DNA of 64,000 bases from Liolophura sinensis (Eukaryota; Mollusca; Polyplacophora; Chitonida; Chitonidae): NCBI RefSeq assembly GCF_032854445.1, contig NW_027017960.1, positions 186,001 to 250,000 on the forward strand, in the 5' to 3' direction. Under the pieces are notes generated by a model. The model did not search any database. It saw only the letters and a list, made by a program, of their open reading frames with translations, and had not been told where the DNA came from. This document shows positions 1 to 64,000 of this stretch, piece by piece (the stretch's first letter is position 1; every line of letters starts with the position of its first letter). The position numbers and the translations under genes were made by a program.

Positions 1-604
1 TACAGCTTCATTTTGGCATTTCCTTAATGCCCGTCTGTTATCAGGTCCTTGGTGATAATAAATTGTGGACTGCGCTCGTGAGGTAGCTCAGGTAGTTTTT
101 ACATGACGTTGCTTGGATATACTTGACTTTAATCGCTATGAGGTATATTTTGAACGCGCACAAATACCTGTGTCCCACGTGGGAAATTTCATTAGTGTCT
201 TGACAAAGCCGGGTGGTTTATATCGGAATCTCCCGTATCCTGGGCCAAAACACAATGACTGAAGTCATGTGAGTGGAATAAATATTAAGTAAGGCTTCCA
301 GCATCTATCAGTCAGTCAATCTATCAGCTAACTGACTGTACGATTTTCAAAGGGTTGTGTTGGGTTCTATCATTAACTACAACCATGACCACCGCCATAC
401 ATGTACATGTATAATTTAAATATTAACAAAACAAAACAACAACCAAATTCTTACTGTACCAGTATGATCCACAAAGGCAACCACAAGTCGACAGCTGTCA
501 ACAATATGCCCGTTTTTTAATCAATAGTACGCTGATGGTAGATGGATAGATGGTACGCTGACATTCATTTACTCGTTCATTTAGACTAAACATTTATTTA
601 TATA

Positions 605-1190
605 ATATGGTGCACGAAGCAGTTTTTCTGTCGTCCTCACTGTTCTATGCTGTTCTTGACATTTGTTTCGCTTGGGTTCCAGGTTATTCTAGGTTGCCTG
701 ATAATGAACGAGCAGATAGATTTGCCAAACCAAAGCAAAGCCCGCGTGATGTCACCTCTCATATCAAATAATCCACATCCGATGCCCAGAATGAAGTAGT
801 GTCATTATCATTAAAATTATGGCAAAATGAGTGGGACGCTTCAGACAAGGGTCGTTTTTGTCACCCATTTACCCTGTTTGTCAAACAGAAGAAAAGTTTA
901 GCAGAAAAGCAGAAATCTTCTGTTTTCGACTTCGGTTAGGACATCTCCCAGTTAATAGCTACTTAAAAGGATGCAAGGTAAGAGATTCAGATCAGTATAA
1001 TGTTTGTCAGACTGCGGAGACCATCCATCATGTTTTACTTCCGTACCCGCAGTACACAGCTCAAAGACAAATATTCCTTTCTCATCTTGTAGACGTTGGA
1101 ATTGCTCACCTTGTCTTGTCCACCGAAAAATGCATGTTTTGTTTTAAAAGCTGTAGGCAATTATTTATGTAGAGTTTTAGGCATAACATA
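605..1190 (+). pseudogene. Non-LTR retrotransposon 3' relic: end of RNase H and C-terminal domain
   Basis: Around 660-730 the reading gives AWVPGYSRLPDNERAD, matching the WVPxHxGIxGNExAD block near the end of the RNase H domain in Jockey/R1-type LINEs. After a stop and frame change, 831-1172 gives RLRLGHLPVNSYL, a CxxC-like piece and ETIHHVLLPYPQY, the usual C-terminal segment of these elements. The reading is broken by stops and shifts, so it is a dead fragment. It interrupts the IR1 left arm and has no partner in the right arm, so it arrived after the duplication or was lost there. Confidence 0.6.
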
Positions 1191-1885
1191 CCTCGGGGAT
1201 GCTTAGTCCATCAGCAGAATCCTGGTTTATGCTAGAATACAATATACATGTAATTAAAAGAAGACAGGATGATCACAATGTATAATTGATATTTATAGAA
1301 TTTTGATAGATTCTATTCCTAGAGATTTGTGGTATGTGTCGCTAGCTCATACATGCCCGTAAAGTGTCAGAGTGACCTTTGCCAGTGTGTTGCTTGTCAA
1401 GTGAAGATTTTAATAAAACGAAACGCTGTTCGGAGAAGGTTTGCTCAAAAGATTGTGATTCTTGGTCGTGGATAATATTTTAAGACCCCTTTGGCTACAG
1501 CCAAATATAATCCGATGAAGAGCACATTAAAGGAACGGCTGGTTATGAAACATATAATCCGATTATACCTATCACGTTTATCAGGTTCTAATGCTCTACA
1601 GATTATCAAAGTACCCAATGCAAAGTAACACTATATGTTTAAAGTTCTAATATCTGCTGAACAAGCCGAAGATCTAATGGGTTTGTTTACTACACCTATT
1701 TCTAAGTAGGTTGTACCTCTCAAAATGTGTTATCAAGAAAGATTTTTTTATAAACATATTTAGATATGAAATGTGTATAAAAGGTGAACTTGATTTGTTA
1801 TAAAATTGACAAATCCACTTGTGTCTCCCATCCGAGTCGTCTTTGTGTTCCTTTCTTAAGACTTCAGGACTAAAGAAAACGGATC
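1191..1885. other. No gene seen; probable LINE 3' flank and unique DNA
   Basis: AT-rich sequence without a convincing exon. A short A-rich stretch near 1410-1425 could be the LINE tail. Confidence 0.4.
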
Positions 1886-1889
1886 CAAA

Positions 1890-2085
1890 AAAGCTTACAA
1901 CAAGTAACCGGTGAAATACGCCCCTTTGTCAATTTACCTCAGTTAGGATTTTATTCTACCGGTATCTGTTTATGTAAATACTTAATCAGTAGCAAATTAA
2001 TTGCCCTCATTTGTACCATGTCTTTAGCAGTGACAGGTAAAAACAAATGCAGTAATGTTGATCACAATTTTTGGACGTCACAACA
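1890..2085 (+). repeat. Dispersed repeat C
   Basis: It begins near 'caagtaaccggtgaaatac' and runs through 'tcaatttacctcagttagg'. Related copies lie at about 60510-60700 (+), 16350-16480 (-), 16650-16830 and 43850-44040. The copy at 16350-16480 is the IR1 partner of this one. No coding capacity. Confidence 0.6.
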
Positions 2086-2118
2086 CATTCCACACGAAAT
2101 CACATTCACAAGAAATCA

Positions 2119-2265
2119 TGCTGGCTTCCCCACCGGCTGTATGTGAGAAGGTCTTCAGCAACGTGCGGATGGTCGTGAGTGTTCACCGGGTTCTGTCCGG
2201 TTTCCTCCCATCATAATATTTCAATATTTTTGAGTACGGTGTAATACACCAATTAAATCAATAAT
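2119..2265 (+). mobile_element. SINE, headless 3' part
   Basis: Has the 'gcggatggtcgtg' core followed by the 'ttgagtacggtgtaatacac' end of the window's common SINE, in plus orientation. The tRNA-like head is missing. A SINE at 16490-16630 near the mirrored site is also plus, so the two are independent insertions. Confidence 0.75.
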
Positions 2266-2699
2266 TGAATATATTCACACAAATCATTCAACAGTAAACC
2301 ACACAAGAATCGTTTAGTTATTCGATGATGTATTTCTTTTACACTCAAAGAATCGGGATTGATTTCAATCCCTAAATACTCGGAGGAAACCAGTTTTACC
2401 TTGACATTTTCCGGTTTGACTAAAGGCAACACAAGTGTTGAGAAAACACCTACATGCGTTGACTTCTAAAGGCTTTTAGTCAGATCAAGGTAATATAGAT
2501 GTCGTTCAGTGGCTTCTCGAGAAGCCCATTCATTGTCAGTAGCTGAGTCTTCAACGTCACTCTGCCACCTGGCTCCACCCACTACTTAACAACTCTCAAA
2601 TATGGTAATACCATCTTCATTTAATCAAGCTAGCGATGTCCTGCATGATCCACTTGCTTTACTGAACCAAATTAACCTTTCAAAGCCTTAAACTTTCCT

Positions 2700-2815
2700 T
2701 CATGAATATGCATGACTCATTGCCCAATCAGATTCTACCGCAGTTATTAACACTGACGGGAGTTCAAATCAACATGGAGTGTGGCTGTAGTGAAAAGTAT
2801 GCCATGAATATATTA
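2700..2815 (+). pseudogene. Possible LINE RNase H fragment
   Basis: Near 2742-2800 one frame reads INTDGSSNQHGVW, resembling the YTDGS catalytic start of RNase H in non-LTR elements; a stop follows. It sits in a roughly 500-bp block of the left arm that the right arm lacks. Short match, so tentative. Confidence 0.35.
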
Positions 2816-3189
2816 ATGTCACACTAGACGCACAAATGTTAGCACAAAAAATAACTTCTTGCACATCGACGTGTTATGGATTATCGGTGTGACGATCATT
2901 TTCAGGCAAAATAGGCTCGACAGTTGACGGGCCATGATGCCTATTGGCTGTCCATAGAGTAGGTTTCTGAAGACTCGTACGTACAGTAAATCAAGGGTGG
3001 TTTCGAAGCCTATAGCAGGTATCAAACTTGCAGACAGGAAGATAGGTAGTACAGATGATGCTCATGTATTTATGTTAAAAGCCGAGTCTTCAATGTACAA
3101 TACCACCTGGGACCACCCAATACCTAACAGTTTCCTAATCAGGTAATACAGTACGGTAGCTGTTAGACGTTCTCAACATTGCAAGACTG

Positions 3190-3405
3190 TCGACTGGGAT
3201 ACCGTTATCACTGGTACAGGAGGAGATAACTCGTTTGTCCATTGTCGTAAGTCCTACTGAGACGGAAGATCTCTCTGCGTCTCATAAGAATGCGATGGTG
3301 CATGAATTTGAAGAGAAGCAGAGCACCGATGAAAAGCAGTAGACGGAACACTCTGGTTTTCTTGGCTATAAAAGCAAGGATATGATTGACCGAGCCTTCC
3401 ATGCG
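3190..3405 (-). pseudogene. Broken copy of BK-beta-like TM2 exon
   Basis: Reverse complement of this stretch matches the exon at 15500-15768. It shares the segment encoding the FMYHRILMRR-like end of TM2 (here FMHHRILMRR) and the stretch before 'accaagaaaaccagag'. About 45-50 bp spanning the TM2 start is deleted ('accagag' runs straight on to 'tgttccgtc'), which shifts the frame relative to the intact exon. No matching first exon is seen at higher coordinates, so this is an exon-level fragment. Confidence 0.75.
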
Positions 3406-3407
3406 CG

Positions 3408-3602
3408 CCCGATACGCGTCACATGAATACCCGAAACACGTCACATGCACACCCGGTGCACGTCACTTGAACACCCGGTACACAATACTTGAACACTCGA
3501 TCGAAACACGCCTCTTGAACATCCGATTGAACTCAAGATATGCCTCACTTGAACACCCGATACACGTCACTTTAATAACAGATCCATACACGTCACTTGC
3601 CG
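3408..3602. repeat. Minisatellite, about 22-bp units
   Basis: About nine imperfect units of the type 'cacgtcacttgaacacccgg'. It starts where the IR1 homology to the right arm ends. Confidence 0.8.
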
Positions 3603-3604
3603 CA

Positions 3605-3955
3605 CAATGAATGATTCGCGGAAAACAATAGAGCCAGTGCTTATTTGCCGTAAAAACACACATATCAACAAAATACAATAACACTCCTGGCCCCAACAAA
3701 ATGGCAACATATAGCGAATGTATAGCGTTGAATTATAACCAACTTATTACAGCATAAGTGCATAGGCCTAGTCTTTACGGTGTATGAGTCGTTCTCTAAC
3801 ATTCGCCTTACATCACGGCCACCACTAGGAAATTTTATACTGAAATCTTAAACAACGTAGTGGTCTATTGTGTCAGAGTGATGAGACAGGAAGTGATATC
3901 AGAAAATACGAAAAAGCTCTGTCTCAACCTGCCTTTTTAATAACACTTCATACAT
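3605..3955. other. No gene seen
   Basis: Unique-looking sequence with no exon or repeat I can support. Confidence 0.3.
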
Positions 3956-3959
3956 ATGC

Positions 3960-4135
3960 GTTCTGTTTATCTAAAATATACACAACATGATTCCAACCAA
4001 CACCTGTCCAATTTAATTGATGAACGCTGATTAAGTAGTTCCGCACGAGGACATCAGTGGTGAGGCTCAGCCATAACAAGCCTACATGCGTCGCACAGCA
4101 CTGATGTAATGTGAACGCACAGAACGGCGCATGCG
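3960..4135 (-). repeat. Dispersed repeat D, inverted relative to 21215-21400
   Basis: Its reverse complement shares 'gtgcgacgcatgta', 'cctcaccactg' and 'caggtgttggttgga' with 21215-21400, in order and with similar spacing. Confidence 0.6.
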
Positions 4136-4539
4136 GTGTAAGGACTATGGGATGTGTTGAATAAATGGGCCATTACAATAAAAAATAACTAGCGCCCTCC
4201 CCCAATCGACCCCTTCACACTGACGAAAGTTCCCCTCCGCCTCCCCCAGTTGACAGTTAGCTGCCCTAAATCTCTGTTTTGTTTCTGTGCTTATTATTGA
4301 CCACAATTATAGATTACTTGCAAACAGTTTTACACGGTAGCCCTGTATGTTATTTTGTCAAGTGCGCAAGTCTCCCATTTAGGCTGGCACCATAAAGAGA
4401 ATCTACATGTGTTCATCGATGTGAAATAAGATACAAGGATTAGCTGAATAATCCTAACTAATCGACTTAAGTCTATAGTGTGTAGAAATGAGGTCTTTTC
4501 ATACACCGTGTCATTATAGCTACCCAGAAGTCATTTGCG

Positions 4540-4547
4540 TATATAAG
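4540..4547 (+). promoter_or_regulatory. TATA box of the C-type lectin gene
   Basis: TATATAAG lies 101 bp before the lectin ATG at 4648, in 'gcgtatataagcagaa'. Spacing suits a TATA promoter with a 5' UTR of about 70 bases. Transcription start is not shown. Confidence 0.5.
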
Positions 4548-4647
4548 CAGAACTCGGCGAGAGTTGACTCCGGTATGGATTTTTGCCAACGCCTTTAAAA
4601 ACATAAAAACGCTCAGTTTGTAAACGACGCATTTTTATTCAGATATC

Positions 4648-4933
4648 ATGTTACTGTTCTTATTATTGTCTCTGGTGCTGAAATATGCTACAGTTTGTGA
4701 ACCGAGAAACTCTGAAAACATGAGGACTTTTCAATTTTCACGAAATTTTGACAATAACGACGTTGCACAAGAGCCATACAAAACTATATCAGGGGGAAAT
4801 TCTGGAGAGTACCCGAAGTGTTTAATACGAGGAGCCATGGCCTGTATCTCCGATCCGAACTGCCGGTCATTTGACACAAGCGGTCAAGATCTGCGTTTAT
4901 ACAAATGCACTGAGGGCGACTTTCAGTTAAAAG
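4648..4933 (+). CDS. C-type lectin exon 1: signal peptide and PAN/apple-like region
   Basis: The ATG opens a hydrophobic signal peptide (MLLFLLLSLVLKYATVC). The exon ends at AAAG followed by GTAGGT, phase 1, which matches the acceptor phase of exon 2. A second possible donor lies 4 bases on (TAG/GTAAGG) but gives the wrong phase. A TATA box lies upstream. Confidence 0.8.
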
Positions 4934-4959
4934 GTAGGTAAGGGTTAATAACACAACCC

Positions 4960-5460
4960 GAAAAATGACTTGATCCAGTCACCTTTACTTGATACATGCT
5001 TTCAAAAAAACATTTGCTGCGCTAAGAAGGATTTTGGCCTAAATGATAGGGCACCGTAAGTTTAATGTGGTCTGAAGTTACACATGATCCAGTCAGTTAT
5101 ACATCCTTTCAAAACAAGATTTGTTGCCCTGGAAGTGTTTTGGCCCAAATTGCAGTGAACCGTAAGTTTAATATTGTCTAAAATTCGACATGATTCAGTC
5201 AGTTTTACTTGATATACCCTTTCAAAACAAGATTTGTTGCCCTGGAAGGGACCTTGGTCTAAATTGCAGTGAACCGTAAGCTTAATATGGTCTGAAATTA
5301 GACATGATCCAGTCACCTTTACTTGATACATGGCTTCAAAACAAGATTTCTTCCCCTAAAAGAGACCTTGGCCTAAATTGCAGGGTACAGGAACTTTAAT
5401 ATTGTCTGAAAATAAAACATGATTTAATCAGTTTTGCTTAATACACCCTTTGATAAAACA
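4960..5460. repeat. Tandem repeat, about 110-115-bp units, lectin intron 1
   Basis: Four to five imperfect units, each with 'acatgatccagtca', 'tttcaaaacaagattt' and 'aaattgcagtgaaccgtaag'. They begin about 30 bp after exon 1. Part is open on the minus strand only because of periodicity. Confidence 0.8.
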
Positions 5461-5516
5461 ACACCCTGAGCCTTTTCGGCTATATATACCAAAACCTACG
5501 ATATTTTGTATTCCAG

Positions 5517-5792
5517 TTACATTGTGAAACTGCAGTCAGAAAGAATTCCATGAGAATATCTACAATGAAAGCTTTAATGACAGACTTGAAGGGAAAAGGG
5601 AAATTCTGCAGCAACACCCAACAAATTCAGGGAACACTGTACCTGTTGGACAACCTGCTAGACAAAAATAATAAGAAAATGGTCGGGAATGAAGTTGTAA
5701 TTGCCCGGACTCGTCTCATCGTATATTATAGGGTGTGTATTAACATCAACGATTTCAAAATACGTGGTAAAACACTGCAGACGAAACTCTGA
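5517..5792 (+). CDS. Possible exon, unrecognised
   Basis: A good acceptor (tattccag) at 5516 precedes an open frame starting LHCETAVRKN and running about 90 codons to a stop at 5792. It contains a helical-looking stretch (TMKALMTDL, TLYLLDNLLDKN). It is open only in phase 0, whereas lectin exon 1 ends in phase 1, so it does not fit that gene without another exon. It might be a relic of a larger extracellular domain or chance. I do not recognise it. Confidence 0.2.
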   Translation, partial: LHCETAVRKNSMRISTMKALMTDLKGKGKFCSNTQQIQGTLYLLDNLLDKNNKKMVGNEVVIARTRLIVYYRVCININDFKIRGKTLQTKL

Positions 5793-6169
5793 TGTCAAGA
5801 TTTTACGCGACCAAGTCTCCTGAACTGTGCCAAACATAGCAACAATTTATTACAATTTACAAGCATAGTGTGGGAAATCAGTGGCGCTGTACTGTGTATG
5901 TATGTATCGTATACCATTTTTTGTATAAACATGCTGCATGCGATATCTACCTTTCAGTGTTTAAATATAAGTTTTTGTGTATTAAGTACTGGATATTACA
6001 CATCGTGTATTACACACGTCTCTCTCCCCGACATCACGGGAATATGCTGACTACTTCTATTTCAATGAAACTATCTTTCGATATTTTGTATATTTTTGGT
6101 CTTTGCGGGAAAATGAGTGTACATATTGTTTTACTGGTTGACGCCCTGAACAGTGATTGGTTAATTCGC

Positions 6170-7424
6170 AGATAGTTGGACAGATCTCGTCCATATAGTT
6201 CAATCAAAATTATACCATCACCTACCAGTAATAAAAAAGAATTAAACGTCGGGGAAACATGGTTAAATTCCTCTTGGAATCCACATCAGGACTACCACCG
6301 GTTTTTGTTCCATTGTGATAACGTCTCACGATTGACAATCTATTTTTCTTGCAAGAAGAAATCCATTGGAATTGTCTTCAGCTAGTGACAGACACCCTGT
6401 CAAGCCTTCTTGTTTGGAATGATTTAACTACAAATCGGATATAGTACCAGTGGAATGCTTCCAAAGATGCGCTAATATGCATAATGGCAAGGCTGTGGCC
6501 CATGCAAAGCTTCTTTTATCTTTTTTAGAGAAGGATTACGCTTACGATCTATTGTCTGGAATGGAAGGGAGCGAACAGTATGTCTATGAAAGGAAAGTCT
6601 GGACTAAATCCAGCCAAAAACACATGCAATCAATCGCTTGGAAAAGCCTGCACAGTGCTCAGAGAGACTACAGCATCTGTTATTGTGCTAGCAAAAGCTC
6701 TTGTAGGAAGTGACTTACAAGAATGTCACGGAAGTGTCGAGCTTAAGCCTTCTTGAAAACACCAACGTTTTTCCCGATACAGTTTATCACTATTGTAGAA
6801 TAATCTCCAACAAGCGAAAAGTGTTGTTTCAAAGGGCAACTTCCTCGGATTCAAAAATGTCAACAATAAGGTGATATAGATTGTTTTCATACTTCTGCTT
6901 CAGAAAGGAACTCTGTTCAGAACGGAGTAGTGTTTAGAGATAAACGTTAGTTTTCATATTGGAAATCTTGTACCGACTCAACAGCACATTGGTGTGCAGA
7001 CATGTATCTGTTATGCCAGAAAGTGGTAGAAAACATTACGGACCGACTATGTGTGAAAACGGCAACACCGTTGATCACATCCAAATAATGAAATTATGCG
7101 ACGTTATCGTTGTACATGTACATCATCTTTTGCAAAGTGTCATGCGCCCTGCATTGGCCTGTGTAAACCAAGTCTCCCTACGAGGTATAATAACATTGGA
7201 TTGTGCTCAATGAGGAACTCCTAAAACTCTTTCCCGTCTATATCAAGGCGGTCCAAAACCGTGAACACATTTGTTCTTTCCGTTATTACGTCTCAATTAT
7301 GGGTGTGTATGTGGTCATAAAAAATATAGGAAACACACACGCACTGCAATGTACAGAAGAACACGATCCGTTTAATTGTCATTTGGACCTTCTGCTCGTC
7401 CTTGAGTCTCCCATTAATTATTGA
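6170..7424 (+). other. Coding-like fragments in shifting frames, unrecognised
   Basis: Several stretches look protein-like but lie in different frames with stops between: NYKSDIVPVECFQRCANMHNG (6428-6490, split by no stop but open only briefly), SLGKACTVLRETTASVIVLA (about 6635-6695), and 7203-7424. They could be an old pseudogene inside lectin intron 1. No family can be named. Confidence 0.2.
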
Positions 7425-7429
7425 GAATT

Positions 7430-8650
7430 CAAACAGAGATGAATTTGTTTGCATCTAGTTCGCTGTGTATTTCGGACGTGGTCTCCAAGACTAACGAGGT
7501 ATTTTTACAATCACGTTCTCGACAACAAAGAAACATAGCAACCGACATTTCTTGAACTCTATCGTGCTACTTACAAAATCAATTCTTGTGTTAGAAATAT
7601 AAATCCTCCTTGTTGGTTAATACTCAGTGGGTTACAATGTAACAATGAGAAAGGTGACCTACCGATCATTGCTGCTCAAGGCTTAATGGCTTGACAGTTT
7701 AGAGGTATGCCCGGTTTGACAATTGGTTCCTCTCGTCATAAAGTGAGTAAATGTGAAAATACCATCTTCCTCACACTCAGCAATATTTATGTACTCAAGG
7801 TTTGTGGTTTCAGTTTTAAATAATGTAGTGTTCGCCTATGATAAATGGTTAATGCCTATGCCAGTCTTTGCCGGCCAGAACCAATAACAATAAAACAGTT
7901 ACCAATACAAATCATATAACATAGAGTTTCCGAACACATAATTGTCAGCTAGTAAACCACACATTTTCGATTCCATTCCAATAGTTAGCATTCTCCACTG
8001 ACGAGATATGTTAATCTGCTGGGTACAAGCTCTGCCTTGAACAGAAAATTTGTAAATTGCTCTGCACCCACTGTATGCGGGACGCTTGGGGCCATTCACT
8101 GGTCAACGTCTCCCGACGCTGAGGCCGTTGTAACGTTCTTTGAAGGCCGATTGTCATCCACCAATACGACGTGCATACTGAGCCTCACACGCAGGAAAGC
8201 TGGTCAGTAATTTGCCAAATGTCGGTGGTTTTATCTGTGTACTGTGGTATCCGCAATCCAGAATAATAATTTAGTATTCTGGCTTGTGTTTACGTACATA
8301 CGCAACAATTCCTCACTTATACGAACGAGATCAGGTTCATTGATGCAGAGAGGAAACCAGTGTCCATAGAAAGTGACCACCTCCTACCAGGTACCCGATA
8401 AATACCCAAACTTAAATTTGCAGTCGATCTAGCCAGAGCTAGACTAAAGTTTATGATCTCATTACAGTCAGTTTACCAATGGCTGCGGACAGAACAGCGC
8501 TCATGGCAAGGGAGCCAATGAGATGACTTAATAAATGAAGTTCCTTTCTGACATTTCTGACATAAACGAAGATTTCTTCATTTGTTGAGCAATGTGTTAA
8601 ACGCTCACTCTTCAGTCAAACTCTATTGCGTGAATCAGTCAATCTATTAA
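7430..8650. other. Intron sequence, no gene seen
   Basis: Part of lectin intron 1. I see no exon, and only weak similarity to the dispersed element that follows. Confidence 0.4.
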
Positions 8651-8654
8651 TGTA

Positions 8655-8905
8655 TGTACGCATGTATGCTTGGGGTTTTTACGTTGTACTTCACATTTTT
8701 TCAGTCACATGTCGACGAGGAACCATTGGATGTATGCACATATAGTATGTTCTTGTCACAGGGCGAGCTAGTTCATGTCGCCAAAGCGCTGCCGGCAAAG
8801 AAATATCATGCCGAAGACAGAAGATGTGACACCCCACCCACATTATACTGACACCAGGCCAACCGTTCCTGTTTCCATGCCCCAATCTCCCAGTGCTGAG
8901 GGCCA
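8655..8905 (+). repeat. Dispersed element B2 (decayed)
   Basis: Contains 'tttttcagtcacatg', 'gacgaggaaccattg', 'atcatgccgaagacag' and 'ccaatctcccagtgctga'. The same block order recurs at 32370-32580 ('atcatgccgaag', 'catctcagtgctga'), and the start resembles the 'gagtgagtgagtgcttgggg' family at 23095. Confidence 0.55.
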
Positions 8906-9067
8906 AGCGGTGAAGCAACATTTACCATTTTTAAAGTCGGTGGTATGACCCAACCCGTGTTTGATGCCAGGTCTCCCGATATCGAGGGGATGCCCTAAAC
9001 CTATGAACCGATTCCTCAATGAATCAGTGTAACTTCTAATGTATAGCGTTATGTTTTTTTTTTCTAG

Positions 9068-9250
9068 TTCGGTGTCCCTGTGGAAAAGGTATGCTTTATA
9101 TAAGCCACTTAGATATATGTTATACAGCCAACTCAACAGACCTCAAGTGGAACCAGGCCAACGACGCCTGCGTAGTTAGCGGCGGGCATCTGCTGGATCT
9201 TCACACCGAAGAAAGATTCTATGGATTTCTTCAAGCGTTCAACGATATAG
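9068..9250 (+). CDS. C-type lectin exon 2: first half of the lectin domain
   Basis: The acceptor is ttttttctag at 9067 after a long T tract; the donor ATAG/GTAAGC is at 9251. Phase 1 in and phase 1 out. The reading covers residues 97-156 with the paired N-terminal cysteines CPCG, then ICY, KWNQANDAC and GGHLLDLHTEE. A shorter version using the internal AAAG/GTATGC and tatacag would also keep phase but would remove the ICY strand, so the long exon is preferred. Confidence 0.8.
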
Positions 9251-9384
9251 GTAAGCTTGCAGAGGTTCCGATACAGGTACACGACTATTGCAAACCATGG
9301 GCTCTTCGAATTAGTAAAATAAAGTATAAAACCTCCTGCTACAAGGATATTATCCTCTGAGATGTTCCCTCGGATTTGGCCAGA

Positions 9385-9445
9385 TACATGTAGGCCTACA
9401 TGTACCTGAGAAGCATCTTGGCAAACATCCTGACAAACATACCAA
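9385..9445. repeat. Dispersed repeat E, copy 1
   Basis: 'gatgttccctc' through 'acatgtacctgag' and 'catcctgacaaaca' is repeated at 10385-10465 as 'aatgttccctcc', 'acatgcacctga' and 'cattttgacaatca'. Both copies lie in lectin intron 2. Confidence 0.5.
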
Positions 9446-9514
9446 TTCTAAGATTAAAGCGTTGAAAAGCGCATTCGTATTCCAGCTGTCAACCAATAAG
9501 GATGTTCTAGATCA

Positions 9515-9760
9515 ATACTTGCAAGGCTAATTCCCAAAACGACGCCTAACACAAACCACCAAGTAACTAAGAAAGTACATAAAGTGCGAAATTAGGACGG
9601 AATCATACAAAGAGACGCAGTCAACAGTTTTCACTGCGCTTTTCAATTCCCAAAAGGATGTATAAACACAAATCACCCCAGAACTAAGAAAGTAATTAAA
9701 GTGCGAAATCTGGACGGAATCATGAAAAGGGTAGCAGTCAGCAGTTGGCAATGGTATTGA
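9515..9760. repeat. Two-copy direct repeat, about 120 bp
   Basis: 'aattcccaaaa', 'ctaagaaagta', 'aaagtgcgaaat' and 'ggacggaatcat' occur twice about 122 bp apart, in lectin intron 2. Confidence 0.75.
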
Positions 9761-9764
9761 AAAA

Positions 9765-10380
9765 GTGCAAGATATGTTCTAGAAGAATGAGTGAAATCAG
9801 CATTGAATTCGTATTGTATCTCTTTACATAAAGGTGCCAAATAGTTTTTTTTTATATCGAACGTGACGATCAAATTCAACATAATAAACATACTGCCCCG
9901 AACACAGTTTGAATATTGCTAGTAATCATGTCCGTGGGATTTCGATACACTATCCATTTGCAAAGCAAGCGAAGAACGCAACTATACATTTTAATATTTC
10001 AACAACAATGTAACATGTTAAACAGTGGCAACAGCGTAACAGGAGCAACAATATAATGTGTTAAACAATAGCAACTTTTGGGATCATGGCCTTAGCAGAG
10101 TAAGGTACAAAAAGCAGATATGTTAATTACAAATTATTACATGTCAGTGAAATTACTGAAAATGATGTATTGTTATCATATTTATAATAAATCGCACTGA
10201 TTGATTCCACGTTCATCCGGCCGAGAAAGTTTCTCGGAGAAAACTTATTTTTCATGTGCCTTTAAGTGTTTAAGCTTTGTGCAATACAAATTTCCGATTC
10301 CGTCAGGGACATCTTCTGAGAAAGAGTTGAAGGTACTTCCAGCGAAGCATACATATTTCTTGGGTGGCCTAAAAATATTA
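9765..10380. other. Intron sequence, no gene seen
   Basis: Lectin intron 2. A run of 'gcaacaacaatgtaac'-like short repeats occurs at 9995-10075; nothing codes. Confidence 0.4.
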
Positions 10381-10384
10381 TCAT

Positions 10385-10465
10385 TTGAAATGTTCCCTCC
10401 GCCTTGTGCAGGACACATGTACATGCACCTGATAAATACCTTGACAAGCATTTTGACAATCACCT
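10385..10465. repeat. Dispersed repeat E, copy 2
   Basis: Partner of 9385-9445, in the same orientation. Confidence 0.5.
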
Positions 10466-10704
10466 GTTTTCACGGAATTAAATGCAATTAAATGTTTGGA
10501 TGATATGGTGAGCTTCATCTACATTCCTAATGTAGTTTAACAGATATAGTCTTTTCAGTCTGAATATGAAGATATTACACTGAACATCATTGAAGTTTAC
10601 AAGAGCATACGTCCTATTGTCAAGTTACCTTATTTTAAAGCCTTATTTAATGACATTTGCTTCATTTGTAAAATGTTTCTTTCGCTTTGCGTTTGCCCCT
10701 TAAG

Positions 10705-10919
10705 ATGATAAAGGACGGTTTTGGCTGGGAGCTCATTGGGTGACAGACAGACTTCGGTGGATGAACGGTGAAGAACTAACCATGGACGCTCCTTACTGGC
10801 ATGAGAACGAACCTATCGACCCTGTGAACAACTTTGTGGCCCTCAGCAACTGGAGCGGCATATGGGCATTGGATGATCAATACCAATCGACACGTTATGG
10901 GTTTATCTGTGAATACTAG
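10705..10919 (+). CDS. C-type lectin exon 3: second half of the lectin domain
   Basis: The acceptor is ccccttaag at 10704; the exon enters in phase 1 (G/AT gives Asp157) and ends at TAG 10917-10919. It encodes FWLGAHW, RWMNGEELTM, HENEPIDP, ALSNWSGIWALDD and GFICEY. The last 45 bases form the first unit of the 48-bp array that follows. Confidence 0.85.
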
Positions 10920-11374
10920 TCAGATCGGTACATATTAACACGTGATGGGTTTATCTGTGAATACTAGTCAGATCAGTACACATGAACACGTTATGGGTTT
11001 ATCTGTGAATACTAGTCAGTTCCGTACACATTAACACGTTATGGGTTTATATGTGAATACTAGTCAGATCCATACACATTAACACGTGATGGGTTTATTT
11101 GTGAATACTAGTCAGATCCGTACACATTAACACGTGATGGGTTTATCTGTGACGGCTAGCCAGATCCGTACACATTAACACGTTATGGGTTTATCTGTGA
11201 CGGCTAGCGAGATCAGTACACATTAACACGTTATGGGTTTATCTGTGAATAGTATTCAGATCCGTACACATTAACACGTGATGGTTTTATCTGTGACGGC
11301 TAGCCAGGTCCGTACACATTAACATGTGATGGGTTTATCTGTGAAGACTAGCCAGATCAGTGGACATTAAAACG
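10875..11374 (+). repeat. 48-bp minisatellite derived from the lectin stop-codon region
   Basis: About ten units of the type 'cacgttatgggtttatctg' + 'tgaatactagtcagatc' + 'cgtacacattaa'. TAGT marks at 10917, 10965 and 11013 give a strict 48-bp period. Unit 1 lies inside exon 3 and encodes the last residues YGFICEY and the stop. As 48 is 16 codons, every unit keeps the lectin frame and its own TAG. Confidence 0.9.
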
Positions 11375-11650
11375 TTTTGGGTTGTATGTGGATGTTTGGT
11401 GAATATTTCCCGTAGTTTAATTTATTCATCATATGTAGGGAACATTTGCCGTGGTATATCTGTTTCTCTGTGTGGATGTTTGATGAATATTTCATGTGGT
11501 TTGGTTTATTCACCACGTGTAGAGCACATTTGCCGTGGTATATGTGCACTTCTGTGTGGATGACTGATGGATAGTTCCAATGGCCTGATTTATTCACCAC
11601 GTGTAGAGCACATTTGCCGTGGTATACATGTATTTCTGTGTGGATGTTAA
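11375..11650. repeat. Tandem repeat, about 83-85-bp units
   Basis: Three to four units marked by 'tgtgtggatg', 'tttattcaccacgtgtag' and 'catttgccgtggtata'. It abuts the 48-bp array. Confidence 0.8.
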
Positions 11651-11654
11651 TGAA

Positions 11655-12785
11655 AATTCCCCATGGTTTGTTTTATTCCTCTGTATTTTAAGGGAACGTT
11701 TCCTGTTGTTTTATGGGAAATGTTTACCTCTGATTTATATGCGGAGATCCTCTTCTTTCACAAAGAATATTTTGCATGTCTTTATTAGGAAACTGTTTCG
11801 TGGATTGGTAGGTCTAACGTAAGTTCTGTCATGTTATAATTTTTCCTACAATCGCATACATATTAAGACATGTTACTACCCAATTCATACCTTTTCCAAA
11901 ATAATTTTAATTTAAAAAAACAGCTATAAAAACTTTGGAATTTATTATCTGCACCCCGTAGAGTTTCATTACAAATGCAAACTTTCTGTGAAGGCTTGAA
12001 GCATATTCACATATTATGCAAATACATATCAGGTGGAATACATGTGGGTGTAAATACGCTTTAGGTTTACTTGAACTCTCAGAACTCTCAGTCTTTTGCC
12101 GTTATATTTGGCATAAAAAGTCTTGTGTATTACAGAACCACAGAACCTTCACCGTGTTCAGTGTTTTCTAGGACATTTCGAGTTTTACCATGTGTATGTA
12201 CTGCTCAATCTTTCACCAGCCATACAACTGCAAATTCTCGGTCACTGGCGTACGACTTGTTATTTTCAGTCAGTGCATGGCTAGATGAAATTTTGTCTTT
12301 TGAAAAAAGCCATAAATAGACCAAGGCGGGTGCAAGCCTATTGATAATCCAGGGCTGTGAAACCATTATGAAAAGGTACTGCATGGCAGTGAAAGGTTTG
12401 GGAGAGACGAGAACTTGTCTTTACTTGTTTACCACGTGTTTACTCCCGTATGCTTAGGGCCATACAGAGCTATACGTGCACATTATTGAGTGTGTTGTAC
12501 TAGTAGACTGTCCGTTGTTGTGACATGTACAGAGAAGGTCCGGTATAATGCTGCTGCGAGGAATTACTGGATGGGGCAATTTCGGGCACACACATCTGCA
12601 CGTTTATTTCACTAGGCTAAGATTGGATTCAGGATGACTCTTGTTACCAAATCATATACACCTGTTTTATGCAGGTTACAGATACTGCTGATGAAGGGTG
12701 AATACAAGTAGCTGGTGCCTGCAAGGTGCAGTTTGGATACGCCTCGGCCAAAGTGGATATACATGCTTCTTAACGACCGCATGCT
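11655..12785. other. Intergenic, no gene seen
   Basis: AT-rich spacer between the lectin and the next gene. Short open frames show no domain, signal peptide or splice support. Confidence 0.4.
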
Positions 12786-12789
12786 GCAA

Positions 12790-13015
12790 AATTCATAGGT
12801 GTTACTTGTTAGTAAATTATTCGCCTTTACCACATCGTGTTCTCTCTTGATGACGACACTATATTATATTCCTAGGTGATGCCTGTTAACAAATAATCAG
12901 CCTGTATCAGAGCGGATACTTTCTCGATGACGACTATATGTGGTTATATCCATAGGCGTTGCCTGTTTGCAAATTATACGCCAGTATAGCAGGGGATACT
13001 TTCTTGGTGACACGC
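12790..13015. repeat. Tandem repeat, three units of about 77-80 bp
   Basis: 'gatgacgac' marks at 12849 and 12926 and 'ggtgacacg' at 13006, each preceded by a 'gcctgt...aaatta' segment. Confidence 0.7.
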
Positions 13016-13029
13016 TAGCCGCACTCACG

Positions 13030-13217
13030 TTAATTTTATTTATTTTTTTGATTGGTGTTTTACGCCGTACTCAAGAATATTTCACTTATACGACGGCGGC
13101 CAGCATTATGGTGGGTGGAAACCGGGCAGAGCCCGGGGGAAACCCACGACCATCCGCAGGCTCGTGGGTCATTACGCTGCGCTAGCCCGCTAACCGTCTG
13201 AGCCACGGAGGCCCCCC
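13030..13217 (-). mobile_element. SINE, internally deleted
   Basis: Minus-strand copy: 'attggtgttttacgccgtac' end at left and the tRNA-like head ('gctcagacggttagcggg' reversed) at right. The region between 'ccatccgcagg' and 'gtcattacgctgcg' is shortened. Confidence 0.85.
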
Positions 13218-13719
13218 TCAAGTTAATGACAGGATGTTTCATTCACAAACTGATGATGTCCATTGACGAATGACTCGGCAGTGATAGCTAGAACACACCC
13301 CTTAAAAGGTGTCAGTGTAGGCTAAAGTCATACTAAGACAGACATTTTCTCTCCGACGTTAATACGCTTTTAGTGATAGTGTTTGTTATACCAACTGATA
13401 CAGCAGTATCACATGGAACTCTGCTTGTAAAAACCAAAATGCTATCTTACTCATCTCAACGTTGACTCATACGTTGTATGTAGGAACAGAAAAGTTTGAG
13501 AATTGGTTCTGTTGTACGTGTATGATTCGCTTGGCTTATGCTAATCTTGATGACAAACTTAGGAGTGCAGCTGTACTTGTATAGCCGTGACAACGACCCC
13601 AACACGTCATAGGCGTTGTCAATCTGTATACTCACACTCTTAATTAAGTTTTTGTTGCCTTCTGTTAAAAAGAGTAGCGGACACTTCATTGCGTGTCTTA
13701 TCGGCAATTTCAAGGCAAA

Positions 13720-14159
13720 ATGGGCTGCACTAAGAAGCAAGCATGCTGGTTATTCCTGGTTATACTCGATGTAATTTTCTTGATTGGCAGCCCAATCACG
13801 ATAATTGCAATCGGTTTGGCCTTTTGTAAGCCTTACCACACAACGAGACATTTCAGCGCCACAAACTGCACTGTTCAGAAAGTGGTGAATGTTGGCCAGA
13901 TTGCTTGTCACTGCGACAGGTGGCACGGGTGTACGTCACACTACCCCTGCGTGGAGATCATAGTGGTTTACGTCACTGAAAGCGGGAAGAACGTTCCCAA
14001 CGCCACGTTGTTCGATGATGCTCATAACTTCATTCATTACGGATATTTACCTGTCACCTACGACAAAGAAGCCATTAAGGCAATAAATAATTTTTGTTTT
14101 GGATATACCCCAGTCCCCCCTCCCCAAAACGCATCACTTACGTCTTTAATAGTACGTAA
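13720..14159 (+). CDS. BK-beta-like exon A: TM1 and extracellular loop
   Basis: ATG (MGCTKKQACW) was chosen because the frame upstream has no other ATG. TM1 is followed by a loop with cysteines at about residues 38, 51, 62, 64, 69 and 75. The coding frame stays open to 14184; 14159 is the base before GTACGT, a guess at the donor. Confidence 0.55.
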
Positions 14160-14189
14160 ACTTTTAACTTTGTTAAATGGCTGACGACA

Positions 14190-14410
14190 ATATTTATTTA
14201 TTTATTCATTCGACTGGTGTTTTACGCCATACTGACTTATTATTATTTCACTTATACAACGGCGGCTGCGATGAGCAAACCGGTCAAAGAGTGGGCAAAA
14301 CGTACGACCATCAGCAGGTTGTTTGCAAACGACGGAAATGGAAAAACTCCCTCTGGTGAGCTGGACGATCGCATTGGTAAGAGTGAAAACGCCGTACTGG
14401 TATCAACTAA
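14190..14410 (-). mobile_element. SINE, diverged
   Basis: 'ctggtgttttacgccatac' at left with 'tttatttatttatt' tail, then 'cgaccatcagcagg', 'gagctggacgatcgcattgg'. It lies in the intron of the BK-beta-like gene, directly after exon A. Confidence 0.75.
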
Positions 14411-14414
14411 TCGA

Positions 14415-15445
14415 TTGCGTACGTTTTCAAACATGGCCAGCGCCATATAACCGGAGCGGTCACACCAGCTCAACATTTGAGATCATTTTGTTTATTTATT
14501 TTTTTTTCATATTTTTACAGAGAATAAAAAGAAAGAAAAAAATAAAGAAAGAAAAACGAGGTGGACCACATTCAACAACCTGAACCACATGGACGGAGCA
14601 GATTTTTTCTCGCTGCTAAGCATCATTTGGCAGCTCTAATTTAGCACACTCCTACATCTACATGTATGTCTGTATCTGAAATGGAAATAGGACAGTTACA
14701 GTCTGATTATCAACTAAAAAGAATCTGTTACGTCACGTGTTTCATCCCGTCCAATATGGCCGAAAGAGACATCAGCAGAACCTTACCTTTGCCTGCATGT
14801 TAAACACCGTCCAAAAACCGTCCAAAAACATATTTAGCATCTGTATTAAATGTTTTTTCAGATGTTGTGTACCAAAATGTGATCACCTCCCTTTCAACAA
14901 AATTTTTCATTTTGTCCATGCTTTTCATTGTAAGAAAAAGCCTCTATAGACCACTTAAATCTACGCATTAATATACTTTCATTTATTTGTTTAGATTTTT
15001 GTGAAGAGAGTTAAAGGAGTTTGAATTCTTTGGTGGCGTTTATGGATCATACTGTCAGAGTTTAGGAATTCTGACGTCATAACTTTTTTAGCCCATGAAT
15101 AAAAAATTGCTGAAATAATGTTCTCAAAGATTCCTTCCTTCTGGACAACATCAGGAAAAAAGTGATGTGACGTCAGAGTTCCTAGACACCGTCAGTATTG
15201 CTCATCAAGCCCCTCAGAGAATTCATATAGATGAATCTCTGTCAGCATTCTTCATAAAATCTAAAAACAATAAATGAATGTCACGGTGTTTTTGTGCATG
15301 CTTTTTCAGTTGTCTGTATGATGAAACATACTTTATATTTTAGCTTTTTTTTCACTCTTATAATTAAAATAAATATTTCTATTGCTAATTGCTTATAATT
15401 AAACTTTTCCCCTTTTGTGACAGTGCTCTACGTACTCCTGATATG
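14415..15445. other. Intron sequence, no gene seen
   Basis: Contains a purine-rich block at 14520-14565 (aagaaag-type) and AT-rich DNA. No exon with matching phase was found, though a small one could be missed. Confidence 0.4.
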
Positions 15446-15449
15446 GAAG

Positions 15450-15768
15450 CATAATCCATGACGCCGATAACGTCGCCACGTTTGTTCGCGCGCACGGAAG
15501 ACTCGGCCAGTCGTACCCTTGCTTCTACAACCAAGAAAACCAGAGCGAGGCTATATTGAGGAAAGTTTCCACCAATGCCCTGGCGCTAGGGCTTCTGTTC
15601 CCTCTGCTGTGCTTCATCAGTACTCTGCTTCTCTTTATATTCATGTACCATCGCATTCTTATGAGACGCGGAGAGAAGGTCTTGTGTCTCGGCCGGACAT
15701 ACGACATTGAGCCTAACGAGTTATCTCCCCCTGTCCCAGTGATAACGGTAACCGAGTTGACAATCTAG
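15450..15768 (+). CDS. BK-beta-like exon B: loop end, TM2 and tail
   Basis: The frame reads IIHDADNVATFVRAHG, SYPCFYNQENQSEAILRK, TM2, then YHRILMRRGEKV and ends TVTELTI at TAG. The start is bounded by an in-frame TGA about 10 bases before 15449. The exon also opens the IR1 right arm. Confidence 0.6.
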
Positions 15769-16349
15769 AGATGGAGAACAGCTTCCGTACCGTATTACCT
15801 GATTTGGAAGCTTGGATGGTACCAGGTGGTATCGTGACACTGAGGAGTCAACTTTTGCCAATACATCAGGAGCGGTGAACTGAAGAGTCAGTTTTTGGCA
15901 ATGAGCATTATATGTATTACCCTATTTGAAAGTTGTTTATGGGTTGAGCCTTGTGGTAGAGTAACGTTGAAGACTCGGCTATTGACAATGAATGGGCTAC
16001 TCGAGAAGCCGCAGAACGACATCTGTTCTCACTTGATTTGACTGAAAGCCGTTAGAAGTTTATGCATGTACGTGTTTTCCCAACACTTTTGTTGTCTTTA
16101 GTCAAACTGGAATATGTCAAGGTGAATACTTTTTATCCCGAGTAGTCAGGGAGCGAAATCAATCCCGATTATTTGAGCGTAAAAAAAAGACATCATCGAG
16201 TAACATAAGGAATTCGTGTGTGGATGACTGTTGAATGCTTTGTCTGAAGAAGATTGCGTGTGGAATGTGTTGTGGCGTCTAATATGTGTGGAATGTGTTG
16301 TGGCGTCTAATACGTGTGGAATGGGTTGTGACGTCTAATACTTTTTAAT

Positions 16350-16480
16350 TAACATCACTGCATTTGTTTTTACCTGTCACTGGTTAAGCCATGATCTTAT
16401 ATGTGTGAGTAATTTGCTACTGATTAAGCATTTACATAAACAGATAGAATAAAATCCTGAGGTAAATTGACGAGAGGCCT
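16350..16480 (-). repeat. Dispersed repeat C
   Basis: Reverse complement of the 1890-2085 sequence ('acctgtcactggttaag', 'cctgaggtaaattgac'). Confidence 0.6.
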
Positions 16481-16489
16481 TGCGTTAGA

Positions 16490-16630
16490 AGGTCTTCCAG
16501 CAACACGCAGATGGTCGTGGGTTTTCCACGGGCTGTGCCCGGTTTCCTCTCACCATAATGCTGACCGCCGACGTATAAGTGAAATATTATTGAGTACGGC
16601 GTAAAACATCAATCAAATAAATTAATAAAT
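16490..16630 (+). mobile_element. SINE, 3' part
   Basis: 'ccagcaacacgcagatggtc', 'ttgagtacggcgtaaaacat' and an 'aaataaattaataa' tail; tRNA head missing. Confidence 0.8.
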
Positions 16631-16649
16631 TGACAAGACGCAGTATTTC

Positions 16650-16830
16650 TTGTAATTTGGTCTGATTTATGCATTTAAATGAACAATTAGAATAAAACCC
16701 TAACTGGGGTAACTGGACAAGAGGCAGTATTTCACCGATTACGTGTAACCATTTGCCCGTTATGACACTCGCTGTTCTGGTTTACTCTTTATGCTGCACG
16801 ACTGGGCATTACCGAGGACTGATCCGTGTG
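16650..16830 (-). repeat. Dispersed repeat C, second copy
   Basis: 'aaccctaactggggtaact' and 'gttctggtttactct' also occur at 43850-43960. Confidence 0.5.
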
Positions 16831-17523
16831 CCATATTATGTAAATACATGTGGAGTATGATAACGAATTTGTCGCACAACCTCGAGTGACAGAGAGTACA
16901 GTAACGGTTGTAGTGAAGGACAGAACCCAACACTACCATTTGAAAACCGTACAACCCACAGTGTTGGTCAATTAACAGATAGATTAACTGACTGACTGAT
17001 AGGTGCTGGACACCATACTGAAGATTTATTCAGTCATTGTGTTTTGGCCAAGGATACAGGAGATTCCGATATAAACCATTTGGCTTTGTCAAGACACTGA
17101 TGAAATTTTGCATGTGAGACACAGGTATTTGTGCATGTTCAGAATGTGTCTCGTACTGATTAAAGTCAAGTATATTTTCAAGCAACTTCACGCAAAACTA
17201 CCTGAGCTACCTCACGAGTGCAGTCGACAATTTATTATCACCAAGGACTCGATAACTGAAAGGGGATAAAGGAAATGCCAAAATATCCCTGTTTGGTGTA
17301 TAGAATGAACTCTCACTTAAAGTCTGTGCGAGAGATTGACTTGATTTAACCGAATTTTTTTCTAACATCATACTTGAGATGGTATTCATTTCTATCGGCA
17401 AGAAATCCAGAATGCCTAGGGTAAACCACCGACCTTCGTTGAGTCACTGTCGAACTTTCTCACGTGTGACCTATGCATAAAGGTGGTATGCAATTCGTCT
17501 GAGGCAAACTTCATGCAAGAGTA

Positions 17524-17995
17524 CACTACAAAAATAATCTGTTAGTTTTAGCAGAAAGTCTGTTATCTGAGTGATGTTAGAACTTAGTCTGTTATTATAA
17601 CACAATGTCTAATGTAATCTGTGTGTTAAATTAACGGAATATGCGGAGCCCATTACTTTTTGCGAGAGTACGCATAAGAGCTCCGTCGATCGCCAAATGC
17701 CACCAAGTCCAGAACAACAACGAAACCATAAGCGGGTTGCAAAAAAAATCCTTGTGCGAGGCTGGGGTTGAACCCACGTCTCTGTTGTCGTAATTCTTGA
17801 AAAGCGAGCGGCTTTACTAATGAGTTAATATCTACAACCGTCAGAGCGGTTAGAAGATAAGCATCTTAACCGACAGTGGCAGTTCACATGAAAGTGTTCC
17901 ATATTAGACGCTAAGTATTAAGAGGTATTAAGAGGTGTTTTGTAACTCTCAAAGACATAATCTGTTAAATTCAACAGAAAGTCTGTTGTCTGAGT
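17524..17995. mobile_element. MITE-like end repeats enclosing a tRNA-like segment
   Basis: 'ataatctgtta...acagaaagtctgtt' followed by a 'ctgagtgat' block occurs at 17530 and again at 17962, in the same orientation, and matches the terminal repeats of the element at 35097. Between them, the reverse complement of 17755-17835 looks tRNA-like (B-box-like gggttcaacccc; anticodon-arm-like gctcgcttttcaagaatt), suggesting a nested SINE. Confidence 0.5.
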
Positions 17996-18124
17996 GATAC
18001 CAGAATTTATTACAAAATAAGTAAATCTTTTAAACATTTGGTTTACACATATTTTTCCTCTATGTACACAGTTGCATTTTTTTACTTATATACGCATGCA
18101 TATGTATAAAAATGAAATGCAAAG

Positions 18125-18250
18125 TGTCTGTAGTAATAATAATGAAGTCAAGGCATCACCACGTCACACGAAGCTTGACAATGATGTCGCCATCGAAAGC
18201 TTGCAATTACGTGGTTATACCTCGACTTATTACTATTATTACTATTGAAC
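18125..18250. repeat. Imperfect palindrome, about 45-bp arms
   Basis: 'agtaataataatgaagtc' ... 'accacgt' ... 'gaagctt' is mirrored by 'aagctt' ... 'acgtggt' ... 'gacttattactattattact'. The DNA could fold into a hairpin. Confidence 0.6.
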
Positions 18251-18259
18251 TCACATACA

Positions 18260-19195
18260 ACTGTGAGTCTTAAGCAGTATATAGAGAATATATGTAGCTG
18301 AATAAAGAGGAATACATTCAAAATGAATAGAATAAAAGCAAATGTATAGATTTACAGCAAGCCGAATACAAATGTTAGAGACCTGAACATAAACTGAAAT
18401 GTATAATCTATCTACGTTCCAACGGCACAGGAGTGGTTCTTATTGATATGCTACACGATCTCGAAATACGAAATATATATCATGGTGCATGTAGCTGATA
18501 ACGATTTGAAAAAAAAGAGAAGAAGAACAAAGATATACGGTTACCGACTTCGACGCGTGGCACACATGCGTCGAAAAATGCACCTCAAGCCAAAAAACCT
18601 CTGTCCCAACAATAACAGTAGCTTAAACGCCAGCAGATCCATGTCACAGCAGGCGTCAAATCCCTGGTTCTGTCAGTTAACACAATATGCTACCAGAAGT
18701 ACCAGTAGGAACTTATTTACGATGTTAGCTGCATGGCACAGGAGCCCGGCAGATGACATCAGACATTTTGATTAACCGATTGCTGATCGGCCTGTGAAAC
18801 ATTTGTATTGGTAAAACTGTGAAGAACATACTATTTTATTTTTAAGGATCAACCTCTAAAACACAGGGGCTGTGTAAGGTGTTAGCTTTACTAAAACGCA
18901 CTGGGCAGTGAACTTCAAAGAATGCACTATCGAATGACACCCAACATAAAGCAAACAAATACAAAAAGGTCAGGTTAAAATTATCCCACAAGAAATAAGT
19001 CCAAAAAAGCTGAACGTAATGACGCAGTGAAATTTAAGCAAGACATAGTTCTTTGCTGCTTGCTGAAAACAGAAAATGCTTCAAACAACAGAAAACGATA
19101 GATACACTAGTATACACCGTCAGCACAAACATTGCATGTGTATACACAAGAATAATGTGTATGAATCAAAAACAACAAACGGATATGAAAAACGA
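18260..19195. other. Intergenic, no gene seen
   Basis: A 110-codon basic open frame (18443-18775) has no signal, domain or splice support. A reverse-strand AATAAA near 18836-18841 could serve the PLAT gene, about 1 kb past its stop. Confidence 0.35.
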
Positions 19196-19199
19196 TATA

Positions 19200-19512
19200 A
19201 AAACTAGCTAATTGCAGGTTTTTAATTAGGAAGCTATGTGAACAGTCAATTTCAGAAACCTTTGTTAAACACCATATAAACACCATCTAATTCCAGGTCT
19301 TAACTGGGAAGATAGGCGAGCAGTCATTGTCAGAAACGTGTATTATAATCGATATAAAATACCATCAAATTGCAAGTATTAATTGGGAAGTTGTGGGAGC
19401 AGTCATTGTCAGAAGCGCGTGTTATAAGCGACAAAAAAAAACGATCTAATTCCAGGTATTAATCCACAAACGCTTATTATAAACGACCAAAAAACGACCT
19501 AATTCCAGCCGT
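19200..19512. repeat. Tandem repeat, about 75-100-bp units
   Basis: Four imperfect units with 'aattccaggt', 'taactgggaag', 'gagcagtcattgtcagaa' and 'gttataa...cga'. It lies downstream of the PLAT gene stop. Confidence 0.7.
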
Positions 19513-19639
19513 ACATGTGTTTTACAGACATGAGGACCATGTTAGTAGAAAATAAGTGGTCTTCAATGATTGTTCGTGTGCAAATGCGCCCACTCGTATG
19601 TTGTCTTCCGCATAACTGTCACCAAGGCAGTGAAACCGG

Positions 19640-19745
19640 AACAGTCTTCAAATTCCCCGTCGAAGATCGGTTTTGAGCCCTCACCTTGTGGGCCTCAGTT
19701 TTTTGAAGGTAAGCACCTTTAACCACTAAACCAGAGTCAGCAGTC
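19640..19745 (-). repeat. tRNA-like segment (probable SINE head)
   Basis: The reverse complement reads 'ctctggtttagtggttaaag' then a B-box-like 'gagggctcaaaac'. Arms do not pair well enough for a working tRNA. Confidence 0.35.
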
Positions 19746-19878
19746 ATGTGACAAATGTTTGTTGGGCCTTGTGTACAAAGTCTAAGCAGTCGACCACGCT
19801 CGTGTACTCTAACGTTAGTACAGGGCAATTTACCACGACGGTGTGTATATCTATCCAATCGCCGACAAATATACAGCG

Positions 19879-20104
19879 TCATCCATAAATGTATTCGGAT
19901 TCAAATTCCTGGTTCATGTACGGAACCGGCAGCGGCGGCCTGGTGAGATCTGCCATCTTAAATCCGTGACAAGGTACGAGTAAATTTTCCTCTTGAAACT
20001 CGTTCATTCCTCCGGAAGTCTCCAGTGTAATTATACTTCCAAAAAGTTCATTGGCAGTGGTTATTTGTCGGGAAGGCATTTCGATGTTAACTGTAGGGGC
20101 GGGC
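19879..20104 (-). CDS. PLAT receptor exon 6: cytoplasmic tail
   Basis: Acceptor ttttttgacag precedes 20104; phase 2. 74 codons then TGA. Contains PTVNIEMPSRQ, EENLLVPCHGF, the proline motif PPLPVP and tyrosines in YMNQ and SEYIYG. Confidence 0.75.
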
Positions 20105-20423
20105 CTGTCAAAAAAGAAGGAATTGACGAAGCGAAACATAGAAACACATTATCATGCATTCTGACCACAGAATGCGGACGTGGACCGGTTGGCATTATAC
20201 TGGATATGTCTCATCAACTCAATGTGCCCAATAGCACAAGCTTTGCCTGTAGAATATACCTTCGAATAGCAATGCTGCTCTTTTGACTTAGCGATTGATG
20301 GACAGCTACGGCCATGTTGAATTTAACATCACCCGTTTTGCAGGATAATATGAATCTATTTAACTGGGTCAACCAGTTCGATTAACCAATTGGAATGGAG
20401 CTTTGATCGAAAAACTTACTTTT

Positions 20424-20425
<2 letters not shown>

Positions 20426-20518
<93 letters not shown>
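20426..20518. repeat. (GAT)31 microsatellite
   Basis: A perfect run of 31 GAT units, with a looser GAT/GCT continuation to about 20550. It lies in the last intron of the PLAT gene, 66 bp past the TM-exon donor. Polyaspartate and polymethionine readings here are artefacts. Confidence 0.98.
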
Positions 20519-20583
20519 AATGGTGATGATGATGCTAATGGTGATGATGATAACTGTGTTCAGAACAAATTGCTCATACTTAC

Positions 20584-20683
20584 GGCTGATTGTGTCTAAT
20601 ACAGCAGACAGCCCCAACGACGATCAGAAGCAACGTAAGAAATCCCAAAACCGAACCGATTACAGCAAACATCATTACGTGAG
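20584..20683 (-). CDS. PLAT receptor exon 5: transmembrane helix
   Basis: Acceptor ctggtttacag, donor GTAAGTATG. 100 nt, phase 1 in and 2 out. Encodes HVMMFAVIGSVLGFL then TLLLIVVGAVCCIRHNQ: about 23 hydrophobic residues followed by a basic stop-transfer residue. Confidence 0.8.
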
Positions 20684-21214
20684 CTGTAAACCAGAAAAAA
20701 TTTTAACCGTGACGTGGGATACTGAAATCCCTCCCAGTGGGATCTGATAACTGAAGAACAAATTAATTTTTTAGCTCCCGTTTCTTTGGTTGTCTCTTTA
20801 GATTTACTTGAGAACTCGAGGCTTCCCATGATCGACACAATGCTGGTATACGAAGGGGCGCCATCGGCTATCAGGGGTCAATTACAAACAAAGAATGTTA
20901 CTCTACTGGTTATCTACATTTAAGTGACATGGAGTTACCTTTGGTCTCTGCAGTGGTAGAGGGGTCGACTACAGTCCTGAAGGTAATTGGTTTAAACCCA
21001 GAGGGGTCGACATGGGGGTACTGAATATTTGGTATATGCAGCCCACGAAGACGGATTCCACAGATGCGTTTCAAAAAACCGCCTTTAAGGAAGCAGTGTG
21101 CAACATATATAAAGTATCTGTGAACTTGTGTCCATTATAAACACTTGTTGCTTTTGGTTGTATGCGATGTGTGCCTGTATGTAGATGTGGTGATATTGCT
21201 CGCACTCCTTAGAG

Positions 21215-21400
21215 CGCATGTGCCTTTCTCTACCCTCGCTTTACATCACTGGCACTACTAGACACGATAGATCATGGCGTCTGTGCGACGCATGTACGCT
21301 TGCTTGGGCATAACCTCACCACTGTTCACAAGCAGAACGATTTAATCAGCATTCAGCAATAAAATTGTTTCAGGTGTTGGTTGGAGTCATAACAGATATA
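21215..21400 (+). repeat. Dispersed repeat D
   Basis: Inverted partner of 3960-4135. Confidence 0.6.
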
Positions 21401-21477
21401 TTAAAATGAATGCGGTCACTCTCGTTGTGTCAAGCGGGCTATAAATGACTCATAAAGCTCCGTCAGCACTTATGTCA

Positions 21478-21595
21478 GATGGTCGTTGGGTTTCCATTGG
21501 GCCCTACCCTCTTTTCGCCCATCGTAATGCTGGCCGCCGTCGTGTAAGCGAAAAAATTTTGAGTACGGCGTAAAATACCAATCAAATATATAAAC
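21478..21595 (+). mobile_element. SINE, 3' part
   Basis: 'taatgctggccgccgtcgtg' and 'ttgagtacggcgtaaaatac' with an A-rich tail. Lies in a PLAT-gene intron. Confidence 0.8.
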
Positions 21596-21599
21596 ATTT

Positions 21600-23090
21600 C
21601 ACACCCAGACGACATGAAGTCGAAAAAGCAACATTTCGTTTCATGACGTTCATAGCGAGATGACGTTATCATTTCCACCAGTCTCTCGAAAAATATTTAC
21701 GATATTCTACCCTCACTGTGAAATATGCATATATGTTCTGACCGCAACATAACCGCGGTGACCAATGAGGTTGTAAACTGAAACTGGCTGTGACTTTAAG
21801 TCAGAAGGTTTACAATTTACCTGACCAAGAGCGGAGGTTTCATCAAACATTCCGCTGATATATAAACCTCAAATGGTATCAGGCGCCTCCGTTTTCTCTG
21901 CTGATATACAAACTTGACGTCGTGCCAATGACAAACTTTCCAATACGGTATAGTGTCCCTCTCCTCTCAAAAGCAAGCTAGGCAATGCTCTGTTCTCCCG
22001 TATTTTTGGTATACTATGTTACAATCTACGAAAAGTCAGGATAATTTTGATTGTAGCAAGTGGAATATTCCGAATAATATTAACCCTTAGCATGTTTGGA
22101 ATGTCCGACAAAATCTACCTATTGAAAATAATATATATCAACCTCAGCATAAATTATTACATTTAATTATACCGTGCAATAAGTATTTACACAATGTACT
22201 GAAAACGAAACGAACTAAACACCACGCTGTGACAGCACAACTAGCTCATTTAATTAATTAAACTTTGCTTTCACATGAAACTCACTTTAAACCATCAGGT
22301 ACTATAATGAAAGCAGATGTGTTTTTCACCATATGATTTTGAAACTATATGGGTGGGTTGGGTGGGGCTGGTTTACCACTTTAATTATTAGCTTTGGACT
22401 TTACTTTTCTACGTGGTCGACAAAGATATGTCCATGTGCTTTCTGCATGTTGGATGCTGTAATTGTTACAACATAGTAATACTATCAGCCCTTTACGCCA
22501 AGATGTACGGAGCATTGTAAAAGCGAGACCAGAAATGCAAAAAAAATGTCCAGTTGGTAGTCCGGGCTAAAAAAAAGTGTTTTATGTGGGGTGGGGGCTG
22601 GGGGAGAGGTCGTGTTTTATGATGCGTTTCTTCTTTAACAAAATAATGGCTAGTTTCCACCAGGCGACACAATCAGCCAGGGTAGACTGCATTACACGTG
22701 GAATGCTTGCCCAGTGTACGGAACTGCTAGAACTTTATATTTTATCATTTTTTCTGTTCATTTTACTGAAATAGATTCCACATTCAATTTCTCTAACGTT
22801 TTTATCTTGTGCCAATGTTGCCAATTAAAATTTAGCTTGCATCAAACAAGTGTTCAAAGGGATGTGTTTAAGCCTACAATATAATCTGTCAGAGACTATG
22901 CATATTCGCAATTCGCCATTATACAAGGAACAGGCAATATACTTTTACCGCAGGCGCTTTCGTCGGGTGTACATGTCTTCTCATCATCTACACCTCCGGC
23001 GTCCCTACATGGATCCGGTAACCGTCGTCGGGTTCTGGTTTCACAGTTACATTCTCCCCAAACTTTCCATGGATCAGTAGGTTCTGAATG
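21600..23090. other. Intron sequence, no gene seen
   Basis: Part of the 3.6-kb PLAT intron between 24306 and 20684. Short frames at 22577 and 22850 lack support. Confidence 0.4.
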
Positions 23091-23094
23091 ATAA

Positions 23095-23830
23095 ATGAGT
23101 GAGTGAGTGAGTGCTTGGGGTTAAACGTCGTACTCAACAATTTTTCAGTCATATGACGACGAAGGAATCATTAGGGTGCATGTACGTGTAATGTGCCTCC
23201 TTGTTGCAGGACGGATTTCCACCGCTCTTTTATTTAGTGCTGCTTCACTGAGACGACTTACCAAAGCAAGTAGGCCAACCCACCCGAGCCATTGTACTGA
23301 TACGGGTGAACCAGTCGTTATATATCAGTCTATTATATATCCCGTTCATGCTGAGCGCTAAGCGAGGAAGTTACAACTTACTCTTTTAAGGTCTTAGGTG
23401 TAACTCGACCCATTATTATTTTTTTTTTTTGGATTGGTGTTTTACGGTACGCCGTACTCAAGAATATTTCACTTATACGACGGCGGCCACCGGCGGGACC
23501 GGTAGATCCAGGATCAATCCTTGATCGAGTCACACCTAAGACTTTAAAAGAGGAAGTTGTAACTTCCTCGCTTGGCGTTCAGCATGAGTGGGATAGTGCA
23601 ACGACTGGTTGACCCGTATCAGTATAATGGCTCGGGCGGGGCGGCTTGCTTGCCTTCGGTAAGTCGTCTCAGTGAGGCAGCACTAAATAAAAAAGCGGTG
23701 GAAATCCGTCCTGCAACAAGGAGGCACATTACACGTACATGCACCCTAATGATTCCTTCGTCGTCATATGACTGAAAAATTGTTGAGAACGACGTTAAAC
23801 CCCAAGCACTCACTCACTCACTCACAAACT
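23095..23830. mobile_element. Palindromic pair of 'B' elements with a SINE piece at the centre
   Basis: 23095-23425 starts with (gagt)n 'gcttggggttaaacgtcgta' and runs to 'cttaggtgtaactcgaccca'. 23505-23830 is its reverse complement, ending 'cactcactcactcactca'. A minus-strand SINE fragment occupies about 23415-23500 between them. A single copy lies at 36230-36590. The structure could be a foldback element or two head-to-head insertions. Confidence 0.8.
23415..23500 (-). mobile_element. SINE fragment
   Basis: 'attggtgttttacg' and 'caagaatatttcacttatac' only, between the palindromic B copies. Confidence 0.7.
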
Positions 23831-24024
23831 GCATTCGCTCAATGGCTATTAAAAAGGAACAATTTCAAACATATGGATGTGACGTCAATGAAAACAGACA
23901 GTCGTAGAATCCTTTTAAAAACATTTTGCCCGGTTCGGAATTCTCTGTTGTCCAGGACAGTGTATATTGGTTTTTCTCCTGATATACACTTCGTTGTAGT
24001 TTTTTCTTAGTCTTTAAGAATAAT

Positions 24025-24165
24025 AGGTCCCTCAGCAGGTTGCAGATAGTCGTGGGTTCCTCCTGGGCTCCGCCCGGTTTCCTTTCATGAAAATACTGGC
24101 CGCCGTTGTATAAGTGAAATATTCTTGAGTACGGCGAAAAACAACAGTCAAATAAATAAATAAAT
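24025..24165 (+). mobile_element. SINE, 3' part
   Basis: 'ctggccgccgttgtataagt', 'ttgagtacggcg' and an 'aaataaataaataaa' tail, in a PLAT-gene intron. Confidence 0.8.
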
Positions 24166-24306
24166 TTAAGAACAACATCTTTTGGTTTAGGCACTCGGTT
24201 TCTACAACAGTGCCTAATAATATATCACTCAGACTCACACTGCACTCACAGTGCAGTTTATCAAGATCTTTCGACACACGATCAGGTTGAAGGCCATGTC
24301 ACTTAC

Positions 24307-24412
24307 CGTTACGTTTATATGTCACCAGTTTTTCGCCAATTTTGTGGTCATCTGGGCAGCTAATCCTGCCGAATATTCCAACGTCATTTGTTGTCGAATG
24401 ACGTACCGTTAA
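24307..24412 (-). CDS. PLAT receptor exon 4: end of PLAT domain and juxtamembrane
   Basis: Acceptor ccttttcttcag, donor GTAAGTGAC; 106 nt, phase 0 in and 1 out. Encodes LTVRHSTTNDVGIFGRISC then PDDHKIGEK and VTYKRN. The strand LTV and the F..ISC close match PLAT C-termini. Confidence 0.8.
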
Positions 24413-24444
24413 CTGAAGAAAAGGAAAAGATGAATTATTTATAA

Positions 24445-24540
24445 TGTAAGTGTTTTACGCCGTACTCAAAAACATTTCACCCATACGACGGTAGCTATCG
24501 CAGTATGGTGGAAGAAAACTGGGCATAACCCGGTCTTTTG
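24445..24540 (-). mobile_element. SINE fragment
   Basis: 'gtgttttacgccgtactcaa' and 'catacgacgg', about 30 bp upstream of the exon-4 acceptor. Confidence 0.75.
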
Positions 24541-25264
24541 TGCAATAAAACTGCAAATATTAAAGACGTATGACATGTATTTATAAACACACACGCATTA
24601 AGGTTCAAGTGTCTTGCTGTTTTTATTTGAACCCTGACGTCTTATCCATAAATGTGTTACAAGTATACGACTAGACACGCATTCGTTTTTGCTAAACCAT
24701 AGGGTGGCAAATCATTTCCAGCTTTTTCTCCAGATCATTGGTGTTTTCTAGAAACATGTGACATGTCTGCTAGAGTGGCCAAAATAACAGTTTTTGTTTT
24801 AACATGTATATGTCAATTAGTTCCATCTGTGAACCATTGGCTTTTAGTAGTCAGCTTGGAGTATTCCTATATATACATTACTCAACTGTGACGTAATTAC
24901 AAATAATCGATGACGTCACCTGTTAATCGTACCACGGATCCGAGCTGTTTAGTCTTCCTGGTTGCTGAAATCATCAACTTTACTGATGGTGAAAAAATGC
25001 TTAATGCTCAAAGCCTTGTTTAAAATCATAAAATCTAAACAAAAAGTAAAATGTTACTTCAGGAAGTGACCCAAACATCTGCATGATACAGCGTTTTTTA
25101 TATGACCAGACAGAAGTCAACATTCTTTTTGAATCCGAAGTGCACTCGATCAATCTATGCACATGTTGACAATCAGCCGATCAGTGCCCTGTCACATACA
25201 CGTGTAAGAATCATTCTTGGATACCGTGTTAAACAATCTATAATGAAATAAATAGATTTGAACG

Positions 25265-25480
25265 TTTATTTATTTGATTATTTCATTGGTGTTTTACGCC
25301 GTACTCAAGACCATTTCAATAATTCTGCGGAAGTCAGCATTTTGATGGAATGAAACCCGGTAGAGTGCGAGGAATCCTATGACCATCGGCAGGCTGCTTT
25401 CAGACCTTCTCACATAACGACCAGAGAAGAAGCCAGCTGGCATCAGTTGGACTTACAGCGAGATTGGCGAGAGGCTCCTG
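25265..25480 (-). mobile_element. SINE, near full length, diverged
   Basis: 'attggtgttttacgccgtac' at left, through 'gaccatcggcagg', to 'gagaggctcctggatcatt' at right. Confidence 0.8.
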
Positions 25481-25539
25481 GATCATTGAAAATGAAACGG
25501 CGGCGACATTCGGTTGTACATAGTATAAAAGAAACTTAC

Positions 25540-25648
25540 ACGCCTCAGTGCCCACTTCTGGCCACCAGTGTTCGTCAAATTAAGCCTGACTTTACATACG
25601 GGACCAAGGTCCTCGGCGTCCTTTGATGTCAGATAGTAAATATCCGTC
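25540..25648 (-). CDS. PLAT receptor exon 3: middle of PLAT domain
   Basis: Acceptor cctcccttacag, donor GTAAGTTTC; 109 nt, phase 2 in and 0 out. Encodes TDIYYLTSKDAEDLGPVC, KVRLNLTNTGGQKWALRR. The DLG-x-V and W-x-L positions are PLAT signatures. Confidence 0.8.
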
Positions 25649-25689
25649 CTGTAAGGGAGGGGAAAATTAGGAATTGCTTATTACAGGCT

Positions 25690-26480
25690 TAATTATTTGT
25701 TTGAATGAGATTTTATGACTGGAAGAACCCGATATGCACTAACACTGACACATTTTAGCACTCAACATTGGTGGGAAGCAACTGATCCAGAACGAACTTC
25801 ATTTATTATATAGCTACAAATGTGGTCCAATGAGATCACTTTAATTCTGCCACGTGGCCATCCTGTTGGCGTGATATCAATCAAGATCACGTGCCTTTTT
25901 AAGTGATCCAACGGTACGGAGACAAGGCTCATGTATAGATGGGCGTAGTGATTTCCCCCCAAAATTTGAGAATAATTGTTGATAGAGGAGTATCAGATAT
26001 TTAATAAGTATTTTCAGAATCATCGAGTCTAAATCTGTGTCAGTGGTATAAAAGTCAAGCACCAACCAGTATCTGAAAAAATCAAAAAGATCCAAAATAG
26101 AATAGAACTATCTACTTACATTAAAGCTAATGAATATTAAGTTATTCAACATGGTGTTGCCCAAAAAAGGCAGCACGAAAAGCGAGTTCGAAGAAGTAAT
26201 CTTGTGGCATGGCAAATCTTGACATTTCCGTAGAGCTGAAGACATAGCGGGCCTCCGCTCTTCGTGTGGCATATGAGAAAAAAGATGTTACAGACTGGGA
26301 ATGACAGAACTCTCGTATATTAGCCTATGCTTATGCTTATAAGAAAATGAGTCATCCCGCGTAGAGAACACGGTGAGGAACTCGCGGTAGCTATTGTTGA
26401 ATCCCTCTGTTATTGCAAGATCAAGTGGTAAGTGTGCTCTTAACAACCCACAACACTAAACCCACCCATCCCCGCCCCTG
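25690..26480. other. Intron sequence, no gene seen
   Basis: No exon or repeat I can support. Confidence 0.4.
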
Positions 26481-26486
26481 TTCCAA

Positions 26487-26705
26487 AATATTTTTTTTTT
26501 ATTTTATTGGTGTTTTACGCCGTTCTCTTTTACGACGGCGGCTAGCATTATGGTGGGTGGAAACCGGGCAGGGCCCGGGGGGGGGGAGAATTCACGACCA
26601 TCCGCAGGTTGCTGGCTGACCTTCCCACGTACAGTCGGAGAGGAAGCTCACAGCGACCGCATTGGTGAGAGGCTCCAGGGTCATTACGCTGCACTAGCGC
26701 ACGTT
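26487..26705 (-). mobile_element. SINE, near full length
   Basis: 'attggtgttttacgccgt' at left, 'ggctagcattatggtgggtg', to 'gtcattacgctgcactagcg' at right; a short deletion after 'gccgttctc'. Confidence 0.85.
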
Positions 26706-26924
26706 CCGAATTATAAATATATCTAATCTGTTATGGTTCGAACGTCTGTAAATAGCGCCAGTAGCACCAGTATGGTACTTTCGACCTTGCATGCGGTTGC
26801 TTATATAGGCTACAGCGGACGTAATCCTTTCAGATCAGATGATCCAGCCTCGCTTTCAATGTCGTTGTTGTAAAAAGCATGGCGCCCAAGTGGACACAGA
26901 CCCCCATTACAACTTCCGTTTTTC

Positions 26925-27516
26925 GGTTTACCATTCAGAGTTTTTTTACCCCGAAAAAAAGACACATGTCCAAGATGGGGGTACCCCAACTTGAATTCAT
27001 CCAACTCCAAAGTTTCTGCATGTATCAAGAACTAATTTTGCCTGTGAGGTTCAGAAGTGTCAGGAATTATGTGGTGCAAAAATTATTGATTTTGAAAAAA
27101 GTTGGCTGGTGTGATAGGACACAGACCCCGATTACAACTTCCGTTTTTCGGTACGGCCGATTGTAGCTCTGTGGATTTTAGGGTATAAAGTCTTTTTTTG
27201 CACCCAGGCGTCCATTTTTGGTGCACAGGTGCATGCTTGGTATTAAAATGCTGGAAACTGTCTAAACTTTGAGGAGGTACGAGCTTTATTGATGAAAGTT
27301 TGAAATTCTGGGTGAGAGGACACAAGGTGTGAGGTAGTGATGAGGCTGCGAGTGACGTCCTCTTGGCGTCAAGCTATGTCAAGATTTTTATGGCTTCTTT
27401 CTCACAGGCTGGGCCAGGTATGCACCAAAGCTTATTGGCCACGGAATATTTGGGACTGAGCTACAGCGCTAGACGTTAACATTGTCGCTTATGGAAAATT
27501 AATGGGTGTCCGAGGC
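26925..27516. repeat. Direct repeat flanking the composite element, copy 1
   Basis: From 'ttcagagtttttttacccc' to 'tccgaggcc' this matches 30405-31039 in the same orientation, nearly base for base, with one 40-50-bp indel near 'cctcttggcgt'. A subrepeat 'acttccgtttttcggt' occurs just before and again inside it. Confidence 0.9.
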
Positions 27517-27829
27517 CTGTACTGACGAAGTCATCAAAATGTGAAAAATGTCACTAAGCGCTTAGATTTCGCAGCAGCCTGAAAATTTTTGGTGCGTATG
27601 TCTGTGATGTGTTTTGCATTGATTGAGCCGTTTTATAGCTTCTTGGGGCTATTTATTTTTTGAAAATATCCATTTTGATGAAAAATCCGTAAAATGCTGT
27701 TCAGTGTAGGGTAGCATGTTTATAGTCATCCTGAAATGAACAACATGCAACGTTATAGTATTCATACGCTTGGTCGATATGGCCTTGCCTCCTACAAAGA
27801 CCCCGTCACACATCGATGGAAGAAGAAAC
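27517..27829. other. Element interior, no intact gene
   Basis: Upstream of the endonuclease fragment. The frame of that fragment reads DPVTHRWKKKLIS before a TGA near 27838, so coding may once have extended here. Confidence 0.4.
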
Positions 27830-27838
27830 TCATCAGTT

Positions 27839-28068
27839 GACTTGTTTATATGGCCAGACAGGGGCTGTCTCATTTAGATCCCAAGCTTGATTGTTCACAC
27901 GTGTGCCACAACACACGCTGTGTAAATGTGGACCACATAAGCTTGAAACCGCATTGTATTAACAATAACAGGCAGCGCTGCTGCAACGTAGGGCGCTGTC
28001 TCGGCCATGGGCAGTATGCAAGGTGCATGCTGCATTTAAGACTGAGCAGGTTGGTTTCCCCTCATTAA
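27839..28068 (+). pseudogene. His-Me finger (I-PpoI-like) homing endonuclease fragment
   Basis: The frame LVYMARQG..CSHVCHNTRCVNVDHISL..CINNNRQRCC..GRCLGHG carries the SHxCHNxxC...HISL...N..R..C zinc-binding His-Me motif of I-PpoI-type endonucleases, including the candidate catalytic His (SH) and Asn. An in-frame TGA about 12 bases before 27850 cuts off the N-terminal part; the piece ends at TAA 28066-28068. Such enzymes cut DNA during homing or element mobility. It is converging on the transposase reading on the other strand. It looks truncated, though an upstream frame-shifted half cannot be excluded. Confidence 0.6.
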
Positions 28069-28177
28069 AAATAATAAATAACAGATGTGTTTCAGATTTT
28101 GCTCAATTTCTGTTATCATTTTTTAATTTCTTTCATAAGCGACAACATCAGTGACAAATTATATACAAAACTGGCGG

Positions 28178-29725
28178 TTACAAATATCTAGTGTATGTGT
28201 GGTCTGTTGGGGTGTTGTCCTTGGCGTAGTCAGTTTTCTCTTCTGGATTTGAAAGCCTGTACTCAATGTGCTCTCGGAGTTTTCTGGCTGTATTGCGGAG
28301 TGATCTCCCCTTAACTGTCTGTTGCTTCTTATAAACCTTGTTGTACTGGTTCACCCTTTCAATCTGTTGTACTGTTTTCTCGCTCCTAGGTGAAATACTG
28401 GCGCCAACAGCTTGGAGTTTGGCAGCCGTGGACTTGTCCTGGCCATTGTTAAATCTGTGGATTGTGGACGCCGCCCTTCCCTTTATATTTCTACTGTAGT
28501 TTACATTCTTGGGCAAGGAGACGCTGAGTGATCTGTTGACAGTTTCGCACTTTTGAGTGCTTGTGTTCATCCGGAGACTGGCGACGGCTGTCTCGCTCAA
28601 CCTCATGTGCAGTACTTCGGTCAATAGTTTCCTGTCAATCTCGTTCCCCATATTATACTCGGACTAGGGGGCATGTCGGTTTGTGTTCGCTATGCACTCC
28701 TCGTGTCCTCCAGGGCACTTTACTAGGAAGCCTTTTCCTCTCAGCCAGGACCCAGTCCAACAAAATTTATTCGTCAGTGCTGCGGAGACAATGTATTGCT
28801 TGTCTGTTGATGTCTCCACAGCCAGGGAAATGGCTTGTGAAGCATTCTGGCCCGGTTTCTTGGGACTGGTTATGGTAATGCTGTTGTAGGGAGTGTCTGT
28901 GGCCAGATCTATTGTGCTGTCATCCTCTCCTCTTTGCCTTTTGTATGCCTTTACCTCTTCTACCCTGTTTGCCATATCCTCTCTGTTCAGCTTTGCGATT
29001 GCAGATGCGACATGGTTTGCAGTGCGATGCATGTTCCTACGAGTGGCAGGCGGCACGTCCATCGCTGCAAATAGGAGTCTGGCTCGGGTGTTCCCCATTG
29101 GTGTGTCCTGGAGGCCTACTTGAAGAGCTCGGCTCACTTCCGCAGCTTTTTGGCCAGGTCTGTTGCATTCTACCTCTTTGCAGAATTTGTGAAAGGCAGA
29201 TACATAGTCACAGTCACAGCACTTAAAACTGAACGCCCAGGCTAAACCCCACTTTTTCTCTGCAGCTATCTCTAACCTGGGCAGTGGACAGTGGTCCTTG
29301 GTGTCACTGTGCTCAAGCATAACTTTGTTCCATATACACACCATTTTCTGTATATCTATGAGTCGCATTCCTTCAGCAGCCCATTCCCGCTCATATGTAT
29401 CTCTGTCTGATCCAGCCGTGGAATCTACCTTGTACCGTCTTGGCCGATGTATTCTCTTTGTGTCAGGCTGGTGTGTTCTTACAGCCTGCTGATTGGGCTG
29501 TAAATCTGTGTCCATCAAGGAACACCCAGGCAGAGGATTCAGCATGTCTGTAACTGCTGACAGGTTCTTTGAGCGATCCTGGGCCTTTCCAGCTTGAAAT
29601 CTACACTGTTTCCTCTTTCTGTCTCCCTTCATGGTGTTTTGGGGTAGATTATTTGCCTTGTTAACCGTCAGACTGGCCAATATAGGTGTACTTGGTGGCT
29701 GCCTGATTGGAAATGTTAAATTCAT
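28178..29725 (-). pseudogene. Mutator-like transposase, interrupted and internally deleted
   Basis: ATG at 29725 opens 353 codons to TAG at 28666-28664; the same frame continues at SEYNMGNEIDRK for another 160 codons to a stop at 28178. Recognised blocks: EGMRLIDIQKMV, KKWGLAWAFSFKC, LQVGLQDTPMGNTRARLL, SPKKPGQNASQAI, LRGKGFLVKCPGGHEECIA, then TNTQKCETVNRSLSVSLPKN-like and YSRNIKGRAASTIHRFNNG. These belong to the Mutator-like transposase domain proteins common in invertebrate genomes. GNEIDRKLL runs directly into the late TQKCETVNRSL region, so I infer the central part, expected to hold catalytic acidic residues, is missing. It cuts and moves DNA when intact; this copy should be inactive. Confidence 0.8.
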
Positions 29726-29729
29726 ATTT

Positions 29730-30400
29730 TTCCTCTCTGTTTATATGTTGTAGATGCCAATGTGACACCCTTTGATGTGACTGAGCAGAGTAATAACCTG
29801 CTGTGAGACAACAGCAATGGTGAAGGGAGGTTTTTGTATGGTGAGCTGGTCAGCCAATCAGCAGTCATGGGGGAGGAGGGCAGGGGGGTGGGGTGCCTGG
29901 CTGGGTGGTCTTTCAAAAGGTTTCATCATGTTATTCAGTGGGGAACTGGGATACTAGTCTTTTCTTAAGTCCTGTCCACTGAAAAAGTGCCTGTGAGTAG
30001 GTCTTCATCACCTTGAGGAATTATTCTTGCTTTGATTTAGGTCACAAATGATTGTTCCGAAATTGTAACAATCTGGTTTGATACCCCATACCACACTGTC
30101 AGTCAATTTTTTTCACATAGTTGCTGCAGTAAATGTCTTATATTTTGACATTTATTTGTTAGATAAATTGCCTATATTTGACACTTTTGGCTTGTAACTT
30201 TGAAATTTAAAGCTGCTCTGAGTAGAAAAGTCTTCTTAAAAATGTATATTTCTCTAAATGGTTGCTTTTGAAAAGTCTAAAGTGCTCTGTCAGTGTGATT
30301 TGTTAAACTTTTCTTGCAGATAAACATCTAGTCTTTCCAAAGCAGTTGACCGGATGGAGATATCTTGAACGGTATATACACTGCAAAGCTTCAAAATTTC
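29730..30400. other. Element interior upstream of the transposase
   Basis: Likely 5' flank of the transposase reading. No further coding region recognised. Confidence 0.4.
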
Positions 30401-30404
30401 CCCT

Positions 30405-31039
30405 TCAGAGTTTTTTTACCCCGAAAAAAAGACACATGTCCAAGATGGGGGTACCCCAACTTGAATTCATCCAACTCCAAAGTTTCTGCATGTATCAAGC
30501 CCTAATTTTGCCTGTGAGGTTCAGAAGTGTCAGGAATTATGTGGTGCAAAAATTATTGATTTTGAAAAAAGTTGGCTGGTTTGATAGGGCACAGACCCCC
30601 ATTAAAACTTCCGCTTTTTCGGTAGGGCCGATTGTAGTTTTGTGGATATTAGGGTATAAAGTCTTTTTTGCTCCCAGGCGTCCATTTTTGATGCATAGGT
30701 GCATGCTTGGTATTAAAATGCTGGAAACTGTCTAAACTTTGAGGAGGTACGAGCTTTATTGATGAAAGTTTGAAATTCTGGGTGAGAGGACACAAGGTGT
30801 GAGGTAGTGATGAGGCTGCGAGTGACGTCCTCTTGGCGTTGCTAGGCACGCCTCCCAGCTGCCGTCATGGAAAGGTCCAGATTTTGACGGTCAACCTATG
30901 TCAAGATTTTTATGGCTTCTTTCTCACAGGCTGGGCCAGGTATGCACCAAAGCTTATTGGCCACGGAATATTTGGGACTGAGCTACAGCGCTAGACGTTA
31001 ACATTGTCGCTTATGGAAAATTATTGGGGGTCCGAGGCC
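30405..31039. repeat. Direct repeat flanking the composite element, copy 2
   Basis: Partner of 26925-27516. It carries an extra segment ('gctaggcacgcctcccagct' and following) that copy 1 lacks. Confidence 0.9.
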
Positions 31040-31344
31040 AAGTATATTAGAGATGTAATCTCAACCGAGGAAATAGGTACATTCCTATTTTAGAATGAGT
31101 GTGATATTGGATCCTGGAGAGCCCTACTTTTTCATATTCGATGGTACCAAAGGGAGGTAACTTTATATCCCAAACGCGTTCAGGGACGCTGCTGTGTATA
31201 TACATGTAATTTGCTCTCCCGTTTCTGTAAACACTGACGAGGAAGTTGTGACGGAGGAGCAAAATCCGTTACTTGTTGATTTCAAAATTCCATAAAATTT
31301 TAGAACGAAGACAGAAAGCGACACGAGAATATTCAACTACTAAC

Positions 31345-31480
31345 ACCAACCTGCAGATGGTCGAGGGTTTTCCCGGGGTTCTTCCCGGTTTCCTACCACA
31401 ATCCCAGCCCCTGTTGTATGAGTGAAATATTCCTCAGTAAGGCTTGAGAACTTCCAGTCAAATAAACAAATAATGAATGA
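31345..31480 (+). mobile_element. SINE, diverged 3' part
   Basis: 'aacctgcagatggtcgaggg', 'gagtgaaatattcctcagta' and an 'aaacaaataatg' tail. Confidence 0.7.
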
Positions 31481-31484
31481 ATAA

Positions 31485-31865
31485 AAAAATCACCATGCAT
31501 GAGCAGGACTGAACACGTGCCTCGTAGCTAGCAGTCACGAGCTTAATTCAGTTCAGCAACTGCTTTACACGACTTTGGACTTACAGAACTTTTAAAAAAG
31601 GATTCACAGTGGAAGGAAACTGAACAGAGCTCAGTGGAAACATTTCCAGCGCAATGCGAAATTTCGACATTATCGTATCGTCCCTTTAAGCCGCCTTCAC
31701 TTCACCACACGGTGGGACAAATCAGAGAATTCTAAAATGGGTGGGGATATGCAATAATGTACATTATCCAGAAAACCAGATTTTGATTTACTTTGCACAT
31801 CTCCTAAAAAAAAAGAACTCAGGTAATAAAAATCATCGATCATGAGAAAAATTCATATGAAATAA
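31485..31865. other. Intron sequence, no gene seen
   Basis: Nothing supported. Confidence 0.4.
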
Positions 31866-31869
31866 AGTA

Positions 31870-32115
31870 TATTCACGCTCATTATTTTATTTATATGTGA
31901 ATATTTTACCAATACGACGGCATCCAGCATTATCGTGAGAAAAAGCAGTCAGAGCGCAAGGGAAACCCATGACCATTTGCAAATTGCTGGCAAATATTCT
32001 CCCGTACGGCAGGAGAGAAAGCCAGTATGAGCTGAACTTGAACTGACAACGACCGCATTGATGAGAGGGTCATTGCCCCGCGCTGGCCCGTTAACAACCT
32101 GTTAACGCAGTCTCC
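31870..32115 (-). mobile_element. SINE, near full length, diverged
   Basis: 'aatacgacggcatccagcat' through 'gaccgcattgatgagagg' to 'gttaacgcagtctcc'. Confidence 0.75.
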
Positions 32116-32267
32116 TGTTCAGGCACGTTAAACACCCCAAACTGACCTCTCCACGATGTTGTGAGTTAGGTGCGGGATTTGTTTTTCAAGCAAAATCAAT
32201 ATGTATACATAGCGTTATTTGGGAGGAACTAATGAAAATGGCTTTCGATGACAAAAACGGGTGGGCG

Positions 32268-32270
32268 TGC

Positions 32271-32316
<46 letters not shown>

Positions 32317-32352
32317 GCGTGTGTGTGTCTGTATGGACGTGTGCGTGTGTGT
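32268..32352. repeat. (GT)n-rich microsatellite
   Basis: Alternating GT with a few GC and TCT breaks. Open frames on both strands here are artefacts. Confidence 0.95.
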
Positions 32353-32369
32353 GTATGTATGTTATTATG

Positions 32370-32890
32370 TATTTCAGCCTGATGTAGACGAGGGGTCATT
32401 AGATATGTGTACATCTATGTTTACTGTGTCTTCTTGTGGCAAGGCAAGACCATGCCGCCACTGAAGAATCATGCCGAAGAAACCAGACATGACACCTCAA
32501 AAAGTTACATTATAGTTACGACGAGTTTCCTTGCTCCAACATCTCAGTGCTGATTGCCAAGCGAGTGCCAAACAAGGTACTGCACTACACTGCCAAGTTT
32601 AAGTAAGCAATGCTTGTTGGGCTTCGGTGAGAAGCGGTCGACCATCAAGTGGCGGTTTGCGGAATCTATAAAGGTGCTTATGACCACTGACTTCCACCAA
32701 TGTGTTGTGCGTATATATATGCGTCGCATGTGGGAATGTTCCTCACCAACTTGAAAAAGGGCCCTGGTTTTCCTAGATACTCCGGTTTCAAGCACCCATA
32801 ATACTGGACGTCATAGTAAATGTGAATAATTCTTGAGTATATGATGTTAAAAAAAAAAAAAAAAATGAACAGACAGATAAATAAATAAAT
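32370..32890 (+). repeat. Element B2 joined to a second SINE type
   Basis: 32370-32580 repeats the block order of 8655-8905. 32640-32870 has 'gtttgcggaatctataaagg', 'gtgcttatgaccact', 'ggaatgttcctcaccaactt', then 'cccataatactggacgtcat' and an A-rich tail. The same second type, inverted, is at 52880-53110. Confidence 0.6.
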
Positions 32891-32977
32891 AAATAAATAA
32901 ATATATAAATACATGTTTTTACCTGTCATACTAGTGGTAAAGTAACGCCAAGGCATGTCGAATTTGGCTATACTTAC

Positions 32978-33116
32978 TTGTTTGTATCTAATCTTCCTCC
33001 TTTTCCGGAGATCGTCGTCTCTGACTTTGCACCAGTTTTGTTGAACAATAAAACAAACACACCAGACTCTGTACCAGCCAACCTGGTTCCACATGTCTCA
33101 ACGGTCAGTTGGTAAA
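32978..33116 (-). CDS. PLAT receptor exon 2: start of PLAT domain
   Basis: Acceptor atttcatttcag, donor GTAAGTATAG; 139 nt, phase 1 in and 2 out. Encodes YQLTVETCGTRLAGTESGVF, VLLFNKTGAKSE and GKGGRLDTN. The AGT-V-L pattern is typical of PLAT. A broken copy is at 52671-52787. Confidence 0.8.
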
Positions 33117-33119
33117 CTG

Positions 33120-34850
33120 AAATGAAATGAATATTTTGTTTAATTCTATATTTTTGAAAGAGAATTTCTGACGATCTATAATTGAACAATACGATTGCCT
33201 CTATCTGTACATCGCAGGGAAAACATCGGATCCTATGCAATCTGTGTATAACTGTATAAACGACATCATTTTTCTCAGTATATTCCGGACAAATATATAA
33301 ACAAAAGTAAAACAGAAATATAGAAACGTTTAGACATTGTTAAAATAATTTCGCGGAAACCTGGATTTGCTAAACTTTTTCACCAGATACCATGGACATG
33401 GTGTGGACAAATATAGGACTACATGTAGGTCAACAATTTCCTGGTGTGGGAACACTACCTTGAACTTCCAAAGTAATAAGCAAAAGTGCACGAGTTACAA
33501 CAAATTGATGAATGGCTTTTGATGTTGTTCAGCAGATGATAAATTATATTAATTTTCTCTCCGCCACTTTCCCTCTTCCCCACACCCCTCAATTATCCCC
33601 CATCGACTGAAACAGTGGCTATCACATGGTACGAAACGGTTATCGCCGTTCAACTACAGTTTAAATGACAATCAGCATGCTTCCCTTGACAGAATGCGTT
33701 TTGTTCTAATTTCTACTTCCACGCCACCATTATCCTAAATCTATTCTCCCTATGATATTACTCTCTTGAAACGAACATAAATTTTCAACATTTTCTTAGT
33801 GTCAAAATGAGAGATTTTGAGGGCCAACGCTTATAAATGTTACAGACGATTAATGATTGTTTGCGAGTTGTAACATAACCATATGAGATTGCAAGGTTTT
33901 TTTCACATCCTTCACATTACACGTGTTAAGTCTTAATTTTAACTATGGTAGTGTTAGATTGCAATATTACACTTTACAGGGTGCTTTCCCTCCTCCACCA
34001 TAGCCAAAATATTGTACAGGTTTGAAAGGGGTACAGCTAATGTAATGCGAATCATAGTGCCAAATTTCCGATAAATCATGATTTCGCCTTACATGAATTT
34101 TACGCATCTTGTATATAGTCCCCCGGAGATTCCCCTAATAATACACTCTTGAACCAGTCATGCCTCAGTAGGCTAAAAAATAATTTTCGACATATTCCTT
34201 AACATCATACTCTTCGTTTCTGAGCATCGTTTCATGTAACCTTCGACCTTATAACGTCAACATACGCCTGCAGCTTTCGCTTCATATCTCTAAGTCGCAC
34301 TGTATTTCCCCCTGACTAACTTGTAATTATGACGTCATACAATAGATACTCGAAATGGAGAAACATACCATTAGAGGCTCAGCCTCGTACTGGGTGTAAT
34401 CATGATAAAGAGATTGAAGCTAGCCGTCTCAACGCTGGGCCATATTGGCGAAAAGCTGTTTCGACAGCTGTCACCGTTGAGGTCAGCACAATAGGGTACT
34501 TAATTTCCGGACAAACCGATGGGACCTTAAGAAAACTGTACTTTGAAGCCTTGTTTACGCCCCAGCAAAATAGCTGACAAACTTCTCTGTAGTTTTATAT
34601 GTTAGGCCACATCATATACTATATATTAAAACTTAAGAACCAATGTATCCTTCAAACATTAGGCCTACAATCAGATCAAGGCTTCCAGTTTCATATTTCG
34701 AATGAGTAAAAACTGTGCGGGAAGTGTACTGTTAGAGGAATTGTTTCCCGGTTCTCATTGATAGCGTAGTATTTTAATTTAATGATATACTTCAATGCTT
34801 GTCTGCCTCTTACTGATTGTAGCTTTCCTCAACAATTACACACGTAAGTA
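33120..34850. other. Intron 1 sequence of the PLAT gene, no gene seen
   Basis: AT-rich; no exon with signal, domain or phase match. Confidence 0.4.
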
Positions 34851-35100
34851 TATTTGAGTACGTTTACATGCAGTTCGCAGCTGTACGTTAAATATAGAAC
34901 TAGTAGATACATGAATGCACCGCTATAACGCTGCACACAGGGATCGCTGGCCAGAACTAGTTGTGCATAGGCGAGACACACATACAGATAGTATATAAAA
35001 CACATCTGTGTTAGCAAGCCTGGTTCAAGCACAAATAGACAGATATACAACAAACAGATACGCTAGCAAACGCCAAAATATACAGATACTAGTACACTCA
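34830..35100. repeat. Segment duplicated in inverse at 52090-52320
   Basis: 'gttcgcagctgta', 'actagtagatacatga' and 'aaaacacatctgtgttagca' reappear reverse-complemented at 52090-52320, in mirrored order. This is part of the copied PLAT intron. Confidence 0.75.
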
Positions 35101-35356
35101 CAAAATTAATCCGTTAAATTTCAAAGAAAGTCTGTTATCGCAATGATGCAAGAATGTGTTCTGTTAATGCTGCAGATCATTCTGTTAAATGTGACACACA
35201 TATTCTATTAGTTCAGAATAACCATTCTATTAGACTGGGAGGACATTATGTTGAATGTTACACAATATTGTGCTATAATAGCAGATACATTCTGGCATCA
35301 CTCAGACAACACACTTTCTGTCAAATTAAACAGATTATTTTTTTTAGTGCAGTGTG
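35097..35356. mobile_element. MITE-like element with terminal inverted repeats
   Basis: Left end about 35097-35157 ('aattaatccgttaaatt', 'gaaagtctgttatcg', 'gatgcaagaatgt') pairs with the reverse complement of 35287-35350. About 260 bp, non-coding. Related copies at 17524-17995 and 51925-52100. Confidence 0.75.
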
Positions 35357-35359
35357 CAC

Positions 35360-36225
35360 ATCACAGTAACGTTGGCAAGAACCTTTCATATATAAATAGC
35401 TAATACCCACCATATAGTTACGTTTCTCAGCCTCTGTCATAGTTACACAAAAACACACATATCATAGAACACACAGTAATTTTGAACAAAAGTGTGCGGA
35501 TAGTGTGGAATACATTATAGTGAATATAAACGAAAGGATAAAATAAACTCTAAAACTAGTACACTATTTTCATTTATACTTTTAGAATTTGTGATGCCTC
35601 CTAGAAAAAATCATTTGAGGTGGGATAATATATGGTGGTCGGTTTGGACCACTTTTAAAGGGAGTTTATGAAGGTCACATATCACTTTCTTTATAAGAAT
35701 TTTCTTATTTGTCTATAGAACATTTAAAAATAGTTACCTTCTATAAAATCATCTTCGATTCATTCCTTTGGTACTGTTCTAAAAGCAGTATATGAATTCT
35801 AGCCAATGAAAATTATACGAAAGGCTTTGAAAATTATGATCTCGAAACCTCACCTCACAAAATGATTGCTTCTGAGGATTTCTTGATAAAAATAAAAATG
35901 TAAAAAAATGATATGGAGCATTTCTGAACACAGTTTTCTGTTGCCTTTCATTCTGAGACTCTATATACACTTGAAATTGCAAAGGCACTTAAATATAAAG
36001 ATTTGCATTTGGTAGGCAATACCATCATTATAGCAAATCCTTTGAAAGCACGTATGCATCGAAGATAATATTCAACTCCCAGTTCGATAGCTGAGTCATA
36101 TATACACACATATGCACACAAACTAACGAGAGCAAACTAACGCAAAAAAAAAAAACAGAAGTCTCTCACCAATGCTGTCTTCAGCATTGGTGAGAGACTT
36201 CTGAAGAACCAAAAAGGTCTTCAGG
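35360..36225. other. Intron sequence, no gene seen
   Basis: A 30-bp hairpin 'caatgctg...cagcattg' style inverted repeat occurs at about 36155-36200 ('agaagtctctcaccaatgct' and its mirror). Confidence 0.4.
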
Positions 36226-36229
36226 AGAA

Positions 36230-36590
36230 AAGAGTGAGTGAGGAAATGCTTGGAGTTTAATGTCTTATTCAACAATTTTTCAGTCATATGACGACGAAGG
36301 AATCCTTGTTGCACGGCGGATTTTTACAGCTCTTATATATAGTGCTGCTTCACTGAAACGGCTTACCAAAGGCAAGTAAGCCAACCCACCCGAGCCATTG
36401 TACTCATACGGGTGAACCAGTCGTTATATATCAGTCTATTATATATGCCCTTCATGCTGAGCGCTAAGTGAGGAAGTTACAACCTCCTCTTTTAAGGGCT
36501 TAGGTGTAACTCGGCCCATTATTGACGCTGGATCCACCGCCACCGAACAGACGCTTTACCAACTGTTCTATCGGGACCTGTTAAAGAGGA
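36230..36590 (+). mobile_element. B element, single copy
   Basis: 'agtcatatgacgacgaagga', 'gggtgaaccagtcgttatat', 'gcgctaagtgaggaagttac' and 'taggtgtaactcggcccatt', ending 'aactgttctatcggg'. Same family as 23095-23425. Confidence 0.75.
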
Positions 36591-36599
36591 AACACAACA

Positions 36600-37595
36600 A
36601 CAGACCAGATGCATATATGCATCGATAAAGTATCTCACATGAAGCTTAAAAAGCATAACTTTGCATATTTGTGATGTTATACAACCGATATGCAGCGGTT
36701 CAAAGTGAACAAAAGCGCGCAAATTGAGGTAATCCAAGCATCATCAAAACGCAGCTGTTTCCGGTTACCTCATACGATCACTGCTTTGCTTTATAGTGTA
36801 CACGGGAACATTTATTTTCATTACTATTTACGCAGTACACATATCAATTTAACCTCAAAAATACATATCTAACATCTAACTATCGCGTGGGTACCATGCC
36901 ATACCGCCACATGCAACTTGTATTTTTGTCTTCTACATATGAAAATGTCAGCCTAGAATGAACGTAACGTTTTTGCTCTGGTTGCTGGTAGTGAAGTCAT
37001 AACATTTCGTTACTTTGATGACCACCAGCGAGGTAGAGGGTTACACTGGGCAAACAGTTTTGGGTTGTATCGAACATGGACATAAACATGCAGAGATTTA
37101 TAATGCCTCGTCAGTCTAAAATGTCTGTGTAACAGTATTATCCATTAAGTGCTCCTTCATCTTTTAGTCCAATACTGAATAGAACTTGGAGCAATAGCCC
37201 GAATTGCGCAAGTGTTACTGTAACCACATGTACTTTGGGTACGACGGACGCGACATCGTGTTTCTGGTTGCTCTAACATGGCGCATCTCTTGGCAGCGTG
37301 AGAGTTCCTGGTTAAAAATTTACCTTCAGAGTTACCAAGCACGTCATAAAAATGCCTGGCAGTTTACGTTTGTTTAAACCCCTCTTCCTAAAAAGCGGAG
37401 GTTATATTATTTTTTGTCCATTTTTTTAAAAACAGAATCTTAAAAAAATAACTACATAGCCCAGATAGCATAACAACTCGGTTAAACTGGCAGGCGCTCC
37501 TCACACTAAAAATATGTCGGATATAATCCCGTTAGAGAGTACCTATTCTGCATAATCATACAAATGATAAGAAAAACAGACTATATACGTCAGGA
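36600..37595. other. Intron sequence; no gene seen
   Basis: A minus-strand cysteine-rich frame at 37157-37342 has an acceptor-like tttttaaccag but no matching donor or copy elsewhere. Confidence 0.35.
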
Positions 37596-37599
37596 AAGT

Positions 37600-38370
37600 T
37601 TTATGCACTCAGCGCATGCATGCCACACACAGTGACACGTTAGAAAGTCATGTAGCCATGCGGATGGTATGTAAAAGAAATCCCCTTAGCAATACAGACA
37701 ATGTGCCACACACAGTCGCACGTTAGAAAGTCCTGCAAACATGCGGGTGATATGCAAAAGAAATTATCTTAGCAATACAGACAACGTGCCACACACGGTC
37801 ACGCGTTAGAAAGTCTATTTTATGCAGATGACATGCAAAAGAAAATACTTTAGCAATACAGACAACGTGCCACACACGGTCACACGTTAGAAAGCCTAAT
37901 TCATGCAGATGACATGCAAAAGAAAATACCTTAGCAATACAGACAAGGTGCCACACACGGTCACACGTTAGAAAGTCTATTTCATACAGATGGCGTGCAA
38001 AAGAAAATACTTTAGCAATACAGACAACGTGCCACACACAGTCGCACGTTAGAAAGTCTAATTCATGCAGATACCATGCAAAAGATATTGCCTTAGCAAT
38101 ACAGACAACGGGCCACACACTGTCACAATGAGAAAGTCTATTTCATGCAGATGGCATGCAAAAGAAAATACCTTAGCAATACAGACAACGTGTAACACAA
38201 AGTCACACGTTAGAAAGTCTATTTCATGTAGATGGCATGCAAAAGAAAATACCTTAGCAATACAGACAACTTGCCACACAAAGTCACGCGTTAGAAAGTC
38301 ATGCAGCCATGCGGATGGCATGCAAAAGAAATTACCTTAGCAATACAGGCAACGTGCCACAACGTCGGAA
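37600..38370 (-). repeat. 81-bp minisatellite, array T1
   Basis: About nine units marked by 'gcaatacagacaacgtgcca' at roughly 37773, 37852, 37936, 38019, 38096, 38177, 38257 and 38339. Read on the minus strand the 27-codon period stays open for 131 codons (VWHVVCIAKVFSF-type repeats). It lies in intron 1 of the PLAT gene, 3' of the signal exon, as do T2 and T4. Confidence 0.9.
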
Positions 38371-38898
38371 AGTTTTTACTGACAAATATACACATCTTTT
38401 TAAAATGCAAAATAAAATATAGGTACACGTAGCCAGCTATAAATCACTGATATGCACGCTTGTGAATTTTGTTTTCCCCGTGTCGTGCTTGGCCTTTAGG
38501 TTATCAGGGACTTTGGAACATCTCCTGGCGTCTTAAATGTAAAACTGCAGGACTTTACTGGGTGATGTTTGCGATATAAACTAAAGTACGAAGTTTAATC
38601 CCCTGTTTCTTAAATGTTCACAAATACAGTTCAACGGTTTAACACTCAGACTTTAGACATACGAGGTTATTGCCTCACTACTTTTCAGCTTTAAAGCAGA
38701 CATGGTTTTTCGTCACATCACTAGAAAATTTCGGGAAAAATGCAGGTGCTCAGCTTTGGATCTTATTTTGTTAGGGTTAGTTTGCGTAAACGAGACACAT
38801 CAGTCAAAATGTCGAGTTTAAAACAAACAAACAAACAAAAAAAAAATAAGAGAAACAAAAACCAAAGGAAAACAATAATATATTTTGTGTTCACTTAC

Positions 38899-39048
38899 AC
38901 AGTTGAAGGATTTCTGACCCTAACACAGTACATGTGCTGTCCATTCATTTCAGTAGTTTTTAGCTTTTGAAGAAGTAAATGTTTTCTGTCACGTGATATC
39001 TAAATGTAACTGTTCAGATTTTCATCAGAATTTACCACACACGTATAC
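38899..39048 (-). pseudogene. Decayed Ig-like exon beside signal exon S1
   Basis: Aligns with the open exons at 49498-49648 and 53121-53271, but the acceptor AG is gone (ttcccgatgtaccgg) and the frame stops after VYVCGKF. The 'atgtactgtgttagggtc' part is preserved. Confidence 0.65.
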
Positions 39049-39374
39049 CGGTACATCGGGAACAAGACCACGTCATCAGTAGACCTTACCTCGTCTAATT
39101 GCTTATATTCAAATTCAACCATTTTGGGTCATGTGACAAACATGGTAACCGGTATATTTTCACAGCTTTCAAGATATGAAAACGCTTTTAGGAAAGTGGT
39201 GTTGTGTCACTGGTTCTATCAGTTTATAAAATTCTAACTTAATCCATTTACTGAATCTAGAGACACAACCATTCCCTACTCAGTGACTGCGTAGCTGATA
39301 TAATCTACCTATGATCGAACAAAGTGTTAGAACTGATTAACTGACAACTCCAAGAAAAGGTAACCACCACCCTA

Positions 39375-39388
39375 CCCCCCCCCCCCCC
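39375..39388. repeat. C14 homopolymer
   Basis: Fourteen C residues in PLAT intron 1, about 75 bp past the signal-exon donor. Confidence 0.95.
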
Positions 39389-39461
39389 ACTCCCAAAAGC
39401 GTAACGCTGGGCAAAGCGAGAGTAAATTCCCCTAAAAGAATAAGAATTGGCTCCAACTTAC

Positions 39462-39549
39462 CAACTTTATCTCCGGAAGACATAACAGAATATCCCATCA
39501 ACAAAAGACAAGGGAACAGCAGGGAGACCGATGCTTTGTTCACACCCAT
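39462..39549 (-). CDS. PLAT receptor exon 1 (S1): signal peptide
   Basis: ATG gives MGVNKASVSLLFPCLLLMGY then SVMSSGDKV, a clear signal peptide, ending AAAGTTG/GTAAGT in phase 1, the phase needed by the PLAT exon at 33116. An in-frame ATG 48 bases upstream would add a hydrophilic leader and is less likely. Near-identical exons are at 49040-49127 and 61755-61842, a truncated one at 53600-53634. Confidence 0.6.
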
Positions 39550-39784
39550 GTCTCCGTTTGGGCATGAGTGCCAATGTCTGATCAGTGGTTGATTCACTGT
39601 AAGGTGAACACTTTAAAGTTTGCAAGACTGTGTTGCCCGGAACTGATCACGTACGTTGAAGGAAATGTGCGTTGTCTTAAGAAAGCCAAGCGGTCGTGAA
39701 ATTAGAATTTGAATGGAATTCCCTTAAATTTTCGGAGAAAACCACAAGGTTTCCTCACTGAACAAACATTCAGCTAAAAACTGT

Positions 39785-40500
39785 ACAAGATGACCAACGG
39801 TAGTTAACCTGCGGAAGGTTATCATGTAGACGGTTTCCTGATGAGGTAGACGTTTAGACTGAAACCTGGGCACGATGACCAACGGTAGTTACCCTGCGGG
39901 GGTTATCATGTAGTCGGTTTCCTGATGAGGCAGGCGGTAACACTGAAACCTGGACACGATGACCAACCGTAGTTACCCCGCGGGCGTTATCATGTAGTCG
40001 GTTTCCTGATGAGCTAGACGTTTAGACTGAATCCTGGACACGATGACCAACGCTAGTTACCCTGCAGGCGTTATCATGTAGACGGTTTCCTGATGAGGTA
40101 GACGTTTAGACTGAAACCTGGACACGATGACCAACGCTAGTTACCCTGCGGGGGTGATAATGTAGACGGTTTCCTGATGAGGCAGACGTTTAGATTAAAT
40201 CCTGGGCACTGTGACCAACGGTAGTTACCCTGCGGAGGGTTATCATGTAGACGGTTTCCTGATGAGGCAGACGTTTAGACTAAATCCTGGGCACGATGAC
40301 CAACGGTAGTTACTTTGCAGAAGGTTATCATGTAGAAGGTTTTTTGATGAGGCAGACGTTTAGACTAAAACCTGGATACGATCACCAATGGTAGTTAACC
40401 TCCGGGCGGTTATCATGTAGAAGGTTTCGTCATGAGACAGACGTTTTGGCTAAAACTTGGGCACTTTGATTAGCTCTGGTTACTGTGTGGAGTGTTATCA
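39785..40500 (-). repeat. 84-85-bp minisatellite, array U1, upstream of signal exon S1
   Basis: 'gatgaccaacg' marks at 39789, 39874, 39958, 40042, 40126, 40210 and 40295, with 'gttatcatgtag' and 'ggtttcctgatgag'. Every signal-exon copy in the window has such an array 0.15-0.5 kb upstream. Confidence 0.92.
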
Positions 40501-40754
40501 TGCAGCAAGTTTCCTCATCAAGAGAATGGAAGACCGGGGATGTTCACCAGCTCTAGTTATCCTCCGTAGAATTACTGCAACGTTTGATGGATTATGTCCG
40601 CAATTTAAAATAATAGGCCTTTTATCAAATTTCAAAAGCTCACATTTAAGCAAGCTGAAATTTTGTCATGAAACAGGAAGTACAGGCCTTGATGGTTCGT
40701 CCCAAATTAGTAGCCAAACGTTGTGTTCCTTATTTTGTATTCATTTGACTTGAG

Positions 40755-40830
40755 ATCTTTCTCGAGAATATTTCACCTATACGACCGCAGCCAGCATAAT
40801 GGTGAGAGGGAACCGGCCTCCGCTGGTTGT
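40755..40830 (-). mobile_element. SINE fragment
   Basis: 'cgagaatatttcacctatac' and 'gcagccagcataatggtgag'. Confidence 0.7.
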
Positions 40831-40834
40831 CCAA

Positions 40835-41260
40835 CGCTGTGTACATCATAGAACCCGTAAATGATATCTTTTGTAATTTCATAATTAGGCCTAATTATAT
40901 ATTAAAATTGCCAATCACCCGACAACAGTGTTCCAATTTAGTTTCCGATCCTAAGCCTACATGTCATTTCATTCCAGGACATTATAGTAGATGACAATTT
41001 GTTTAAACTATGACAATGCTTTTTAACGTGTAAAGTGAAAAGCTCATGAATATTATACGCCGTTATACAAAAATTCAGTAACTAAAAAACTAAACAACAA
41101 TACATAAACATGTAATAACGAAATGGATATTATGCCAAAAATAAACACTATGGCTATAAAATTTAACAGCCCTAAGTTCACTGTTTACGTAGGCCAGTGC
41201 ATTCTGGGAAAAATGGATGTCGCTATGTTTATCTGAGCTTTGTGTAACATGCACCGTTTG
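40835..41260. other. Arm sequence, no gene seen
   Basis: Partly mirrored at 60.9-61.1 kb. Confidence 0.4.
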
Positions 41261-41264
41261 GGGA

Positions 41265-41360
41265 GTTACGTAAATTACCTTCCCACGTACGGCCGAAGAG
41301 GAAGCCAGCACGAGCTAGATTTGAACTGAGAGCAACCGCATTCGTGAGAGGCTTCATCCA
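41265..41360 (-). mobile_element. SINE, 5' (head-side) fragment
   Basis: 'taccttcccacgtacggccg' through 'gcaaccgcattcgtgagagg'. The mirrored region has a SINE at 60188-60312 in the same, not opposite, orientation, so it is a separate insertion. Confidence 0.75.
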
Positions 41361-41364
41361 GTCA

Positions 41365-42235
41365 AACACAACAATCGTATCTTAGAGTTATAGAAAAAAA
41401 TTAATATTATTTATTAATAGTCTGCTATTGTTAGTCTGAGAAAAAAACATTTATAAGGCCCTATAGCAGTCAAGCACTGGCCCAGAATGAAGATTTCAGA
41501 CAATCTAAGTCATTTTCAAAATTAGTCCAGAGGCGTGAACCGATTTGATTGAAAAGTCAAGTAGACCTGCATATCACCGCCATTGTTTCCGAGGTAGCTT
41601 CCTTACCAGTGGTTGGCAAATCTCCCTTTTCATCATGAACAAGGCTATGGGGAATCCCACACTGACATGGCCGTACCCCTATCAGTATCTTCGTTATCAG
41701 ATTCCTCCAACCATGACATAACATTTGTAAATAAAACAAAATGTCTGTCGTGCATTAACAAGCACGAAACATAGAATTCAACTTTCTGCAACACAAACAG
41801 GCGGATTGTTTGGATAGCATTGCTGTGTTGTCAACGGGATACAGAAAATCTCTCATTTCAGATTTAAAATGGTTCCCAACCTTAAGAAGGAATATCTGCG
41901 TCAATTACATTTCCAAGGGTTGTCATGATTGTGCTGTCCGTTATCTTCATGTAGGCCTACACGCGGTATCCGTCACGTGTAAACTCTAGAAGATATTTCC
42001 TTACTACGTAAACGAGACACACTCTTCAAATACAGGTGGTTTCATAGCATCATAATACTTCCGAGTAAAGAAGTTTCACGCCATTATGCTATCCCTCACA
42101 GTTCACAATTTTGAATTTATCACCTCAGCCTAGAGAATTTCAGCCAGAACTGAGAAGTTCCCAGGTGTTGGACTATTCCTAAATTTACATAATCTTTACA
42201 TGCAGGGAGATTCCTTGATGAAACCCTAATTCGTC
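41365..42235. other. Arm sequence downstream of GNAT, no gene seen
   Basis: Mirrored at 59.3-60.05 kb. Probably includes the GNAT 3' UTR. Confidence 0.45.
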
Positions 42236-42237
42236 TG

Positions 42238-42828
42238 TCATTTTCCCTCTAAGAATACTGAGTTATAATCGTGTTGTACAAGTTTTTCAAATCCAAACTT
42301 TTCTAATATTCGAGAGGAAAATCGACCGCTCGACTCTGCCGTTAGCAACCGGAAATTCCGCTCTTGAATGAGCTGGAGCGTTTTGGCCACCATTTTCGTC
42401 CCGATTCCTTGACGCTGATATTTCTCTGCAACACAAATGCCTCTGAAATTCACCAGTGTGTCAACGTTGTATTTAGCGAACAGATTTAGCCCTTCGTATA
42501 GCTTGTCACTAATCTCGTAATTTAGGGCAAGTTTTCTCATCTTAGGGTCGTCTTTGGAAAAATTATACGCGTCTGGTTTATCTTTGTACACTATGGCTGC
42601 AAACCGAAGACCGACGATTTTCCCGGTTGACGAATCGATAGCCAGAACAGACAATCTGTCCTTCAGACAGACTGGAAAGGCGACGTCGAACCACAACACT
42701 CCGTCCTCACTTCCGGTCATATTGAGGCTCTTGCTGAGAGGCTCTTTGTCGAAGAACTCGATACACACGAACTGGCGCACCCGGTCTTCGCCGTCAGCAC
42801 ACAACATTCGAACCTTAATGTCGGCCAT
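42238..42828 (-). CDS. GNAT-family N-acetyltransferase (arylalkylamine NAT-like), intronless
   Basis: 196 codons uninterrupted from MADIKVRM to FLEGK. A GNAT transfers acetyl from acetyl-CoA to an amine. Motif A is complete: FRGICVAEKYQRQGIGTKMV, with the Q/RxxGxG/A pyrophosphate loop (RQGIGT), followed by LTAESSGRFSSRILEKFGF, the motif-B region. The NVDTLVNFRGICV strand before the loop and the overall order resemble invertebrate dopamine/arylalkylamine N-acetyltransferases, so a biogenic amine is the likely substrate; this is inference. It is cytosolic, with no signal peptide. No introns, which may mean retroposition or a family habit. A pseudogene copy is at 58664-59275. A group of CRE-like sites lies about 0.7 kb upstream. 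Confidence 0.85.
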   Translation of the reverse strand: MADIKVRMLCADGEDRVRQFVCIEFFDKEPLSKSLNMTGSEDGVLWFDVAFPVCLKDRLSVLAIDSSTGKIVGLRFAAIVYKDKPDAYNFSKDDPKMRKLALNYEISDKLYEGLNLFAKYNVDTLVNFRGICVAEKYQRQGIGTKMVAKTLQLIQERNFRLLTAESSGRFSSRILEKFGFEKLVQHDYNSVFLEGK

Positions 42829-42829
42829 G

Positions 42830-43240
42830 CTTGATGAAAAAGATAAAGAAAATCATCTTGGAATGCAAGGAAATCAAAGTCGTTTCAGTAAATACAAAGA
42901 AGCCTTCATCAAAAACAAGTGAAGATATAAGTGGAGACGTGTTTGATGATAAAGATTGTGTTTGTTGTTTAATTTATCCATGATTAAAAACTCTATTTCA
43001 GTGGACTGTTTAATTTTTGTCAAAGGTTTGCAGCGATTATTACACGAGTGCCGGTTAGACAGGCAAATGCAGAGAATATATTCAACTCTTTATGCCACTG
43101 TTTCAAACGTATATATGTAACACGCCGCGTTTCGAATTTGATTTGAGGATCTAAGAAATGAACGAGCACACAAAAGTTTCCCATATTCGGACACATTGGG
43201 TGTGATAAACGGATAAAACGAATTTTCTGTTCAAGCCACG
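42830..43240. other. GNAT upstream region
   Basis: The first 90 bp are mirrored at 58540-58660; from about 42950 the mirror is lost until 44050. Confidence 0.4.
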
Positions 43241-43245
43241 TAGAT

Positions 43246-43272
43246 GGGGGGGGGGGGGGGGGGGGGGGGGGG
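43246..43272. repeat. G27 homopolymer
   Basis: Uninterrupted run of 27 G; a polyproline reading on the other strand is an artefact. Confidence 0.97.
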
Positions 43273-43501
43273 TCCATGTAATTTGCTTTGGTGCTATTTA
43301 AAGAGCTACTTTGGTGTCAAAGCATCTGTGTCCTAAACGCAAGGTGAATTGATAAAGACTGGGTTAGTCTGAACTGCTTTCCTAAATTGTGAAAATATTG
43401 CAGTCAATTAAAACCGATGTTGCACGTTTCATCAGAGTATACGGATAGAAGATATTTCTGTCCATTCCACTATGCCTGGTGTGAAGTCACCCGCGAACAC
43501 A

Positions 43502-43616
43502 TGACGTCATCAATCGCTGACGTATATCCACAAATGACGATGCCCTTTCAAACGCTTTTGACGTCATCCCATCATAAAGGCCTTACTCAACGTCACATCT
43601 GCCTGATTCGACGTCA
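43502..43616. promoter_or_regulatory. Cluster of CRE/ATF-like palindromes
   Basis: TGACGTCA at 43502-43509 and 43559-43566, with CGACGTCAT near 43609, plus half sites (tgacgta, tgacgat, cgtcac). It lies 0.67-0.79 kb upstream of the GNAT start. Function not shown. Confidence 0.45.
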
Positions 43617-43849
43617 TACAGGGACTATTTTCAGGTGACATCCGGCAAAATTTAGGGACACAGCCGAAGATTTTGTTTTTCACGGAATCTTTAGTTATAT
43701 GGGTTAAATAGTGTTATTCATCAAAATCCTACTGAAACATAGTGTTAGGCTTAATCCGTAGGATTTCTTTCATATCACTGTAATATTTCTACTCCATTTG
43801 TATTCTGACCAGAGTGGCACTTTAAGCATTTGCGCGAATGGTTAGAATA

Positions 43850-44040
43850 TAAAGCCTAACTCAGGTGAGTTGACATAAGGCCGTATGTCATCTTTTAGCT
43901 GTGACCATTTATTATTTATCGCCCGTGGTCGCCATTCTGGTTTACTCTGGTAGCTGTAAGCTTTCCACTATACTGTATTCCTGCAAAAGTCATTACTCTG
44001 TTGGTGGACTAAGCAACACCGAGTACTGATCCCTTTGCCT
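43850..44040. repeat. Dispersed repeat C
   Basis: 'gcctaactcaggtgagttga' and 'tctggtttactct' as at 16690-16800. Not present in the other IR2 arm. Confidence 0.5.
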
Positions 44041-44049
44041 CGTTTAATG

Positions 44050-44635
44050 AAAAACTAGTCTAATTTCATTTTTTTTTCTTGCGACAGTACAAACCTCCAA
44101 CGTATAGATGTGTAGAATTTCCGGCGTTCCGTGTCACTCACGAAAGGCAAGTTTAGTAGAGAGCAAGACTTTCACAGATTGTTGAATATAGGCGACATGT
44201 TGAAACAAACACAGTGAAGTCCCATATCTTGGGTGATAAAACTAGCAGACAGGCGGGGCATGTGGTATAAGCTTGTAGCAGTGAACAGGGCGCTTGAGGT
44301 CTGCAAATCTGGGGACACTCACTCTCCCCCTTCAATACTCATGTACACGACAAAATATGTATGATGTCGATTATTGTAACTACATTACCTGCACCAATGC
44401 CCGGGGAGATTTCTTTAACACAGCGTCCTTAAGATATAGGAGAACAGACGAAACTCACAGGCAGATATATGTCTATTTTTATGTTATGGTCTTTGACAAT
44501 GTAGGTCATACTTTTATGCGATTCATGGTTTATCTGTTTGCATAGTGTGACCTTTGGTTTTACTTTATAATCTATTCGTGGGACAATATATCAACTGGTG
44601 AAGTGGAGCACAGTGAACAAGGATTTGTATTTCAT
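44050..44635. other. Arm sequence, no gene seen
   Basis: Mirrored at 57.95-58.5 kb. Confidence 0.5.
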
Positions 44636-44639
44636 TTAT

Positions 44640-44720
44640 TTTTTACTGTAATTTAATGAGAAAAAAGTTTTCACATATACGATGGGGGTCAGTTTTGTGG
44701 GTGAGGGAAGCCGGCTGCAC
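44640..44720 (-). mobile_element. SINE remnant shared by both arms
   Basis: 'cacatatacgatggggg' and 'gtgggtgagggaagccgg'. The mirror at 57800-57925 is plus, so it predates the duplication. Confidence 0.55.
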
Positions 44721-44724
44721 ATGT

Positions 44725-45475
44725 CTAACCATAGAATGTTGACAAGTTACTTAGGAACTTTTCCATGTTTGACGTAGACCAACAGATAGGCACACCATAC
44801 TGTTCACTGGTGGTAAAGGAGCACCATCGAGTCCTACTTTTCTCCTGTCCCATAAAAGCGGGGAAATTCACAAAGTAATTCATATCAATCAATGGGTTAG
44901 AACCTGCCTATACGGAGTGTGTCCCATAGGATGGAAAACATACACTTTAAACACTCGGCCACGGCCTGTTCTCAGCATGGGATGGAAGTTTACAGTTCGT
45001 CCTATTGAAGAATTACCCAACATAAATCGGTTTTATTTACCTATGCAGAGCAAGAGATTCTGTTGAACTAGCGAGAGCTAAATGTTTTACACAACGTTGT
45101 CAGCGAGATCTCTCTAAATGAAATTTAAAACGGTAATTATACGTTATCCATTATATATTATAATCATAAAATACCAATTACTTGTTAGAGGCCGATAAAG
45201 CTCATAATTACAGAAAGAAGGAAGGATTTACGATAGCACAGGGCACACATTTACGCTGAATATGTATTGGTAGAAATTATAATAATTGTGGCGGCTCATG
45301 TTGTTTCCTCTCCCTTCCACAGCGCAACACCCTGCCCATCCCCTCCCCATCCTTTGCCCGTATCTCGATAGTACTCAGCACCTTTTACACACTATCTGTG
45401 TTTATTGTAATTGTGGCACAACTATAAGCTTAATGGTGAACAACATCCATTTAAGTACATAAAGTCGGTTATGTC
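44725..45475. other. Arm sequence, no gene seen
   Basis: Mirrored at 57.07-57.8 kb. Confidence 0.5.
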
Positions 45476-45479
45476 CTTC

Positions 45480-45760
45480 GTAGTCACAAGACTGGAAAAC
45501 TGTTAAGTATGACGTTAAAGCCCAAGCGCTGATTCACCCACTCACTCCTTGTGCTGCGTTGTCAAAGAGCATAGATAGCAGCACTATTGCAACACAGTAT
45601 ATTCCTCCTGTGAACGGAGCGAACATTGGCCTTGCACAAGATTCGGGCTCAAACCCGGTCTTAGACAGGGAATTTGTGAATTCGTTCGCTCTCACTGTTT
45701 CCAGAGCCATGGGGAAAATCACCTATGGACGACCTCTTGAGGCTGTTTACACAGTCTAAC
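45480..45760 (-). repeat. B-like element with tRNA-like B box
   Basis: 'gactggaaaactgttaagta' and 'cacccactcactcc' match the B family end; 'gattcgggctcaaacccgg' is B-box-like. Mirrored at 56650-57065. Confidence 0.55.
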
Positions 45761-45764
45761 TTTC

Positions 45765-46525
45765 GTTAAAGGCCACTTTGTCTTCCACAAATGGGGGGAA
45801 AGTTCGTCAGTGAATTGGTATGGTCGGACTTGGTTGGTGATTTGCGCCAGATACTCTATTTCCACTCACGAATGTGACCTAGTATCGTGTAAAGTATAAA
45901 ACAGTCTTTATTTAGCAAAGATTCACAACATTGTGACGAGAATGATCAAACCATGATCTGTCAGGAAAAACTACATTGTCATGATTCTGTCAAGTTTCAG
46001 CCGAGATTTGGTCGCGAAATCAACGCAGAGCGACATTCAGCGAGCAGGACAACATTTGATCGATAACAGGTGCGAGATCTGCATGAGGTTTTCGACAGAT
46101 TGTCCTTGGAATGTCGCTCAATCTTGCTGTGTTGTTCGAATATAGCTGTTGACGGTTTGTGGCAAAAAGCTAGCATGGTCGCATCCGGTTTCCGTAGATT
46201 CTGGCACTCAGAAGTTAAAGATATACAGAATCGATTCTTGAATTGGCTGAACTGAGGGATAGGCAAGTCCAGGCCATGCCTGTCCTAGGCTGAATTTTAG
46301 GTGTGGCAGATCTATTCAAGCGTGACCAAGGCTGAAAAGTAAAACTCAGTAAAAACCTTTGTCCATAGTAAGCCAGTCAGTGTCGATTGTGTATCTCTTT
46401 AAACGGGGGACTTCCAGCAAATAAATCTCTTGAGGACCTTAAGCTGTGGTGGATTATGACGTCTCAAATACACTATACATTGTCAAAAAATCTCATGCAG
46501 TTTTACATTAAAATCCACATGTTGC
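45765..46525. other. Arm sequence, no gene seen
   Basis: Mirrored at 56.1-56.7 kb. Frames of similar sequence on both arms (CHKPSTAIFEQHSKI) have stops and frame shifts between arms and no splice support. Confidence 0.45.
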
Positions 46526-46529
46526 TGTG

Positions 46530-47020
46530 ACGCTGAGTGTAAGACGAATGGACCAAGTACTGTTTTGTTCCGTGTTAGAATAATGTGACTGGGTTGGGCA
46601 GCATGTCTGTTGTCTTCGGCATGGCGTAACAGTGAGGTAGCACTATAATTTTTGGGTGTTCCGTCCAGTGTGCTACAAGGAGACACCGTCGTGATATAAT
46701 CGAAATGATGTTTTATTTTTTTTTTTTTTGATTGGTGTTTTACGCCGTAACTCAAGAATATTTCACTTATACGACGGCGGGCCAGCATTATGGTGGGTGA
46801 GACTGGGCAGAGAAACCCACGACCATCCACAGGTTGCTGGCAGACCTTCCCACTTACGGCCGGAGAGGAAGCCAGGATGAGCTGGACTTGAACTCACAGC
46901 GACCGCATTGGTGAGAGGCACCTGGGTTATTACGCTGCGCTAGCGCTCTAACCGACTGAGCCACGGAGGCCCCTCCCGAAATGATGTTGAAATGCAACGT
47001 TAAACACGATTCAAACTAAG
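46530..47020 (-). repeat. B2-like element split by a SINE
   Basis: 'ttgtcttcggcatgg', 'agtgaggtagcacta' and 'gtgctacaaggagacac' left of the SINE, 'gcaacgttaaacacgattca' right of it. Confidence 0.5.
46713..46976 (-). mobile_element. Full-length SINE with 12-bp target-site duplication
   Basis: Minus orientation. The head, read in reverse complement, has A box TGGCTCAGTCGG and B box GAGTTCAAGTCC, then the conserved centre and the 'gtaaaacaccaatc' end with an A-rich tail. 'cgaaatgatgtt' stands on both sides (46701-46712 and 46977-46988). Confidence 0.95.
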
Positions 47021-47059
47021 AACCAGACATTAGAATCCCCTTGCCATAATGCAAATAAA

Positions 47060-47215
47060 AAAGATCGACTAATTATCCATTGCAGTTTTGAATCGAACAC
47101 ACAAAGCCATCTCTGCCCTTCCACTGACCGGTAAACAATAGTCTCCACAGTTATACGACTTCATGTGTCTTGGGGCTGAAAGACAAGAAATTTTAACCAC
47201 TGGGCTACATTTTCA
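47060..47215 (-). repeat. tRNA-like segment shared by both arms
   Basis: Reverse complement has 'gtagcccagtggttaaaat', an anticodon-arm-like 'cttgtctttc' and 'gtgtgttcgattcaaaactg'. Mirrored at 55740-55895. Confidence 0.4.
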
Positions 47216-47246
47216 ATGTTCGAATCATTATATCCTCACGGGTCCC

Positions 47247-47465
47247 TCCGTGGCTCAGTTGGTTAGCGTGCTAGCGCAGCGTAATGACCCCGGAGCCTCT
47301 CGCCAATGCGATCGCTGTGAGTTTCAAGTCTAGCTCATGCTGGCTTCCTCTCCGGAAGCATATGTATCATGTATAAGGTCTTGCGCCAACCTGCGGATGG
47401 TCGTGGGGTTTTCCGACCATAATGCTGGCCGCTGTCGTACAAGTGAAATATTCTTAATAAATTAT
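47247..47465 (+). mobile_element. SINE, near full length, shared by both arms
   Basis: 'cctccgtggctcagttggtt' head, 'atgctggcttcctctccgg' and 'gccgctgtcgtacaagtgaa'. Opposite-strand partner at 55505-55735. Confidence 0.85.
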
Positions 47466-47469
47466 AGGC

Positions 47470-47760
47470 TCACAGCAATGTTTTATGATTATTTCCCGGC
47501 CCTTTATAACCTATGTGCGACTGGTGTATTACGACGCATTAAAGACTACTTCACTTGTATGACGAATATCAGCACAATTTGACAGGTAAGGGCCTACAAA
47601 CCGCTCTTCATTAAGCCTTGTCCACAAAAGTGGCGAAATTTGCATCAATGAATAACTAGTTAAAATGTGTAAAAAAGCATTTCTTTTTCACATGTCACTT
47701 AGAACTGAGCTATGTATCAAAAATTAACTTTCAATCATTAAAGTTATATGTATATAAATA
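47470..47760. other. Arm sequence, no gene seen
   Basis: Mirrored at 55.07-55.5 kb. Confidence 0.45.
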
Positions 47761-47764
47761 ATTT

Positions 47765-47925
47765 TATTTGATTTATTTGATTGGTGTTTTACGCCGTACT
47801 CACGAATATTTCATTTATACGACGGCAGCCAGCATTATGGTGGGACGAAACCAGGCTGAACCCGGGGGAAACCCACGAATATCCGCAGGTTGCTGGCAGA
47901 CCTTCCCACATACGGCCGGTAAATA
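47765..47925 (-). mobile_element. SINE, 3' part, shared by both arms
   Basis: 'attggtgttttacgccgtac' through 'ccgcaggttgctggcagacc'. Opposite-strand partner at 54915-55070. Confidence 0.85.
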
Positions 47926-47929
47926 CTTG

Positions 47930-48375
47930 TGTATGTTTATGTTAACCTGTTATTATGATATGAGTCATGATGATATACATCAAATTTGAACAAATTTAAT
48001 TTCTCGTTGATCCGAATTTCAAACTGCTGAAGTTTGTATTTCAAGGAAATGAAACACAATCAGCTCATTATTATCAAACATTGCTGGCATTAGCCCTAGA
48101 TTTAGAGACTATAATTGTATTTTCAGGACATAACTCTTTTGAGACTGATAACAAGGTGACATATCTGTTTGCTGATCGCGTCACATGATGTCATTATTAG
48201 TGCCTACCAGGAAATCTCGGCTGTTCTGCCCGTTACTTGTTTGTAACGGAACCATTAAAAAAGAAAATCCGGAACTAAACAGACAATAAAATAAACATAC
48301 AGAACTTATGTAAATATTTTTAGTGTAGATTGTCAGTGTCCCAGTCCAGTACAACTTATCACGTGAAACGACGAG
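47930..48375. other. Arm sequence, no gene seen
   Basis: Mirrored at 54.55-54.9 kb. Confidence 0.45.
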
Positions 48376-48379
48376 AACC

Positions 48380-48865
48380 TTTTGCAGGATAACTACAGTT
48401 GGTCATCGTGTTCAGGTTTCCGCCCAAACGTCTGTCCCAAGGGAAAACCTTCTTCATGATAACCATCCGCAGGATAACTACAGATGGTCATCGTGTTCAG
48501 GTTTCTGCCTAAATGCCTGTCTCATGGGAAAACACCCTGCCTGATTACCCCCCCCCCCCCCCTTGGCAGGAGAACTACAGTTGGTCATCGTGTCCAGATT
48601 TCAGTCTAAACATCTGCCTCATCAGGAAACCTTATACATGATAACCTTCCTCACGATAACTATTGTTGGTCGTCGTGTCCAGATTTCAGCCTGAACGTGT
48701 GTCTCATTAGGAAACCTTATACATGATAACTTTCCTCACGATAACTAGAGTTGGCCACGGTGTCCAGATTTCAGTCTCATGAGGTAACCTTCTGTCTGAT
48801 AACCCTGCTCAACATAACTACAGTTAGTCATTGTGCCCAGTTTTCAGCTAAGGTTTGTTCAGTGA
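48380..48865 (+). repeat. Array U2, upstream of signal exon S2
   Basis: 'acagttggtcatcgtg' and 'gtttccgcccaaacgtctg'-type units, 80-95 bp, with a C15 run at 48548-48562. Confidence 0.88.
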
Positions 48866-49039
48866 GGAAAACTTAACGCAATTCCATTCAAATTCAAAAT
48901 CCACGACGGCTTGGCTTTTTGACGACAATTTCTTTCAACGTACATGATCCCTTCCAGACTGTTCTGAAAACTTCAAAGTGTTCACCTTATAGTGAATCAA
49001 CCGCTGATCAGACCCTGGCACTCACGCCCAAACGGAGAC

Positions 49040-49127
49040 ATGGGTGTGAACAAAGCATCGGTTTTCCTGCTGTTCCCCTGCCTTTTGTTGATGGGATATT
49101 CTCTTATGTATTCTCAAGATAAAGTTG
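49040..49127 (+). CDS. Signal-peptide exon S2 (PLAT-gene copy)
   Basis: MGVNKASVFLLFPCLLLMGY then SLMYSQDKV, donor GTTG/GTAAGT, phase 1. The downstream PLAT exon at 52671 is broken, so a full receptor is not expected from this copy. Confidence 0.45.
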
Positions 49128-49497
49128 GTAAGTTGGAACCAATTCTTATTCTTCCAGGGGAGTTTATTATCGTTATTTGGGCGGTGTGAGTCTGAGGGGA
49201 GTGGGGGGGAGTGTTGGTTGCCCTTGTGAGTTAATTAATTCTAACACTGGGTAGATTATATCAGCTACACAGTTATTGGACAGGGGATGGGTTGGGTCTC
49301 TAGATCCACCAAACAGAGAAAGTTAGAATGTAATATGCTGATAGAAAAAGCATGATGCAAGATCACTTTGCACAAACTGTTTTCACATCCTAAAAACTCT
49401 TGAAAATACATTTATTACCATATTTGTTGCGTGACGAAGGTAACAAGCATGCTGCCTGACGTAGTTTATTCTACTGGTCACGTGGTTTTATTTCCAG

Positions 49498-49648
49498 AGT
49501 ATACGTTTGTAGTATTAAAATTCCGAACAGTTGCATTTTGACGACAGTTGTATATCACTTGACAGAAAACAGTTACATTTTTATGCCGAGTGAAATGATA
49601 GGACAACACATGTACTGTGTTAATGTCAACAATCCTTCAACTGTAGAA
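49498..49648 (+). CDS. Ig-like exon, copy S2
   Basis: Acceptor tatttccag, donor GTAAGC. The phase-2 frame is open for 50 codons: VYVCSIKIPNSC ... YHLTENSYIFMPSEMIGQHM, YCVNVNNPSTVE. The GQHMYCVNVNNPST close resembles the last strands of an Ig domain. It enters in phase 2 and leaves in phase 0, so it cannot join S2 (phase 1) or a PLAT exon (phase 1) directly; partner exons are missing or undetected. Confidence 0.4.
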
Positions 49649-50039
49649 GTAAGCACAAAACCTTTTCTTTTTTTATTGCTTTAAACTCGACATTTTGACT
49701 CACTTCGCAAAAATGCGATCAAAATCTGAGCACCTGCATTTTTTTCCGAAATTTACGAGTGATGTTACGGAAGAACGTTTCTGCTTCACAGGTAAAAAGT
49801 AGAGAAGCAATATCCTTGTATGTCTAAAGTCTGAGGATTAAACTGTTATATTCTATTTGTAAACAACAAACAAAGCTTTGAATTTTACACTGAAGCCGCC
49901 AGTAGCTCTCCCAAATTCCCCCAGCAGATGCTAGACACAAAGAAAATAAATTTCACAAGTGTGCAAATTAGTCATTTATAGCTGGCTACTTGTCTTTATT
50001 TTTTATGTTTTCTTATAAAATTTGCATATTTGCCTGTGA

Positions 50040-51770
50040 AAAAACTTTCCAACGAGACCGTGTGTGGCACGTTGTCTGAATTGCTAAGGTAATTACTTTT
50101 GCATTCCACCTGCATAAAGAATACTTTTTAAAGTGTGACTATGTGTGGCACTTTCTTAAGTTAGCATTAAATAGACTTTCCAACGTGTGACTGTGTGTGG
50201 CACGTTGTCTGTATGAGTAAGGTAATTTTTTTTGCATGCCATCTGCATGAAAATGACATTTTAACGTGCGACTGTATGCGACACATTGTATCTATTGCGA
50301 GGTAATTTCTTTTACACACCATCTGCAAAAAATAAAGTTTCTAACGTGTGATTTTATGTGGCACGCTCTTGTTAAGTGGCAAAAATAGACTTTCTCACGT
50401 GTGACTCTGTGTGGCAGGCTGTCTGTAATGCTAAGGTAATTTATTTTGCATAGCTCATTTGCATGAAATTAACTTTCTAAGGTGTGACTGTATGTGTCAC
50501 GTTGTGTGTATTGCTAAGTTATTTTCGTTTGCATACCATCTGCATGAAGTTCACTTTCTAGCATGTGACTCTGTGTGACATGTTGTCTGTATTGCTAAGG
50601 TACTTTATTTTGCATACAATCTGTATGAAAGTGTGACGGTGTGTGGCAGGTTGCCTGCATGGCCAAGGTAATTTCTTCCCCAAGCCATCTGCAAGAAATT
50701 GACTTTTAAACGCGGGGCTGTGTTTGCAACGTTGTCTGTTTTGCTAAGGTAATTTCATATGCATACCATCTGCATGAAAAAGACCTTCTAACGTGTGACT
50801 GTGTGGGGCAGGTTGTCTGTATGGCCAAGGTATTTTCTGTCACATGCCATCTGCAAGAAATTTTTTCCAACGCGTGACTGTGTTGTTTTGCTCATGCAAT
50901 TTCTTTTAAATACCATCTGCATGAAATAGACTTTCTAACGAGTGACTGTATGTGCCACGTTGTCTGTTTTGCTCAGGTAATTTCGTTTACACGCCATCTG
51001 CATAAAATAGAATTTCTAACGTGTGACTGTCTGTGGCACGTTGTCTGTATGGACAAGGTAATTTTTTTTACATACCATTTACATTAAATTGACTTTCCAA
51101 AGGGGGACTGTGGGTGCTACGTTGTGTCTTTGGCCAAGATACTTTTTTTTACATACTCTCTGCATGAAACTGACTTTCTAACGTGTGATTGTGTGGGGCA
51201 TGTTGTCTGTCTTGCTAAGGTACTTTCTTTTACATACTATCTTCATGAAAAAGACTTTCTAACGTGTGATTGTCTGTATGGCCAAGGTAATTTTATTCAC
51301 ATGCCATCTGCAAGACATTGACCCTCTAACGTGTGACTGTGTGTGGCACGATTTCTGTATTGCGAAGGTAAATTCTTTTGCATGCCACCTGCATGAAAAT
51401 GGCTTTTTAACGTGTGACTGTGTGTGGCAGGTTGTCTGTATGGCCAATGTAATTTTATTCACACACCATCTGCATGAAGCAGACTTTCTAACGTGTGACT
51501 GTATCTAGCACGTTGTTTGTATGGCCAAGGTAATTTCTTTCAAATGCCATCTACAAGATATTGGCTCTCTAACAAGGGATTGTGTGTTGTACGTTAACTG
51601 TATTGCTAAGGTAATTTCTTTAGAAAACCGCCTACATGAAAATGGCTTTCTAACGTGTGACTCTGTGTGTGTCAGGCTGTCTGTATGGCTAAGGTAATTT
51701 CTTTTACACACCATCTGCATAAAATAAAGTTTCTAACGTGTGACTGTGTGCGGAACGCATGCTCTGAGTA
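50040..51770 (+). repeat. Array T2, 81-bp-type minisatellite
   Basis: About twenty units with 'taacgtgtgactgtgtgtgg', 'cacgttgtctgtattgctaa', 'ggtaatttcttttgca' and 'taccatctgcatgaa'. It fills the spacer after S2. Confidence 0.92.
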
Positions 51771-51924
51771 CAAAACACCTCATTGCCGTATATAATCTGT
51801 TTTCTCATCATGTGAATGGTTGTGTAGGAAAGATACTCCTATTAGAACTGTATTTGGCCTAGTCTGGAAGAGAGAAAGTCGGTTGGCTGAGTTATGCCCG
51901 AAAGTATCTGCTATCATAGCATAA

Positions 51925-52100
51925 TATTGTTTCACATTCAACATAATCTTCTCCTAATCTAATAGAATGGTTATGTTAAACTAATACAATATGTGTTTTA
52001 AACTAAACAGAACAATCTGCTGCACCAACAGAATACATTCCAGCATCACACAGATAACGGATCTTCTGTTAGATTTAACGGATTAATTTTTTGATTGTAC
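51925..52100. mobile_element. MITE copy, inverted relative to 35097
   Basis: 'acattccagcatcacacaga' and 'gttagatttaacggattaat' are the reverse complement of the 35.1-kb element's end. It is part of the copied PLAT intron. Confidence 0.65.
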
Positions 52101-52670
52101 TAATATCTGTGTGTTGTAAACTATCTGTGTACTTATGTATGAACTTGGCTTGCTAAAACAGATGTGTTTTATATACTGTCTGTATATGTACATCTACTTT
52201 TTGCTAGCGCTACTGTGTGCAGCATTATAGCTGCGTACTCATGTATCTACTAGTTCTAACCTACAGCTGCGAACTGCATGTAAACATACTTTGATATAAT
52301 TACGTATGTACTTGTTAGTTAAAGTTACAGTCAGGAAGAATTAGACAAATATATAAATAAATATTACGTTATTACTCAATACCGGGAAGCAATTCCTCTA
52401 ATGGTACATCTGTCACAAAGGTTTTACTCCACATTCGAAATATGAGACTGGAAAACCAAGATCTGAGAGTACGCCTAATGTTTAAAAGAATACCTGATAC
52501 GCTTGGTTTTTAATTTTTAATACATAGTATATGATGTGGCCTAACTACAGAAAAGTTTGTCAACTTTAGAGGCAATCGTATTGTAGAGGCAATCGTATTG
52601 TGCAATTACTGATCCTCAGAAATTCTCTTTCAAAAATATAAAATTAAACAAAATTCTCATTTGACTTCAG

Positions 52671-52787
52671 TTTATCAACTGACACTTGAGACGTGTGGAA
52701 CCAGGTTGGCTGGTACGGAGTCTGATGTGATCGTATAGAGTCAGAGACGACGATCTCCGGAAAAGGAGGAAGATTAGGTACAAACAA
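52671..52787 (+). pseudogene. Broken copy of PLAT exon 2
   Basis: Acceptor ttgacttcag and donor GTAAGTATAG are kept. The reading YQLTLETCGTRLAGTESDV ends at TAG: 22 bp are missing relative to 32978-33116 and the frame shifts. Confidence 0.85.
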
Positions 52788-52879
52788 GTAAGTATAGCCA
52801 AATCGGACATACCTTCGCGTGAACTTACCACTAGTGTGATAAGACAAAAAAATGTACATATTTATTTATTCTTTTATTT

Positions 52880-53110
52880 ATTGATTTATTTATTTATTTA
52901 CTTATTTGATTTTTGTTTAACACCGTATCTTCAAGAATGTTTCACTTTTACCATGGCGTCCAGTATTATGGCTGCTTGAAACCGTAGTGCATATGAAAAC
53001 CACTCACCTTTGGCAAGTTGGTGAGGAACATTCCTGGAGGTGACGCACATAAATGCACAACATATTGGTGGAGGTGAAGTGGTCATAAGCAGACTTTCCG
53101 CAAATCGCTT
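52880..53110 (-). mobile_element. Second-type SINE
   Basis: 'atttattgatttatttattt' tail, 'aacaccgtatcttcaagaat', 'catggcgtccagtattatgg', 'ttggtgaggaacattcc', 'aagcagactttccgcaaat'. It lies at the join between the S2 and S3 copies. Confidence 0.65.
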
Positions 53111-53120
53111 TTGTGTTTAC

Positions 53121-53271
53121 TTCTACAGTTGAAGGGTTTTTGACACTAACACAATTCATGTGCTGCCCTATCATCTCAGTCAGCTTAAAAATGTAAGTGT
53201 TTTCTGTCACTTGATATGCGAATGTCGACACATAGCAACTGTTCGGAATTTTAATACCACAAACGTATACT
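53121..53271 (-). CDS. Ig-like exon, copy S3
   Basis: Acceptor tatttccag, donor GTAAAC; 151 nt, same phases as 49498-49648. Open for 50 codons: VYVCGIKIPNSCYVSTFAYQ, VTENTYIFKLTEMIGQHMN, CVSVKNPSTVE. The adjoining signal exon S3 is truncated, so expression of this copy is doubtful. Confidence 0.35.
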
Positions 53272-53599
53272 CTGGAAATAAAACCACGTGATCAATAGAA
53301 TAAACTACGTAAGGTAGCATGCTTGTTACATTCAAATTCAAATTCAACCATTTTTCGTCACGCAACAAATATGGTAATAAATGTATTTTCCACAGTTTTT
53401 AAGATGTGAAAACAGTTTTTGCAAAATGATTATGAGTCTATGAAGAGCTTTTTCTATCAGCAGATTACACCCTTTTCTCGGTTTGGTGGATCTAGAGACC
53501 CAACCCATCCCCTGTCCGGTGACTGTGTAGCTGATGTAATCTACCTATGATCCACCAAAGTGTTAGAATCGATTAACTGACAAGGGCAACCATCCCCCC

Positions 53600-53634
53600 C
53601 TCCCCAACTCCACAGATGCTTTGTTTACACCCAT
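53600..53634 (-). pseudogene. Truncated signal exon S3
   Basis: Reads MGVNKASVELG: the hydrophobic core and the donor site are deleted. Confidence 0.75.
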
Positions 53635-53859
53635 GTCTCCATTTGGGCGTGAGTGTCAGTGTCTGATCAGCAATTGGTTCACTATTAGGTGAACACTATG
53701 AAATCTTCAGGACTGTACAGTCCGGAACTGATCACGTACGGAAAGAAATTGTCGTCAAAAAGCCAAGCAGTCGTGGATTTTGAATTTATATGGAAGTTTT
53801 CGGAGAAAGCAGAAGGGTTTCCTCACTGAACAAACATGCTGATGAAAACTGGGCACGAT

Positions 53860-54545
53860 GACGAACTGTAGTTATTTTGAGGAGGGTTATTAGGCAGAAG
53901 GTTACCTCATGAGACTGAAATCTGGACACCGTGGCCAACTCTAGTTATCGTGAGGAAGGTTATCATGTATAAGGTTTCCTAATGCGGCAGACGTTTAGAT
54001 TGAAATCTGAACAGGATGACGAACTGTAGTTACCAAGCCGAGGGTTATCAGGCAGGGTGTTTTTCCGTAAGACAGACATTTAGGGAGAAACCTGAACACG
54101 ATGACAATCAGTAGTTATCCTGTGGAGGGTTAACATGTATAAGGTCTCCTGATGAGGCAGACGTTTAAACTGACACCTGGACACGATGACCAACCAGTTA
54201 TCCTGCGGAGGGTTATAATGCGGGATGTTTCCCAGTGAGACAGACGTTTAGGCAGAAACCTGAACACGATGACCATCTGTAGATATCCTGGGTTATCATA
54301 AAAATGGTTTCCTCGTGGGACAGACGTTTAGGCAGAAAGCTCAAGACGATGACCAACTGTAGTTATCCTGGGTTATCATAAAAAGGTTTCCCCGTGGGAC
54401 AGACGTTTAGGCAGAAACCTGTACACGATGACCAACTGTAGTTATCGTGAGGAAGGTTATCATGTATAAGGTTTCCTAATGAGGCAGACGTTCAGACTGA
54501 AATCTGGACACGATGATCAACTGTAGTTATCCTGAAAAGGGTTTA
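53860..54545 (-). repeat. Array U3, upstream of signal exon S3
   Basis: Units with 'gatgaccaactgtagttat', 'gttatcatgtataaggtttc' and 'gaggcagacgttt'. Confidence 0.9.
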
Positions 54546-54549
54546 TTTT

Positions 54550-54910
54550 ATTTTCTGTTTATTTCCGCAATTTCTTTTTTAATAGTTCCGTTACAAGCTA
54601 GAAACAGATAGAACAGTCAGGACTGTTGGCACTAACAATGACATCATGTGACGCGATCAGCAAGCAGGTATGATACCTTGTTATCAGTCTCAAAAAAGTT
54701 ATGTCCTGAAAGTACAATTATAGTCTCTGAATTCAGGGCTAATGCCAGCAATGTTTGAAAATAATGAGCTGATTGTTTTTCATTTACTTGAAATACAAAC
54801 TTCAGCAGTTTGAAATTCGGATCAACGGGAAATTAAATTTGTTTAAATTTGATGTATTTCATTATGACTCATATCATGATAACAGGTTAACATAAGCATA
54901 TACAATTTTT
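54550..54910. other. Arm sequence, no gene seen
   Basis: Mirrors 47.95-48.3 kb. Confidence 0.45.
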
Positions 54911-54914
54911 TACT

Positions 54915-55070
54915 GGCCATATGTGGGAAGGTCCTCCAGCAACCTGCGGATGGTCGTGGGTTTCACCCTGGCTCTGCCCAGTTTTCTCCCACCATAATGC
55001 TGGCCGTCGTCGTATAAGTGAAATATTACGGCGTGAAACACCAATCAATTAAATCAAATAAAATACATTT
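54915..55070 (+). mobile_element. SINE, 3' part, shared by both arms
   Basis: 'cagcaacctgcggatggtcg', 'ggccgtcgtcgtataagtga', 'ggcgtgaaacaccaat'. Partner of 47765-47925. Confidence 0.85.
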
Positions 55071-55504
55071 ATTTACATCTATATAACTTTAATGATTCAA
55101 AGTTAATTGTTGATACATAGCTCAGTTCTATGTGACCTGTGAAAAACAAATGCATTTTACACATTTAAATTGATTATTTATGTATGCAAATTTTAAAGTT
55201 ACATTCCACAACCTGTATACTCCGATTGATAATGAAGTCGCAAGTTTGAATCCAACAATTTCGAATACAGATGAGAAAAGTTCGAATCAAGTCGCCACTG
55301 TTGTGGACGAGGCTTTGATGACAAGTGGTTTGTAGGCCTTTGCTTGTCAAATTGTGTTGATGTTCGTCATACAAGTAAAGTAGTCTTTAATGCGTCGTAA
55401 CACACCAAATAGGTGTATAAAATACAAATGCAGGTGGTGTAAATAAATACAAATAGGTTATTTAGGGTCGAAAATTGTCATAAAACATCGCTGTGAGCCT
55501 ATAA

Positions 55505-55735
55505 TTTATCAAGAATATTTCACTTATACGACGGCGGCCAGCATTATGGTGGGAGGAAACCGAGAAAATCACTGAAAAACCTCACCACCATCCGCGGGTT
55601 GCGGCCAGGCTTTATACATGATACATATGCTATCGGAGAGGAAGCCAGCATGAGCTGGACTTGAACTCTCAGAGATCGCATTGGTGATAGGCTCCGGGGT
55701 CGTTACGCTGCGCTAGCACGCTATTCCGTGAGCGT
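55505..55735 (-). mobile_element. SINE, near full length, shared by both arms
   Basis: 'aagaatatttcacttatacg' through 'gaggaagccagcatgagctg' to 'gtcgttacgctgcgctagca'. Partner of 47247-47465. Confidence 0.85.
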
Positions 55736-55739
55736 ATCA

Positions 55740-55895
55740 TGAGTCGACCATTGAAAATGTAGCCCAGTGGTTAAAATATCTTGTCTTTTAATCGCAAGAC
55801 ACATGAAGTCGTATGATTGTGGAGACTATTGATTACTGGTCAGTGGAAAAGCAGAGATGGCTTGTGTGTTCGATTCAAAACTGCAAAGGATGATT
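55740..55895 (+). repeat. tRNA-like segment shared by both arms
   Basis: 'gtagcccagtggttaaaata', 'cttgtcttttaatcgcaag', 'gtgtgttcgattcaaaactg'. Stems are imperfect and no acceptor stem is seen. Partner of 47060-47215. Confidence 0.4.
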
Positions 55896-55899
55896 AGTC

Positions 55900-56980
55900 G
55901 TTTTTTTATTTGCATCATGGCAAGGAATTCTAATGTCTGCTTATGAGCGTCAAGTGAGATAAATACTATGTTACCGATGTCAAAGTTTTTGGTATTGATT
56001 CGAGTCGGTATTGAGCCCGGGGTTCTACACTTCACTACGTCACGGCAACATGTGGATTTTAATGTAAAACTGCATCAAATTTTTTTAAAAAATGTATGGT
56101 GCATTTGAGACGTCATAACCCACCCCAGATAAACGTCTTCATGAGTTTTATTTGCTGGAAATCCCCGTTTAAAGGGATTCACACTCGACACTCACTCACT
56201 GACAATGGACAAAGGTTTTCCTGAGTTTTACCTTTCAGCGTGGGTTACGCTTGAATAGGTCTGCCACATCTAAAATTCAGCTTAGGACAGATATGGCCTG
56301 GACTTGCCTATCTCTCAGTTCATCCAATTAGAATCGATTCTATATACCTTTAACTTTTTAGTGCCAGAATCTACGGAAACCGAAAGCGGCCATGCTAGCG
56401 TTTGCCACAAACCGTCAACAGCTATATTCGAACAACACAGCAAGATTAAGCGACATTCCGAGGACAATCTGTCGACAAACTCATGCAAATCTCGCACCCG
56501 TTATCAATCGAATCTTGCCTGCTCGCTGGAATTTCGCTCTGCGTTGATTTGACAGTGTAGTTTTTCCTGACAGATCATGGTTTGATTATTCTCATCACAA
56601 TGTTGCTATCTTTTGCCAAATAAAGGTTGTTTTATATTTTACACAATACTAATCACTTTTGTTAGTGGAAATGGAGTACCTGGCGCAAATCACCAACAAG
56701 TCCGACCATACCAATTTACTGACGAACTTTTCCCCTATTGGTGGAAGACAAGTGGCCTTTACCGAACGTTAGACTGTGTAAACAGCCTCAAGAGGTCATC
56801 GATCGCTTATTTTCCCCAGGGCTCTAGAAACAGTGAGAGCGAAAAAATCAACAGATTCCCTGTCTATGACCGGGCTTAAACCCGAATCTTGTGCAGGGCC
56901 AATGTCCGCTCCGTTACACACGAGGAGTATACTGTTTTGCACTAGTGCTGCTATCTATGCTATTTGACAACAGAGCAGGG
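55900..56980. other. Arm sequence, no gene seen
   Basis: Mirrors 45.5-46.5 kb; lacks the SINE found at 46713. Confidence 0.5.
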
Positions 56981-56984
56981 GGTG

Positions 56985-57070
56985 AGTGGGTGAGTCAGTG
57001 ATTGGTCTTTAACGTCACACTTAACAGTTTTTCCAGTCTTGTGACTACGAAAGACATAACCGACCCTATG
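56985..57070 (+). repeat. B-like element end
   Basis: 'gtgagtgggtgagtcagtga' and 'cttaacagtttttccagtct'. Mirrors 45480-45545. Confidence 0.6.
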
Positions 57071-57074
57071 TTAT

Positions 57075-57795
57075 AAAATAGATGTTATTCACCATTCAGC
57101 TTATAGTTGTGCCACAATTACAATAAACACAGATAGGGTGTAAAACGTGCTGGGTACTATCGAGATACGGCAAAGGATGGGGAAGGGATGGGCAGGGTGT
57201 TGTGTTGTGGACGCGGGAGGAAACAACATGAGCCGTCAGTATTATTACCATTTCTATCGTTACATATGCAGCATATATGTATGCCTGTGTTATTGTAAAT
57301 CCTTCCTTGTTTCTGTAATGATGAGCTTTATCCCCCATTAATTAATAGTAGATAATAATATATAATGGATAATGTATAATTACCGTTTTAAATTTCATTT
57401 GGAGTGATCTCGCTGCCAGCGTTGTTTAAAAAATTAGCTCTCGCTAGTTCAACAGAATCTCTAACTCTACATAGGCACAAAAAATTGAATTATGTTGGGT
57501 AACTCTTCTATAGAACGAACGGTAAACTTACATCCCATGCTGAGAACTGGTCTTGTGTTTAAAGTGTTTAAAGTGATTGTGTTTCCATCCTATGGGACGC
57601 ACACTGTATAAGCAGCTTCAAAGCCGACGTTTGGCAGGAATTACTTTGTAAATTTCCCCGCTTTTTATGGAGCAGGTGAAAATTAGGAGTCCATGGTACT
57701 CCTTTACCGCTTACGCACTGCAACGTTCTTTGAAGACAACTTTTTCTCCGCCAGTAAACAGTATGGTGTGCCTATCTGTAGGTCTACGTCAAACA
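57075..57795. other. Arm sequence, no gene seen
   Basis: Mirrors 44.73-45.45 kb. Confidence 0.5.
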
Positions 57796-57799
57796 CGGA

Positions 57800-57925
57800 A
57801 AAGTTTTTCAGTGACTTGCCAAAGGACTGTGATTAAACCCGTCAGTCCGGTTTCCCCCACCCACAATACTGATTCTCATCGTATGTGTGAAAACGTTTTG
57901 TTATTAAATTACAGTCAAAAATAAA
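57800..57925 (+). mobile_element. SINE remnant shared by both arms
   Basis: 'cagtccggtttcccccaccc' and 'tctcatcgtatgtgtgaaaa'. Partner of 44640-44720. Confidence 0.5.
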
Positions 57926-57929
57926 CGAA

Positions 57930-58660
57930 GTACAATCTTTGTTCCCTGTGCTCCACTTGACCAGGTGATATACACTCTCACATATAGTTTATAAAGTAAA
58001 AACAAACGTCACACTATGCAAACAGATAATCCATGTCAGTAGCGTTTACATGAACCACATAAACGTATTTCCTACATTGTCAAAGAACATAACATAGATG
58101 TAGACATATATCTGCATGTGACTTTCATCTATTCTCCTTTGTCTTAAGGACATTGTATTAAAGAAATCTGCCCGGGCATTGGTGCAGGTAATGTATAGCT
58201 CCAATAATCGATATTATCCACATGTTGTCGTCTACATGAGTATTGAAGGGGAAATTGAGCGCTGCCATATCTGCTGAACTCAAGCGCCCTCTTGTCTGCT
58301 ATAAGCTGATACCACGTGTCCCGCCTTTCTGTACTAGTTTTATGACCCAAGATATGAGACTTCATTTTGTTTGTACATTCAATAATCTGTGAAGGTCATG
58401 CTCGCTACCAAACTTGCCTTTCGTTAGTGACACGTAACAACAGAAATTCTACACATCTATACGTTGGAGGTTAGCACTGTTGCAACAAAAAATTAAATTA
58501 TACTAGTTTTCCACAAATGCTGTGTTTTAGAACAAAATCTAAATCATCGAGCATGTCTCCACTTATATCTTCACTTATTTTTGATAAAAGCATTTTTGTA
58601 TTTACTGAAAGAACATTGATTCTCTTGCATTGTAGGATGATTTTCTTTATCTTTTCGTCA
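57930..58660. other. Arm sequence upstream of the GNAT pseudogene
   Basis: Mirrors 44.05-44.64 kb and 42.83-42.95 kb. The 1.1-kb stretch with the CRE-like cluster and G27 is absent. Confidence 0.5.
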
Positions 58661-58663
58661 AGC

Positions 58664-59275
58664 ATGGCCGACATTAACGTTCGATTTTAAAGACCGGGTG
58701 CGCCAGTTCGTGAGTACCGGGTCCATCGACAAAGAGTCTCTCAGCAAGAGCCTCGATATGACCGGAAGAGAGGACGGAGTGTTGTGGTTCGACGTCGCCT
58801 TTCCAGTCTGTCTGAAGGACAGAATGTATGTTCTCGCTATCGTTTCGCCAACCGGGGAAATCGTAAACGATAAACCAGACGCGTATAATTTTTCCAAAGA
58901 CGACCCTAAAATGAGAAAACTTGCCCTGAGTTACGAGGGTATCGACAAGCTATACGAAGGGCTAAATCTATTCGCTAAATACAACGTAGATACACTGGCG
59001 AATTTCAGAGGCATTTGTGTTGCAGAGAAACACCAGCGTCAAGGATAAAAATGGTGGCCATAACGCCCCAGCTCATTCAAGAGCGGAACTTCCGGCTGGT
59101 AACGGCAGAGTCGAGCGGTCGATTTTCCTCTCGAATATTTGAAAAGTTTGGGTTTGAAAAACTTGTGCAACACGATTATGACTCAGTAGTGTTAGACAGA
59201 GAACCGTTGAACTCGAGAGACGATATGAGGTTTCATCAAGGAATCTCCCTGCATGTAAAGATTATGAAAAGTTAA
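58664..59275 (+). pseudogene. GNAT acetyltransferase pseudogene
   Basis: Copy of 42238-42828. Damage: a deletion after MADINVRF gives an immediate TAA; another removes the GLRFAAIVYK segment in frame; an 8-bp loss in the RQGIGT loop gives RQG-stop and shifts the rest; the native stop is lost so the last frame runs on to 59275. The motif-A coenzyme loop is therefore destroyed. The remaining protein-level similarity is high, so inactivation is fairly recent relative to the duplication or was repaired by conversion. Confidence 0.92.
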
Positions 59276-59279
59276 AAAT

Positions 59280-60185
59280 AGTCCGGCACCTGGGAACTTC
59301 TTAGTTCTGGCTGAAATTCTCTAGGCTGAGGCGGTAAGTTCAAAATTGTGAATTGTGAGGGATAGCATGGTGGCGCAAAGGTTCTCTTGTCGGAAGCATT
59401 ACTGTGCTATGATACCGCCTGTATTTGAAGAGTGCGTCTCGTTTACGTGGTAAGGAAATATCGCCTAGATTTTACACGTGACGGATACTGCGTGTAGGAC
59501 AAAGCGAAGATAACGGACAACACAATCATGACAACTCTACGAAATGTAATTGATGCAGCTATTCCTTCTTAAGGCAGGGAGCTAGTTTAAAACTGAAATG
59601 GGAGATTTTCTGTATCCCGTTGACAACACAGGAATGCTGTCCAAACACTCCTTCAAACAACCCGCCTGTTTGTGTTGTACAAAGTTGAATTCTACGTTTC
59701 GTGCTTTGTTAATGCACGACAGATATATTTTTGTTTTAAGGACAAATGTTATGTCATGGTTGGAGGAATCTGATAACGAAGATACTGATAGGGGCACGGC
59801 CATGTCAGTGTGGGATTCCCCATAGTCTTGTTCCATAAATAGCCAACATTGTGCGAGAACGAGGCTGTCATGATGAAAAGGGAGACTTGCCAACCACCAG
59901 TAAGGAAGCTAACCAGGAAACAATGGCGGTGATATGTAGGTCTACTTGACCTTTCATGCAAATCGGGTCACGTCAGTGGACTAATTTAGAGAATCCTTTA
60001 GATTGTCTTTGAAATGTTCATTCTGGGACAGTGCCTGCATGCCATAGGTCCTTATAAATGATTTATTTTTTTTTCAGACGTGACAGAAAATGGCAGACTA
60101 ACAATAAATAAGTTCCGATTGCTGTATTTGAGTGGATGTTTTCCACTCTTCAAGAATTGCTTCATAGAATTTATGTATTTATTTA
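59280..60185. other. Arm sequence, no gene seen
   Basis: Mirrors 41.4-42.23 kb. Confidence 0.5.
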
Positions 60186-60187
60186 TT

Positions 60188-60312
60188 ACCTTCCCACGTA
60201 CGGCCGGAGAGGAAGCCAGCATGAGCTGGATTTGAACTCACAGCGACCGCATTGGCTATAGGCTTCTGAGTCATTACGCTGCGCTAACGCGCTGACGGAG
60301 CCACAGAGGTTC
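60188..60312 (-). mobile_element. SINE, 5' half with tRNA-like head
   Basis: 'ccttcccacgtacggccgga' to 'gacggagccacagagg', with a 'tttatttatt' tail joined directly to the middle of the element. Confidence 0.8.
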
Positions 60313-60509
60313 CCCTCATAAAATGGAAGTGTTTCTAATGGAAAATGATAGCTTAATAAGCACAATATGAACAAGTATGGAGCGCCATTAACAACGATAC
60401 ATGGAAAAGTACATGACACAGATATGAGGGTAATACGTTATAATGGCAGAATATAATTATGGCCTACAGCCTGCAGAGTAAAACCACAACAACAACGATA
60501 GTGTGCTAG

Positions 60510-60700
60510 CTGGCAAACTGTCACAAGTAACCGGTGAAAAACAGGCCCTTGTCATTTTACCTCGGTTATGGGTTATATTTTAACTGTTCATGTAAATGCA
60601 TAAATAGGGGTAAAATGCACTCCCGGTAGCACCATGGTTTAAGCAGAATCAGGTAAAACAAGTATGCAGTGATTGTTGATTGCAATTAATTAGAAGTCAC
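60510..60700 (+). repeat. Dispersed repeat C
   Basis: 'acaagtaaccggtgaaaaac' and 'cattttacctcggttatggg'. Not found at the mirrored place in the left arm. Confidence 0.6.
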
Positions 60701-60704
60701 TGGT

Positions 60705-61250
60705 CTAGAACTACTCAAAATGCTGCTTGTCATCACATTTAACATACAATCACATTAAAAGAATGCAAAGGAATGACATAAGTCAGTATTACGTCGAAAA
60801 GTCTGCCACAGAAAAAGCGTTCCAGTTACACCTTCCTTACGAACTAGTTTTACTACTGATTTTTCAAACAGATAACATGTGGCATCTTTACAATAGCTAA
60901 ATTTAAGTAGCTCCCGAAAAGGGGCATGTTACACAAAACTCAGAAAACACAGCAACATCGATTTTTCCCAGAATGCACTGTCCTATGTAAACAGTGGAGT
61001 TAGGGTTGGTTTTATGGACAAATATTTGACAAATTGTTATTACTATAATGTTTTGGTACGAAATGACATGTCGGCTTAGGATCTGAATCTAAGATGGAAC
61101 ACTGTTGTAGGGTGCAGTTTTCATCGCCTGTACTTCCTGTTTCATTACAAAATTTCAACCTGCTTAAATCTGAAGGTTTTTGAAATTTGATAAGAAGGTA
61201 ATTATTTTAAATTGCGGACGCAATCCATCAAACGTTTTAGGAATCCTACC
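60705..61250. other. Arm sequence, no gene seen
   Basis: From about 60.9 kb mirrors 40.55-41.3 kb. Confidence 0.45.
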
Positions 61251-61254
61251 GTGG

Positions 61255-61615
61255 ATAACTAGAGCTGGTGAACGTTGATGAGAAAACCTTCTGCATGATA
61301 ACACTCCACACGACAACAAGAGCTAATCAGGTGTCCAGGTTTCAGCCAAAACATCTGTCCTATGAAGAAACCTTCTACATGATAACCCTCCGCAGGATGA
61401 TCACAGTTGTTCATCGTGTTCAGGTTTGAGTCTAAACGTCTGCCTCATCAGGAAACCTTCTGCATGATAACCTTCCGGAGGATAACTACCGCTGGTCATC
61501 GTGTTCAGGTCTCAGTCTAAACGTCTGCCTCATCAGGAAGCATTCTACATGATAACCCTCCTCAAGATAACTACAGTTGGTCATCGTGTCCAGTTTTCAG
61601 CAGAATGTTTGTTCA
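61255..61615 (+). repeat. Array U4, upstream of signal exon S4
   Basis: Four to five units with 'catgataaccctccgcagga' and 'tcatcgtgttcaggt'. Confidence 0.88.
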
Positions 61616-61754
61616 GTGCTCTTTTAAGACAACGAACATTTCCTTCAAAGTACGTGATCAGTTCCGGGCAACACAGTCCTGAAAACTTTAAAGTGTTCAC
61701 CTTATAGTGAATAAACTGCTGATCAGACACTGGCAATCACGCCCAAATGGAGAC

Positions 61755-61842
61755 ATGGGTGTGAACAAAGCATCGGTTTCACTGTTGTTCCCCTGCCTTT
61801 TGTTGATGGGATATTCTGTTATTTCTTCCGGAGATAAAGTTG
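61755..61842 (+). CDS. Signal-peptide exon S4 (PLAT-gene copy)
   Basis: MGVNKASVSLLFPCLLLMGY then SVISSGDKV, donor GTTG/GTAAGT, phase 1, closest to S1. Later exons, if any, lie beyond the window. Confidence 0.5.
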
Positions 61843-62249
61843 GTAAGTTGGAACCAATTGTTATTCTTTTAGGGGAATTTATTTTCGTTTTGCCAAGCGT
61901 TACGCTTTTGGGAGTGGTTGGGTAGGGTGGGGGTGCCCTTTTCTTGGAGAAGTCAGTTAATCAATTCGAACACTTTCTTCCATCATAGGTAGATTACATC
62001 AGCTATACAGTCACTCAGTAGGGAATGTGTTGGGTCTCAAGATCCAGTAAACCGATTAAACGAGAATTTAATTCGCTGAGAGAACAAGTGACACAACACC
62101 ACTTTGCCAAAAGCGTTTTCATATCTTGAAAGCTGTGAAAAAATACTGATTACCATATTTGTCACGTGACCAAAAATGGTTGAATTTGAATATAAGTAAT
62201 TAGACAAGGTAAGGTCTACTAATGACGTGGTCTTATTCCCAATGTACCG

Positions 62250-62402
62250 GTATACGTGTGTGATAAATTCTGATGAAAATCCGAATAGTTACATTTACAT
62301 ATCACGTGACAGCAAACAGTTACTTCTTTAAAGCTTAATATGACTGAAATGATAGGACAGCACATGTGCTGTGTTAGGGTCAGAAATCCTTCAACTGTGT
62401 AG
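62250..62402 (+). pseudogene. Decayed Ig-like exon beside S4
   Basis: Shares the S1-side lesions: no acceptor AG (cccaatgtaccgg) and a stop after VYVCDKF. Confidence 0.6.
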
Positions 62403-62599
62403 GTAAACACAAAAGATAGGATTGTTTTGTTGTTGTTCCTTTTTTCTTTTCTTGCTTTAAACTCGACATTTTGACTCATGTCACAAAATAATGTCAAAAT
62501 CTGAGTACCTGAATTTTTCCCGAAATTTAGGAGTGATGTGACGGAAAACCGTGTCTGCTTTAAAGTTGAATAGTAGTGAAGCAATAGAATAGCGTTTCA

Positions 62600-64000
62600 A
62601 TAAAATTTGTATATTTTTCTGTGAAACAACTCTCCGACAAGACTGTGTGTGGCATGTTGTCTGTGTTGCTAACGAGTGACTGTGTGTGGCACGTTGTGTG
62701 TATGGTTAACGGGTGGCTGTGTGTGGCACGTTGTCTATATGGCTAAGGTAATTTCTTTTGTATACCATCTGCATGGCTGCATAGCTTTCTAACGTTTGAC
62801 TTTGTGTGGCTCGTTGTCTATATGGCTAATGTAATTTGTTTTGCATACCATCCGCATGGCTGCATGACTTTCTAAGGTGTAACTGTCTAGCGCGTCACTG
62901 TGCGTGGCACACTGTCTGTATGGCTAAGGTAATTTCTTTTGCATACCGTCCGCATGGCTGCATGGATTTCTAACGTGTGACAGTGTCTGGCTCGTTGTCT
63001 ATATGGCTAAGGTAATTTCTTTTGCGTACCATCCACATGGCTGCATGACTCTCTAACGTATAACTGTGTGTGGCACATTGTCTGTATGGCTAAGGTAATT
63101 TCTTTTGCATACCATCTGCACGGCTGCATGACTTTCTAACGTATGATTGTGTGAGCACATTTTCTCTATTGCTAAGGTAATTTCTTTTGCTTCCCATCCG
63201 GATGGCTGCATGACTCTCTAACGTGTAACTGTGTGTGGCACGTTGTCTGTATGGCTAAGATAATTTCTTTTGCATGCCATCTGCAGGGCTGCATGACTCT
63301 CTAAGGTGTCAGTGTGCGTGGCACCTTGTCTGTATAGCTAAGGTAATTTATTTTGCACACCATCCACATGGCTGCATGACTCTCTAAAGTGTCACTGTGC
63401 GTGGCATGTTGTCTGCATGGCTAATGTAATTTCTTTTGCATACTATCCGCATGGCTGCATGGATTTCTAACGTGTGACAGTGTGTGGCTCGTTGTCCTTA
63501 TGGCTAAGGTAATTTCTTTTGCGTCCCACCCGGATGGCTGCATGACTCTCTAGCGTGTAACTGTGTGTGGCACGTTGTCTGTATGGCTAAGGTAATTTCT
63601 TTTGCGTCCCATCCAGATGGCTGCATGACTCTCTAATGTGTAACTGTGTGTGGCACATTGTCTGTATGGCTAATGTAATTTCTTTTGCATACCATCCGAA
63701 TGGCTGCATGACTTTCTAAGGTGTGACTGTGTGTGACACCTGTCCATATGGCTAATGTAATTTCTTTTACGTACCATCCGCATGGCTGCATGACTCTCTA
63801 ACGTATAACTGTGTGTGGCGCGTTGTCTGTAGGCCTATGGCTAATGTAATTTATTTTGCATACCATCCGCAGGGCTGCTTGACTTTCTAACGTATGACTG
63901 TGTGTGACACATTTTCTGAACTGCTGAGGTAATTTCTTTTGCATACCATCCGCAGGGCTGCACGACTTTCTAACGTGTAACTGTGTGTGGCATACATGCT
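62600..64000 (+). repeat. Array T4, 81-bp-type minisatellite
   Basis: At least seventeen units with 'taacgtgtaactgtgtgtgg', 'cacgttgtctgtatggctaa', 'ggtaatttcttttgcatacc' and 'atggctgcatgactctc'. It continues past the window end. Confidence 0.92.

Follow-up and report, generated by a model that had tools for sequence, protein, structure and literature searches.

Tandem segmental duplications with mosaic units are a general kind of genome structure, with units of tens of kb. ODIRA and template-switch models concern recent events. As excerpts of PMC10766186 and PMC4856073 present these models, inverted and tandem copies arise together and palindromic junctions are later rearranged. For the palindromes of the mammalian X and Y chromosomes, passages of PMC8981503 report an arm identity of >99%, kept by gene conversion. 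In the parthenogenetic springtail Folsomia candida, 11 of 15 linked blocks are palindromes within scaffolds and some blocks show copy-number variation of a gene, according to passages of PMC5490193. Here we analyze a mirrored region in the genome of the chiton Liolophura sinensis, which is probably the inner part of a palindrome that lies within a tandem array of segmental duplications with diverged inverted arms.

The window, that is, the whole 64,000-nt stretch of L. sinensis DNA that was analyzed, belongs to C21, a 411-kb scaffold that is not chromosome-size. An earlier note had described a palindrome of about 26 kb in it. Self-BLAST showed that the mirrored arms are real, with 38.87–49.66 kb and 53.11–62.43 kb inverted, collinear and 79–88% identical, and no inverted hit of >150 bp at E<1e-10 occurred in 20 first-order Markov sequences. 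The left inner arm (B; 38869–49660, + strand) and the right inner arm (P, the newer inverted arm; 53109–62428, − strand) are 83–90% identical in 1-kb bins and are joined by the inverted matches 38869–39686/62428–61618 (88.3%), 41637–42962/59833–58531 (85.2%), 44051–46543/58510–56030 (81–88%), 47024–48747/55939–54112 (80–82%), 48385–49062/54290–53612 (79.2%) and 49250–49660/53545–53109 (82.7%). For the right-arm stretch 53156–53611, no other + strand copy above 69% was present among the matches listed. The spacer, which the note had put at 3.5 kb near 51.3 kb, was found to be 3448 bp (49661–53108) with its middle at 51.38 kb. Minisatellites, a GNAT frame, a signal-like exon and short dispersed repeats do reappear in reverse order, as had been claimed, but the right GNAT copy is broken. 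The minisatellites with 81-bp repeats lie at 37621–38361, in the spacer at 50169–51757 and, with 81–83-bp repeats, in the right arm at 62641–63992; those with 84–85-bp repeats lie at 39774–40464 (84 bp) and 53843–54534 and, as inverted copies, at 48573–48847 and 61284–61600.

The size of 26 kb is too small. The arms continue from 19.87 kb to 80.0 kb in window coordinates, past the window end, which rules out a simple 26-kb palindrome, and the mirrored region forms the interior of a larger, imperfect one with arms 27–30 kb long (C21:205870–235660 against 239109–266012; 90.6% identity over 20279 aligned bases). This palindrome is itself part of a unit that is repeated every 74–83 kb, with five units and one partial unit on C21, where the window's copy is unit 3, and three units on C13, a chromosome-size scaffold. 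Inverted arms were recognized by alignment in C21 units 1–4 and by match positions in unit 5 and in C13 a, b and D; 270–290 kb of C21 (20 kb) and the greater part of both its 340–411 kb and the C13 array are known as match positions only. Among the matches listed, the GNAT-bearing piece lies on the + strand at 72.7, 151.3, 227.6, 307.2 and 387.4 kb of C21 and at 10.988 and 11.063 Mb of C13, with a partial piece that lacks the GNAT frame at 11.140 Mb, and on the − strand at 83.6, 244.5 and 318.3 kb of C21. DNA of the second spacer (13300–14700) has eight copies in the assembly, five on C21 and three on C13, all on the + strand and 89–99% identical to the window copy, and the sequence around GNAT is 91–98% identical between seven units. 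These long, low-copy units follow one another head to tail with an identity of about 90% or higher, as in tandem segmental duplications, and the locus is multi-copy. C21 begins inside the array.

A transposon or other dispersed repeat was rejected as the source of the arms. Short pieces apart, the tested arm DNA gave matches on C21 and C13 alone (40 candidates scored per search), and outside C21 and the array on C13 the query stretch at about 597–876 was all that recurred (40 of 3149 candidates scored). Other searches likewise showed short dispersed pieces only, so that the arms are not ordinary dispersed transposable elements. The consulted parts of the literature, including those of PMC12005716 on duplication, inversion and palindromes, contained no description of this array; in the same parts, PMC12005716 reports a partial genome duplication in L. 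sinensis at the scale of linkage groups.

Could the structure come from a mis-join of two haplotypes or loci, or from haplotypic duplications strung together in the assembly? C21 is not chromosome-size and starts within the array, the exact edge at 53.1 kb is seen in unit 3 only, and passages of PMC11068029 give a mean HiFi read length of 8,347 bp at 14x. Two pairs of units are also near allelic distance (B1/C13a, 98.1%; B4/C13b, 97.6%), so that parts of C21 may represent the second haplotype of the array on C13; if so, the copy number of the array would also differ between chromosomes. The inner arms of unit 3, however, differ by 10–17% per bin and 19 of 21 unit pairs differ by 3.7–8.8%, far above the heterozygosity of 1.24% stated in the same passages. 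Units 1 and 4 likewise have the newer inverted arm after the spacer, joined to it at a different junction that is the same in both (51984/57153), and there is not one N in 320 kb of sequence, window included. Because similar palindromes are present in other units, and those of the old type also on chromosome-size C13, we consider an assembly artefact unlikely.

The sequence of the reported palindrome's spacer is not unique: together with 48.4–49.66 kb, it makes up an older inverted copy of parts of 32.7–40.4 kb at 75–81% identity, with the centre of symmetry at about 44 kb (window coordinates). Self-BLAST and comparison with the other units place the left arm of this older palindrome at 32675–40401 (+ strand) and the stump of its right arm at 48384–53091 (− strand), and the spacer is a part of this stump, of which other units keep a longer form: it matches the old arm of unit 2 directly at 87–96.5% in two pieces. 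A second, weak symmetry centre at about 9 kb joins 10–3408 (+ strand) to 15488–17284 (− strand) by inverted, collinear pieces of 76–84% identity.

Comparison across the units revealed two kinds of right arm, an older inverted arm in five units (78–86% to left arms) and the newer arm in three, namely C21 units 1, 3 and 4. Unit 5 and C13 a and b match the old right arm of unit 2 at 97–99% (90% for side pieces), the arm of unit 0 is 98.2% identical to it over 1380 bases, and left arms are 78–81% identical to it; for the old arm of unit 5, the matches listed contained no left partner, and only B sequence lay nearby. (Unit 2 was cut at 158.5 kb for the arm trees and the reading-frame scan and at 151.7 kb in another comparison.) Within the inner arms of units with the newer arm, identity is 93.1–94.7% between B arms, 94.8–99.1% between P arms and 85.8–86.4% between B and P, so that P arms of different units are closer to each other than to the B arms of their own units. 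The trees group P1, P3 and P4 together with a support of 0.999 for the outer arms and 1.000 for the inner arms, for which two of the P1 segments and one of the P4 segments came from the old-arm stump instead of the newer arm. D of C13 is 93–94% identical to P and 87% to B over the 2.7 kb compared, in which 115 sites favour the split that joins D and P3, and 65 and 63 sites favour the two alternatives.

The note had proposed a check of arm identity along the length, which proved not to be uniform. In unit 3 the outer arms are 92–96% and the inner arms 83–90% identical, with a sharp step beside the 81-bp minisatellite at 37621–38361 (C21 bins 223200–223500); another step lies at the opposite end of the tract. 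The left outer arm (20855–37400, + strand; partner outside the window, at C21 about 250.2–264.8 kb) is mostly at 92–96% and drops at about 37.4 kb. The step is common to units 1, 3 and 4, in which outer 1-kb bins are mostly at 92–97% and inner bins mostly at 83–90%, one inner bin of unit 1 reaching 93%. Over whole chains, arm identity is 90.6% in unit 3, 93.4% in unit 1, 91.3% in unit 4 and 84.0% in unit 2, which stays at 80–86% per bin (one 10-base bin at 90) without a step. Two separate inverted duplications, an inner old one and an outer young one, would leave similar present identities and could also account for a step common to three units. Nested duplication does not predict, however, that outward of the young tract identity returns to the old level, as it does in units 1 and 3 (79–88% and 77–88%), which makes this explanation improbable. 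The step probably stems from a single exchange that the outer arms underwent in the past and that ended at the minisatellite. In the outer tree the old arms attach to the P1/P3/P4 branch (local support 0.973); if the tree is rooted on this branch, all B arms together form the sister group of the new arm, which is not nested among them, and this would mean that the exchange is older than the B split or that its source was already mosaic.

The note had further suggested that such a structure can promote gene conversion. Active homogenization of the arms, as on mammalian sex chromosomes, would agree with outer arms mostly at 92–96% against 80–86% in old-arm unit 2, and this tract was overwritten at least once. 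Yet the arms are well below about 99% identity and, in trees and site patterns, are not more alike within a unit than between sister copies. In the outer arms, variants common only to both arms of one unit numbered 6 in 3 pairs, compared with 12 in 6 pairs across units; in the inner arms both counts were 0 in 1275 six-way sites. Because the inner arms are only 83–90% identical, the right-arm GNAT copy is broken in all three units that carry it and same-unit sharing is no commoner than cross-unit sharing, ongoing conversion is not supported, and we regard it as quite unlikely. What stood of the note's interpretation is the giant gene-bearing palindrome, in a locus that is multi-copy.

The GNAT acetyltransferase frame of the left arm (42241–42828, − strand; 196 aa) is open and scores above the cut-off for Pfam PF13508, PF13673 and PF00583; sequence comparison places the broken copy at 58674–59197 (+ strand). 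The pN/pS of GNAT was 0.39 when pooled and 0.00–0.70 in single pairs, from 15 non-independent pairs of six ungapped full-length copies, two with a stop (stop codons skipped), leaving out the frameshifted B4 copy and three P copies. These sequence-based values suggest some constraint, which is not decisive. Frames at 13678–15768 (+ strand), mostly in the second spacer, resemble a calcium-activated potassium channel beta subunit (PF03185; 25.6 bits for 13678–14184, cut-off 25.1; 20.9 bits for 15442–15768). Ten further frames gave two weak Pfam hits only (E 0.13 and 0.15), and Rfam gave 0 matches. The reading-frame constraint scan was set aside as evidence of genes; many short frames were listed and the GNAT frame was not among them. 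A putative signal-peptide-like exon of 88 nt, read from the sequence with its GTAAGT donor, would lie at 39462–39549 (− strand), with copies in the old-arm stump (49040–49127, + strand) and in the right arm (61755–61842, + strand).

These data suggest a history in five steps. An inverted duplication may first have produced the old palindrome, whose centre, at about 44 kb, held one GNAT gene, and the block would then have been amplified in tandem. Next, a unit whose inner part was diverged and D-like would have supplied units 1, 3 and 4 of C21 with a second inverted arm; this gain would have left a stump of the old arm and given rise to the centre at 51.4 kb. The outer 16–20 kb of the new arm could then have come to match the B type through one homologous exchange, either a conversion tract or a crossover, that ended at the minisatellite before units 1, 3 and 4 separated, and the centre would finally have been trimmed in units 1 and 4. 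We infer the order of the second to fourth steps from identity levels in one species under a rough clock. Tentatively, palindromes may be remade repeatedly in the array, in that units swap inverted arms, old arms are shortened or replaced and minisatellites mark the ends of exchanges, so that the units represent different stages of birth, overwriting and trimming. No function is evident for the palindrome itself; it multiplies and breaks genes and gives recombination between units more sites.

One locus would thus hold sister palindrome copies at apparent stages, with the old arm kept or replaced, the outer tract overwritten and the centre trimmed, so that the life history of large palindromes could be followed in a setting other than vertebrate sex chromosomes. 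A palindrome can persist without its arms being kept alike, and a striking palindrome in a small scaffold may be a fragment of a far larger repeated structure. With the mammalian X/Y ampliconic palindromes, the chiton palindrome shares large gene-bearing inverted arms, a short spacer and a multi-copy setting, but its inner arms are at 83–90% and its gene copies decay. The palindromic blocks of F. candida are likewise inverted, collinear gene blocks in an invertebrate, whereas the chiton palindrome is repeated in a tandem array. Inverted and tandem copies occur together as in ODIRA and template-switch models, but the chiton layers are old, and the arms have diverged so far that the originating junction, with any short homology at the inverted breakpoint, is no longer readable. 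The units resemble tandem segmental duplications in their identity around GNAT and in the signs of exchange between them, and differ from the usual ones in holding nested inverted arms of different age. The region looks like a layered record of repeated rearrangement, which is not new in kind, and not like the self-repairing palindromes of sex chromosomes.

The mirrored arms described in the earlier note (38869-49660 and 53109-62428, around a 3448-bp spacer at 49661-53108) were borne out by inverted self-matches, and no comparable inverted match was found in 20 Markov-1 control sequences. Minisatellites, a signal exon and short dispersed repeats recur in both arms as claimed, and so does the GNAT frame, although its right copy is broken. 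The length of about 26 kb proved too small. When arm extents were obtained for each unit by chaining inverted matches, the chain of the window's unit (unit 3) was wider, from 205870 to 266012 on the scaffold C21: 205870-235660 against 239109-266012, 90.6% identical over 20279 bases. On the same scaffold, unit 1 pairs 46001-76311 with 82364-110265 (93.4% over 17402 bases), unit 4 pairs 290001-310856 with 317089-339283 (91.3% over 16783 bases, an extent bounded by the sequence compared), and unit 2 pairs 132067-149450 with 158529-183999 (84.0% over 7519 bases). Around window 9 kb lies another centre of symmetry, a weak one, at which 10-3408 pairs piecewise with 15488-17284 (76-84%) about a 12-kb spacer; this second spacer holds a potassium-channel beta-subunit-like frame (PF03185, first piece just above the cut-off, second below). 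This spacer also carries adjoining tandem arrays of 48-bp and 84-bp units (10890-11383 and 11387-11678), and a (GAT)42 tract lies at 20426-20551, near the left arm's outer end.

The genome comprises 609 Mb in 632 scaffolds, with the window at C21:186001-250000. C1 has 96,433,062 bp, C12 31.1 Mb and C21 411,351 bp; because C13 has 30.1 Mb and C14 only 1.46 Mb, we count 13 chromosome-size scaffolds. The genome report gives 13 pseudomolecules for GCA_032854445.1 and a heterozygosity of 1.24% (PMC11068029); the species, published as Liolophura japonica, was later corrected to L. sinensis (PMC12441733). Elsewhere in the assembly, C99 bears seven mitochondrial COX1 copies on one strand, about 15.5 kb apart, and looks like a mitochondrial concatemer.

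The DNA at 13300-14700, which overlaps the second spacer, has eight copies, all on the plus strand: on C21 at 42.0 (in two pieces), 125.2, 199.3, 281.6 and 357.5 kb, and on C13 at 10.961, 11.037 and 11.112 Mb. Successive units are 74-83 kb apart. We named them 1 to 5 on C21, with a partial unit 0 at the scaffold start, and a, b and D on C13. C21 starts within the array and probably also ends within it, the last old-arm match being at 397.7 kb in sequence viewed up to 398 kb. Parts of the array are known from match positions alone, each search having scored at most 40 candidates. Among the best 40 of 85 candidates, the GNAT-bearing piece gave eight plus matches (five on C21, three on C13) and three minus matches, all on C21, besides weaker dispersed ones; units 2, 5, a and b had one GNAT copy each. 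The third C13 match, in unit D, spans only query 1-451, outside the GNAT frame, which unit D lacks.

The frame of 196 codons, for which Pfam gave general GNAT families only, is open in the left arms of units 1 and 3 and in a and b, has one stop each in the left arm of unit 2 and in unit 5, is frameshifted in the left arm of unit 4, and is broken in the right arms of units 1, 3 and 4. The gene is therefore not kept in any of three right arms nor in three of seven left-arm copies. A predicted signal-peptide-like exon of 88 nt, followed by GTAAGT, lies at 39549 (-), 49040 (+) and 61755 (+). The left outer arm also carries a Mutator-like transposase frame at 28178-29740 (-) (PF20700, E 5.5e-45); a stop separates 28664-29740 from the next frame, and direct repeats of 443 bp lie on either side (26927-27369 and 30397-30839, 96%); the DNA at 27.3-30.1 kb is present only in units 1 and 3 among four units compared. 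Short repeats at 35.08-35.36 and 56.16-56.37 kb, without an Rfam match, occur on many chromosomes, mostly at 74-85% among the matches listed.

The right arms are of two kinds. A 1507-bp piece from the old right arm of unit 2 matched b at 99%, unit 5 and a at 97% (side pieces 90%), the left arms and the new right arms of units 1, 3 and 4 at 78-81%, and unit D in both orientations, at 78% and 73% respectively. Units 0 and 2 share this old arm (98.2% over 1380 bases), and no left counterpart of unit 5's old arm was among the matches listed. The spacer in the window is similar to the beginning of the old arm (50485-50743 at 96.5%, 52584-53097 at 87%), so we read it as an old-arm stump. Among the matches listed, the new outer arms are minus copies at 92-94% in units 1, 3 and 4, with no long minus copy of the outer arm on C13. 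The 24 matches of 53156-53611 comprised unit 3 itself (plus, 100%), seven minus matches at 80-85% to the left-arm ends of units 1-5, a and b, 11 at 68-71% to a more distant duplicate (three minus, eight plus), and five weak ones elsewhere. The stretch 51984-57153 is missing from units 1 and 4, which have the resulting junction in common; of the three units with a new arm, the window's thus has the fullest palindrome.

Identity between the arms changes in steps. In 1-kb bins, unit 3 has 92-96% at C21 207-222 kb (213-216 without a partner) and 83-90% at 223-235 kb, unit 4 has 92-96% and then 83-87%, and unit 1 has 90-97% and then 86-93%. The step of unit 3 is sharp (97, 88 and 84% in 150-bp bins at 223200, 223350 and 223500), just outside an 81-bp minisatellite at 223.62-224.36 kb; it is less sharp in units 1 and 4, and absent from the 1-kb bins of unit 2's inverted chain. 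A further drop in identity follows at the far end, where unit 3 has 77-88% and unit 1 has 79-88%.

For the outer arms, with segments of fewer than three copies left out (7 of 20), identities were 95.4-96.7% among left arms, 96.4-97.4% among the right arms of units 1, 3 and 4, and 93.4-95.0% between left and right; the old right arms of units 0 and 2 had 82.5-84.5% to all other arms. The three newer right arms formed a clade (0.999), whose branch the old arms joined (0.973). Among 5161 six-way sites, 67 split left from right, 1, 4 and 1 were shared within units, and 1, 1, 0, 2, 1 and 7 across units. For the inner arms (newer-arm copies only; 16 of 18 segments, three of those with all six copies), the values were 93.1-94.7% among left, 94.8-99.1% among right and 85.8-86.4% between them, and of 1275 six-way sites 109 split left from right and none was shared within or across units. 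Unit D sides with the right arms (93.1-94.4%, against 86.8-87.3% to the left); local alignments gave 88-90% and 77-87%. A tree including it set the left copies apart with support 100, and 115 sites joined it to the right arm of unit 3; the two alternative splits had 65 and 63 sites.

The left arms of unit 1 and a are 98.1% identical, and those of unit 4 and b 97.6%, over about 4 kb, yet in both pairs the right arms differ in kind; in part, C21 may represent the alternative haplotype after recombination. In the sequence analysed, nothing points to a function of the symmetry as such. Judged from identity levels, an old palindrome with a single GNAT gene at its middle would have multiplied in tandem, and some units would then have received a second inverted arm, its inner part like unit D and its outer part like the left arms. 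That outer part could have been overwritten after insertion, or the source could already have been mosaic. The palindrome centre would have been trimmed in two of the new-arm units.
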